A DNA stretch of 64,000 bases from assembly GCA_021234155.1 (NCBI GenBank), contig JAJEKV010000002.1, forward strand, positions 10,964,725 through 11,028,724, written 5' to 3'. This document shows, piece by piece, positions 1-64,000 of the stretch. Numbering within the stretch: position 1 is the first letter of the stretch; each line of letters opens with the position of its first letter. The notes beneath the pieces are model-generated. The model was not told the origin of the DNA. It worked only from the letters and a program-made list of their open reading frames with translations, and did not search any database. This DNA comes from Isoetes taiwanensis (Eukaryota; Streptophyta; Lycopodiopsida; Isoetales; Isoetaceae). The translations under genes and the position numbers were made by a program.

Positions 1-3000
1 GACGTGCCTGGCTTTGAGGTAAAATGTCCAAAAAGATGAGGGCTTGCATACAGGCTTTATACAAATGAGCAATCACACCTATTGTATAGAGGATTACACT
101 TTGCTATTAGGTATCCCTCAAATTGTATGCCACATAGAATACAAGAGATGTGTGCTTCATACCCTTGATCTCAACAATCTGGCATTGTCCCTGCTAATGT
201 CAGATAGAATACAAGAGATATTGTTGCACAAATATGCCACTATCCATCATAATGCCAGATGGTATTTGGAGCACAGAGTCATGCCTCACTTTCCTTAGCA
301 GTTGTTTTGTTAATATATGTGATAGGTGACTGTCCACATTAGTGGTCATGCTTTCAAAAAGCTGATTTGCATAAATGTTTGGTGCTTCAAATTGTCCTCA
401 TTAATGTGTACACATAAAAAAATTCATTGTTTTGCATCATTTTTTCTTTTAGATAAGAGTAGGTTGGATGATTAGACATGATATATTGGATGAACTCGCA
501 AGTAGGTCTACATAAGTTGTCACCACCAAAATCTTCTCTTCGATTATCACTTTTTCTAATAATGAAATTGGTTTTTTCATTCAGCACAATGCTGAGCTAC
601 TTACAACATCTTTTAATATGTACATTACCAAGTTTTATGTACAAAAAAGGTGGTACACAATTTTATAAAGTTCATTAGTAAGAGAAACATTATATGGAAC
701 AATTGTGAACTATTTTCCAATTAAATAATAATTCTCACAAATGAACATGTTGTTTATCACGTTCTTCCCTCTGTGCAATACGCAAGCACATATGTAGATA
801 TCACAAAACGCATAGGTAGTTTTCTCAACACCCTATGTTTGTTGCACAAACTACAAAAGAGAATATTGTATCTTAACTATTTGAATGCGCCATGTTGTCC
901 ACATTCAAATTTCAGTAGCCCTTGCTAACTCCAACACAACACGTTGCTGCCAAAGCCCGGCAACGCCGGGCACCATAACTAGTTATAATAAATTTCAAGA
1001 TGTCTGTTTGGTTTAACAAGACAAATGAAATCAAAGCATGGCATCCAAGAACCAGATTATTCAAATCAAATCCTAACTTTATAGTTCAATCTATTGCCCC
1101 GGATTTCAAGGGGGATTTTGATAGTCTTTTTCTCTTAGAAAAGGTTTTGTTTCTCTTAGAACGTTACAACTTGGAATTGCAGGACGATGAATGGCACTAG
1201 TAGCAATAACATCATTGTATCCAAAACAATGGAGCACTTTGGGCTTTCTCTCTCTTAAGGAATTACATGCTGATTAATGGCACTAGAAACAACCTTGATT
1301 TTCAAAAACTGGTTGGACATCTGCCATGTACATCAAACAAGACACTAACCACAGTATCAGAATAATGAAAGAACTGTCAATCTATGTTTCATCAGCTTCA
1401 GAGATACAACAAAATATGATGACGACTTTATGAAGACAGCAATAAAAAAAGGCAGTTACATATGAACATCTCCTTTGAAGTGGATAAGCATGGCCATTGC
1501 TCTAGTTTGTCTGTTGAAATAGATTATTCACACAATCACTAGTCATATTATAGCTCCTTTGGCATGATAAACTTTTGCAAGGGAATCATAGACTTCTTAT
1601 TATGTACATCTCTGGACATTATCTTTCTCATATCCGCAAGAAAATACTGTAATAATAGATAGCTAATTGACATCTCTAAGAAGTTCTTGTTTCTCTTAAG
1701 AAATTAGAATCTCCTGTCAAATAGCTGATGGGCTTTTTTAGGAAGCTTACCAAGTCCATCCTCCTCATAGGACTAGTAACGCAACACATGTCTATAAATG
1801 ATAACCTAGATGGCAAATGGAAAACACAACAAGGTTTCCAGTAAAGAAAACGTTCAAAAATACTACTCTTTATAAAAGGCTACCGAGTGACTAACCTTTT
1901 GATACACGAAATAACATGCCCATTAGATGCTCTTACAAACTAGTCAAAAGCACGTTTGATTACTTTGCATAACAAATTGTAGGAAAGCAGGAAATAACTA
2001 TCCCAGAACAAAAGAATTTTCAGGAGGTACCTTTTCTACAATGCCAAATTGTTGAAAACATATATAAAAGTACTTTAGCTGCTCTTGAGACCATCCAGGA
2101 TCTGCACAAGGGAAGCTCGATGTACAGTGTATGATCCATGCCTCCTTGGAATGGAAAAGATAAAGAACTTAGAACTGTCATCAGCAATGGCAACACAGCT
2201 GTTCCATGTTGACAAATAGTTGGCTATCCAGTAGTCTGATCATATCCTTGTTAACTGTATATTCAAACTCAGGCACTCAGGCAATGCATAAAAGAACAAG
2301 ATTTGAACCTGTATACATCGAGCTCTACATCAAATGAGCTTGAAAATTGAAGTGGTTGCCCACAAGCTCTCAAACGTCAACAAAGCACTAGGTTCACATA
2401 TTGAAACACATGAAAGCAAAAACATAAATTGAAGCAGAAACATGTTGGTTTGAGACACAAAAGAAAATCTATTGCTCTTCAACAAAAAGGGCACATGCTT
2501 GCGAAATACCTGTAGAATCACAAGTGAATATGAAAGAAATGTGGCTCGTTTTATTTAGAGTTCCTCAATCATGTAAATCAAGCAAGAAATTGAAGACCAG
2601 TAATGAATTCCAACTTCCAACGGCCCTGTTCTTGCAGTAACATGAAAGAAATGTGGTTCCTTTCTTGCAGTTCCGACAAAATCCGTACGAGTATTAGCAG
2701 AAGAAAAAAATCAAGAAAATACAAGATCATCCCAGGTTCAGGTTTCGTTATCTGCTCTGTTCATCGAAAGCCTCTTAGCTTCAAATCTGGGAGTCAAAAT
2801 TCAGGAGCTTCTCATGGCTATGGCTATGGCTCCCAGCGAGATAAAGGATAAGAACAACCGGAAATAGATAAAAGTGTGACGCTTCAAATTCAACCTTGCT
2901 CTCATAATTCCACGCACTAAAATCGGAATATAGAGCTCCAAAACGGTGTCATATATCAATGTGACAGTCGTATTTTATGACTACAGTAGAAAATAACCCT

Positions 3001-3225
3001 AAATCGAGTGTGCGTTGCTATTCAACAAAGTAGAATCTCTGTGGACATTGGCCCCACCATTAAATGTTTAGCAGACAACATGTTGGCTCACTTTCAAACA
3101 ACAGCGTAGAAATGGCAATGCCATAATAAACTATGATTTATATGGGAGCTTTAGCGAATCAAACATATAGTCCTTGATGATAGCTTGAAATTTTGCATTC
3201 TGTACACTATTTTGGTTGCAACGTT
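1..3225. other. AT-rich intergenic DNA, no supported gene
   Basis: No reading frame here carries a recognisable domain and none can be chained through plausible splice sites. The short open frames (for example 44-298 and 2603-2851) look like chance frames in AT-rich DNA. The only nearby coding signal is the 3' end of the carrier-like fragment at 3226 on the minus strand, so the interval would be its downstream flank. Confidence 0.6.
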
Positions 3226-3837
3226 TTATTCTTTCTTTTCCATTGCTCTTTTTGCTAACTCATATCCTGCAAAATTCATAGCCCCAAGAGGAGCGATCCA
3301 GAAGAACCGTGGCAAAGCTCCCTTAAAAAGCGCAACAAAACCTTCTTCTCTAACAATACTCACTGCAATTGTACTCATGGTTATGGGAACACCCGGGGTT
3401 GCAGTCATCATTCGTGTCTTCATCACATCAAATGGGGTAGTGCAAACAGCAGCTAGACCACCTGAAAGTCCTCCTATTGCGATAGTTTCCCATGGTTCAC
3501 GTTCCCTTTTGATAAGCTGCTGTACAATCTGGGAACAAGAAAAGCAGAAATATAAGACACGTCAACAAACAAATGACAGGTATAATAAAGCATAGTAAAC
3601 CTGCCTTCTTGGTTTCTTCATAAATCATTGTTCCAGCCACATAGAATGGTACCTCTCGACAAAATGTTTCCTTTGTGCCTCGAAAAAACCCTTTCCACCC
3701 ATCATTTTGGAGCGTGCCAGTAATTGCCTCTCCAACACTAGTGTAAAGCCAGCCTGTAAACGCTGCTTTAAGACTTCACAAGGAATCCGAATGGCTGTTG
3801 CCAGGACTGTGCTATAGAATGATGCTAGAGACTGGAC
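3226..3837 (-). pseudogene. SAMTL: Mitochondrial-carrier-family (SAM carrier-like) gene fragment, two 3' exons with a frameshift
   Basis: Two exons encode the C-terminal third of a six-helix mitochondrial carrier family protein closest, from memory, to the plant S-adenosylmethionine-carrier-like protein SAMTL. The 5' exon (3605-3837) follows a TTTTAG acceptor and contains the carrier signature around RIPCEVLKQRLQAG. The 3' exon (3226-3528) contains TTPFDVMKTRMMTA, PRFFWIAPLGAMNFAGYELA and the stop. Two oddities stand out. A one-base loss near 3745-3748 throws the first exon out of frame between QRLQAG and YTSVGEAITG. The intron (3529-3604, 76 bp) keeps frame only if its donor is GC rather than GT, joining KK to IVQQLIKRE as expected. 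No upstream exons appear before 5493, where another gene ends. I infer a 5'-truncated copy. The family call is firm; the exact orthologue is less so. Confidence 0.72.
3529..3604 (-). other. Candidate GC-AG intron in the carrier-like fragment
   Basis: Read on the minus strand, the donor is AAG|GCAGGT and the acceptor is TTCCCAG|ATT. Joining at GC gives phase 0 and a protein junction (KK|IVQQL) that fits the family. Using the GT three bases further on would shift the frame. GC-AG introns are a minor normal class in plants, so this may be genuine, although the neighbouring frameshift means a sequence error cannot be excluded. Confidence 0.5.
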
Positions 3838-5492
3838 CTAAAAGGGAAAAAGAGAGCACAAGTTCAAACTCCAGAACGGTCGTTGAAAATAACACACAAT
3901 ATTTACTACAGAGTGCGCTCTCACTTTCAAATGCCCATTATACACTTTCACCTGACATTATGAGATTGCATCAATTAATTTTCAATGGCAAGAAACTTGC
4001 TTCAAAGTTTAGAAATGAAGTGGGATTAGCGAGTGCAACAGTAAAAAACCAATGGAACAAAGATCTGTTACTTTGGGGATGGAAAGAGATAATCCTCGAG
4101 TCAATAGTAAGTAAACGATAGAGCAAAGATCTGCTAGTGCCATCAACATACTCTATGACGTCTCAGGAATTTCCAAACAAATTTCGGACAAATCCACCCT
4201 TTACTCCACAGGCTTTGGATAAATGGGCACTTTAACAAATTGCCTTTAACAATATTATGGAATTCCTGCTTACAGCCTCTGAAACACCGATACTCCATCC
4301 TAATTTGAGCCCTACAGTGTGCACTTGCAGCTTTTCATGTTACAAACTTTCTTGATTGAGAAGTACTCTAATGATACATAAAAATGTCAAACCAAGAATG
4401 AGGGGCAATGTTCAATGATGGGCCATGTTGGAATTTGGTTTAGCATTATCTACTACAAACCAAGATAACCTAGAAATCTTCAGAAATAGGATTTTAAGGA
4501 TCAAAAGGTTGAGCATTCACAAGGAGCAACTAATTGGAAAAAAGTCAGACGCTCATTCCAGATTCTATTTTCGTTGAAAGACTTGAAAACCTCAATCGGC
4601 CTTCACTGCCTGCTAAAAAGTTTTATACCTCCTCAAATTCAGAAGTTTTCAAACTTAGGGGTATATCTAGAATTTTTCCAAGGAGGAATTATTTAGCAGG
4701 TTGTGTAACTCGTGCACAATGAAAAATCAAAGCGCAAAATGAAGGAGTCGTCATGTGTATAAACTTATAATATCAAATTTTCTTTACGTCTTTGGCCTGC
4801 TGCAAGTGCAACATTCAATAGACACATTTGTTTTTTGCTGTCAGATGTGCGAAAAGGAAAAAGATAACAGAAGAAAGTATCGTTAGTCCAAAAGCTGGCC
4901 GAATAGCTTATGTTGATTATCCCACTCCATGTAGTTAACAACATTTCAAAATTCACAATTGAGTCCCATGTTCAAGCCTTGCCAGTCATAAACCAAACAA
5001 GGATAAATGGACCTCCATGCAACAGCAGTTGGAATACTCCCATTGTTTTTGGACAACTCAGATTTGTTGTCAATGAGACAGTAAGTTAGCAGAAAATTCT
5101 AGATTTGGATGTTTGCTATCATCAAGAATGAATCAACATAGCAAACTGGACCCCGACCTTAAATTTTTTGCATCATAAAATAGTGCATATAAATGTCTTG
5201 CATATCATGTGTAACCTTATTTGGTATATACATCATGAAAGACTAGCTTTTCAACTCCATGTGAAGCAATTTGAGTTGGCATTTATGTTTTTCATGTGGA
5301 AATATTACAACTGACCTATTATTACATTAATTGTTACAAGTTCAAGTTCTGCACTAACAATACCCTTTGAGCATTGGCATGTATGTCTTTGCTAGATCTT
5401 AAACTTTAGTTATGAGCACGAAAAGATAAAATTCCTGACCCAATGTCTTAAACTTGATAGGCAAGTTTAATGTGTAAAGGGCGAAAAAGAAG
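3838..5492. other. Non-coding spacer
   Basis: I looked here for the missing upstream exons of the minus-strand carrier gene (the membrane-helix and PIDTIKTRVQ-type segments) and found none. No other domain is recognisable. Confidence 0.55.
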
Positions 5493-7250
5493 CTAGGAGC
5501 GAATTTGTTTCACCAACCGGTTAAGATGGGCGCGGGAATTGTCTAGGCTGCCGGGATAAGTGAGGTCGCGAGGAACTCCTACTCTATCTCTAACATATAT
5601 TGCTGCCATAGCCACCTCTGGCTGGAAGATCTCGGTGGAAGTGCTTTTTGTGTTTTCTACTCCGACCACAAGAGCATGTGCCACAAAACGAAATCCTTGG
5701 TCTACCCATTTTTCATACTTCTCCCCTCCTTTTACACCCCTTAAGCTAAACTTCACAATGGCCTCATGGTTACTAACCAAGCTTCTTAGCGCCTCTAGTT
5801 TGGCTCCATTCCCACCACTTCCATCATCCATCCCCCACGCGGTGTTCTCGGACTTTAATGGTAAATCCCAACTTCCATTTTTCCATCAATCTTTTCTCTA
5901 TAAGCGGCATCACTTGGTAGTGAAATACATGGACCAATCGGGGTTCCAAAGTGTGTGTGTTTATTGTGAAATCATCGATTTTCTTGCTTGATAGCTAGGG
6001 CGTGAATCCATTGCATCAAACCAAGCTTCTACACTAGGCCAGCGGCCCGTTACCACGAGATGGTTAACCCTTGCCCGATTATGGCATGCTTGCTGCAATC
6101 CTCTCTAGAAATGGTGCATAAGCGGCATCCACCGGAGAAAGGCGTAATATGAAGAAATAAGAATGTGTTAGTGTAACAACAACAACATTTGCACTATTAA
6201 GCTCATAAAATTGGAAGTATCACTTGAACTTCCATCCGTAATGTTTTGTGCGACACTTATGTAATATAATAAGTCCAACATTTCCCCAAATAAAGGAAAA
6301 AAAAAAGCGAGTTAGTAAATTCAACTCTTCTTTCTATGTATTCCCTAGGTCAAAGGCCTACTTCACGAGGGAGATAAGAAACTAATCGGAGGGTTACCTC
6401 TTTGCCAAGGAAGTAAGGTCCACCAAACTGCTCAAGTGCACCTTTGTTCACCTTGTCCATTGCACCTTGAACCCGCCAGGTAGAGACCATCTGTTTTACG
6501 GTCGATCCAACCATGCTCCTGCGAGTGCCTCTCCGGCTTCAAAGGAACCCGAAGCATCTCTTTCGCCAGTTCCCTCGGTGGCGGCCAAAGGCTTTCTGCG
6601 GATGGAAATTGGTCCTCAATGATAAGCATTATGTCAAGTGATTACGGTAAAACTCTTCCCTTAAGTTCTACTCATGGCAATAATCCGGATGGTACCATTC
6701 TCAAAACCAATCGGCTTGTCTCCATAACACCTCATGTTAATCTTTTCTACCCGATAGGGTATTTCTTTTTTTTCTTCTAAATTTGAATCCAAACTTCGGT
6801 GATATACACCATGATCTTTGAATCTCTATAGAATATCAAAAGCGGGCTCTTGATTTGCCCCAAATGTCCGATTTTTCACATTAGACAATCTCGTTGGCAA
6901 ATCATATGGCGTGTTTAGGGTTTTCGATAGCTCTTCCCATGCGAAGAAGAAGCGATGGTAAAACAGCCGAGACATGTGCACGACACGAGAACCTTCCTCG
7001 ATTGGCTTTTAACAACGTAAGCTTTAATCCTTTGACATCAAAAAGAATCCCGAGCCTATTTTGAGGAAGATTAAACTTCCAGCGGTTTAATGCATTGTGT
7101 ATCTGAGCAATGCCACAAATACTTTGAAGTTCTGATAGCTTTCTAGAACTCACCTAAACCAAGCGAAAAATTTGAGCGGCGGATACCATCGTCATAGCCT
7201 CCATGAACCACAGTTTTGGAGCACTCACCTTCGGGCACATCCCATAGGAC
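5493..7250 (-). pseudogene. Glutathione-S-transferase-like plant gene, frame-disrupted
   Basis: Minus-strand exons show a GST layout in the right order. The N-terminal thioredoxin-like part (about 6600-6850) has EEKKEIPYRVEKINMRCYGD and IIEDQFPSAESLWP. The helical C-terminal domain has ALEQFGGPYFLGKE (about 6390-6440, followed by a GT donor), SPVDAAYAPFLERIA (about 6100-6150) and WFDAMDSRPSYQA (about 6000). A plant-specific extension ends with AAIYVRDRVGVPRDLTYP and a stop at 5493. These segments lie in different frames: at least three one- or two-base shifts occur between 6390 and 6629, another near 5860, and stops interrupt the thioredoxin part. GSTs conjugate or reduce glutathione substrates; the catalytic residue cannot be placed with confidence. 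A pseudogene or poor sequence are both possible. The 5' boundary is approximate. Confidence 0.68.
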
Positions 7251-8202
7251 CGTAATGGGGGGTGAGCAAGTAAAAAAACTTTGAATTTTGGAGCGATTTT
7301 TAAACAACAAACAACTATATCTAAATAGCGCCCGGTTCCACGGTTTCCACGCCTTTTGTTTGCTTCAAACAACACTAAAATCCATCAAAATGGGCGTTAA
7401 AGTAGTTGCCTTCATAGCGATGAATCATCACGAAACTATTTGTAGAGCTGCATCACCGCTCCATGCACGCATATCTACAACCACAGGTGCCTAGGTTAAA
7501 CCAGGAATGGAAAATACAAAGCCTTGGCTCAGTGAGCATGAAGCACAAATGAAGATTGGTTCAAGGAAATACATTCGAAATACCTAAATATAATCATTCG
7601 TTAAACCTTTTCAAGCCCTTTGCATGCCAGACTATTTGCAAGACTCCAATCTTGCTACAAAGTCATCCGTGGAGTTGAAGTCCGAAACCAAGAATGAAAA
7701 AAGAAAACCGGGTCTCTTTGATAGTTCATAGTCATATCCATTACAATCCATTACCATAGCGACGTAACAGAGGCTCTCTAGAAAGACGAGTACGCAGGAA
7801 GAAGTGAACCGGCCTTACCTAACCGACAACCCACCTGGAATTTTCTTGAATTTTCGTAGCCCTCGATGATATCGCACGCTCGTAGGTGATCCACGTGGAC
7901 AAAAATCTTACCTGGCAGCAACGTGGACACTCTAGAATTGCTTCAAAGTGTCAACTTGCGTTTGTGCAAACGTGCGAACAAGTCCACAAAATAAGATAGA
8001 TAGATTGATTTTACGTCCACCACAAGGTTTTAAGTCACAAACTGTGAATCAATGGAAAACAATGTGAAACAAGGAGTTTTTATTATATAGTCGTACGTGG
8101 ACTGCCACATATAGCCGTCCGACGTGGCATAAGGAGGGACCAAAAAAGGAATTCTTCACTGTTTGTCCCTCTCTCATCGTCGGCGTCCTCTGCGCAAACA
8201 AG
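7251..8202. promoter_or_regulatory. Spacer and probable promoter of the ubiquitin-like gene
   Basis: A TATATAG box lies at 8084-8090, about 120 bp before the first possible start codon at 8203, which is reasonable for a plant promoter with a short leader. The leader is pyrimidine-rich (tccctctctcatcgtc, about 8165-8180). The upstream half of the interval flanks the 5' end of the minus-strand GST-like gene, so the two genes are divergent. No other feature is seen. Confidence 0.4.
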
Positions 8203-9163
8203 ATGGTAGGATTCTAACTCAAAAATGATGTTATTCTTATTTCCGGCGCGATACCTGGTTATAGATTTGTCTCTTTGCCTTAAAAATGGATTTCTTTTGT
8301 GGATTGCAACGTATTTTTGTGTATCTTGTTCTGTGTTTTGATGAATTGCAATGTATCTTGTGGACATCAATATTATAGATCGGCATCTGTAGATTTGATT
8401 CGTCTTCCTGTTTTAGCTGTTTGAGCTGAATGCTTCGGATAAGTAGCTGCATTTCTTTTGCAGGCTATGTTTATTAGGGTCAAGAGGAAAAAGACGACGT
8501 ATTTTTTGCATTGTGATCCATCAGAAACCATTCTTGAGATTAAGCAGAAGCTTCAAGCCTTGAGCGATAATCATGTTGATGACCAGAGGCTGATTCTCAT
8601 TTCTAATCAATTGGTCTTGGAAGATGCAAAAACCCTTGCCGAACAAAAGGTATTGAGGCCTCATTTGTACCTACGTGTTAGAACATACATAATAAGGATC
8701 TAGAACTTGGGAACAAAGAGAAAAAAAGACTGATTTTCTTGTGTCCTAATACTGGAGGTTTGCGAGATTCCTAGTTTTAAAGTTTTTGTGGAGTGGTAGC
8801 ATGTCCTATTTCATAGTCCCTTATATCAAGGCTGCTATTTGATAAGTTTCTTGAGGTTGACAATGTCAGCTGATAAAAAAGTGTTCTTGATTTTATGCCT
8901 TTGTAAGATAATTGTTGAGAGTAATTGTGATGCATCTTGGCTGCCTATTCTGGATTCTTTAAAATAGGTCGAGAATGATGCTGTTGTAGCCATGACGTTG
9001 AAGATAGCAGGTATGTTTTATCAGATTGTTTTTTTCTCCATGTTCAGTTTAGCACGCTGCAAGTCACATCTTTTTGGGTGGAGTTACAGAAACTGGTGAG
9101 TGGGAAGACATTACCATTGACAAACCAACTGATCAAAACCAACCGGATCCGGAAACTGGCTGA
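8203..9163 (+). CDS. Elongin-B-like ubiquitin-fold protein, three or four exons, intact
   Basis: The spliced frame is complete. Coding exons are 8467-8649 (61 codons), 8968-9010 and 9090-9163, with GT-AG introns, giving 99 residues; an upstream ATG at 8203-8205 followed by an intron (8206-8463) would add two residues (Met-Ala) in frame. The protein starts MFIRVKRKKTTYFLHCDPSE and continues with TILEIKQKLQAL, DDQRLILISNQ and LAEQKVENDAVVAMTLK, a ubiquitin-like fold. It matches the small plant ubiquitin-like/elongin-B-like family, whose animal relative binds elongin C in transcription elongation and cullin-2 ubiquitin-ligase complexes; the plant role is inferred. The tail (EWEDITIDKP onward) is acidic and Pro-rich. 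Unlike its neighbours it has no frame damage, so it is the best candidate for a working host gene here. Confidence 0.88.
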
Positions 9164-12100
9164 TGACATGCGAGATGCAAAATTTAGTCCAGATTTTTAA
9201 CTTGTATAGGACATCTTACCTGATTAATTGGCTCCAAAATTGATTGGAGACATGTGACGAACTGGATATAATCTTGAACAGCATTGGAAGAGGATAATAG
9301 GTTGTAGTTTGCCAAGGTTCTTTTCTTAAGGTCATTTGCGTGTCAAAGAGGGTAGAAAAAGAGGACATTTGCTGTCATGAATGACCATTGCTTCCTAATT
9401 AGTTAACGAACCTGGTTTTTGTGTATTGTGCATTGTGCAATTACTTGAATGAAAAGGGCTTGGCAAAATTTGTCCGAGGATGTTTATTCAGTAGCAAGTG
9501 ATGCATTCATCTTAATCTTGTATTTGCTTCAGATTGTTCATGGAATTGCATATTAGTGACAGACAAAAAGGCAAAATTGGAATGAATGGTTAAAGTGCAA
9601 TGTCTTTTCCATTTTGGACATGGCTTTCCACAAAACGACTAGTGATCTTGGGTGGCTGAAGAGCTTAGTCTCCATTAAAATCATGTGAACAACACCGTTT
9701 TATACTCCTTTGGAAATGGATCAGCGATCGGCACACTGCATAAGGCAAAATAATGCACCTTTCTTAGTGCCATATGATTTTGGTAAGGGCATTGGTGTTG
9801 TAGATTCCTATTTGTGCCTTCGAGCATGTATTTCTACATTTTAGCACTTATGCACAAAGGCGAGTTCAAGGCTGCACTTTAGGCTATCCACGTTGCAACC
9901 AGGTGGGTTTTTTATAGTGTTTTTTATAGAACATGCTTGATGTTTTGACCGTTTGATGGTTTTATTACACCAAAAGAGAGAAATTAGAAGTTCATTATGG
10001 GAGCATGGGAGTTATTACGTTTGGCATCATCGTCCATTCCAGTTTCTTGTTTTGAAGCTAGAAGCTTACAAGCTCTTTTCTGCGAAAGGTAAACTCTAGG
10101 TATTGCGTTGGCCTTGGGCAACATCGATTTGGTTGCGTTGATTTACTAGATTTTTTTCTATACAATTATCTCATTTTGTTTCCATCGATTTGATTTTGGC
10201 TTGCCCAACATTTTCTTTTGAGCGAGCTGTTCCTCTTTCTTCCCTTCCCATTTCCTTCCTTTGGTTGGAGTTGGCTTGGGCCAAACACAAAGTCATGAAT
10301 CCTGTTTGAAAACGCCCTAACAAGCCTGAGCTAAATAAGAGCAAGAGTTATCTTAGTTCTGTTCTTATTGAATTTGCTACAAGTCCTCATGGCCTTATGC
10401 CTTAGTTTCTTCTTTTATAACATAGTCTTTATCTATCCATCATTATGTGGCAAGAACCATCCTTAAATGCCTTTGCAAATCTTGTGTACAGTGACTTTTC
10501 TCTAACAAGGCACCTGCATTTCATAAATGCATCATCTAGCCAACATTGTATCGCCTTTATGAGAATGCTTCACATCTTTAAATTTACCCACCTTGAGCTT
10601 TTGAGTCCTTACTCTACAGTTTGGAAGTGGCTTGATGATTTTGTTTGTCCAAAAGGCATATAAAGCATTTATGTGGTGTTCTTTGCTGGTATAGCAATCT
10701 CACTTCTGCGCACTAAATGCATGGCAGCATATATGTTGCTGCAAGTCCTACCTTCTAACACATTTTCCAGCTCCTCAAGTTCATGATGTTCACCTGACAC
10801 AATTCCGTTATCATATCTTTAATAGGTTCCAGAAAATAGTGCTCAGAACTTGTATCTAGACAAACTAAAAGGCTTGGATCTTCTTGCTTGTATCGTTGAC
10901 GGATAAAAGCTGTGGGTTTTCAGGCAGCATGGTGGCCAATTTTGTGGCGCTCACTAGATGGATACTGATGAGGTTATCCTGCATTTTTAAAGCACATCCT
11001 AGATTGCATTCTTAGAATGTACTTATTGTTCTTTCTGCATATTTTAAAAATGCAGAACACCAAGATTATAGATATACATTTTGTGTTCACCGGATGACAC
11101 AAACACGAACATGTTGATTGATGAATTTATAAAATAATCAGATCAATTAAGAAACTAAAACCGATTACAGAATAATATAATAATGTTTTTAAGGCCAAAC
11201 CACTCAGAAATTTAAGTTTAACCTGTTGTGCTAGGTGCCATAATTACTGTGTAAGTTATCCTAAATCCTCAGTAGATTATTACATAAATTTTATTACTTG
11301 ATAGTGCCATCTAATTCAATCTTGACAGGCAGATTTGTTCTCCCTTTGCATTGGACAGGCCTTACTTAGACCTGGTTTTCATGATATCTAAGGTACTTCA
11401 AATTGTAACTATGCTAGGTATGTTTACCAGGAACAGTAACCACATTTCATAATTAGCTGCAGTACTAAACTTGTTTTTCCAAAGATCAAAAAATGCCATT
11501 GTTGCATGCGGTACACAAGAACAATTGGTACAATCCACTAGCTCCCTTGGACTAAGATATCGAAACAAGACATTTTATCAAAAAGGGTATTCTGTTTCTC
11601 CCCTTTTTTTGGTATAGGTCTACAGCCTATTAGTCCAATGTGTTCAGCCCATAAAGACAACCTGAGACTTCAAACCTTCCAGCTTTTTAGAGTTTGGGAA
11701 TGAACATTAATCTTGAGTGGTTGTATCCATGCCCGTTTAGAACGAATGTACTCCAGTCCAAATTATAGTTCTATCTCTATCACAAGATATGCTACTCGAC
11801 CTCTAACTCATGCATGCTATGCTATCTGCCCATTACTTCTGTAACACTAATGTATAGCGCTATGGGACGTGAGGTCTAACCTTGTTTACAATCAGAACCT
11901 TGAGGTCCTTGTTGCCATTGCCATTGAGAGACTCTCGAAGCTCTTCAATAAATGCTTATCACATCGATAAATGCTTATCACAAGAACAATGTGATAAGTA
12001 GATTGCAGGCACTGCATGTTGTTGGACACTTAGTTTATATGTATGAATGTGCATACGCACATACTAATGAGTGATATACCTTTGGTTGAAGATACGCAAG

Positions 12101-12486
12101 TGTGCAAAGATGAATATATGCACGTACCACTGAGCGAGTACCCCTAGGTGGTTCATTGGACAAGGGGCTGGCAACAAAGGTTGCAGATGTATCAAGCATT
12201 TAGGATCATAGGTGCAAGGCTTCAACCTTCATCAAAAGAAATGCAACACAAGATCCCTTTGTAAGGGCATTCCTTAAACGACATGAAAAAAATGGTAAAA
12301 TAGCTTCGAGAGGTGATGCAAGAATTCAAGACCGACTATCGGATGACCCCGATGATGGTATGAGCCTGCCAAGAAGCATCTGAAGTAGAGCTCACACAGC
12401 TTTTCGAAGAGGTGAAACTCTATGCCATTCATGCCAAATGGGTAATTGTCATGCCCAAGGACATGAATTTGGCCAGAAGAATCCAA
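9164..12486. other. Intergenic DNA without recognisable genes
   Basis: The first part is the 3' flank of the ubiquitin-like gene. The rest is AT-rich with no conserved domain or chainable exons. The open frame at 10445-10663 has no recognisable motif and no splice partners. No terminal repeats were found that would mark a transposon. Confidence 0.55.
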
Positions 12487-12567
12487 AAAGATAAGATCTA
12501 GAAAGTTTTTTGTGAAAAGATTGAACAAAGATAAGATCTAGAAAGTTTTTTTGTGAAAAGATTGAAC
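12487..12567. repeat. Perfect tandem duplication of about 40 bp
   Basis: The sequence starting aaagataagatctagaaag occurs twice head to tail (12487-12526 and 12527-12567). The copies differ only by one extra T in the T run, so the duplication is recent. Confidence 0.9.
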
Positions 12568-12663
12568 TATCTATGTATAAATCCCTTGAATTAAGATTAG
12601 GCTTGCTAATATTAGGCTTGAATTAATTTTAGGCTTGTTTGAAAAAATAGGTCAAATTGCAGT

Positions 12664-12970
12664 GACCCAGGTCACTCCGCGCCAAATGGCTTCCCGAGAA
12701 TCTCGGAAACCCCATCCGTGCGGAGTAATTTGGTTTGCCCAAATTTTTGCTTAAAAGTATTAGATTAATGTGATATAAGTTTTAGATTAATGTGATATAA
12801 GTTGATAGATCATCTAGAAGTAACCAATTTTTGCATTCTAGCACCTTATATCAATGAAATGGGTCAACTTTACTTTCAACAAAAACAGACCCACCGGGGC
12901 CACTCCATGCCAAACGGCTTCCCGAGAGTCTCGGAAACCCCATTTGCACGGAGTAACTTGGTTTGACTCA
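12664..12970. repeat. Two related foldback segments with ACTCC...GGAGT arms
   Basis: Two segments of about 75 bp (about 12670-12745 and 12897-12970) share the order ACTCCGCGCC / ACTCCATGCC, GGCTTCCCGAGA-TCTCGGAAACCCC and GCGGAGTAA / ACGGAGTAA. Each can fold back, with CCGAGA pairing TCTCGG at the tip and ACTCC pairing GGAGT at the base. Between them lies a short tandem of ttagattaatgtgatataag (about 12760-12800). No function is visible. Confidence 0.6.
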
Positions 12971-13165
12971 ATTAAGCCTAAATTAGACAAGAAATTACCC
13001 AATAAGCCATCCAACATGTTTGTTACCTTGTTTAGTTAGATTAGCTCTTCCACCTAGTCAAATTGGTCCATTATATCTCCTAGAACCTAGAATTCTCCAA
13101 GTGGCAGCCCGGCACAAAAACCTAGGCAACGCTAGCCTTTATATAAGAGAAGCCCTCTGCTTAGA

Positions 13166-14440
13166 TGTGATGTTCCAGCATAATATACGATCCAATACAT
13201 ATATTATACTGCCACGTCACGCGTACATGTCACCATGACAAGTACTTGAGAGCCGTAAAGGGTTGCGCCTAGGGGGCAACCTCGTATGTTGCACATGTAT
13301 ATTAAACATATGCAATTAAACCCCTTTGCCAAATGGCAAAGCCTCATTGGTCCCTTCTAACCTAAACCTAAAAGGCCATGTAAAAGGAACAAAAGGGAAA
13401 ACTCTAAACCCTTTTCGTTTTCGCATTTTGACTTCCTTGGGCCATTCCGGCGAAGCCAAGCTGCTAATTCGCATTGCCAGGCACCGCGAAGTCGCATTTG
13501 CACAACAGACCTTCCAGGAGCAACTGCCTTCAGTCCGAACAAAGGCATGGACGCATTCCGAGGAGCTGGAGCAAGCCAAGGATTAGGTAAATGGCTATTC
13601 TGTTGTGCAATGCCGACTTTTAGTCCGGCAATGAGCTGGTTTAGCATGTTAGTTCAGCCTTAGAGGCCTTATAGATTCTGAGATCACAAGCCCTAACAAA
13701 GGAACCTAACCATGTATGTTTAGGTAGATAGATTAGATGTTATTCTATGTTTCAGTTCTTTGATGATGATGATGTTCCATTCTATGCTCTCCTGTGTATT
13801 GGGAAGGGGGGTAGAGACCCTGAAAGCCTCAGTAGTTGATGTATCTAGATAGCCTCATTAATTCCCAATTAATGCAGCCTGTGCATAAGAGCCCACCTGG
13901 CTATGAGTGGCGGGACTAGACCGGCAGATAAGGGGGACTTGTCCCATTGCAAATTGATCCCTCTGGTGTGTAAAGCCTACCGGGGATCTTAGCGGGCTAG
14001 GCCTGATGGTTTGCCACTGCGTGTGGGCAAGACATGGGCTCGACACCTCTGGGGTGATGTGTCACCTTCCATGGAGTTCAAGTCGTAGACGGGCAGTGGC
14101 CCTCTAACCGCCTGTGATGGGCATGTATGCCTCTGGAGGGAGTGATCTCCTCCTGCCTCATCAGGACTGGGGAGATGCAACCCAGGAGTAGCCCCCTTGG
14201 CTATGCACCCGGTCGGCTACGGTCGAGTCCCAAGACTTAACAGCCTATTCTGCAAAGTATGCACAAGAGGGGCGGATGGAGTGGACTACCCAACGGCCAT
14301 GTTCTTATGCCAGCCTAATCCAGTTGCTATGAATTCTGTCTGCATTGACTTCTAGAGACCCAAGCCGTCAGTCGATGGTCAGCCACCCTTCGAGGTGGAT
14401 ATGTATGCCATTTGATGCTATGTGCTTATGTTTGATGTGC
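13166..14440 (+). repeat. LTR-like sequence related to the chromovirus LTR, plus orientation
   Basis: Starting at TGTGATGTTCC (13166), this segment matches, in inverted orientation and in the same order, the LTR-like sequence at 46141-47478 (which starts TGTGACGTTC). Shared landmarks include TGGGAAGGGGGGTAGAGACC, GCCTGTGCATA, GACACCTCTGGGG, GGGGAGATGCAACCC and GGGGCGGATGGAGTGG. Similarity runs on past the point where element 2 interrupts the other copy (CCCTTCGAGGT, about 14388, also seen at about 38410 in reverse complement). No purine tract precedes 13166 and no tRNA-primer site follows, so it is probably a solo or truncated LTR. The right-hand end is uncertain. Confidence 0.6.
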
Positions 14441-14832
14441 TTTCACAGCTAGGTAGGTCCCGAGGGAGACGGGATGAATGACACATCCATTCTTCCCCAT
14501 TGGATTCTCGACTGTTAGCAAGGATCTGATGTTAGGTGGACAGCCTCATGTCAGCCAGGGCGTTGGCAGGAGGGATGAAGTCCGAGTCTGTACGATGGGA
14601 GCATCATATATGAGCAGGGGATGTCACAGTAATGATCTTGGAGGACCAGGATCGAGCATTGGCCATTTCCCTAGTAGTACTAACAGTCTAGATCTTCAGT
14701 CGTGGAGTTAAAATCCCAAGCATGAACCTCGAAAATTGGGAAATTTTTTTTCCAATCCTTAGAACAGTAAAGTAGAATAATGTTAAGTTAGGAAGAAATA
14801 GTAAAAACCCTGATAAATTCTGGCCATTAGGA

Positions 14833-15206
14833 AGTAACCCCTCACAGAGTGCGCCGAGAACATTTCCAAAAGTTTTGAAAGTGCTTCTCACGCACTGTAT
14901 GAGTGTTTGACCGATTTTGACCTAGATATATGCATAATTGAAGTAATCTAATAGCTCAGAGTAGATTAGAATTTAAATTTAAGCTAGGAATGTATATTCT
15001 AACACTAAGAAACTGTATAGAAGACTAAAATTAGAGCAAAAAAGGAGTAACCCCTCACAGAGTGCACCCAGAGCATTTTCAAAAGTTTTGAAAGTGATTC
15101 TCGCGCACTGTGTGAGTGTTTGACCGATTTTGACCTAGATAGATGCATAATTTGAGTAATCTGATAGCTCAGGGTAGTTTAGAATTTAAATTTAAGCTAA
15201 GAATGT
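14833..15206. repeat. Tandem repeat of about 211 bp, left part
   Basis: One full unit (14833-15043) and most of a second (15044-15206) share CCCCTCACAGAGTG, CCAAAAGTTTTGAAAGTG, TTTGACCGATTTTGACCTAG and AGAATTTAAATTTAAGCTA. The second unit is cut exactly at ATGT (15203-15206) by element 1 and resumes at 27302. Each unit can fold through CTCACAGAGTGC and GCACTGTGTGAG (complementary arms). The intact first unit shows what the site looked like before insertion. Confidence 0.85.
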
Positions 15207-15231
15207 AAGTCGTATTTAATTAAAGTGGGAC
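15207..15231 (+). repeat. Element 1 left terminal inverted repeat
   Basis: 25 bp, perfectly complementary to 27277-27301. Immediately outside is ATGT. Confidence 0.95.
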
Positions 15232-16440
15232 TCATTCCATTCCCATTTTTTTTCCAAACCCGGTTAATTTACATAAAAAGGAGCACCCCGACCCGAAAAC
15301 TATCCTTAATTCGAATTTTTGAATAAAATTCTGCATCCAAGCTTTGCTGCAGTTTTCCCTGCGAGTCGAGAACAAGAACAATGCAACTGAAACAAAGGAA
15401 ATTCATTAAAGTTTGAAACCGAAGATCTAGTTGAAAAAGAATTTTTATTAATAAATTGAACAGGTACAATGTATTTTACATCGGACGCAGAGACCATGGT
15501 GGTCTTGCTGTCACTACAGTTACATCATCTTGGTAGGTCGTCCACCTTAGGGGATTAACTTGCGGCGCTTCTTCACGCCGACTGTAAGCCTTGGGGGCAA
15601 CCTGAAGAGTGTGGAATGCCTCACGTGGAGGTGCCTCTGGAGCTATCGGCCGACCTATCCACCCGACTTCTCCACTCGCCTCCCGCAGCCTTCCATCGAA
15701 TATGCTCCTTCCCCAACCTCCGTGGATGTTATGCAATGCTTGCAAGATGCTTTGAGCTTCCTGGACTTTCTCTTTGTTCTTCGCCTGTTCTTTATCCCCA
15801 GGGTGTAGCGAGCAACCTCTGAATTCGCGAGCAACCTTATCCCAAAGGCCAGGGCAAAGAGTGTAAGCGTGGCCGGGATCATCGCGGATCGGTATTTCTT
15901 CCGCTTTAGCGGGATCATTGCCGCCTGGGCGGTCTCGTGATGCTGGAGCGGGATACATGCCGGTGTCGGATCGTGCTGAACCACACGGAGCAAGGAGAGT
16001 ATGATTAACAATTACGGTGTCATTAGTCAAAACGAAGAAAATAATGTTGAAATCAAATTACAATGGAGAACATTCATTCCATACAACTGCATCCAATGAC
16101 GTGGGAAGTAGTGTCTTTCTCGACTCGCGAGTCGAGAAAGGCCCATAAAAGTGAGTACAACCAGTGCCTTTCTCGACTCGCTGTCGAGAAAGGCCCAACA
16201 TAGCGTAGAAGCATTATCATCAATAGATTGTGGGTCGCGTCCGGTCCACATAATCAAACATACAAATGGTCTCATCAACAGGACAATCATGAAAGGCATC
16301 GAAAACTCAATAAACAAGTATATTCATTACAAAATGTTCAATACATGTGTTCACGTTTGTTTACAATATTCACACAATTTGACTATCTGAAAGCAGAGGT
16401 CACTCTTCTTGTTCACCAAAATATTTGTCGTCCATAGCTT

Positions 16441-19400
16441 TCATGATCGCCTTGCTCTGGGATCGGGTTCCGTGAGGCTCGGATAGTTCCTAATCACATC
16501 GGGCGACAAGAATGGCAAAGAGGGATTCCGCCAAGGCGGGGACACAATCCAGAAGGACAACCACCTATCCGTCTCATATTCTTCAGGTCGATATGGCTTA
16601 GCAATGATTGTATTTTGCGCGTTATGATAGCACTTGTAGGCGGAGTCGTCTATGATCAGCGTGTTGTGTTTGCCATAGTCCTGAATTGCTCATAAACCCC
16701 GCCCACCTTTTCACCATTATAGGCTTCCCCTTTGTGATGGTCGGATCGAGGTCCCACACATGCTCGACCCTTTCGCTTCCCCAAACGAACTTGAACTTCA
16801 AAACTGAAATGCCGAGAACACCAAGAACATTGACAATATTTTTCTTTGCCATACAAGACCATATGCCCACTTCGAATCCCCGTTCCAGGCACCATTCAAC
16901 AATTTCCTTAGCTCTAGGCCTCGGATACACTATTTTATGCTCCGCTTCGCCTGGATCTGCGAGGTGTTAATCTCGAGGACGCCTTTATCGTGGTATACTG
17001 CAGCTAATACTCCATTGACGTCAAATATTACAAGCTTGGCGGGACCAGCTGGATCCCAGTTGGAGTTTGGCTCTGACCATATTTCCGGTTCATCGGGATC
17101 CAAATGCGGGATCATTATCTTTTCGGGTCCTTTAAATTTCGCCAGGTGTCTTGCTCGATTGTCTTTGGGGAGTGCATTCTCCTCCTCGCATGACGTGAAC
17201 TGCCGTATCCAATGACAATGATCCGGAGTCGTTGACATGGAACTCCCTGAAATGATGACATCCGGCCGAAAAGGAATGAGTTTTCTCGACTCGCGAGTCG
17301 AGAATGAAAAGAAAAGGTATTGAAAGGAAACGAGTTTTCTCGACTCGCGAGTCGAGAAACACCGATAGAGCAAAGTAAACTCACCTCAATCTCAGATTCT
17401 CAAGAATGTGTTCGGCAGCATTCTGGTCTAAACCTTCGACATTCACGTCTACGTCAGCTTGGTCTCCCTCGTCCTCGTCGTCTTTACTGCTTCCATTTGT
17501 CTTCCTCCCCTTGAAATGCTCATGAAGCAGATCCAGGTATGACCGAATGGTTTCAACCATGTCCTTATTTCCAACCACGGATATAGGTTTCATTCCAAAC
17601 AGCATAGCCCCCTGAGAGAACAGGCCATTCATGTACCACTCGCATACAATTTGATCTTCCTCGACCAAGCTGGTTATGAAGTACTTGATAACTCTTGGCC
17701 GGATAGGAATTCTATGTATAGGACCTGTCGCACCATCTTTGCTGACCTTGTCCATCGATGGCACATCCTCCATAAATCTGCCCCTTCCGTGGTTCCATCT
17801 CGCTCTTGAGAGATCATGAACTGCCGAGATAATGATGCTCGCTAGACCACCACTTATCCAGGTCTACAGTCGATCTTGAAATCAAAACCAAAACTATGTT
17901 GGCAAAGCTTGGTGCCTTCGGCAAGCCAAGTCTACACTCATGATCAAGTTCGTATATGGAGTACATGATCTTGTTGGTGAAGTTAATATCAGCTGCCCAT
18001 TGGGAGACAAAGCCCGTTGTCCGATTGCCCTAAGATGCAAAAGACAAGGAAACCGAAAGTATCCAGGTCGGTCATGTCCGCATTAACGCCTTGTACCAAT
18101 TGCTCTATGTCACTTTGTCATAAAAAGGGTGGGGTCTTCGATCATATTGATGACAAATAGTGCCACGGGTCCAGTGCCCTTCACCACCAAATCCCTTGTG
18201 TCCCAAAGTTACCGAGAAATGGGGAGCTATCGTCGGCCTTAAATGGGACCACCCCCCAATCCAAGCTTCCTCTTGAATTGCCATAGCACGCTCGTTCGGA
18301 AAGGAAGGGTTTTGACGTTGCAGCTTCAGCTTGGTGTTGATATAGGGTTGACATAGGCGGTTCAATTCCTTCATGTCTTCCTCATCAAGGGCAGCCTTTT
18401 CCTTGTAATAATCAAAGTCATGGTATTCATTAGATGCAACGTTGCGTAACTTCCGTGATGCCTTCTTCTAACGCCTATTCGCTTTAGGATCGTGGGCATA
18501 ATCCTTTAGCCCCGCATTTTAGAACTCCTAGTCTTCCTTAGCGGGGATTGTTCCATCCAAGATTACGCCTTTGCGTGTCAAGCGTTTCTTTGTCCGGGGA
18601 GGCCCCTCAGTATCCTCTTCATGAACTCGCTTGTCAAACAACTTGGGGTCCGGCCTGGATGGAAATTCTCCATTCTTGTCCTTCAGCTTGCCTCTTGTCC
18701 ATTGAGCCCATATCTCGATCCATTTCTCCCAGACCGCCTCAGTGCTAAGAATGAGGTCATATTGGTCTGAGAGAGACTCCCTGCCTTTCCTTGGTGTTCT
18801 CTTCTTCTTCTCCTCTTCATCCTCTCCCTCATCATCTTCCTGGCCTCCGCCAGTAGAACATATCTGCATAGTTTCTCAAAGGTCTTCCACTTATCCGAGG
18901 GAGCCCTGTTTCCTTTAGGACGCTGAGGACAACCCAATGCTTTCCACTGTTGCCTAGCGTGTATGATCTGGTCAGGATAAGGGCTGCATTCAGTCAACGT
19001 ACCAATGTCGAGCATGATAGTATCTACAAACACCAAATAAACGGTAAATAGTAGCCGGGGTTTCTCGACTCGCGAAGTCGAAAAGTCCTGAATGTCTAAT
19101 TTTCTTTTTACTTCTCTAGGTTTTCGACTCGCGAAGTCGAGAAAGCTCTACATCCTTTGATTTTCTGTGTTCCCCTGGCTTTCTCGACTCGCAGTCGAAA
19201 CCCAAATGATAATCGGGAAATGTTAGGATGGTAGGGCTTTCTCGAACCCAGTGATAATCGGGAAATGTTAGGATGGTAGGGCTTTCTCGACTCGCGAGTC
19301 GAGAATGGAAAGAATGAGAGAGTTATTTACCTTACGTAGGCGCACTTTCGCCGCTATTGTGTTTTGGCGATGGCTAATCTTTGGCGGTTTGGTTCTTGGC

Positions 19401-20604
19401 GTCTCCGCTGAAAGAACTCTGCACTCTCGCAGCATATCTATCCTTGATCGCTGCGGCACCTCCTTCTCCGTCTGCAATACTTGCGCCGCCCTCAGCGAAT
19501 CGTGACCGTCCACTACCCGAGCGGGGACGTCTTTTCCCTTCAGGTCTTCCTCGGACTTCGGTGAACAAGCGACCGGTCGATGCGCTAAAAAGGTATGACA
19601 TCCGCGGGCATTGGATGCTCGCAGCGGGATGTCGCACCATCAGGTTCGGGAATCTCCGGCATGTGTCTTTGATTAAATTCCACATGGTTGAACAAGGCGG
19701 CATCTCCCGTGCAAACCTTCACCGTCTAATGTCCAAGCGGCGGCTTGTGTGATATTCCTAACGGATATCTTGAGCGGCCGCTCCATTTTACGTGCCCCTC
19801 TCGTGAAATCCTGATCGATCATCTGGATCCATTATTGGGGAGTCGACCATATCTTCGTCTCCTTCGTCATATGACTCCTCCCGTGTGGTGTCATCTTCTC
19901 CATCTTTGGTCTTTGGCGGACTTTTTTCGTATGAACCACAACTTCATTCCCCACCGCAGAGTGTTGTAGAGTCTTCAAAGCGATTAGAAGTGAAGCTCCC
20001 CATATTGAATCGTTTTTCTCGACTTTCTGGAAATCTCCATTCCAAGCTCCACGGATGTTAGGGTTCCGGCCTCCTTCATCCCTTCGGATCCTTCCACCCA
20101 AGGTTCTCGACAATTTAAAGGCGCCTTTTTTTGGTGCCCTTTGCCTTGCTCATGGAAGAGTGAGAATAATTTGAAACCCCATAATTTTTGGTGTGATAGA
20201 ACTTACTCTTTCCGGGTCCTCGACATGTAGTGTTAAATGCTTGAATCTGGCCGAGGCGGAGAGCACAACACCGATTTTCTTGTACTTGTCTCGGGAGCTC
20301 TTCTTGTCCCTTTGGTGGAGAAAGCGGATCTTTCTCCTTCCCACTTGTTGATACCTCGACATACCACCAAGAATCTGGCTGGTGTGTCAAGAAGCTCTGT
20401 CTCCGTCCCTCGATGGCCGAAGAACGGAGTTCGACGGTGATCACTAGTGACTCCGTGGTGAATCTTTGCAAGACCAAAGGATGGATCGATAAAGGTATTC
20501 CGACCAAAGAAAAACCTCGAGCTCACACGGCGCTGTCTTTTTCTTCTTGTTGCCGCCGGAACCGGCTCACCTTGGCGCCTAAGCTTCTTGGGCCGAGTCG
20601 CCAT
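16441..20604 (-). CDS. FCP1/NLI-like HAD phosphatase carried by element 1, multi-exon
   Basis: The C-terminal 200 residues are a HAD fold of the FCP1/NLI-interacting type. Motif I is KLVIFDVNGVLAAV (about 17010-17050), with Asn where FCP1 enzymes have the second Asp. Next come PRPRAKEIVEWCLERGFEVG and WSCMAKKN. Last is motif IV, NTLIIDDSAYKC (about 16630), then AKPYRPEEYETD, with a stop at 16441. Upstream minus-strand frames (17385-17773, 18105-18374, 18528-19036, 19374-19703, 20115-20604) are long, charged and probably its N-terminal part; a candidate start is MATRPKKLRR at 20604. Introns 17247-17384 (GTGAGT...TTTCAG) and 19024-19330 (GTAAAT...TTTGTAG) are well formed. Frame breaks occur, for example between RWAG and DYGKHNT near 16680. 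HAD enzymes of this type dephosphorylate proteins; why a transposon carries one is unknown. Confidence 0.68.
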
Positions 20605-23600
20605 GTCTGTATGCCCCGCATCTTCTTCACCTTTCGAACCCTTGTGTAAATTAAGTTTCCTCCGTAGCGTTGTAGGTTTTAGGACTGCGTAAAAAGATCG
20701 GGCGTGTTCTTTAATTTGAATTTAAGGACATGCAATCATTTAAGAAAAAAAGCGGGCTAAGGGTACAAAGATGCCCGCTTTAGCCCGCCCAAACCCCATT
20801 TCAAATTGAATCACATCCGGGGATTCCCCGAGAGCGCGGTGTAGATTATCTTCAACGCGGCATTGGCGACTTTGAGTTGGGAGGCGAGCATCGACCGTAG
20901 TTTTACTTCCGAATGGCGCCAGCGACGGCAGAAGTCTCACACTCACAAATCGGCCTTGCTATGTGTATTTTTCCCGACCGTCTTATTGCAAGCAGTTGAT
21001 TTGATCGATGAGCACGAGCTAAGGTAGGAAGCGGAGAGGAGCCGCGGACACCTGAACTCTACACCGCCGCGCCATGGAACGGGGATACACCAGAATCGCA
21101 TTGATACAAGTATTAGATCTAATGCATCGTTGATGAGACCTATTTAAGAAGCAAAGACTTTCGGTGAGGCTGCGGGATCTGGCTCATACAATGGCCCAAG
21201 GAATTCATCACGTGAAGAGGTGAGTTTGAACATGCCGCCGCCTGTGTTATTTTTTGCGTGTAGAACATGTAAATACGTGTTTAGATCATGGAACTGCTCA
21301 TAAGCTCGACAGATTTATTGTTTCCTTGTCGAGCATTTTTCAGCTTCGAGAGATGATTTACTCTCTGGGTTGAGAGATGCTCGGCACGGAAACAATGGAT
21401 CGGGGGTTAACGTGAACAGTTCCGTTTTAGGTGTGTTCTTTCTTGGAATGCATACTCCTGTCTTTTTTTTTAGATGTGTTTCAAATGCATACTACCCTCT
21501 CGGAACCACTCCTCTTCGCAATATTCGAGGAATGTGGTTCGAAGGAGAGTGGCTCCGACATAAAAACAGGAAAATACAAACAGGAGTGCTTAGTTGTAGA
21601 GGCCTGTGCTACGTCCCAAATGCCTGGAGACAGTCAGGGCCACTTCCCTTCGCAATATTCGAGGAATATAGTTTGAAGGAGAGTGGCCGAGACTGTCTGC
21701 AGGCACCTGGAGATTGCTATGTGGGAGCGGGCATTGCTATGTGGGAGCGGGCTAAGGGATTCTCGACTTACTTGAAGTCCGAATGCAAGTCTTTGGCTGG
21801 TTTAAGGCATTCCCAGGCTTCATGAGTCGAGAATCACGGAACATCAATCTCAATGGTTTCCCTGTGGTTGGTTGTAGAGGCCTCCACCCGGTCAGGCCCC
21901 CTCCCTTCGCAATATTAAGCGAAGATGGTTGAAGGAGAGTGGCTCCCCGGCTGGTCGAGCCCTTCTTGCGACCATACCGGGAGGGAGGCTGGTAGGCTGC
22001 GACCATTCTCGACTTCGGTCGAGAGGCACTGTGTTGGGATGGCTAAGGATTCTCGACTTGCGGTCGAGAATGCAAAAGTGTTAACTCCTGTCTACATTCC
22101 CAGCTACTCCAAGTCGAGGATGCCTTAACCATCGAGAACTCGGATAGTACACATGGGTCTTGCGGGCGGATAAGGCATTCTCGACTCATGAGCGAGAATG
22201 CATGCCCGACGACAGCTTCCGCGGGTTTCCACAGTGGTTAGTAGTAGAGGCCTCCCACTTGTCCGAGCCCATCCCTTGCAATATTCACTCTAAGATGGTT
22301 CTAAGGAGGCGGGTCTTTGATTGGGTGGGAGGCTGGGCCACACACACAGAAGGTGGGTTGCCTGGAGTTGGCAGACAGGTCAAAACCACTTCCCTTCCTT
22401 GTGTCCCAGGAAGATAGAAGGAGAAAGGTTAAGGCATCTACTTGGCGAGCCGACAGAGATACTGCACTAGAACCTAGCGTTTTCTCGACTCACGAAGTGA
22501 GAAAGTCCGATTAGTCGCCGAGGCCTCCACCCGATCGAGCCGGTCCTCTTCGCAATATTACGATGAGCATGGTTGAAGAGTGACTCGGTGGGTGGAGGCA
22601 CTGCTGACGCACAAAGGGGCCATTGACGAGGGGTGACATTCTAATTCTCACGAGTCGAGAGAGGCTGCAACGAGGCTTAAAAAGAATGTGAAGACATTGG
22701 GTAGGCTGTGTGCAATCCCAGAATCTTGAGTCGAGAATCCCTCAACCAGGCCAGCAGTCCGTAGTGTACACTCCCTCTTCTGCGCCTCGCTGAGTCGAGA
22801 AGTTCTCGACTCGCGAGTCGAGAAGAAGGCTGTACTTCTTCTGATTTGTTGGCAAGCCGGTATTCTCAACTCGCCACTCCTATGTCTCTACTTGTGGAGG
22901 ATGTCTTTGTGAGTTAGAAATCACAGTCTCGTGAAGCAATCCCTATTCTTAGTTCTTCTTGGGAGAAAAACATTCCTAGTTATGTTACGTTATGAAACAT
23001 TCTTAGGCAGTTTAGCTATATCTTTTGTGAATCTCTTACATTAATGCTCGCAATATCTTACTTCCTAACACCGTCTCGATGAGTGACATCTGGTTGCTTG
23101 CTACTACTCTAACCACTATTCTCACTTGTGCACGTACAATGTATTCAATTCAACCACAAGCAAGAAAAAGATAACAAAAGCAGAAAACAATACAAAAGGA
23201 AAACAGAAAAAGTGAGAGATTAGTGAGATTAATGAGAAAACAGAGAAACAAAGGAGACAAATGAGATTAATGAGAAAAACAGAGAACGAAAGATGAGGAG
23301 AAATGAGATTAAAAAGGGTATGATATTACAAAAACATACACGGAAGATTTCTTTGGATGAGGAGGAGGCTTCGTGTTCGATTCCATGTGGGTATAGTCGT
23401 TATAAAGCGTGAATAAGGATTTGTCGGTATGTAAATTGTATCGAGGATTAATAAGAGCCTCTAACAACAGAATATAAGTAAAAATGCAGAAAACTAAAAA
23501 GCAGCACTAAAAAGGGCCTCACTTTCTTCTCGGGCGATGCGCCCGCTCGAACACTCAATCTGCAGCGAGAACTTCGGTACTGGAAGTCCCTGATCCGTCG

Positions 23601-23935
23601 ACCAAAGCTCTTTGTCATAAGATGGCCTTGGAATGGCTCGGTTCGATCGATCGCCGATCGAAAAGCGGTAGCTTAAGGAAAATCTGAGCTTCGAAGAGTG
23701 GGGAGGAAGAATGGTCGGGGGGGAGAGGAAGAGGGTGCGATTAATTACAGGGCCGCACCCTCGAACCTCGTAAAAAGTGCAATAATAAACTTACATCGCG
23801 TGTGGGCCATGCCCTCCATGGCGTGGCGGTCTGGGAGTTCTTGACATGGCCACGCTTTAGCGCCTCGAGGAGGCATACGTGGCCATGACAAGATATGAAA
23901 GGTCGGGTTATATGTTTATATATGTTACCTTATAT
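20605..23935. promoter_or_regulatory. Divergent intergenic region of element 1
   Basis: This separates the minus-strand HAD gene from the plus-strand transposase-like gene and should contain both promoters. It holds many of the TTCTCGACTCG palindromes and, at 21490-22610, a degenerate repeat series. No coding domain is recognisable in either strand. A polypurine stretch at about 23165-23320 (agaaaac, agagaaac) marks its right part. Confidence 0.5.
21490..22610. repeat. Degenerate repeat series around CTTCGCAATATT
   Basis: Five copies, near 21514, 21648, 21906, 22275 and 22547, share CCYTTCGCAATATT followed by a stretch such as ATGGTTGAAGGAGAGTGGCT. Most are preceded by TAGAGGCCTCCACCCGGTC-like sequence. 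Spacing varies from about 130 to 370 bp and palindromes lie between copies. It may be an array of protein-binding sites or just old tandem duplication. Confidence 0.7.
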
Positions 23936-24160
23936 ATTTAATATGGTTTCAATGGTTGAATAGTTTTAATGGTTATATATGGTTACAATGTTTACATATG
24001 GTTTAGAATGAGTATGGTTGTATGGTTTAATATGGTTATATGATTTTAGTTAATATGGTTGTATGATTTAATATGGTTATATTTAATATGTTTGTATGGT
24101 TTTATATGGTTCATATGGTCATATTTGTGGTGTTTGGGGCTATATGGTTTTAATGTGAGC
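23936..24160. repeat. TATGGTT-rich degenerate minisatellite
   Basis: The words atggttatat, tggttgtatggttt and ttaatatggtt recur in plus-strand order over about 220 bp. Simple-sequence slippage is the likely origin. Confidence 0.75.
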
Positions 24161-24331
24161 TTTTTCATTCGGGGGAGCATGTGAGATGAGTAAAATGGAG
24201 CCAAGGAAGTCCAATGAGGAGGCCATTGCCCTAGGCTCCAATGGAGGAAGAAGGGTTGCCTTTTGTTGCACCCTTGCAACCCGGGCAGTATTTGAGAGGG
24301 CATAATAACTGCAGTTGATCCATTTGATAGT

Positions 24332-27067
24332 GTGAATGATGAGAGGCCGGGAGATGAACATCTTGGAGTTGGCATTGTGAAGCTTCTTATCGAAGTTGAT
24401 ACAATCATGTCCCGTGGAAGCTCTAGTGATTGCATTGTGTGCTTTCGAGGCTGCTGGAGTCCCAAGCTTCGGTTGAGATGGCCGATTAGATATATTACAC
24501 ACAAGAATGGTGATACTCTAGAATGCCCTCTTGAACTACACACCCCAAGGCCCACCCAAGGCCATGTGGAAGATTTGGTGGTCGATGAGCATCCTTTGAT
24601 CACAAGGAAGAGACGCTATGTCTTTCATAAAAGCGACCAAGGGTGCCCAAGAGGCCTAGAAGTGACAAATATTTAGAAAGGATGGAAAGTATGGCACCAA
24701 CCGAGAGAAAACACGGAGGCAATTAGGGGACAAGAGTGTTGCAACCTAGATTGCACGGTCAAGATTACAATGTGGATGACCTCGTGCGGATAAGGTCCCA
24801 ATACATTGGGCGACTTCAAAAGATAGGATTAATTTCATTTACTCCTTGTGTAGGAATTCCGCTATGATGAAAACACAGGGATCTGGCTACTATATCAATT
24901 GAGGGGCATGAAGGTATGTATGAGAGCATTGAGATGGATTCTTGGGGTGAGCAAGTCTTCATTTTACGAATCTTTTGGAGGCGGGTTAGAAAAGGGCACA
25001 ATTTGTTCCAACATGGTAATGCACTCACTTTGAAACCTAGAGCAAATACTCTCAAGGCCATTGCGGTCTTGAGAGCTTTGTGAGATACATGTCTCAATCT
25101 ATGCCCCACAAGTCGAAGGTGAGCGAGCACGGTGTGCGAGTGGTGCAAAAATGTTTGCCACAACACTATATCCAAAAGGAGTGCCTTAAGGAGGTCAACT
25201 CCATCCCGGAAACTTTTGGAGGTAGGCCTCTTTCTCAATCACATTTCAGCAAGTTATGGAGCACTCACTTCTCGGGGCGTGAGTGTCCTACAACACATGC
25301 CATTCTCAAAGTGCAACACTTGCATTCAACTCAAGGATACACTTGCATCAACTGCAATAGAGAAAGAAAGAATGGCAATTAGGGAGCAATTTGAGATCAC
25401 CAAAGGGACCAAATATCATGTAGACAGTTGTATTGGCGGTGGAGAACATTTTCTCGAGATGCAGCCGGACACAAAGTTTTGTGTATAATTCATGATAAGA
25501 TGGACCAACACAAGACTTTCTTGCCAAAGCTAGATCCTTTACCCAAGCGTTGTCAAAACGCTTTTTTTGATGAAAGTAAGTCCGGCGGGTGTATTAACAC
25601 ATGGTCATGGAACTGGAACATATGGTCATTTTGTGCTTGATCTATGGAGAGATGATCCAAACTTCCATGTGAGCTCTATTTTCAAGTGCCCGAGAACACT
25701 AGAGAAAGGATCGATAGAAGGGAGGAGGTATTCCCCTTCAAAGACCCATTTTGAGGCTTTGATGGATGATCAACAGCTTTGTTACCAAAGGCGGATAAAA
25801 AGCTCACATCCAAGGTGTCTAGTGAATCAAGGAGGACTTGGGATGATTTCCCCTTACTTGAGAAATCATTTGCTGAGGAGCTATGTGTTGATTGGACAAC
25901 CTGTTGGAAAGAAAACAAGAATAGATGGATGTTTGGGGCTATGTCATACTTGACAAGATGGGGAGTATTCAAAGTTGTGAAAGTGGGATTCATGATGGTT
26001 GGGCATACGCGATGATGATATAGATGGATTCTTTGGAACTTTCTCCACCAAGCTCAAGAGAGAAAAAGCGTGACCACTCTCCACTGAACTAATGGATGTG
26101 TTTGAGAGCTGCATTGACCCCAACCCAATGGCTTTCTTGATGGATGAGGTTGCGGATTGGAAATCATTTGTAGAAGGATACTTGCTAGATGGTAAGGACC
26201 GGTTAATGAGGACACACAAAGCCACTTCAGTTCAAGTTTTGGGTTAGGGATGGAATACCAATCATGCAATATAAGTGGAGACCGGTGACAAGTTGTGGAT
26301 GCCTATACAAGGTATCGAGTTGTGGCAAAGGGGTCTTTGCTGGTGAAGTTCTCATTCCTAAAGGGCAGCCAAAACCACTACCTCCCTTCAAGGCAGTCAA
26401 AGACTCTAGCCAAGCGGTGAAGGGCATCAAGGATTATATAACGCTTTGGTGTTGTTCAAATGGAAAGCACACCTCCACTCTTAAGAAAAATCAAATGGAC
26501 TCCCTAATCAAGTCTTGGGAGAAAGTTGTGACATGCTTAGAAACCCGAGCGACCATGTGGGAGGGGAGCTAAGAGGCGGGTTCTTGCCCGAGTCAAGATG
26601 GGAGGGTTCTCAAGGTGCAAGCACGTCTAAGAATGCTCACTTGGGTCCCAGCAAAGGGTTCCAAGTGGTTTGTGGGAAGTAAGGCCTCAAAGCCGAAGTG
26701 GTTTGATCTTCCCGAGTGGGATCCCTTTGAGGACATCAAGGAAGGATACTTTGTGCTAGTAAGGCGATGATGAGGACTGTCCAATATGGTTAGGGGTGGC
26801 ACTCTCGATGTAACCAGCACTATGCCCGATGGAGAGGAGTTGCGTCCCGGATTCCAAATTCAATCTTGGGGAGCCCATTGGGAGACACAAGAAGGGCAAC
26901 TTGAAGGAGCAATACACCGGCTGGGGGGGAGAAGAAGTGGAGGGCAAATTATGCTGACCCTCAAAGGAGGGAATTGGTGGAGTGTGTGGTATGGTCATAT
27001 CCAAGTTCTCACGTTGCAAAGGACAACACACACAAGATCCCAAGAAGGGAGATGGACAAGGCCATGA
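24332..27067 (+). CDS. DUF7869-like RNase-H-fold protein, candidate transposase of element 1, frame-disrupted
   Basis: In plus-strand order the region encodes FSKCNTCIQLKDTLAS with ERMAIREQFE (about 25300-25400), HDKMDQHKTFLPKL (about 25491-25535), GVLTHGHGTGTYGHF with RDDPNF (about 25586-25665), LDN then CWKENKNRW (about 25895-25930), VKVGFMMVGHT followed by DDIDGFFGTFSTKLKRE (about 25974-26060), and a C-terminal part with SDDEDCPIWLG (about 26765-26790). This order of D-MDQ, LDNC-ENKNR and MVGHTHEDID is what I recall for DUF7869 proteins, which look like RNase-H-like nucleases with acidic catalytic residues. Single-base shifts interrupt the frame, including one inside LDN-C near 25895. The start and first exons (24332 onward) are uncertain. 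It is the only transposase-like gene inside the terminal repeats, so I infer it mobilises element 1. Confidence 0.72.
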
Positions 27068-27276
27068 GCAACCTCCATGCTATATCATTGTATGAGGGTA
27101 CATAATATTGAGAAGTTTGAAAACTTTCTCAACTAGTGGTTTGTAAAATTTATGAGGAAAACAAGTAACCCAATTCTATGTGTGTCATGTGTAATTCTAT
27201 TCAAGCAATCAATTCAGAAATTTCTTTTATGGTGTGTGAGTCCCATTTTAAGTCCGAGTCCCAAAATTCAAGATTT

Positions 27277-27301
27277 GTCCCACTTTAATTAAATACGACT
27301 T
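27277..27301 (-). repeat. Element 1 right terminal inverted repeat
   Basis: Perfect complement of 15207-15231. Immediately outside is ATGT (27302-27305), the target duplication. Confidence 0.95.
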
Positions 27302-27630
27302 ATGTATGTTCTAACACTAAGAAACTGCATAGAAAACTAAAATTAGAGCCAAAACGGAGTAAACCCTCACAGGCCCAGAGCATTTCCAAAAGTTATGAAA
27401 GTGCTTCTCGCGCACTGTGTGAGTGTTTGGCCACTGATCTATGTTTTTCCATTGTAGAAACTAAGGGCACAGAGTGCCTTAACTCCGCGAGATAAGTAGG
27501 ATTTAGCCTTCATGTCCAACTTTTTAGAGTCATCTAGGACCTAAACAAGTGTAAACCACTCACGGAGTGCGCCTAGGGCATTTCCAAAAAGTTTGAAAGT
27601 GCTTCTCACGCACTGTGTGAGGGATCCAAA
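27302..27630. repeat. Tandem repeat of about 211 bp, right part
   Basis: The unit cut at 15206 resumes here (TTCTAACACTAAGAAACTG, 27308 on). A partial third unit (27356-27438) and a diverged fragment (27553-27625, CTCACGGAGTGCGCC to CACGCACTGTGTGAG) follow. Confidence 0.8.
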
Positions 27631-29862
27631 CTTTGAACCTTCGTAAATTGAGTTAGACACTCCAAAACACCTGAAATTTGTTGCAATGGAACATTAAACA
27701 GTCTAGAATCCATTTATGAGCTCAAATTATGCTAAAAATATTATACTAAAATGACCAAAATTGCTCAAACCCTAAATTTTGTCTTCCAAACTAGGGTTTG
27801 TTTAGAATTAGAAGCAATAGCTTTTGGAGAACAAGGCTAAAGCCACAAAAGAGCAAGGGGCACGACTTTTTGAAGACATTGAAGACCCAGGCGACGTACT
27901 GACAAAAGAAGGGAGCAGAGAAAAGGCAGACCCAAGAGAGGAAGCACTATGGCAAACACCTCTACAAACAAAACGAGTAGTACAGGGCACAACTGGCCTA
28001 TCAACAACCTTCATTGAATGGAAGAAATATGTTAATCATCTGCATGAAGAACCTTCTCGACTATCAAGCACCTGACTGCCACATCCACGAGCTCACAGCA
28101 GAAAGAAGATCTCAACCCCTTCACCGACTTGAGGCACATTTCAAATGGAAGAACGCAAGGAAATATACATGTGCAAGAGTATGTCGAATGGGGAAGCCTA
28201 GATTAGCATCACGAGTTAGAGTTAAAGAGTATAATCTTCCTTCGAAACGATAATTCATAGCGACACAGGAGCGCAAACAAATCAGGGGGAAGACCATCAC
28301 GATCTCGCAGTCTAGCAACTCAAGCAAATGTCAAACAACGTCAACAAAAGGTGCAACAAAACTAGACAACTGCAAAACAACCAAGTCCAGCCATGACGAG
28401 CTCCCAGCTCCCTTGCTCTAGTAAGAAGACGATAATGACTTCATCGATTTCAAAAATAGGGGATCATGATAGAGGAAGGAGAGGAGATACATAACAGGGG
28501 AGGAACATCTCCAACTTGAAGGCATATATCAGCATCAGGGGCAAGATCAAGGAGGCGGATAGTCAGTATGAACAAGAGTTCCAGATCCAGAAACGCCTGC
28601 AAACCCAAGGAAGGACGACTCCAGTGCTCCAGCCGAGTAGTTCGAGACTCGAGTGGACCCGACCCAAAGGACGGAGGAGCCGACCTAGCCAACAACTACA
28701 GACCACTCAAAGGCAACTCGAAGGAGCGATGGCATATGCAATGGAGACGACCACATTTCCAGGCATAGGGGAGGCATCTCACAACGAAGCAAAGTCCAAG
28801 CAACAGGAGTCGCACTCAAAAATTCAATCGGCCGAGAAATGACACCGTCTACCCGACGATCGCTATCTTGGAGTTTCGAAGGCATGCAAGAATGCCCGAC
28901 TGCAACAACCAGGTGATCTTACTCAAGCGATCAATGGCACTACACATCTTCAACCTTGCAACGGCACACTGCATGTAGGGATGTTGAGCAGTCACGACAC
29001 TCCACATGACAGATAAACACATTAAGGAGGAGCATTTTCAACTCAAGGGTTCACATCGAGGAACATTCTCCGTGACTTGGGATAACGACCTCAGATCACA
29101 CACGAAGCTCAACTATATTAGCAGCACCTTAAGGAACTCTGGAGTCAAGCAGAATGAGGAATATGCTGCAAAACTGAAGAATCAAACGTGATTGGAGGAG
29201 GGAAAATCCTAAAGGAGTATAAATATTAAAGCATATCCTCTTCTATAAATTAGAAAAGTGGATGAATTAAAATTCCAATATAATTTTTTATATGTCGATC
29301 ATAAGTATCAGGTGCTCACACATAGTACAAAACATGAGTTTAGGATCATGTTTTAGGGTTTAGCATTTGTATCAAGAAACTCCATCACTTCAACTGCCAA
29401 AGGATGAAGCAAAGAACCACAGGTATAGCCAAGAGCAAGTGTTCGAATGGAAGAGCAAGTATAAGAGAGAGACGACCAAAGCCCAAGCCAAGCTTCGACT
29501 CCAGATACTTCGAGAAGCGACCTTAAGTAGAAGATCGCTCGTCCAGCACAACGTCAAGATGAGAGATAATCAGTTATGTCAAGATCCTTAGCGCTGCACC
29601 ATTTAGGTTTTGCATGACGACATCTTCGGGATGCAACTCTACCTCCTCTAGCAGCAGAAACACTTGACGGCCTTATGACACGAGTGTCCTCAACAACAGA
29701 GGGAGGAACGACCATACATCTTCAAAAACTGCGGCCACGACCTCAAGACGGCAGACGTCGAGGAATTCTTCGGCATCAACGAGCCAACTGAGGAGGCAAC
29801 CTCTCGACGACCATAATCCTGCCTTATATGGTGATGTTTGTAACATGCGTTCAGATGGAGAT
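27631..29862. other. Unassigned DNA, possibly remnants of an older retroelement
   Basis: Several plus-strand frames are rich in Gln, Ser, Lys and Glu (for example 28516-28842), but none contains a recognisable gag, protease or polymerase motif. The sequence on the far side of the TR-GAG insertion (33210-33468) is the natural continuation, since the two sides share the GAGAT target site. No gene is supported. Confidence 0.45.
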
Positions 29863-30701
29863 TGATATGGAGCATGCTAGGGGGAGTGGTCCAAAATAAG
29901 GGATTAAGGCAATGGGGTATCAAGACACCAATGGTTACAAGAATTGGCAAGAAATTACCTTCAAATGTTACAAGCAAAAGATTAGGGAAAATATCCTTCA
30001 TGCAATTATATTAGCAAAAGGGGATGGTATTTTAGAGCAAAAGATAAGGAAAGATCATGCAACTATTTTCGTAAAAAGGATGCGCTCGGCTAAGAATAGA
30101 ATGGCAGGAGCAGATGTCGTATAAGCAAAAAAGAAGAACGAACAGTTATAAAGAGAGGTCTGTCGGCACAATTTCGGGGAAGAGAGGACTCCGGCGACCA
30201 GATCCGGCACCAGCAGATCCCAATCTTGGGCTATGGCCACAAAACCGACCTGCAGGGGAGCTTGAGTGAGTTGCTGCTGTTGAAAACGGTCTTCCCAGAC
30301 CAACCATGGCCCTAAATCCGACCTCAGCGACCCTGATTTGATCAAATCCGGCAGAAGAGTGCCTCTAATTGCTCGAACGCGGAGTTTGGGTCGGATTTCA
30401 AAGCTGTTGCTGGCCCTTGTGATCTATCAGGGCTGTTCTTGCCATATTTACGTCCGATCTCTCGGTTTGTAATAGAAGACCACATGTTCAATTTGCTTGC
30501 CAATTCACGGAAACCACCTTAATCCACGGATCCGGTTGGGTGGAAACTGGATGCTCCATTGCGAGGCTGTGGAAACCTTGTACAATCGCTCTTGAGAAGA
30601 GCTATCATATAAGTCTTAAGATCTATTTCTTATGTTTGTTCTTGTCTATTAAACTCAATAGCAAGTGGGTATTATTCTTAAAGAATACATTAACCATATC
30701 A
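29863..30701 (+). repeat. 5' LTR of the TR-GAG element
   Basis: Begins TGATATGGAGCATGC and ends TTAACCATATCA. A TATAAAG box at 30147-30153 is the likely promoter core. In-frame stretches inside the LTR repeat in the other LTR and are not genes. Confidence 0.95.
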
Positions 30702-30703
30702 AG

Positions 30704-30715
30704 TGGTATCAGAGC
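30704..30715 (+). promoter_or_regulatory. Primer-binding site
   Basis: TGGTATCAGAGC, two bases after the 5' LTR, is the standard initiator-methionine tRNA primer site of plant LTR retrotransposons. Confidence 0.92.
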
Positions 30716-30738
30716 GAGCCGACCCTCCTACCTGATCA

Positions 30739-32028
30739 ATGGCCCAACGCTTCAATGTTACTGAAGCACAATACCAGCAAGCCTTGTCCAATGCCAGCTA
30801 CATTGCATCCCAGTTAGCTTTGCCCATGCCTAGCAGTCAGCAAGAGTATGACAGGCAAGTGGAATTGCTGTCTATTTTGTACCGCTTCCTTCCAGATATT
30901 TATTTGCAACCTTCAACCACCACCTCCTGCGCTAATGGTCCTCCACCGGTAACTCCATACACCGCCACCTAAAAATTTGAAAAATGGTTAGAGAAAGTAG
31001 ACATCTTGAGCCTTTTCAAAGGGGAAAGACAAAGCCCATCCAAGGTTGTCGGTTTCATTAGTCGATGGGAAAAGTTCTTTGAACGTGTGCAGGCAACAGA
31101 TGTGGAAAGACTGCAAGCCATGGATACCTATCTAAAAGATCAAGCCCAAGCATGGTGGCAAAGCAGACGAGAATGTGATCCCAAGATCACTGATTGGGAA
31201 AGTTTCAAAATAGCATTTGACGCACATTATTTGCCCTCCTATCACACGAGAGTTGCGTAGGGAATGGGATCGTCCGAAGCGGGGGAAACAGAGTATTCAG
31301 TCCTACACTTCCAAATTTACTCATTTAGCAAAGACCGATAAGGAATGCGGATGGGAAAGAGCTTAGAGAAAATATGTCACGGATGTAGGGATGATATCTA
31401 TCTATGCGAGATGGAGATATTTCACCCCAAAGATTTAAATGAAGCCATAAAACTAGCATCTGCAGTGGAACGGAAAATAGATCTCAAAACTAGGAAATTT
31501 GATTTCTGGGATGAAGACACTTCAGATGATCAGGAGGATAAAAAGAGTAGCAAAGAGAAGAATGGAAGTAAAGAATCTTCCAGAAGCTTCAAAAAAAGGA
31601 AAAACAATGGCAACGGTAATGGTTCTGAAAAGAAGCGGGAAGAGGGGAGTCAAGGTAGACCAAGGAAGGAAACTAGGGAACCAAAGGGAGGTTGTTATAG
31701 ATGCGGAGGAAAGCATTATCTAAGGGATTGTCCGTTTGGAGAAGGGGGGATCACAAAGGTTGAGACACCTAAACCTCAAAGGGGTGTACACATGCATGCT
31801 ATTGAAGGTCCCAAGCTGGAGGATATACCTGAGACCTCTAAAGCTGCTGATGAGCGGAAGAAAGGTGTGAGCTTCCAAGACGAGGAACGAGCAAAGGCTA
31901 ATGCCAAAGAACGGAAATGGAACTATGGGGTAAACATAGTTAAAATTTATACCTTTAGGGTAAGTTTTGCAAGATTTGATTTGCAAGATTTGATTTGTAT
32001 GTTGAATTTCGTGTGGAATGAAAATTAA
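30739..32028 (+). pseudogene. TR-GAG gag protein with premature stop and frameshift
   Basis: The start is MAQRFNVTEAQYQQ at 30739. A stop at 30970-30972 separates the N-terminal part from the gag core KFEKWLEKVDILSLF, DTYLKDQAQAWWQS, FKIAFDAHYLP (31000-31260). A frame change near 31255 leads to LRREWDRPKRGK, and the last frame (31345-32028) carries an acidic/basic linker and the zinc knuckle CYRCGGKHYLRDC (C-x2-C-x3-H-x4-C, about 31690-31735). Gag packages element RNA in virus-like particles. The spacing C-x3-H rather than C-x4-H is frequent in plant gags. This copy is unlikely to make full-length gag, so it would depend on other copies. Confidence 0.82.
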
Positions 32029-32115
32029 ATTATTACATAAGTATGGTGCATTAGATGTAAATTTTGAAGAATGGAAATTGTAGTTGTAGCAATAGGCCTG
32101 CCAAAATTTACATCA

Positions 32116-32220
32116 GTATCGCGGAGATACAATGATTGGGTATCGTGGAGATACTAAATTATAAAGATACAATCCAATCGTACCGCGGAGGTACAAGGAT
32201 ATATCGTACTGCGGAAGTAC
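32116..32220 (+). ncRNA. Four hairpins with compensating stem changes in the TR-GAG 3' region
   Basis: Four 15-base hairpins share a GCGGA-type loop and a 5-bp stem: GTATC-GCGGA-GATAC (32116-32130), GTATC-GTGGA-GATAC (32140-32154), GTACC-GCGGA-GGTAC (32180-32194) and GTACT-GCGGA-AGTAC (32206-32220). Stem bases change on both sides so that pairing is kept, while the loop hardly varies. The set lies between gag and the purine tract, where an RNA structure for packaging or export would be plausible. Function is inference. Confidence 0.75.
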
Positions 32221-32353
32221 ACGAATATTCATAACTATTTCTTGAGTTTGCAGGACTGGAGACCCCTTCGATGCAATTGATTTGGAAGCAAGTATCTTGA
32301 GAAGGGATGGACCCATCTCAAGTGCATTCGGAAGATCGCGGACGATCTTCTTT

Positions 32354-32366
32354 AAGAAGGGATGGA
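32354..32366 (+). promoter_or_regulatory. Polypurine tract of the TR-GAG element
   Basis: AAGAAGGGATGGA lies directly before the 3' LTR (32369) and would prime plus-strand DNA synthesis. Confidence 0.75.
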
Positions 32367-32368
32367 AT

Positions 32369-33204
32369 TGATATGGAGCATGCTAGGGGGAGTGGTCCAA
32401 AATAAGGGATTAAGGCAATGGGGTATCAAGACACCAATGGTTACAAGAATTGGCAAGAAATTACCTTCAAATGTTACAAGCAAAAGATTAGGGAAAATAT
32501 GCTTCATGCAATTATATTAGCAAAAGGGGATGGTATTTTAGAGCAAAAGATAAGGAAAGATCATGCAACTATTTTCGTAAAAAGGATGCGCTCGGCTAAG
32601 AATAGAATGGCAGGAGCAGATGTCGTATAAGCAAAAAAGAAGAACGAACAGTTATAAAGAGAGGTCTGTCGGCACAATTTCGGGGAAGAGAGGACTCCTG
32701 CGACCAGATCCAGCACCAGCAGATCCCAATCTTGGGCTATGGCCACAAAACCGACCTGCAGGGGAGCTTGAATGAGTTGCTGCTGTTGAAAACGGTCTTC
32801 CCAGACCAACCATGGCCCTAAATCCGACCTCAGCGACCCTGATTTGATCAAATCCGGCAGAAGAGTGCCTCTAATTGCTCGAACGCGGAGTTTGGGCCGG
32901 ATTTCAAAGCTGTTGCTGGCCCTTGTGATCTATCAGGGCTGTTCTTGCCATATTTCGTCAGATCTCAGACTGTAATAGAAGACCCTGTGTTCAATTTGCT
33001 TGCCAATTCCTGGAAACCACCTTAATCCCTGGATCCGGTTGGGTGGAAACTGGATGCTCCATTGCGAGGCTGTGGAAACCTTGTACAATCGCTCTTGAGA
33101 AGAGCTATCATATAAGTCTTAAGATCTATTTCTTATGTTTGTTCTTGTCTATTAAACTCAATAGCAAGTGGGTATTATTCTTAAAGAATACATTAACCAT
33201 ATCA
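32369..33204 (+). repeat. 3' LTR of the TR-GAG element
   Basis: Same ends as the 5' LTR and nearly the same sequence. Twice the word CACGG of the 5' LTR reads CCTGG here (near 33013 and 33031). Confidence 0.95.
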
Positions 33205-33468
33205 GAGATACACTTAAGAACGGTGCCACAACGCTGGGTTATGCCTATGCTCATTCAACAACTAGGTGATGGCTTCGTCAAGTACTCCTACCAACAATTA
33301 GAAGAGAAGAAGCCAAACTTACCTTCGACACAAGGGATCTCAACGCCCAAGATAGAAGCATTCGACACCTTAATGACAAGGATAGTAATCAAAGCACCTT
33401 CGGCAAAAGGAGAGTTCAAGACAATAGCCAAGCTATTCAAGGACACGAGTAGATCTAGGGCAGAAAGT

Positions 33469-36230
33469 GTTAAATTGTTAAATATCTTCACAAAAACAAG
33501 CTTAAAACAACGCTGACTGTAACTTTATATATTCAGAAATATCTTCACAAAACCAAGCAAAACCAACGCTGGCTGTAACTCCACATACTCAGAAACTAAT
33601 ACAAGGATTTTACCAGACAAAGATGGATCTCCAGATATTGAGACTAAGCTCCCCTTCTGCCGAAATCAAGGTAAGCCACAGTGCTTTAAAACAAAACTTT
33701 CTGTCTGCACAACAAAACCTTCGGTCTGCACAAATCTAAACAAACTGAGTTCTGAGTGCATGCTCTTCAATCCAATCGATCCTGCACTTGCGTTTTCAAC
33801 ATATAATCAGAGTATAGAGCAATCAATCAAAACAACCTCTTCCGGAATCCTGCTTCCGGGTTGGGCAAGAGTTGCGGAACCTGCAGCAGGATCCGATTGC
33901 GCTGCAGAACCTGCAGCGGGATCCGATCGTCCTCTGGTCAGTACCAGACTACCAGCATTCGATTCGATGCTCAATCTGTCACACTGGCTATTTGCTTTCT
34001 CCTGTCACCTTCGTCACACCCAGGACGTCCCTTTTATTGATTTTTTTCTTTCCACCGACATGCACAGAAATTGACATGTGTTCTTCCAATATAAATTATC
34101 CATAGTAAAAAACCATGAACCATTACATATGGCATACATATGGCATGATATACTAACACTTCCCCTTCATGTTATATTATCTAATACCGAGTATTTCTTT
34201 GGATAGCGTAAGCTTTGTTTCCGTCATGGCTTTAGTGAACAAACCTGCTGCTTAATATGAAGTCTCCACATATTGCATGACAATCTCATTTTTAGCAATA
34301 AGATCTCGTATGAAATGAATAATTCAATATGTTTAGTCCTCTCATGATGCACATGATTTCTTGCTATAGCAATACAACTCAAACTATCAGTCAGAAGCAC
34401 TGTAGGATCTGTTTGAGGTATACCTATTTCAATCAACAATCTCTTTAACCAAACAATTTCTTTTGCAGCTAGGGACGATGCGGTATATTCTGCTTCTGCA
34501 GATGACATGGCAACACATGATTGTTTTTTGCTCCTCCACGATATTATACCTCCTGCAAGTATTAAAGCATAACCTGAAGTAGACCTTTTGGCATCAAGAT
34601 CTCCTGCCCAGTCTGCGTCTGTATAAGCAAATAAGGTCAGATTATCTGAATTGAATGTAATTCCATGGTCTTTCGTATCCTTTAAAGAAATATCTGGACG
34701 AGTGCAGTTTGCCACATAAAGCAGACACCCAATAAGTTTCCTATATGGAATATTCTCCATTTCCTTCTTTTCAGATTCTGATGACGGGCAAAGCCTGGCT
34801 GAGATTTTATATCCTGCTACAATAGGAGTACTCACTGGGTTTGCATTTTATAGTCCAAACCTTTTATCATATTCTCTATGTTCTTTGTCTGACAGAGCTT
34901 AAGCATTCTATTTTCTTTGTCTCTGTTCATTTCAATTCCTAGGAATTGTTTCAGTTCCCCTAGATCAGTCATTTTGAACCTTTGCTTTAGAATTTTCTTG
35001 CATTTTTATAAGCATTGTATGCTATCTGCAGCCATTATGCAATCATCAACATACAGAGCAATAATGCAAAATTTACCTTTATGTCTCAACATGTATATAT
35101 TTCCGTCATTAATAAGCTTTTCAAACTTTTGCTCGATCAAATACTTGTCCATGCATTTGTACCATTCCCTAGATGCTTGCTTCAATCCATAAACTACACG
35201 TTTCAGCCTCCAAACCATATTTTCTCCTTTTTCAAAACCTGGGGCTTGCCTCATGTATATTTCGTCCTGCAGACTAGCATTTAGAAATGCAGTTTTTACA
35301 TCCATATAATGTCCATCAAGTTTCATAGCATTAGCTAGTGCTAAAACAATTCTTATACTTGTTAATTTCACAATCGGAGAATACGTCTCATCATAGTCTA
35401 TTCCTTTCTTTTGAGAAAAACCTTGAGCAACTAATCTTGACTTAAACCTTTTTGACCCGTCAGCATTTGTTTTGACTCTATGAATCCATTTGTTTCCAAC
35501 CAAATTTTTATTTGCTGGACATTTCACTAGTTCATATGTACTAGTTTCTTTAAAAAATTCCATCTCTTCTTGCATTGCTTTAAACCATTCAGTGCTCTTT
35601 TCTGAATTTATGGCATCATGAAAGGATTTAGGCATCTCAGGTTCAAATACAGCCATCAAGGAAGGATATCTAACTGGGGGCTTTCCTATTCTCCTACTTT
35701 TACATGTACCATATCTTCCATACATTTCGGGATTATAGTCTATACCTGTATCTTTGAGTTTTTCTACCTCCGATTTCCTTTTCCGTTGCATTATCGGTAC
35801 AGCTTCTGCTTGTGATGGTTGTATTCCATCGTCATGTCCTTCTACATTCTCATTGCCTGCTTCATCTTCTTGGTCTGAATCTGTGTCACTAATGTCAGTC
35901 TCTTTTGAACCATTATGAACATTTGTGCTATCATATTTACATTCAATTTTGGGGTTTGCAACCTCATGCCTATCTTTATAAAATTTATTTTCATAAAAAA
36001 TGACGTCTCGACTAATTATCACTTTTCTTGTTTTAGGTATAACGATTCTATAACCCTTTGATTCCTCATCATAACCGACTAGGAATCCTATTTCTGCCCT
36101 ATCATCCAATTTCAGTCTTAATTCCTCAGGTACATGAACATATGCCAAACAACTATAAGCCTTGAAGTAATCATATGCATACCCTGACTTACCTTTGGAC
36201 CAATACTTATATCTTGGAAAGTATTTTAAT
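33469..36230 (-). mobile_element. 5'-truncated Ty1/copia retrotransposon
   Basis: The minus strand runs integrase C-terminus, reverse transcriptase, RNase H, a purine tract (AAGGGGAAG, about 34159-34167) and then TGTTAGTATATC, the apparent start of a 3' LTR at 34158. The LTR's other end may be near 33469 (ending TTAACA on the minus strand). Gag, protease, most of integrase and the 5' LTR are missing: homology stops near 36230. The left boundary is tentative. Confidence 0.75.
34224..36190 (-). pseudogene. Copia pol fragment: integrase end, reverse transcriptase, RNase H
   Basis: From the minus-strand 5' end: GYDEESKGYRIVIPKTRKVI (end of the integrase region), then reverse transcriptase with LVAQGFSQKKGIDYDETYSP, MDVKTAFLNASLQDEIYM, VYGLKQASREWYK and the catalytic ALYVDDCIMAA (35006-36148). 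After a frame break between 34835 and 35006 come PYRKLIGCLLYVANCTRPDI and RNase H with AYTDADWAGDLDAKRSTSG and MSSAEAEYTA (34224-34835). The missing N-terminal half and the frame break make it non-functional. The order integrase then reverse transcriptase identifies copia rather than gypsy. Confidence 0.9.
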
Positions 36231-38150
36231 TATTTATCATACGGCTAGGGTTTATGGATCCAAGTGTTGAGCATGTGACTCTCGCTCGCTACTTGGTTGG
36301 TGATATATCAACCTCACATGTATATACTTTATAGTTGCTATACTTATGAAAAGATAGACAAATTCTTATTATATTTGTCAGGACCCTATGAAGGTCACTT
36401 AAATGCCTTTGAAAGGAATTACATCCTTGCGAAGGTTTAACTAAGATTTTATGTAATTATTATCTTATTTTATCTCGATACTAAGATATCTACACAAGAC
36501 AAAACTATCTATGCAGTTATTATGAACATATAATTTTTCAACAAGGCGTTAAAGCTTATGATACATGCCCTCATGGAGTGCTATCAATGACTTGCATAAT
36601 AGTATACTTAAGATTATATAGCTTATATGGTTATAAGGGGTTCACAACCCTGAATAATTTAATTAAGAGCTAGGCTACTAGCTCATTCCTAGGTGTGAAT
36701 GCAGGCAATTGATCACGGCGTAAGAAAATTATGCTTTTCCCATCATGCATTCTATCTATCATGCAAGCCTCTCCCCACCTTAGTTGTCGCAGCTGCTAAG
36801 GCTCATTACATCCCCCCATTGAGCTGGTGTCGACTAATTTGGAGACGACTTGGCCGTTGCATTGCTTGCATTAATTCGCTCCCCCGCTTTGGTGCAATTG
36901 GCTACCGCGTCAGTCTTGCATGCTGAAGGACACATGGACATTAAGCATCTATCCATCTTACACTCCATGTGCTTTGGCTACTTGCGGAATGAACTCTATT
37001 CTAAGGGTCGACTAATTTGATGGCGATTCAACGCCTAAGACATAGGTAGGTTCAGTCCTAAGATTGAGCCCCCACTTTCTTCATAAGAAAAATAGTCCTA
37101 CACCTTTCCAACGATGCTATCTAATGCATCCTATCCCCTCAATTGATGTTGTCATAACATCTCAGCTATTCTATCTACCTTAAGAGGTTATATGCTTCTT
37201 ATCTAAAACATTAATTTACTAGGCTTAGCTAACATATTTAACCGTCTATGATGGATGTAACCATCATGTTTGACATATCTATCCCTAAACGATGAGTTAC
37301 TAAATTATTTAGAGCAATTCTAAACTGCAAGGTTCTATCATCATGACAATTCCTTTTCCTCAACAGATTATGTGATTAATGCACTTCTTATTTTTAGATA
37401 TACCTTTCATGTATTATTCCATTTTATATTCTAGAGATCCCCCTTTCTTAGTATTTACTCTCTTGGAATATTCCTATCAAATGAATTGATGTCATCATCA
37501 ACAAGTTAGCCGGACTTGTTAGATTACTTCTTTTCATTCGGTTGGATTATTCCTTGGAGGTCCTAGCTTTATACATGGTCAACAAGTATCCTAGTAATGA
37601 TTCCTTCTTAGCGAGGTGATCAATCTCACCAAGTGGTTTCAATACATTGGATGTCTATTAACAATCGTGTATAATTTTAGTTACTCCTATGCATTTCCTT
37701 CCCAATCGTTGACGCTTAGCTCAACTTGGGGCAATCCTTTCACGAGAAAATTTGGAAATGCCTTCCAATCCCATTATGGATGTCATCATCCATAAGCCTA
37801 TCCTACTCGACTATATGATCGTAGCTCCTCAATCTTGGTAGTAGCTCATCCACTCGCTACCTTCTTGAAGCAGGAAGGTAACGTTCTTTCGAGTTGCTCC
37901 AGACTCCGGGCTCCTCCTCGATGCAGAGGTCAACTTTCTTCATTAGAGGCTTCCCATTGCTGGTGGTTTTGATGGCGCAGTTAACCACTTGAAATCTTCT
38001 ATGTTATTTCCCAAAAGCCTGAAGGTGGTTCCATTGAAAAACATCTTTCAGGTTGAATTCTTCATCTTGGCGGCTAAAGGATGACTCTGGATCCGATATT
38101 GTTGTGACACTCCATCAATGTTGCCTCTGAATTCGATATTGTTGTGATCT
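36230..38150 (-). mobile_element. Degenerate gypsy-related fragment matching 51.0-51.8 kb
   Basis: About 37440-38150 matches about 51020-51830 in the same orientation and order, for example CGGACTTGTTAGATTACTTC versus CGGACTTATTAGATTGCTTC, and CCTTCTTAGCGAGGTGATCA in both. No coding motif survives here. The part between 36230 and 37400 has no clear match or gene. It is either a second damaged copy of the same element or a rearranged piece. Confidence 0.55.
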
Positions 38151-38483
38151 CTTGCCGATAGCTTATTGCCAGACGAATGTTGAGGATGTCGCTCACTTCA
38201 CGCCTTCTATGACGCTCCCTGCTAAATATACGGCACCCGGCCGTACACTCGGCAGGAATTCCCCCATCCGGTCCATCAACCGCATGGGCTCTCCGTCTAA
38301 CCCGCACTCTGAGAGAATCCTAGTGTCTTGCGCGCCCTTCCCCTATGGGCTCCTATCACAGCGGAAGCATAAACAACGTCAGAACAAGCAATAACAATAC
38401 AACATACTACCTCGAAGGGTAGTCCATCACATATCCACAACTGCAAAGAAGATAATCCTATGCCATAAAACATGAGAGCTCCT
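38151..38483 (-). repeat. Chromovirus LTR-like segment left of element 2
   Basis: Read on the minus strand, GATGGACTACCCTTCGAGGT and the following bases align with 14376-14460, directly continuing the LTR copy that stops at 46141 on the other side of element 2. The far end of this LTR is not defined. Confidence 0.5.
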
Positions 38484-38513
38484 GGGTGAAAGTATGCTGG
38501 TGGGTAGCAAAAA
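38484..38513 (+). repeat. Element 2 left terminal inverted repeat
   Basis: GGGTGAAAGTAT...TGGGTAGCAAAAA; the mate at 46106-46136 differs in the short middle part. TCCT lies outside. Confidence 0.82.
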
Positions 38514-38809
38514 AACGCGACCCCAGCACCCAGCACCAGCACCCTTCATACTATTTTTTCCACCCTTCAACAATTGAAGTGTAACCTATGCTATGCCCGT
38601 CACTTCACATAGGGCGTACCCGTTTCAATCATAACCTTCTTACCGCCCACCGTAACTAATGACTGTGACCTTTTCGAACTTTGAATTTGTAATTTCGAAC
38701 CGTGCTCCCCACCTTTTGCTACTCCGGCCAAATAGCCCGCGCAGAAGAAGCTCTAGAATTTCCGGATTCACTCCAAGCTTAGTATTCCAAAACTCAAACG
38801 CCAAAAACT

Positions 38810-41800
38810 ATGGTGAAGAAGGTTGTTAATCCGCCGGCTCAGCCAGCAATTCCAATGGATGCCATGCGCAGGGTAAGCAAAATGCAAATCCAATTTTGAT
38901 GGCTTATGGTGCCCTGTTAATTTGTTTTTCTTGATTTCTTTCAGCCCAGAAGGAACGTGCCCCTAAGACCCGACCTGGCTGATTGCCGAACTGAGGAGGA
39001 CTTCCATGCCTACGCGGGTCTGTCAAACGAGGGTGTGCATCCCTCTCAATTTCGAACGGATGTGATATCTGCAGCAGAATATAATGAGGTTTGGGACACC
39101 AATGGTGTCATTCCGAACAAGACATCCATCGACAAAATAAGGCCAGAGCACGAAGAAGCTCTAATTGAGCTGTTGAGCAAGATATACCCAGAAGGATTGA
39201 AGAACAGAGAAGTAAGGAAGACGGTTTCCTTTTTATTTGCATTCAACAACTGCAAGAGGGCCAAGCAGGATCCAGAAAATTTCAAGGTCAATTGGGCGCT
39301 ATGGCAAAAAAAAGCGAAGCCTATTCGAGCAAGGTCAAGAGTGAACCCAAAGACCAAAGGCCCCGGTGAAACACAAAGCAGAGCCCAAAGAAATCACAGC
39401 AGGATAACAAAGACTGAAAGCATTGCGGAAAAGCCCGGCCTCGGCGAATCAGAAAATTAGAAGGGAGGTTGTCATTCAGAGTACTTCAATGTGTCCAAAG
39501 AAGATTCTCAAATTATGGGGAAAATATTTCCGTCTGAAAAGCATGATCCAAGATATGCAGAAGCCCTAAAATTGCAGCCAGAATGACCTAGTGTCAAAGA
39601 AGGAACAGCCGCACAACTGGCAAAGGGAAGCTTCTTCTCTACCGCAGAGGGGAAGTTGAAGACCATAAAGGATAATATTGCACGCCTTCAAGCAGCGCAT
39701 CCTAATGCGTGTATCTGGCGAGATTCATACTTTGGAGAGGGAGAAAGATATGGCGTAATATATGTTGAAGTCCCTACTTGAAATGGGGGTGGGCCAATAG
39801 ATCAAACACTGTAGAAAAGGTGGCTGCACTAATCTGCCGAGATTGCCAACAACGAGTCCCTCCTTGCAAAAGCCCAAAGACACTTAAAGAATGTCACCAG
39901 TGAGGGAGATGACCAAGAGAAATGATCACCGGTCGATCACTCCAATACCATTCCGATTGCCAATTGGAGATGAGGAGAGATGCTCCACCTGTGGTCTTGC
40001 ATTCGAGGATGATTACACCCTCAGCCTGCGGATGAAATGTGGACATCATTATCACGTTAGCTGCACCAGTTTGCTCATGGAAAAAGGATCTTTGCCTCGA
40101 GTGCCACAGACCATTCCCTACCGGCTTAGTGCGTGAAATAGGTAAGCTTAATACAATGAAAAGCGTGAAGTGTTGCATCTTTGAACAGCTCACAAAACCG
40201 AGAAGAAGATAATTGATGTTGATGAGCATGTAGCCACAACTCCTGGTAGCAGCAGGAAAAGGAAACAACAAATCACACCAAAAAGTAAAAGGACCCCAGG
40301 ATCAGCCAAGCACAAGTCCACAAGGGTTCACACTCCACAGCCAAGACATGGGAAAAAAGGTACATGCACGTTTTTGGTGCTCGATTTTGAATTGACAAAG
40401 ATCGGAAGGTCTTTGTAGACATTGGACGACAAACTACCAAAGCTTTTCTTGGACAATGCTGCGGCACTTGGCGGACAAAGGTTTGGAGACACTAAAGAAT
40501 GCTTGAATCCAAGGGAGATTCAAGTAGTAGTGATGGTGCCAACAATTATAGTATAGTTCCAAATTCTCGCAATGCCTCTACAAAGGCCTCCTCTAACACT
40601 TCAAGTTCGCGGGGAAGGAAAAACGATGGCGAAGATGTCGGCAATCGATTGAGACGATCGTTAAGCGGTGAAACGGGTTGACCCGGTCAAGGGCCGGAAG
40701 GTTATGGAAGAAGAAAGTGAGGGTGAGTCGAAAAATGACCTTGATGAGGGCGTCCCCATAGAAGTAGCATTTGGAAAGAAAAACATGGCTAATGTAATTT
40801 TGCCTTATGTATTTCGTGCAAGCAAACCTTGATTTTGCAAGACAACCCTAAACCATCGGTAAAAAGGTTTTTGTTCAAACAATTAATATATTTGATCCCC
40901 GTTTTATTCCACCTTTAATGTGCAAATTTTGGTTTGGATTATTCAACTTAGGATTCGTAAAAAACTTGTCTGCGAAAAAAGAAGGCGACCAATGGTTATA
41001 CTTAGTGAATCGATGAAGAAGACAATCTGAGATAAAGAAGTGCCAAAGACAAACTCTAACATACAAAAGGTGCCTCATTATCCCGTTATATTTCGAATGT
41101 GTTTCAGAATTTCAGTTGTTAATTGCAGCTCATCCTTGCATGCAGGAGAACAAGACAATTCGTGAATGAAGAAACCGAGGACAAAGGCAAAGCAAGGGTT
41201 ACCGATAGCCGGAAAACACCCATACATTGGGGCGTGGAGATACCTATAAGGATGAATCGACTATGGCTATCGGCACTCTCCATCATCCGGTAGCAAAGAT
41301 AAAGCAGAGTCCAGCCAGTTGCGGCCTTTATCCGGCCCACCTCCCGATAGCACTTCCCGCCAGAGTCCGGCACACATTGCGGCCACATTAAAGCACGATG
41401 CAAACACATCGGCAAGGTTGCAAGCGTCCAAGGATGGACACCCGGCGGAAGTTGATGGTGCCGGGCGTAAAATGGTGTCTTGCACGCACCTATGAGGGAG
41501 AATGAACGGGAAAATCTTGCCTCCACCACAAACGAAGCATGTTGTAAAGAAACGCAAATAAGTACCTCATTTGCGCACCGGGGGTATCATGAGTTTGTGG
41601 AGTGGGCAATTCGCAGGGTTTGATATTGTTATTTGGAGTGCTTCTCTACTTGAATACAAGGGAAATGGTGGATGCATTGTTCCCCGATTTGCGGACCAGA
41701 TTCTTGAAGGTTTATGGTCAAGAGCATTGCTATGCATGCAAGCATCCAAACAGCACCCAGAAAAGCAGATTTTTTCAAGGAGTTGAAGGTTGTACTTGAG

Positions 41801-42130
41801 GATTTTCCTCAAAAATCATGGTATGATTTTCTTGGTTGATGACAGCCCTACACAAAGGGTTTCTAAACCCCCGCACACACAACCCTTCCCATTATGCCTT
41901 TCAAGGGGCAAGAAGAGGACAACTTTTTGCGAAGTTTGTGTGTCCAACTTTGGAATACTTGACTTCCCATTCAAGATGTGAAACGCATCTCACAAAGTTG
42001 ACATCAATCGATGCATGGTTGGAAGAGGAGACAGGTTGTAGTGTTTGGATTACCGCCTCAACAACTATCTTGTCTCGGCCTACTATATCCTCAATGCTCC
42101 ATTAGAAGTACAAAGGCAAATTGGCCCCTT
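38810..42130 (+). CDS. RING-H2 plus FCP1-like HAD protein carried by element 2
   Basis: Exon 1 (38810-38872, MVKKVVNPPAQPAIPMDAMR) joins through a GTAAGC...TTTCAG intron to exon 2 at 38945 in phase 0, and the frame stays open to 39460. Next, about 39985-40135, comes a RING-H2 finger: CSTC, then KCGHHYHVSC, and after one frame change LCLECHRPF. A Ser-rich linker follows (about 40500-40680). The C-terminal part (about 41560-41950) resembles the FCP1/NLI HAD fold: HEFVEWAIRR, FDIVIWSASLLEYKE, FPDLRTRFLKVYGQEHCY, FKELKVVLEDFP, then LVDDSP with GFLNPRTHNPSHYAF. These lie in alternating frames because of single-base shifts. HAD motif I was not found. A ubiquitin-ligase-like finger with a phosphatase fold is unusual; the role is unknown. 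Confidence 0.62.
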
Positions 42131-42479
42131 CCCGGCGACCAAAGATGACTCAAGACTTCGATGACTCATGAAGTAACCATTGTACAAAGATTTTTTTTGT
42201 AATATATATGTATGATTACTTTGTCTTATCTTCGTTATTGAGTGATATTGAGTGATGTTCTAATCTTGAGTGTACAATTTTCTGTAATATATATCAAGCT
42301 TACTCTCCAATACTACAAGCATTGTTTCCAATACTAAAATACTCCAATAATTCAAACCAATACTACAAACATTGTCTTAGGGCCATTGTCTCCAATACAA
42401 TGATCAAAATTTGAGACAAGTACACAAGTAACTACAGATTTGTTACAATGATAAAACAACTAGGCCAAGCATATTCAAC

Positions 42480-45400
42480 CTTCATATGGCGGTCATCAAG
42501 GATCATCCGTGAGTAGCATGTTCAAGGGAAAATGCATTTGGTGCCGTGAATCGATTCATCTCAAACTTGATAGCCGATCACGTGATGACCGTCTCGGAAA
42601 GTCGCCTTTGTCTTCAAGTAGCTCCCAACTACCATCCGGGTCGGGCAAAGATAGTACAAAACCAGCCAACACATGTTCATCCACATTGAAGGTTCGACCC
42701 GGCTATCCTTGACAATTACGTCAAGGATATGCCTCGACTTGACACATTTGACCACATAGAAATCTGCATTCTCCTCGATTTCCACGCCGGGCTTCAACAA
42801 AGAAAGTTATCACCTTCCTCGCTTTCCTGGATAGCCATTCTCCATCACCTTCAAAAATGCCTCATCGATTTCGCCTTCGGTACCTTCACCAAGAGACTTA
42901 TCCGGGCTTTAGTGTAACATATTTCCAATTCTTCAATCAGGCTTGTTCACACAAGATGACCAGTTTCCTTTCAAACAGTTACCACAGAAACAACTTAAAC
43001 CTCTATGAGCCACCCTTGTGCTTGATTTGGCCAAGTATGTCCGGATGCTGTGTATTTGCTTGGTCCCTTCCACCCTGGCACAGTCCAGCGGGTCTGTCCT
43101 ATCAACATCATCCTTTCCAATTACCCAGAAGTACCTGCAAGGAAACAACAAGTATTGCATCTCACGAACTGATAATACAAAGACTACTCATCACAAAGAC
43201 AAATAGTCCACAGGACAAAGCACTTAAAGCGGATGAAAGCACTATTCAAAGACATTACAAGCCAGTTCTGGCAAAGACTACTCAACGAATCACAGCGGAT
43301 GAAAGCATAATACCTTTTGATGTCCCCGTTGTTGGTACCTTCATTCCAAATGAGTTCGCGAATTCACAGGCATCAGCAACACCCCTAAATCTCACCCCAT
43401 CATACTTGAGCTGCTCTCTAGTGAATGCCCCTTTAAGGACTGCCCCTTGCCCATCGTGCTCTCCCTTACCATGGGCTGTCCCAAAGAAATTCCATACTAT
43501 TTCCTTCCCTAGCTCATGGTGATATCTTGGTAGGAAATAGAATGGCCGGGCAGATTTGAATTGGCTAGAACAACCATCTGACCAAACTATATGCCTGGAG
43601 AAATCTACACCATTTGATACAAGCCATGAATTGTGCTTTCTAAGACAGTGCTGCACAAAAAGAGTGTCATGAAGCTTGTCATCACTCAAGTAAAAATGGG
43701 TTTCCTTCAATAGCTTTCTGATCCCAGAACTGATGTCCATCCTATACGTGATGTGGACGAGAATTGTTATCTGGTCATTGTGCCAATCTTTGGCTTTGAA
43801 CCTCCTTTGTATTTTTATGTTTGTAATTCTACGCAAAATCAATTCTGAAAACAATGGTGTCATCTTGGATATTGTCCAGCAACTCCTCAATTGCATGGCC
43901 CGCCATCTAGCCCCAGAATTGTGTGGCACGAATATCTTCAATGTGGAACACGGATATGAAATGAAATCCTTCAATGGCGTTCTCTTGTAAGACAATCGGA
44001 GGGACTGCTTTGGTCCTTTCTTTTTTCCCCTTGCCATTTGAGGTCTCATCTTGTCTGCAGCTTCACCTCATGGTCCCACCAGCTTGCTTGGATTTCTTAC
44101 TTTTGTTTCCCTTCTTCTCAACTTGTCTTTGCAGCTTGTTTGGTCCCACCACTACCTTGGATTTCTTACTTTTGTTTCCCTTCTTGGTGGCATTGGCTCT
44201 TTTCTTTTCTGCTGCCACCGGCACCTCCTTGGTAATGCAGTCCGCAACTCCACCAGCCTCTTTCTCGCCTCCACTTGGAATGCAGAACAAGGTCTCAGTA
44301 GCATAAAACAGAAGATTAGCGCAAGTTGAAAGCACAAAAGCAGTTTTCAACGGATGACAACGCACATATCAGCATGTTGCAGCATGCAATAAAGAGAGTA
44401 TTACCTTTTCAAACGTCTTCCATTCAAGCAAGAACTCATGATTCTCTCTCTCTCTTGGACATATAGGAAGAGTTTTTATGCCACACTCCTGACATGTCCG
44501 CATCAAGCGATCATGTTTATGCCATTCTTCACCCCCTCGCTCTTGTTGCAAACCACAGCCTTCCGAGCTCACTGGTTGAGTCATACATATATTGGTGGCG
44601 GACACGCCTCACCAGGTCCACAGACCTCGCGCAGTGCACTTGCACTCTTCACCATGAAATCCGGTTTACGCTGACCTTAATGCATTCAGGGCTACCCTGG
44701 CATACTCCAACTTCATATGGTATATGCAACAACAGGTTTCCCTTTCTGATACTTTCTTTACATAAATAGGCTTCAACTTCTCGAAAGCCTTTAAGCAAAC
44801 AGGGTGTTCAGGATGTGCCTTTTTGTATTGTTGAAATAGCTCCAAATTTGAATGGTGGCCGTTGGTTAGAAATATTTATGCAACAATAGCAAAGAAAAAT
44901 TTGTATGGAAACTTATACCCGTGACCTCCATAAGGTGCAAGGGATAAGAAATTCGAAGCCCCGACTCTCCAACGGTGTTCACAACATCTTTCTTGCAAGG
45001 AGAGACTACGCTATTTTGTTTCCGTGATTATATGCTTTGCTTGCAAGCAGGGGTGAGAGAATCGCACCTCAACCTCCTTTGGAAGCTAGACCACGGACCA
45101 TTTCCAAGGACGGCTTCCGATTTTCTTAATGCAGCAGTTGCAATTGTTGACCTCATGCAACCTATCATAAGAAATATTGCACATTAATCAATGAACATAT
45201 CTCATCCAAAGATCACTCAAAGATATACAAGCACTTAAAAGCACTTAAAAGCACGAAGAAGCACAGTGCATGAAAGCAAGAATTAGATGCACCTAACAGC
45301 CCCGCCATAGTGGAATTGCATCTCGATTTTGTGGAAGAAGCCATCACCGATGTCGAGGTTCGGCTCTCCAAACATCATGGTTCCTTTGCCTCTTTGTGGC

Positions 45401-45950
45401 TGCCATTGTCTGTTCAAGTTGTTGAGCAAAGACCCCCGCCTTGCACTCCTTTGGATTTGGCAAAATTCCGTGTTCGAGATTTCCATTTCGTGGTGATGAA
45501 CCACCCTCTTCATCACATCGGCCTTGAGTTCGGGTGAATGTTTTTGGTGAGCTTATTGAAGTAATCAACTACTTGCTTGGCTATTTCTTGCCTCGTCTCA
45601 TGCTCGATCCTCCCGCTCAATTGCTTTTCTCATCTTATTCCGAATCAGATTCTCTCTTTCTCACGCATCCAATTTCTTGTAAATTGCGAGGAAACCGGAT
45701 CTTCACGTGATATTTCCCGTGTTGCATTGACATCCAACAAATCTGAACAACGTATTGGGATTCATCAGGCGAAAAATCCAATGCTAAACGTGTGATTGCC
45801 TCCAGGCCGGTATCGGGGAGCCATGAAATTCTGAGAGGGAGGATAAGTGAATTGAGGGAGAAATTTCGAAGGCCATGATGAAGTAATCCAATTTGCAACG
45901 TGCTACTACCACACCACTCGCGAAAAATCCAGCCAAAAGCCCACAATCAT
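42480..45950 (-). CDS. RNase-H-like SDGC/HGKG protein, candidate transposase of element 2
   Basis: On the minus strand, in order: FCQIQRSARRGSLLNNLNRQ (about 45430), HPEHPVCLKAFEKLKPIYVK then ETCCCIYHMKLEYARVAL (about 44650-44800, Cys/His-rich), a Lys-rich linker with repeated KKGNKSKKSK (44063-44300), and a long open frame 43282-44049 with KAKDWHNDQITILVH, YLSDDKLHD, HIVWSDGCSSQFKSARPFYF and WNFFGTAHGKGEHDGQGA. After that come RYFWVIGKDDVDR, RGLSCFCGNCLKGNW (about 42960) and NADFYVVKCVKSRHILDVIV (about 42740). I recall this SDD - SDGCxxQFK - FFATxHGKGxxDG pattern from uncharacterised animal proteins; it looks like an RNase-H-like nuclease. It is the only transposase-like gene between the element's ends. 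Exon limits are approximate and some frame breaks exist. Confidence 0.68.
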
Positions 45951-46105
45951 TTTCCCTAACGGCTCGTTCGTGAGGTGGACGGCGAAAGTACATGAAGGGG
46001 CGTAAAAGAAATGACCAGCGATTCATCATCGACACCAGATAAGCAAAAGCGGGGGTGCCGATAAGCGGGCTAAAACCTGCTATAAGCATGCGTCCCGGAC
46101 GATGC

Positions 46106-46136
46106 TTTTTGCTACCCACCAAAGATACTTTCACCC
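46106..46136 (-). repeat. Element 2 right terminal inverted repeat
   Basis: Reverse complement reads GGGTGAAAGTAT then TGGGTAGCAAAAA, as at the left end; TCCT follows at 46137-46140. Confidence 0.82.
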
Positions 46137-46140
46137 TCCT

Positions 46141-47478
46141 ACCCATGGTCCGACTCATAAGGAGGATGACCGACCGCTAGGCCTCAAGATAGAGCGCACC
46201 AGTCATAACAATGGCGGGCTGGCTATAGACAATGGCTAGGGTTGACCACTCCATCCGCCCCTCCCGCATACTTTGCCGGATGGGCTCAATCGTGGCTCGG
46301 CATGACTCTAGCCTTCCGGATACGTAATCCCATGGCATCACCCATCGGGACTACTCCAGGTTGCATCTCCCTGGTCCGTTGAGGCAGGAAGGGTTGCATC
46401 TCCCCTTCCCGGGGTCTAGAGGCTCCTCGGGCGACTAGAGAATCGTGGCGACACCGCGATTAGTGCACTGACCAACCCCCAAAACAAGAGCCAAGCCGAC
46501 ACTTGCAACTCTTGAGAGGCGAGGGCGACACCATCGCCCCAGAGGTGTGTCGGACCCATGCTCGCCCACACGAAGTGACCGACCATAAGCCTAGCCCACT
46601 ATGGGATCCCCCGTAGCCCCCACTCGGCAGGGATCCTCCCTCCGCATTGCCTCTAGCCCCGTTGTGTAGTGCTGAGTCACATCATAGCCTCCATAGCCCG
46701 GTGGGTTCCTATGCACAGGCCGCAACTAATAGGAACTAAGGGATCTACACTAGGAGCATACTACATATGGCTCTAGGTCTCTACCCCCCTTCCCAATACA
46801 AGAGGAGCATACATGATCAACCATCATCACATAGCATCATAACATGATAATCATCATAAGAACATCTTAACCTAATCATACATATCTAACTTACAGTTAG
46901 GGTTCCTTGATTAGGGTTCAAGATGTCGAATATGGGTTCTAGGATGGCTCTACTCTAGCTATGAACACTAACCCATCTCGAGTGCTAACTTCCGGATGGA
47001 CTACTAAAGCACTACTCCACATACCGCTCCAAGCACTCCCTCCCAATCCCCAAGGCGTCTCCATGATCTTCAAGGTGTTCGGGTAGCTCCCACTCCTGGC
47101 CGATGCGCTCACGCTCTAGAGGTCGCCACGCTATCTTTGTGCCACGCTAGACGGTTCTCAAACGGAGTTTCGAGCCAAGAAGGTTCCCGACCGTTGGAGC
47201 GGAAAAGAGGCCTAGGGTTAGGGTTTAGGCCTTTATAGGTTAGGGTTCACATGTTATGCCACGCGGGCTCCAATAGGGTAAGTCCGCGGTGGGCGGGTGC
47301 CCAAGGGTTAAGGCCACGTGGAAAATGGTCTTAACCTAAGGTTGGCTAAGTTATATGAATAACTTAGTCATCCCCCTAGTGCCACAATCTATGGTATACA
47401 AGGCTATGAAGATAGACTTGTATAGTGATGGGTCCAGAATATCACGTATTCATAGCGTATATTCCCCCGAACGTCACA
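46141..47478 (-). repeat. Chromovirus 3' LTR, interrupted by element 2
   Basis: On the minus strand the repeat starts TGTGACGTTCGGGGGAATAT at 47478, directly after a purine tract (AAAGGGGAGAA, 47479-47489). It contains TATAAAGGCC (about 47230) as a probable promoter core. It matches 13166-14440 in inverted orientation. Element 2 cuts it at 46137, and it appears to continue below 38483. Confidence 0.75.
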
Positions 47479-48404
47479 TTCTCCCCTTTAGGACAATGTC
47501 GTCCTCGGCATTGCGCTAAGGTGACTAACCTACCTTATGCCTGCAAAACAACATAACATACTCTTTAATTCAATTTAAACGGTCAACTTCCTATCAAAAC
47601 TTAATTGTCAAAATTTAGGCTATATTTGTACTTATACAAAATTATATAACCTTAACAAGTTACTTCTTATAATAATTAAGAAATATTACTATAAGAGTTA
47701 TTAGGGTTCATAATCTAAATTATGGCTCCCCCTATCCTCTCGTAATGCGCCCCTCCTCGATGCCCACCTCTTACTTGCCTGCACAAGGAGCACATTACGT
47801 TAGTTTAATTAATAAATTTGTGGTTTTAGGGGACCACCCCCCTTACCTACCTCCTTGAGCCGAACTACTAGCTCAAGGTTACCCTACTACCTTGCACTCG
47901 ATCATGGCCCTTTTGGATTTGAGCTTAAGGACCATTTAAGATGATCCTATCATCGCCCATGATCAAGTGCTACCTTGTACTCGGTTACCCGGTGCCGAGT
48001 ACCCCTAGTGCATCATGCCCCAAGGGTTTTAAGCTAGGGAACGTCTCACGATCCCATCATCGCGCATGATCACTTTGACCTTCACCATGACCCTCCTACG
48101 GCCAGGTGTGCGTACCCCGCATCGCGGCATAGAGAGCATCCGATCGATGTCCCATCATCGCCCACCATGTCCATTCCTCAGTCACATGACCCTAATGGTC
48201 ATGCGCACCTCTTGGTGCGTGCTGGCCTAGAGAATGCCTTAAAGGCGTATCCCATCATCGCCCACACGTTCCAAGATTCTGGCATATGCACTCTACTAAC
48301 TAGAATACATGAGCCAGAACTTAAGGCTGACTAAGAAACATACTCAGCTAACCTCCTGGCAAGTCGGCATCGATCAAATCGGAGACGACTCGCCCATCAA
48401 AACT

Positions 48405-48510
48405 CCTTCCTAAACTCTGGGTATTGCTTCTCCAGATCCTGCTTCAATACCCATGTCGCGTCTTCCATGGGCAAGTGCTTCCACTTAACCAAATACTGGA
48501 GGAATTGAGA
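48405..48510 (-). pseudogene. Chromodomain at the end of the gypsy polyprotein
   Basis: The minus strand encodes YLVKWKHLPMEDATWVLKQD followed by LEKQYPEF, the core of a chromodomain (VKW and the ATWE-like turn). Upstream minus-strand residues (TPTLLEMTEDQVE, about 48560) fit the usual link from integrase. In chromoviruses this domain steers integration toward particular chromatin. Confidence 0.82.
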
Positions 48511-49162
48511 TCACCTACTTATCAAGAAGCAATTCAGGCACAATTTCAACTTGATCCTCCGTCATTTCCAACAAAGTTGGAGTATCCAAAACCTCCTCAG
48601 GGTTAGGATCGTGCCTTTCCATTAACTCACATGGAAGACCTTAAGGTGGGCCGAGAGATCCAACTTGTAGGCCTGAGAGCCCACTCTTCTCCAAGATCTT
48701 GACGGACCGGCCCACCTAGGGGCGAGCTTCTTACAATTGCCGATGCGAAGCTTCCCTTGCTTAACCTTTACTTGGGCCAAACTTTATCTCTCACAACAAA
48801 ACAACTCTCGAGGAGTTTTATGTCTATCTGCTAGACTCTTCAGATGTGCCCATGCTGTTTGAAGATATTCTCACACTTCTACCAAAAGCTACTGCATATA
48901 TGCTGTCGTTGTTGAGAAACTTCCACCTAGGGCACTAGATTATGCCACATAACTAGGGTCAAGCATTGATAACTGTAACTGATCATGGAGGAGACATCTT
49001 CGATGACTCCTGCTTCATATTATAATTGTACGTAATTGACCAGGTGGGTGTAATCGTCCCATTTGGATTCCTTGTTCCAATCATAGTTTCTCAACGTGCT
49101 CTCCAAAATTGTGTTGGTGCGGTCCCTTTGCCGATTTGACTGCAAATGATAAGCAAAACTCA

Positions 49163-49546
49163 TCAACAAGTTGGTGCAGCTCGTGTTGAAGAAGTCTTGC
49201 TAAACGTCGCTAAAGAACTTCGGATCTCTTTTGGTGATGATCGACCTGTGCCTTCCATGCAGCCTAAAAGAACTCTTATGTAGACCACACAGCTAGATCC
49301 AAGGCGGTGTCTATGGTGTGGCATGGCAAGTATGTGCCCTTTTGATAAACTATATACCACAACCATCAAGGCTTCAAAGCTTCTTGTTGTCCTTGGAAGG
49401 CCCGCTATGAAAACCATGCTGAAGACTTCCCACTTGGCGTCTGGCACCGCCCAAGGTTCCAAAACTCCTGGAATTCGAAGTTGTTCCGCCCTTGTCTGCT
49501 GGCTCCACTGACATTCTTGGCTATGTCTGATTATCTGCTTCTTCAT
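49163..49546 (-). pseudogene. Gypsy integrase core fragment
   Basis: KKQIIRHSQECQWSQQTRAE, then PWAVPDAKWEVFSM and GLPRTTRSFEALMVVVYSLS match the region from the zinc-binding end to the first catalytic block of gypsy integrase; the canonical form has MDFI and VVVDRLSK, so the expected first catalytic Asp after VVV is replaced by Tyr here and the following blocks run out of frame. Confidence 0.82.
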
Positions 49547-49859
49547 ACCTGGCCAGACGTAGCTACTTCTAATCTTGAAGTAGGCCTTTATAAATTTTGC
49601 ATGGCCGGAAATAGGGCTATTATGCGTGTCCTGGAAAATTTTTCTTACTCCTTATGCTTTGAGTATAGTTGTTCTTTGATATTAAAGATTACCTTCCTTT
49701 TTAAAATATTTGAAGGTTTCTCTTTCTTAATCCGTTCTTGCACTCTTGTAAGGACTAGCCCATCATGTGCTTGAACTCCATGTTGGGGAAGATGGCTTCT
49801 TCTATCTTCTTGCCGAATTAAAACTGTCAAGTGGAGATGGCATTGCAAATTGCTTTGCT

Positions 49860-50080
49860 TCAAAAGCTTGCCAATGAGTGGCGACGTCTTAACATCTCCA
49901 CGGCTGCATTCTCTTCCATTGATTTGCTGTAGATCACGATGTCGTCGAAGAGGATTGATGAAGAAATCATCCAAGGAATCTTCGAAGATGTCGTCCTCAA
50001 ATGCATACAAGTTGGTGGAGCATTCCATAGACTCAAGGGCATCACTGTGAAGTGATAGTGCCCATACCAAGTTCTGAAGG
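49860..50080 (-). pseudogene. Gypsy reverse transcriptase fragment
   Basis: WYGHYHFTVMPLSLWNAPPT is followed, across a frame change, by FEDDIFEDSLDDFFINPL and then FDDIVIYSKSMEENAA. This is the segment around the catalytic YxDD box (here FDDI) of a Ty3/gypsy reverse transcriptase. Two frame breaks lie within about 200 bp. Confidence 0.82.
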
Positions 50081-51866
50081 AGTCTTATAATTATCTTCCC
50101 CCTTCGTCCTTATTTGCTGATTGCCCGAGCTTAAGTCGATTTTGTAGAAGGATCCTACTTCTTGGGGCTGATCCATTATGTCGTTGCTTGTTGAGCTGCC
50201 CATGGTTGATATACATCTTTAGACTTCCATCTTGGCCGAAAGGATCCCCAAGTTGATCAACTCCTACAACTGCTTCTTGAGCTCTGCTAGCTCGGAAGTG
50301 CTGATTCTATAAAGAGCCTTTGCTGGACGGCTCGCCTCCGGTGCAAGAGTGATTTCGGACTCTATGCCTCTATAGAGCAAAAGCTCTCAAATTTCACTGG
50401 AGATATATCATGGGACTTCTTGATTAACTTAGAAATTGGCCGAGGGCAACCTGTTTCAAGTAGCATCTTCCTTCTTACTCTTGTAGTCGGGCCTCGACAA
50501 CTTGTAGCTTGTGTAACGACCTCATTCCTCATGATGTACTTAAGTAATTGCTTTTAATGACATGCGTTGCCGCATTGGAATTACTTCCTTAACTTAAATT
50601 ATAAGGTACTTGCTCTTTGGTCTTTGGGATAAGTATCTCTTGCTTATGATAATCAATTATTGCCTTAGCCGGACTTTAATATTGCATGCTTATTATGAGG
50701 TCATAGTTGCCAATGTACATAAGTTGGTGCCGATGCTCTACTTTGCTTCGCTTAAGGTTGATGTCGAACTTGACTCTTGTTCCGTTGGTGCTGCTAATTA
50801 CTTGGCCTTGGCTTAATTATCGCCTAGATTTAGACTTAAGAGTCTTGCTCTTAAAGATGTCCGGCCATCTAGGAGGTGCAAAATTACAAGTTAAAGAACT
50901 ACTTACATAAATCCTATGGCCACAAGTTTAGTCGGCATGACATTACTTTTGGGCACACATAGAAAACTATATGATTAGATAATTATTCTTGTTTTAGATC
51001 TAATCTATACTCTAGGATCTACCCTTTCTTAATTATTGCCCTCTTGAAATAGCCCCACCTTTGAGTTGATGCCATCTAAGAAGTTGGCCGGACTTATTAG
51101 ATTGCTTCCCTTCATTTGGTCGGATTATTCCTTATCTGTCATGGAAGTACTCGTCATATACATAGTCGACGGTTATCCTATTATTGAATCCTTCTTAGCG
51201 AGGTGATCAAGCTCACGAAGAGGTTCCAATATGTTGGATATCTGCCAGCAATGTATACAATTATTGTGCTCCATACATTTTCTTCCCAATACTTGAAGCT
51301 TTGCTTCGTTCTTGGGTCCATCTTTCTAAAGGAAAAGGAAAAAAATCTACTCGAAATTTCATCCCCATCCCATCATGGATGTTATCACCCATAATTCTAA
51401 GAAACTCAACTATCTGATAGGTCCTCTAGCTTGCTCAAAGCTGGTGTAGTCATTAGTCGTTGGAGTAGCAAGGCAATGATCTATAATTTGTTGAAAAGAA
51501 TCTGGTATCCTTGGAGTTGTTGTATAATCATTCGTGTGCCCTGCTTCTTTTGTCGAACATATTCTGACTCTGCTCGTCCTTAATGTTGATGCTGACTACC
51601 TTCATTATCATTATCCCTCTTAATGGACTTGCTGCTGTAGTGGCGACATAAGGCCGGTGTCGCATCCTAGAACCTTGAAGGTAATGTTCTTCACATTCTA
51701 GAATCTTTCATGTCGCTCATCTGCCTTGGAGGTTACGAGATTTGAGGATGATTCTTCTAACTCCTGAGTTGATACTGTTGTGTTGACCTTGTCGATTCTA
51801 TTCTTCGTCCTGCTGGTTGCATGCTGCTGTTATAAGGCTGAAGACAATGTCGAGTGCCTTACCACT
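50081..51866 (-). other. Decayed gypsy interior upstream of reverse transcriptase
   Basis: The stretch lies where the start of reverse transcriptase and protease should be. About 51020-51830 is repeated at about 37440-38150, which supports a mobile origin. No intact motif was recognised. Confidence 0.5.
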
Positions 51867-52125
51867 CACAACAAGGAAAGGGTCATTTAGCGACGTCTAT
51901 AGCGACGTCGGCGGCGTCTATCGCGACGTCTATGCGACGCCCGCCGGCTACCGCGTCGTCGCCGCATGACGTCGTTCGACACACGCCGTCGATGCGGCGT
52001 CGGCGTCGCATCGACGGCGTCGGCGGCGTCGCTTCGGGCGTCGCAGACGTGACTTCGTGACGCGGACTTCGACGTCCGCGTCGGGCGTCGCATGACGGAC
52101 GCCGCGTCGGCGACGTGGTGCGTGG
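51867..52125 (+). repeat. CACTA left end with GCGACGTC subterminal repeats
   Basis: After the terminal repeat, words such as GCGACGTC, GGCGTC and GCGACG recur in both orientations for about 240 bp and then stop at a poly-A run (52126-52166). The matching right-end block is 60778-61040. In CACTA elements such repeats bind the transposase. Confidence 0.85.
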
Positions 52126-52366
52126 TGTCTAAAAAAAAAAAAAAATTTTAAAAAAAAAAAAAAAAAAGGAAAGAATTTTAATAGTTAGTTACAATATCAT
52201 ATACAAGAGGCAAGAGGCGAGTAGTGGCTATCTTTACGTGTTCCCTGTTAGGGGAAAACCCTAACAGACCAATATTAGACAATGACATTGACGACCAATA
52301 TTAGACAATAAGACCAATATTAGACAATGACATTGAAAGTTAACGTGAACTAAGAGTTTATAGCAC

Positions 52367-52800
52367 TTACGAATCTATGTAAAAAGCCTTTTCGGCCGCC
52401 GAACCCAAGTGAGACGGAATTCGTTTGCTTGAAGTTGCCTTGGCAGTCCGTGAGGCAGATGTTTTTTCTTGGAATCCTTTGCATCGCTCGAAAGTGATCT
52501 GATTGCAAGGAATACAACATGACAAGTTAAATGTCTTATTTCGAATTGAACGAATGGCAACAAATAACAAATACCTTGATATCTTCCTTATGGACAGATT
52601 AAGTGGTTTAGGGACCTTTGACCAATCGCCTCCCAATTTTTTGGCATTCGACTTCAATTTTGCAATCACTCTTTGCCTTTTCTATAAATCGATAGATTAA
52701 CACAAAACAAAAGAATAAAAATAAGACTATGACTAGGTCATGTACCTTCTTTTTTCGGCGACTCTCCCCATCATCGAAATGAGCCCCTTCCAAATCTGGA
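52367..52800 (-). other. Short lysine-rich open frames, unassigned
   Basis: Minus-strand frames at 52367-52669 (starting MIAKLKSNAKKLGGDWSKVP) and 52608-52793 are the only non-repeat open frames in the CACTA element. I do not recognise a domain. They could be the remains of a CACTA-encoded or captured gene. Confidence 0.3.
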
Positions 52801-52895
52801 TTAGTCGGATTAAAAGCTAGAGTTGGCTAACATACGCTTTAGGGTTATAAGCTAGATTTGGCCACCTCTACCTAAGAATTACAAGAAAAGTCGAC

Positions 52896-53188
52896 TTGGA
52901 CCCGAACACCAGTGTCGTCTCCACTGTCGTAGTGGAGCCTACCGCGTCTCCCTTGAACAAGCCACTACAATTTTATTTTAAACCTAAAAAATAACAAGTG
53001 GTCAGGGACTTGAACCCGGCACACGTGGCCCTCTCCACTCTAGGTGGAGCCGGCCGCGCCCTTGAACAAGCCACTCCTTAACCTAGGAAAAATATATGAT
53101 CGTGAGTGAAGTGGACTTGAACCGGGTACATGGTCCTCCCACTCTAGGTGGAGCCGACCCATGCCCTTGAACAAGCCCACTCCATCAA
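52896..53188 (-). repeat. Three tandem tRNA-like segments
   Basis: Three copies of 70-80 bp (about 52896-52978, 53002-53078, 53112-53186) read on the minus strand as GTGGCTTGTTCAAGGG, a stem-loop CTCCAC...GTGGAG and then a polymerase-III B-box-like GGTTCAAGTCC. Copies two and three have the B box intact (53006-53016 and 53113-53123); copy one is degenerate. The stem could be an anticodon arm (CTCCA, seven-base loop, TGGAG). They are probably tRNA-derived repeats, not working tRNAs. Confidence 0.5.
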
Positions 53189-53279
53189 TTTTTTAACCCG
53201 CTTAAAATTATAAAAATAAAATGCAAGCGCCATCAACTTACCAAAAGAAGGACGTGTGTAACAAGATCCCGACGGTCCA

Positions 53280-53645
53280 AATCGAAATAGAAAGCAACAA
53301 AGAGTTAGAAGAATAAGAACAACGGAAAAAAAAAAAGATCAAGAAGAAACAAAAAAAAAAAAAAAAAAAAAAAAGATGAAGAAATAGTAAAACAAGAAAA
53401 AAAAAAAAATGAATGAATCAAAGAAGAAGAGAAGGGTGGGAGAAAGAAGAGAAGGGGAAAGAGGAGAAAAAAAAATTAGGGGAAGAAAGAGAAGAATGGA
53501 AGAAATAAGAGAATGAAATGGAAGAAGATAGAAGAATGGAAGAGTGAAATAAGGGAAGAATCAAGAAAGAAATGAGGAAAGAAGGAAAAAGAAGAAGAAT
53601 GAAGAAACAAGAAGAAGAAAAAGAAATAGAAAAAAAAAAAATTTG
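53280..53645 (+). repeat. Purine-rich GAA/A tract
   Basis: About 360 bp are almost only A and G on the plus strand, with A runs of up to about 20 (53341-53410) and GAAGAA-type repeats. This is low-complexity sequence and may be hard to sequence accurately. Confidence 0.85.
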
Positions 53646-53869
53646 AAATCTACACTAAATCATTCAATCCAAAAACCATTCAATCCAAAACCATGATCTA
53701 CTAACCTTAAAAAGAGTGCTTGCAAGTCGCTCAAGGTCAGAAGAAGATCGCCCAAAATAGTCGATAGAAGGAAGCCTAGGAATGGTCCCGAAAAGACGGC
53801 CGCTGGATCAATAAAAACACGGCGGCCGCGATGCGACGTCGCGACGTCACAAGATCTGACGTAATTTTT

Positions 53870-53940
53870 TGAAATCGTATATATACGATTTGAAATCGTA
53901 TATACGATTTCAAAATCGTATATACGATTTCAAAATCGTG
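53870..53940. repeat. Tandem palindromes AAATCGTATATACGATTT
   Basis: The 18-bp palindrome recurs about four times, overlapping or spaced by one or two bases. Each copy is self-complementary. Confidence 0.85.
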
Positions 53941-54148
53941 ATATATCTCGGTTTAACGTCGTCGACGCGGTGTCCGCGACGATATTTTGTTATAGCGACG
54001 CCTAACACTTTTAATTTTTTGGTGCCTTTTTTTTCATCCGATGGTCATGAAAGTTTGTCCTTATGCTAATTTGGACATTCCCGAGCCATATATGCCAAAA
54101 CCGCATTCGGATTTAGCCAATCTTCTATTGCTACTACTTACTTAATGT

Positions 54149-57100
54149 TTGAGCCTGGGGTGGCATGTTTGAGCCTGGGGTGGCGGTTTGATAAGTTCTC
54201 CCGGACGGATGTTGGATTTTTTTGGCCCTTATCGAACGAGGGCCCTTGAACGAAGGATTCAATGGTCGGATAGGGGAACCGAGATCCGGAGTGTGGTCTT
54301 TAGCGCATCGCCCCTCGGAGCCGCCAGAAAGGCTACCTTGGGAAACTTTTTTTGGGGCTCGCCTCTTGGGGTTCGGACTCTCCCTCTAATGAGACGGCCT
54401 TGCAAGGTCCTGGCCTTGTTTGACTTGGGCAAGTGTGCCAGCTCGGCTGCCCAACAACAGTCTGCCCGGACCGTTCTAATGCAAACACTTTGATCTAAAC
54501 CTTGTCCGGAAATTTTGAAAACTGGCCTGTATGTTGGTGATGACTTAGGAAGCCTGCACAAAAAATCAGAATTTAATTCCGTACTATGCATTAATTACGA
54601 ATTTATGAATGTCTTGTCACCGCAAAGCCGCCTTTTTACTTAACCGCCACAACGGAGGAGTACAGATCCAAACTCCATTCCGTCAGTTCCCCTTGCTTCG
54701 GCGTTCTCAATGCATCTTATCGGCCAAGTCCCAAGTGCAAAAGACCAAAACTTCGGCACCCAAAACGCAAAACCCCGCTAGAACCCGCAACTCATAGGGT
54801 TTACGTTTGGGGAGGCTCTATCCTTGTCGATTCGACTAGGACCTTGGCGCCTGCGGTCTTGATGTAGAGGAGTGGTGTTGACGCCGACGCACACGGACCC
54901 TAAAACCACTGGAAGCAGCTTTTGCCCCAAAAGTCCTCTCCCCGGGCCCCGGCGACGGACGAAAGCAACTTCCCCTCTCCGAATCGTGATTCGCTCTGCC
55001 AATGGACTCCTAAATGTCGACATTGTCCTAGTGACCAAGTTTCGTGGCCGAAGACCACCCTTCTCGAGGAAGCGTCAAACTATCTCATGTCCAACACACT
55101 CGTGAGTCAATTGGCCTAGGAGGTGGCTATCTCGATCACGCAAACGTAGGGCGTAAGTGTTTCTTTCTTTTGCAAAACCGACCGCGAAACTTGGTCTCTA
55201 GGGTAATTTCGGCCTCGCGGACGATGTGGCGAAGTCAAATCGCCATTCCGGAGCCTCCGCAATGTCCGAACGACAAAACACTTTGGTTTCTACACGGTCG
55301 ACCGCAGGACGCTTCGCGGTTTGATAAGTTCTCCCGGACGGATGTTGGATTTTTTTGGACCTTATCGAGACAGGGCCCTTGAACGAAGGATTCAACGGTC
55401 GGATAGGGGAACCGAGATCCGGGAGTGTGGTCTTTAGCGTACGGCCCCCCGGGGAGCGCTGCCAGGAAAGGCTGCCTCGGGAAACTTTTTGGGGCTCGCC
55501 TCTTGGGGTTCGGACTCTCCCCTCTAATGAGACGGCCTTGCAAGGTCCTGGCCTTGTTTGACTTGGGCAAGTGTGCCAGCTCGGCTGCCCAACAACAGGC
55601 TGCCCGGACCGTTCTAATGCAAACACTTTGATCTAAACCTTGTCCGGAAATTTTGAAAACTGGCCTGTATGTTGGCGATGACTTAGGAAGCCTGCTGACA
55701 AAAAATCAGAATTTAATTCCGTACTATGCATTAATTACGAATTTATGAATGTCTTGCTACTGCCCTTTACTTCTAACTGCCACAACGGGAGGAGTACAGA
55801 TCCAAACTCCATTCCGTCAGTTCCCCTTGCTTCGCGTTCTCAACTGCATCTTATCGGCCAAGTCCCAAGTGCAAAGGACCAAAACTCGGCATCCAAAACG
55901 CAAACCCTGCTAGAACCTGGCAACTCATAGGGTTTACGTTTCGGAGGCTATCCTTGTCAGATTCGACTAGGACCTTGCCGTGTCTTGACGTAGGGGGGTG
56001 TTGACGCCAGAAAGAATCTAACCCTAAAACCACACAGAGCAGCTTTTGCCCCAAAAGTCCTCCTTCAAAGGCCACCGGCGACGGACGGAAACTTCCCTCT
56101 CCGAATCGTGATTCGGCTCGCCAATGGACTCGGGCGTTGACATTGCCCTGGGGACCAAGTTTCATGGCCAAAAGACCACCCCTTCTCGCGGTAGCGTCAA
56201 ACTATCTCATGTCCAACACACTCGTAGTCAATTGGCCTAGGAGGTGGCTGTCGAATACTGCAACGTAGGGCGTAAGTGTTTCTTTCTTTTGCAAAACCGA
56301 CCGCAACTTGGTCTCTAGGGTAATTTCGGCCTCCCGGACGATGTGGCAAAGTCGAATCGCCATTCGGCCTCCGCAATGTCCGAACGACAAAACACTTTGG
56401 TTTCTACACGGTCGACCGGGGCGCTTCAGCGGTTTGATAAGTTCTCACCGGGGCGGATGTTGGATTTTTGGACCTTATCGAGGCAGGGCCCTTTGAACGA
56501 AGGATTCAACGGTCGGGATAGGGGAACCGAGATCCCGGAGTGTGGTCTTTAGCGTAGGGCCCCCGGGAGCTACCGAGAAAGGCTGCCTCGGGAAACTTTT
56601 TTGGGCTCGCCTCACGGGGTCCTGGACTCTCCCCTCTAATGAGGTGGCCTTGCAAGTTCCTGGCCTTGTTTGACTTGGGCAAGTGTGCGGCTTCGGCTGC
56701 CCAACAACAGTCTGCCCGGACCGTTCTAATGCAAACACTTTGATCTAAATCTTGTCCAGAAATTTTGAAATCTGGCTCAGTATGTTGGCGATGACTTAGG
56801 AAGCTTGCGACAAAAATCAGAATTTAATTCCATACTATGTATTAATTACGAATTTATGAATGTCTTGCTATTGCCAAAAGCCGCCCTTTTACTTAACCGC
56901 CACAACGGGAGAGTACAGATCCAAACTCCATTCCGCCGGTTCCCCTTGCTTCGCATTCTCAATCTGATCTTATCGGCCAAGTCCCAAGTGCAAAAGACCA
57001 AAACTTCGGCACCCAAAACGCAAAACCCCGCTAGAACCCGGCAACTCATAGGGTTTACGTTTCGAGGCTCTATCCTTGTCGGATTCGACTAGGACCTTGC

Positions 57101-60100
57101 CGTGTCTTGGCGTAGAGGGGTGGTGTTGACGCCTTGAGCACCGGGACCCTAAAAACCACCCACCGGAAGCAGCTTGCCCCAAAAGTCCTCTCCCCGAAGG
57201 CCCCGGGCGACGGACGGGCAACTTCCCTCTCCTGGAATCGTGATTCGCTCGCCAATGGACTCTAATGTCGACATTGTCCCGGGGACCAAGTTTCGTGGCC
57301 GTAAGACCACCTCTCTTCTCGAGGAAGCGCCAAACTATCTCATGTCCAACACACTCGTAGTCAATTGGCCTAGGAGGTGGTCATCGAATACCGCAAACGT
57401 AGGGCGGTGTTTCTTTCTTTTGCAAACCGACCATGCAACTTGGTCTCTAGGGTAATTTCGGCCTCCCGGACGATGTGGCGAAGTCGAATCGCCATTCCGG
57501 AGCCTCCGCAATGTCCGAACGACAAAACACTTTGGTTTCTACAAGGTCGACCGCAGAACGCTTCGCGGTTTGATAAGTTCTCCCGGACGGATGTTGGATT
57601 TTGTTGGACCTTATCGAGCCAGGGCCCTTGAACGAAGGATTCAACGGTCGGATAGGGGAACCGAGATCCGGGAGTGTGGTCTTTAGCGTACGGCCCCCCG
57701 GGGGAGCGCTGCCAGGAAAGGCTACCTCGGGAAACTTTTTGGGGCTCGCCTCTTGGGGTTCAGACTCTCCCCTCTAATGAGACGGCCTTGCAAGGTCCTG
57801 GCCTTGTTTGACTTGGGCAAGTGTGCCACTCCGCCCTAACAACAAAGCTGCCCTGCCGGACCGCTCTAATGCAAACACTTTGATCTAAACCTTGTCCGAA
57901 ATTTTGAAAAACTCGGCCAGTATGTTGGCGATGACTTAGGAAGCCCGGCGACAAAAATCAGAATTTAATTCGCATTACTATGCATTAATTACGAATTTAT
58001 GAATGTCTTGCTACCGCAAAGTCGCCCTTTACTTCTAACCGCCACAACGGGAGGAGTACAGATCCAAACTCCATTCCGTCGCCCCTTGCTTTCGTTCTCA
58101 AAATCGCATCTTATCGGCCAAGTCCCAAGTGCAAAAGACCAAAACTTCGGCACCCAAAACGCAAAACCCCGCTAGAACCCGCAACTCATAGGGTTTACGC
58201 TTTTGAGGCTCTATCCTTGTCGATTCGACTAGGACCTTGGCGCGTGTCTTGACGTAGAGGGGGTGTTGATGCGAGGCGGGGACCCTAAAACCATCCGGAA
58301 GCGGCTTGCCCCAAAAGTCCTCTCCCCGGGCCCCCGGCGACGGACGGGCAACTTCCCTCTCCGGAATCCCGATTCGGCTCGCCAATGGACTCGAAACGTC
58401 GACATTGCCCTCTGGACCAAGTTTCATGGCGAGAAGACCACCCCTTCTCGAGGGAAGTCAAACTATCTCATGTCCAACACACTCAGAGTCAATTGGCCTA
58501 GCGGTGGTCATCGAATCTGCAACGTGGGGCTTAAGTGTTTCTTTCTTTGCAAAAATGACCGTGCAACTTGGTCTCTAGGGTAATTCGGCCTCCCGGCGAT
58601 GTGGCGGTCGAATCGCCATTCCGAACCTCCGCGAATGTCTGAACGACAAAACACTTTGGTTTCTACACGGTCGACCGCAGGACGCTTCGCGGTTTGATAA
58701 GTTCTCCCGGACGGATGTTGGATTTTTTTGGACCTTATCGAGACAGGGCCCTTGAACGAAGGATTCAATGGTCGGATAGGGGAACCGAGATCCGGGAGTG
58801 TGGTCTTTAGCGTACGGCCCCCGGGGGAGCGCTGCCAGGAAAGGCTGCCTCGGGAAACTTTTTGGGGCTCGCCTCTTGGGGTCCGGACTCTCCCCTCTAA
58901 TGAGGTGGCCTTGCAAGGTCCTGGCCTTGTTTGACTTGGGCAAGTGTGCCAGCTCGGCTGCCCAACAACAGGCTGCCCGGACCGTTCTAATGCAAACACT
59001 TTGATCTAAACCTTGTCCAGAAATTTTGAAAACTGGCCTGTATGTTGGCGATGACTTAGGAAGCCTGCTGACAAAAAATCAAAATTTAATTCCGTACTAT
59101 GCATTAATTACGAATTTATGAATGTCTTGCTACTGCAAAAGCTGCCCTTTACTTCTAACTGCCACAACGGGAGGAGTACAGATCCAAACTCCATTCCGTC
59201 AGTTCCCCTTGCTTCGCATTCTCAACTGCATCTTATCGGCCAAGTCCCAAGTGCAAAAGACCAAAACTCGGCACCCAAAACGCAAACCCTGCTAGAACCT
59301 GGCAACTCATAGGGTTTACGTTTCGGAGGCTCTATCCTTGTCAGATTCGACTAGGACCTTGCGCCGTGTCTTGACGTAGAGGGGTGGTGTTGACGCCAGA
59401 GCACAGACCCTAAAAACCACCTGGAAGCAGCTTGCCCCAAAAGTCCTCTCCCGAAGGCCCTGGCGACGGACAGGCAACTTCCCCTCTCCGGAATCGTGAT
59501 TCGGCTCTGCCAATGGACTCGGAATGTCGACATTGTCCTGGGGACCAAGTTTCGTGGCCAGAAGACCACCCCTTCTCGAGGAAGCGTCAAACTATCTCAT
59601 GTCCAACACACTCGTAGTCAATTGGCCTAGGAGGTGGCTGTCGAATACTGCAACGTAGGGCGTAAGTGTTTCTTTCTTTTGCAAAACTGACCGTGCAACT
59701 TGGTCTCTAGGGTAATTTCGGCCTCCCGGACGATGTGGCGAAGTCGAATCGCCATTCCGGAGCCTCCGCAATGTCTGAACGACAAAACACTTTGGTTTCT
59801 ACACGGTCGACCGCAGGACGCTTCGCGGTTTGATAAGTTCTCCCGGACGGATGTTGGATTTTTTTGGACCTTATCGAGACAGGGCCCTTGAACGAAGGAT
59901 TCAATGGTCGGATAGGGGAACCGAGATCCGGGAGTGTGGTCTTTAGCGTACGGCCCCCGGGGGAGCGCTGCCAGGAAAGGCTGCCTCGGGAAACTTTTTG
60001 GGGCTCGCCTCTTGGGGTCCGGACTCTCCCCTCTAATGAGGTGGCCTTGCAAGGTCCTGGCCTTGTTTGACTTGGGCAAGTGTGCCAGCTCGGCTGCCCA

Positions 60101-60430
60101 ACAACAGGCTGCCCGGACCGTACTAATGCAAACACTTTGATCTAAACCTTGTCTGGAAATTTTGAAAACTGGCATGTACGTTGGCGATGACTTAGGAAGC
60201 CTGCTGACAAAAAATCAGAATTTAATTCCTTACTATGCATTAATTACGAATTTATGAATGTCTTGCTACTGCCCAACAACAGGCTGCTAGACCGTTCCAA
60301 TGCTACCTATTTGATCAGAACTTTATCCGGAAATTCTAAAATTTGCCTATATTTGGGGATGACCTAGGAAGCCAACTGACAAAAAATCAGAATTTAATTC
60401 CATACCATGCATTAATTACGAATTTATGAA
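54149..60430. repeat. Array of six 1.13-kb tandem units inside the CACTA element
   Basis: Units begin GGTTTGATAAGTTCTC at 54185, 55318, 56431, 57567, 58691 and 59827 (periods 1133, 1113, 1136, 1124, 1136 bp). A diverged partial copy of the unit's second part follows (60270-60430 and on to about 60770). A 20-bp duplication (gtttgagcctggggtggc) opens the array. Units 2, 5 and 6 are the most alike; many differences between units are one- to few-base indels. Minus-strand frames of 85-180 codons recur in two overlapping phases, are not kept open in all units, and match nothing I know, so I do not call genes. Confidence 0.92.
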
Positions 60431-60777
60431 GCATGAATGCAAAAGAACGCATAACTAAAAAATTCTGCATCGAAAAAAGGTGGAATTTTGACAAGCGGTG
60501 CAACGTGCCGGTACGGACATGAGAAAAATATTTCACTAGGATATGCAGTGTTGGTGCACGATGAAATAGCTCCGAGTCTTCCGAGCTCACATGTCGCCAC
60601 AAAAGTTCTCTTCACGAAGGCCCCGCAATGGACGAGCAATTTCCCTCTCAAAACCATGATTTGGCTCTTCCAATGGACTCAGAATATCGACATTACCCTG
60701 GGGACCAACTTTCGTGGCCAGAAGACCACCCTTGTTCTCCAAAAAGAACAAAGTACACTAGACGTCCGGCCAGGCGT

Positions 60778-61040
60778 CCCGTAGCGGCGATCCGTCGCCG
60801 CGACGCGACGCCACGCGTCGCACAAAAAGTGGCGCGCACGCGATGCGACGTGGTCGTAGACGTGGCGCACCTGGCGTGACAGATCTGCCACGTCACGGTG
60901 TCAGACGTCGCACCACCGCGTCGCATGCGGCGCGGTTCCGCTAATGACGTCGCGTGGCGTCGCATGGTGACGTTATTTGCGACGTCACGTCGCACAGACG
61001 TCGCAAGCCCACGTCGCTAAATGTCCATTCTCTTGTTGTG
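60778..61040 (-). repeat. CACTA right end with GCGACGTC subterminal repeats
   Basis: Dense GCGACGTC, GTCGCA and GACGTC words run up to ACGTCGCTAAATGTCC and the terminal CTTGTTGTG. This mirrors 51867-52125. Confidence 0.85.
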
Positions 61041-62386
61041 ACTTCTAACTGTGCAACTTCTCTTGCTGAGAGGAGTTTATTTGCATCCATGTGCAGGGAC
61101 TATAATCTTGAGTGATCAGTTAGTAATGCTGGTATTTTGTCCCGCATGTTGCCTCTTCTTGATGGTGTTTGACCTCCAATCTCTAAGGTGGAAGATCGAA
61201 GATCATCATGAGCCTGCGATGGTGCTGCTGAGGTTGATGTAGGCGCTCTGAAGTATTGGGGCTGATGAGGAAGAAGTTTGTTGCAGTTTGCCATATTCCT
61301 ATTCCTGAGAAGCCCACCCTTGCTGGCTTGTAATACCTCCTTAGCCGAAGCATCTTTGCTTGAAGTCTGAATCTGATACTACTATGGCCTCTATATCTGC
61401 TATAGTTGCCCTTCCTAGGAGGTATGCTCAGTCTCATCCTTCCGAACTCTTGATATCATAAGTCGATAAAGTGTACTTGTTGGTGGCGTAGCTGTGACAT
61501 TAGTCATCGATGTCGGGCCGTTCCTCGAGACAATATGGCACTTGGAGAATATCCTTGACTAGGAGATGTTCCTCCCCTAATGTCATCAATTTCATAAGTG
61601 CTATGATGCCCATTGGCTGTTGCATAGCCCTCTTGGCAATTCTTATGTCTAATCTTGATGTCGCAGTCATCCTTCCGATAGGCTCTCCTTTATTGTTCGT
61701 GTTCGGGCTTCCCTGTACACCATCTTGGCCTTTGATTTGCTGAAGTTTCCTCCATAAGTTTGCTTTCTGCTTTCAATTCGTTGATGTTGTCGAGTGGCTC
61801 CACTGTCGAGGCTCGAGGATCTGTAACGAAGGTTCTCCTGACCTATTTTACTGCCCTAAGCACAAGGCAATTAATACTACCATAACAATCAATTACTTAT
61901 GTCTATTTACTCTACAAACCATATTTTTATACCTTTATCCACTCTACCTCAAATGACCCGCTTGGCACTCTACTAGGCACTGAGAAAGGTACTTATTTAC
62001 TTGGTGGGTATACTTGGTGTGCTAGACTGAATTACCTAGATGGTATGAATTCCTAGATAATTATCTATGATACAAAGGCATGGCTGAAGACACTTGATGA
62101 TAATGCACCTATAACGTGTGTTGGTGTATCATACCAACGTGTGAGAACAATTTCTAAGGCCTTGGCAACTAGCTGGGTTTCGAAGAAAAAGGTTTAATTA
62201 TACTACCTATATGTAGACAAGAAGACACTTAGCAAAATAAGAGCGACAACTAAGCTAAGATGAATGCAAGCACTGTCTCTATCTAGCTTGAGGGTCTTGG
62301 TCCTAAGTCTAAGGCTTGGGCATTAATATTATCTAACATTATTAAAGCTTAAATATAATTAAGAATTATAATTCAAACATAAACGA

Positions 62387-62470
62387 TGCCCGCCCTCAGT
62401 GGTTGGCACGGGGGGGTTTCGGGGGGTTCAACCCTGTGGGTGGGAGGTTCAATTCCCGCTACTGTGGGAA
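62387..62470 (+). repeat. tRNA-derived (SINE-head-like) sequence
   Basis: GCCCTCAGTGG (62392-62402) resembles a polymerase-III A box and GGTTCAATTCC (62446-62456) a B box, about 45 bp apart as in tRNA genes and SINE heads. A proper cloverleaf cannot be drawn because of G runs. A full SINE body with a tail was not identified. Confidence 0.4.
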
Positions 62471-62614
62471 TTCTTTTAAAATGAGGTTCAAATAGATTGA
62501 AAAGCTAGAATGGAGTGCTACACGACACTAGAATGCATGGCAAGAGGCTAGCATGTGCACTAAGAACCTTTCAATGCATTTTTGCAAAAATTTTTGGCCA
62601 AGAACATATGAAAC

Positions 62615-62865
62615 CGGGTCAGAGTGCGCAGATGAGCTCTGCGTCTCCAACGCATATGCCTTTTGCGCAGTGTGACCCGATTTGGGTCGGGTAAGAGTTT
62701 TGGGGAACTTGAAGATGCTAACATGACTAATTGGGCAATTCTTATCTAACTAGCAACTTTTTCCATGCTAAAAAGATCAAGAATATAAATATGGGCAAAT
62801 CGGGTCAGAGCGCGCAGATGAGGCATGCGTCGCAAACGCAGAGGCGTTTTGCGCGGTCAGACCCG
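62615..62865. repeat. Two foldback copies with CGGGTC...GACCCG arms
   Basis: Copy 1 (62615-62679) has arms CGGGTCAGAGTGCGCA and TGCGCAGTGTGACCCG. Copy 2 (62801-62865) has CGGGTCAGAGCGCGCA and TGCGCGGTCAGACCCG. The inner pair T-A of copy 1 is C-G in copy 2, so pairing is retained. Confidence 0.75.
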
Positions 62866-63146
62866 AGTTGACCGTTTTTTACTGTTTTTAGATATTTTTA
62901 ACAAATTTAAAGTGCTACACTGCATTTTTAGACAATTTCTAAGCATTCTAACATCTTTTTGTACGAAATTTGGATCAATTTTGCCCTAATTTAAGTGACT
63001 TGGATGGGTTCGCCGATTTCGAGGCAAATTTTTATTTCTATGTCGGAATTTTATGCTACTTAGCCAATTAAGAGCATTCTAAGTAAGATGCAAAGGATTC
63101 TACTACAAGTAATTTATACAAGAACATTTTTATATCTTACAAGCAA

Positions 63147-63857
63147 TTAATTTTTAGTAAATTTACTTCTAATGAGTAAAAACAATGTACAGGAAAACTT
63201 ATATTTATATAATTTGCTAGACTGGGGCTCTTCACGGCTTCTCCTTGCGAATTCTTCTCGCCAGGTGGAAGTCTTTGGGCCTGCTTGGTATATCGCGCAG
63301 AGTTTGCCTTCTTCAAAAAGTTGTACCCGCTCCGCCTCTGCTGCCTCCGTCAAGGCTCGGACCATTAAGGGTGCAGATCTTGGCCTCCTTCGGCTTTGGG
63401 CGCTTCCTGGCGAGACCCCGCCGTCGTTGATGTGGCTCGGTAGTCGTAGCCCATCTTGAACTCCTGGATAGACCTTTGATGTAGGCACTCGAAAAAAGAG
63501 TTTCTGGATCATCAGGCTGGTACGCCGTTGGCAATGCCGAATATGCTGAGCAGCTCTACTGTCCTGGGGATTTGGCCCATGGCAGACCTTCTTCGGAGAA
63601 TCGAGTCGAGGTGGTGGAGGCTGCCTTGTCAGATCCATTGGCGGAGATAAATCTTGCATGCTGCCTTCTTCTTCTCGTACTCCATATCTTGCTTCAGCTT
63701 TAAGTAGCTTCTCGCTGATGTTGCCCTCCTTTGGACTGCATTGGATATGGTTGCCGAGTGTAGACCGCGTCTGTTCTTCGGCCTCCTCCTCCTCCTCTTC
63801 TTCTTTAGCCTCTTGCTCCCTCCTCTTGTTGGTGTGGTCTTTCCTCATCGGGCTCAT
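63147..63857 (-). other. Charged open frame, possible gag region of the chromovirus
   Basis: A 236-codon minus-strand frame has a Glu-rich block (KEEEEEEEAEEQ) and later basic parts. A second frame over the same DNA has PDDPETLFSSAYIKGLSR. No zinc knuckle or gag core is recognisable. Its place at the 5' side of the gypsy element suggests gag or leader sequence, but this is weak. The element continues beyond the window. Confidence 0.35.
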
Positions 63858-64000
63858 CCTCCTCTAGTTCGTCCGGCTGTGGTTCTCTGATAACCACACT
63901 CTCCCTACGCCTAGCTTTACGCCTCCTCGTTCGCTTCTCCCTTGCCTACTTCTCTTCCTTCCTTTTCTTCCGCATTGATTGCTCGCTCCCCTTGCTGTTG

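Follow-up and report, generated by a model that had tools for sequence, protein, structure and literature searches.

In the genome of Isoetes taiwanensis, the transposase genes of two DNA transposon lineages recurrently lie beside a gene for an FCP1/NIF-like HAD domain, and the orientation of the two genes is nearly fixed within each lineage, being divergent in elements with a DUF7869 transposase (lineage 1) and convergent in the other (lineage 2). An apparent member of each lineage is found in the 64,000-nucleotide stretch of DNA analysed here (the window). A layout that is both recurrent and fixed suggests that these elements use a phosphatase-like protein to move or to stay active.

Results

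Two decayed transposons in the window

Elements 1 and 2 are whole but decayed DNA transposons. Element 1 (15207..27301, 12,095 bp) is bounded by a perfect 25-bp terminal inverted repeat (TIR), AAGTCGTATTTAATTAAAGTGGGAC, at 15207..15231 (+) and 27277..27301 (-), and by identical target site duplications (TSD), ATGT, at 15203..15206 and 27302..27305. Joining the flanks gives a sequence that is 89.8% identical, over 293 columns spanning the junction, to a tandem unit next to the element (14833-15125), which represents an empty site. The transposase gene (24990..26764, + strand) is frameshifted and matches DUF7869 (PF25273, E=1.9e-25 on a read-through), which Pfam lists as a domain of unknown function and which is placed here inside TIR-bounded elements with a HAD gene; our literature search found no paper naming it. 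The HAD domain of element 1 (16444..17050, - strand) is broken into several exons or frames, matches Pfam NIF (PF03031) with E=1.4e-8 on a read-through, and reads DVNGVL at motif I. Upstream of it on the same strand lies a further gene (17384..18467, - strand), which occupies the place that an upstream gene has in other DUF7869 elements and is about 20% identical to these counterparts (alignment A2). A phmmer search found no relatives of this gene across ten retrieved HAD loci, and it had no match in Pfam, NCBIfam or the PDB; its motif patterns might hint at a SAM methyltransferase fold.

Element 2 (38484..46136, 7,653 bp) carries the TIR GGGTGAAAGTATGCTGGTGGGTAGCAAAA, whose right-hand copy is imperfect, and TCCT duplications at 38480..38483 and 46137..46140. 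The same TIR recurs with few differences in three elements retrieved from elsewhere in the genome (H1037, H1059 and H1033). Its accessory gene begins with a conserved region (38921..39457, + strand) that has homologous frames in H1037 (1.8e-68), H1033 (2.6e-78) and H1059 (3.5e-14). The preliminary description had placed a RING-H2 domain in this gene. The region in question (39978..40133, + strand) matches zf-RING_2 at E=2.8e-5, and the Pfam scores fall below the cut-off in element 2 and in the retrieved elements alike; the C3H2C3 zinc ligands are nevertheless kept in three other elements (H1037, H1025 and H1086), while in H1033 and H1059 they were not found within one frame. The HAD domain of element 2 (41562..41960, + strand) is also broken. 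Its NIF match (E=1.3e-9 on a read-through) supports the fold proposed for 41560-41950, and it matches the HAD frames of H1037, H1059 and H1033 at 6e-41 to 1.3e-46; as the profile match begins at NIF position 30, motif I is unreadable in this copy. The transposase gene (42564..45552, - strand), which is broken and has several exons, belongs to an integrase-fold family without a Pfam model, putatively of the DDD type. A search of 395 candidates gave 49 homologues, with 8.9e-60 as the best value, and the model of one of these, P0001, can be aligned with retroviral integrases, Mos1 and IstA. The preliminary description was therefore right about the transposase-HAD pairing, the 4-bp duplications and the gene orientations of both elements, divergent in element 1 and convergent in element 2. 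It went too far in calling the two transposases distantly similar: hhalign of family A1 against the element 1 protein gives a probability of 0.1%.

Because the window genes carry stops or frameshifts, their scores rest on manually assembled read-throughs. Searched as single open frames, element 1 gave weak NIF/HAD scores (0.003-0.007) and element 2 gave no NIF/HAD match. The HAD read-throughs reach 35 and 38.4 bits against a PF03031 gathering score of 21.8, and four intact HAD frames of retrieved elements reach 66.7-77.7 bits (2.5e-18 to 1.1e-21) against the same threshold. The 44 kb of the window outside both elements contain no HAD match.

Pairing across the genome

Pairing was counted in the 1.66 Gb genome that holds the window, where NIF-like places are abundant (3261 first-look candidates). 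In lineage 2, a HAD lies no more than 5 kb from at least 19 of the 76 listed transposase loci, against a chance expectation of about 0.2 pairs derived from all 441 rows of three HAD lists. All 19 pairs are convergent, with the HAD 3' of the transposase on the opposite strand, and 13 lie at 1.2-1.45 kb; the other 57 loci have no partner among the matches listed. This count took in 76 of 77 transposase rows, the 77th being the second piece of one gene, and a selection of HAD rows, mostly from contigs on which a transposase was listed, together with a single dummy row. Sampling lineage 2 at every fifth rank gave 16 loci. At nine of them a HAD lies no further than about 4.5 kb away (eight recognised by HMM, one by position), always on the opposite strand. 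Six of the 16 show no HAD within that distance, and at L044, where 1.9 kb was read, a weak HAD piece overlaps the transposase match.

For lineage 1, a HAD was found within 36 kb (60 kb searched) of at least 26 of the 50 listed transposase loci, where about 0.3 pairs would be expected by chance from 140 HAD rows. The layout is divergent in 25 of these pairs and different in one; the gap is within 12 kb in 17 and exceeds 12 kb in nine, and 24 of the 50 loci lack a partner among the matches listed. Out of 123 transposase rows this count took 49 with identities of at least 50% and one with 41%, and it used 75 of the 140 HAD rows. A second DUF7869 group, comprising 64 of the same 123 rows at 37-41% identity and having one row in common with the lineage 1 count, has a divergent HAD within 26 kb at no fewer than eight loci (at least 8/64), against 0.69 expected for any layout within 60 kb. 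Three of its 11 pairs are laid out otherwise, and 53 of the 64 loci have no partner among the matches listed. The HADs for this group were a selection from a further list of 150 rows, together with two from the 140-row list; one odd-layout pair involves a HAD of the 140-row list. The remaining rows of the 123-row list are extra pieces of genes already counted.

Retrieval from the HAD side agrees: of ten HAD loci, picked non-randomly to cover the score classes, eight are accompanied by a transposase placed as expected. At five of the ten (H1059, H1025, H179, H1037 and H1033) one TIR pair encloses both genes, with an exact 4-bp TSD in the first four and a match at three of four positions in H1033. 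Together with the window elements, this makes seven elements with both genes inside one TIR pair, six of them with an exact TSD. At H1040 the neighbourhood of HAD and transposase is accidental. The HAD stands beside many other transposase copies in both lineages, so that neither refuting condition of the preliminary description (absence of the gene from other copies, lack of HMM support for the HAD) was borne out.

Motifs, constraint and phylogeny

By sequence, the element HADs are NIF-like, a description that we do not extend to active phosphatases. Like the FCP1/SCP/NIF phosphatases (PF03031), they keep the S/T, the K and mostly the DD of motifs II-IV; they differ in mostly having DxN at motif I, in being transposon-encoded and in lying beside a RING-H2 or other upstream module. 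DxN is found in the HAD of element 1, in eight retrieved element HADs and in L065-L073, L075 and L076, with L074 lacking the D and L037 reading EIQ, whereas the host domains L001-L007 have DxD. At motif IV, DD is present in both window HADs and in the eight retrieved ones; one subfamily has E-D for D-D (L075-L077 and L043), one D is missing in single copies (L058, L063 and L033), L065 has a gap, and the motif was not seen in the sequence read for L037. With motif I mostly DxN rather than DxD, it is doubtful that these HADs are catalytic, and they may instead bind phosphoproteins; this weakens a reading of the HAD as an active CTD phosphatase.

The HAD appears to evolve under constraint, in a sample biased towards conserved copies. 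Median dN/dS is 0.39 over 190 pairs in a first set (188 below 1) and 0.20 in a second (40 of 66 pairs usable, all 40 below 1); both medians come from HAD copies alone, taken as open frames in order of their similarity to a query protein, a choice that lowers the ratio. Among retrieved elements dN/dS is 0.24-0.65, with third-position excess in H1037/H1059 and H1037/H1033; the recent pair H1086/H1025 has 0.65 and no such excess. The proposal that both lineages have kept the HAD is thus upheld by its many copies, by the lineage-specific orientation and by dN/dS below 1, and is limited by the six of 16 sampled lineage 2 loci that lack it nearby. In the HAD tree, a split supported at 100/100 sets eight host SCP-like domains apart from the HADs of the elements; neither transposon lineage forms a single group and the centre is poorly supported, and the tree is compatible with one capture as well as with several.

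Discussion

We consider it probable that two large cut-and-paste lineages encode a HAD accessory protein that acts on a nuclear phosphoprotein and thereby aids expression or movement. Elements 1 and 2 would be members of these lineages, many of whose copies would encode the protein. The HAD and the module that precedes it, RING-H2 in lineage 2 and a domain without a recognised fold in lineage 1, would form one protein. In the nucleus, this protein may act on a phosphorylated component of the machinery for transcription or silencing, or else on the transposase, to the benefit of element expression or movement. Since motif I mostly has Asn at the position of the general acid Asp, the HAD may hold a phosphorylated partner rather than turn it over, and the RING-H2 of lineage 2 might in that case tag the partner so held for ubiquitination. 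A more far-reaching proposal, which we offer only tentatively, is that a dedicated protein which recognises phosphoproteins, made of a variable front module and an FCP1-like HAD with a putative DxN active site, is common to two unrelated DDD lineages through exchange or repeated capture and counters silencing or licenses transcription.

It is less likely, though still a reading to be weighed seriously, that a common ancestor of both lineages already carried the HAD, making this one system and not two. Both lineages have 4-bp duplications, and the full support separating host SCP-like domains from element HADs would fit such an origin; the lack of sequence similarity between the transposases in hhalign, the different TIRs, the opposite layouts and a HAD tree in which neither lineage is one group all speak against it. 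Host gene pieces are common in plant transposons, and the HAD could be a mere passenger, taken up from the host on one or more occasions and copied along with the transposons while playing no part in their life cycle. The many transposase loci without a HAD among the matches listed, including the six sampled ones, agree with this, but we think it improbable given the dN/dS values below 1 in nearly all usable pairs (biased as these are towards conserved copies), the third-position excess in two pairs, the single layout per lineage across subfamilies, and the occurrence of the HAD in transposase lineages without sequence similarity. We regard as equally improbable a direct part in the transposition reaction, in which the HAD would dephosphorylate DNA ends or the transposase: the HAD does adjoin the transposase in both lineages, and HAD folds include polynucleotide phosphatases, but the family matched here is NIF, known for protein substrates, and the second Asp of motif I is mostly missing. 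That the HADs belong to a host gene family or to a mobile element of their own, and lie near the transposases by chance or nested insertion, is suggested by the thousands of NIF-like candidates, the nine wide lineage 1 gaps and the H1040 case, but is very improbable and already largely refuted by the seven TIR-bounded elements, six with exact TSD, by the single orientation of 19/19 and 25/26 pairs, and by the HAD-free remainder of the window.

Conserved non-transposase genes of eukaryotic transposons, TET/JBP among them, have pointed to host silencing routes. A phosphatase-like protein retained in two lineages draws attention to phosphorylation, on the host side or on the transposase, as a step that restricts mobility. 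In our literature search we found no such HAD companion gene described for transposons. The Sola superfamily, known from the moss Physcomitrella, has a DDD transposase, a 4-bp TSD, variable TIRs and a length of 2-9 kb, sometimes more than 15 kb (PMC10741241). Compared by description, our elements resemble it in size and in the 4-bp TSD (both window elements and four retrieved ones, with three of four positions in H1033), and differ in that the text consulted mentions no HAD, RING or second gene (PMC10741241). In fungi, TET/JBP enzymes are a host-regulation enzyme type found in several transposon superfamilies and passing between them (PMC12730594); the likeness lies in one enzyme type being common to several superfamilies, and the difference in theirs being a 5-methylcytosine dioxygenase and ours a phosphoprotein-type HAD in a plant. 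The same source describes the anti-silencing proteins of VANDAL (MuDR) elements and SET-carrying HarbingerS/MuDR elements as accessory genes with a regulating or modifying effect on epigenetic marks (PMC12730594), comparable as transposon accessory genes, although those proteins are other than HAD, whose anti-silencing role is putative here. If the tentative proposal of a shared, dedicated protein is true, the HAD would be a further shared anti-host gene of eukaryotic transposons, beside the TET/JBP and SET enzymes. Because many copies, some with intact frames, are present across divergent subfamilies, its role is directly testable. For annotators, many genes labelled "FCP1 homology" in such genomes may be transposon genes.

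Recurrence of the HAD companion gene

A gene for an FCP1/NIF-like HAD domain is a recurrent and constrained companion of the transposase in two lineages: lineage 1, with a DUF7869 transposase (the type of element 1 in the window, C1018:10964725-11028724), and lineage 2, with an integrase-fold transposase (the type of element 2). From 3261 first-look candidates, a NIF search of the genome (1.658 Gb, 1110 contigs) retained at least 151 rows, and many of these are scattered across the genome with open frames of more than 200 residues; the 44 kb of the window outside both elements gave no HAD match. Ten HAD loci, picked to span the score classes, were fetched together with some 9.5 kb of flanking sequence at either end. 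An element-2-type transposase faces the HAD in five (H1037, H1059, H1033, H1025 and H1086, in the last as a piece only), DUF7869 lies on the opposite strand and is directed away from the HAD in three (H179, H1027, H1031), and two are CPL/FCP1-like genes. The preliminary description had staked its proposal on the HAD being present in other copies of both element types, and this is borne out by five fetched whole elements that enclose both genes within their terminal inverted repeats (TIRs): H1059 (7,898 bp; target-site duplication, TSD, AGCA), H1025 (6,888 bp; TACT), H179 (7,152 bp; AAGT), H1037 (ATCA) and H1033 (flanks TGCT versus CGCT).

The pairing also recurs when counted genome-wide from the transposase side. 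Among the matches listed, a HAD lies within 5 kb at no fewer than 19 of 76 lineage-2 loci, on the 3' side and the opposite strand in 19/19, with a gap of 1.2-1.45 kb in 13/19. In a closer reading of every fifth locus (n = 16), nine had a HAD: five by firm HMM matches in the first 1.9-kb flanks (L032, L033, L035, L037, L043), three by equally firm HMM matches among nine extended flanks (on C23, C1045 and C908), and one by position (C1103). Six of the 16 had no HAD within about 4.5 kb, and L044 had a weak, overlapping piece within the 1.9 kb read. For lineage 1, an H179-list HAD occurs within 36 kb at 26 or more of 50 loci; at 17 of these the distance is no more than 12 kb, and all 26 pairs but one (C1068:5438525) are divergent. 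A second DUF7869 group (64 loci) yields at least eight divergent pairs within 26 kb, with an H1031-type HAD, and, among the matches listed, three pairs that are arranged differently and separated by as much as 52 kb.

Constraint and active site

In a sample biased to conserved copies, the uncalibrated median dN/dS is 0.39 for 20 lineage-2 HADs of one subfamily (188/190 pairs below 1) and 0.20 for 12 lineage-1 HADs (40/66 pairs usable); single pairs give 0.26 (H1037/H1059) and 0.24 (H1037/H1033), both with third-position excess, 0.57 (H1059/H1033), and 0.65 without that excess (H1086/H1025).

In HAD phosphatases, the second Asp of motif I acts as general acid. Host SCP-like HADs (L001-L007) read DxD there, and most HADs assigned to the elements or to their subfamilies read DxN (DMNGVL, DLNGVL, DVNGVL, DINGVL, DLNGAL, DVNRIF or DVNKVF); L037 has EIQGVL and L074 has lost the motif I Asp. 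Two further frames of the same broad group, L078 and L079, read ELDGVL, with Glu where the nucleophile is expected. RING-H2 ligands are retained in H1037, H1025 and H1086. The lineage-1 HADs L065-L074 share a C-terminal tail past the domain, PRE.VGSAPGSET followed by GYQG.RI. The gene upstream of the HAD in lineage 1, whose counterparts in different elements are putative relatives, found no known match and gives the bare impression of a methyltransferase.

Origin and possible role

The preliminary description had suggested comparing the element HADs with host FCP1-like genes by phylogeny. Of the 32 HADs placed in one tree, eight are host SCP-like domains, which stand apart from the rest (support 100/100); in the element part the centre is unresolved, long branches meet, and neither lineage forms one group. 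The tree is therefore compatible with capture on a single occasion, with repeated capture and with exchange between the two lineages, any of which may have occurred.

The most probable reading is that the accessory protein would recognise a phosphorylated nuclear partner through its HAD domain and would favour the element's expression or movement. Because the active site reads DxN, binding is about as likely a role as catalysis. For lineage 2, the presence of a RING-H2 module suggests that the partner would be ubiquitinated.

In the portions of the literature on DUF7869, NIF, FCP1 or haloacid dehalogenase and transposons that were accessible, which include few subscription papers, we found no such companion gene. 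The closest analogue is the TET/JBP gene common to several fungal transposon superfamilies (PMC12730594). By description, not sequence, the 4-bp TSDs, TIRs and sizes of our elements agree with those given for Sola transposons in a review (PMC10741241).

Elements and other features of the window

Element 1 (15207-27301) has perfect 25-bp TIRs flanked at both ends by ATGT. It lies in a tandem array, the neighbouring unit of which (14833-15125) matches its joined flanks at 89.8% across the junction and therefore represents an empty site. Five exact copies of an 18-bp palindrome, CTCGACTCGCGAGTCGAG, all fall in element 1 (16119-16136, 17285-17302, 17339-17356, 19286-19303 and 22805-22822), against 0.01 expected in the window; it occurs in none of 80 other loci searched, and the copies are possible binding sites for an element protein. 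Element 2 (38484-46136) has imperfect TIRs of about 29 bp flanked by TCCT, and the only named relatives of its transposase (3/49 rows) are proteins from Ceratodon purpureus, a moss, and Calypogeia fissa, a liverwort, which points to a plant-like host.

Between the elements, direct repeats at 29861-30701 and 32367-33204 (300 bp at 100% and 242 bp at 96%, about 2.5 kb apart) enclose a CCHC-containing open frame (31345-32028), which together look like an LTR retrotransposon remnant, and 34224-36148 (minus strand) presumably holds Copia-type polyprotein fragments, judging by their motifs. On the minus strand at 55198-60175, three similar open frames (55198-55626, 58508-58999 and 59707-60135) belong to one repeat.
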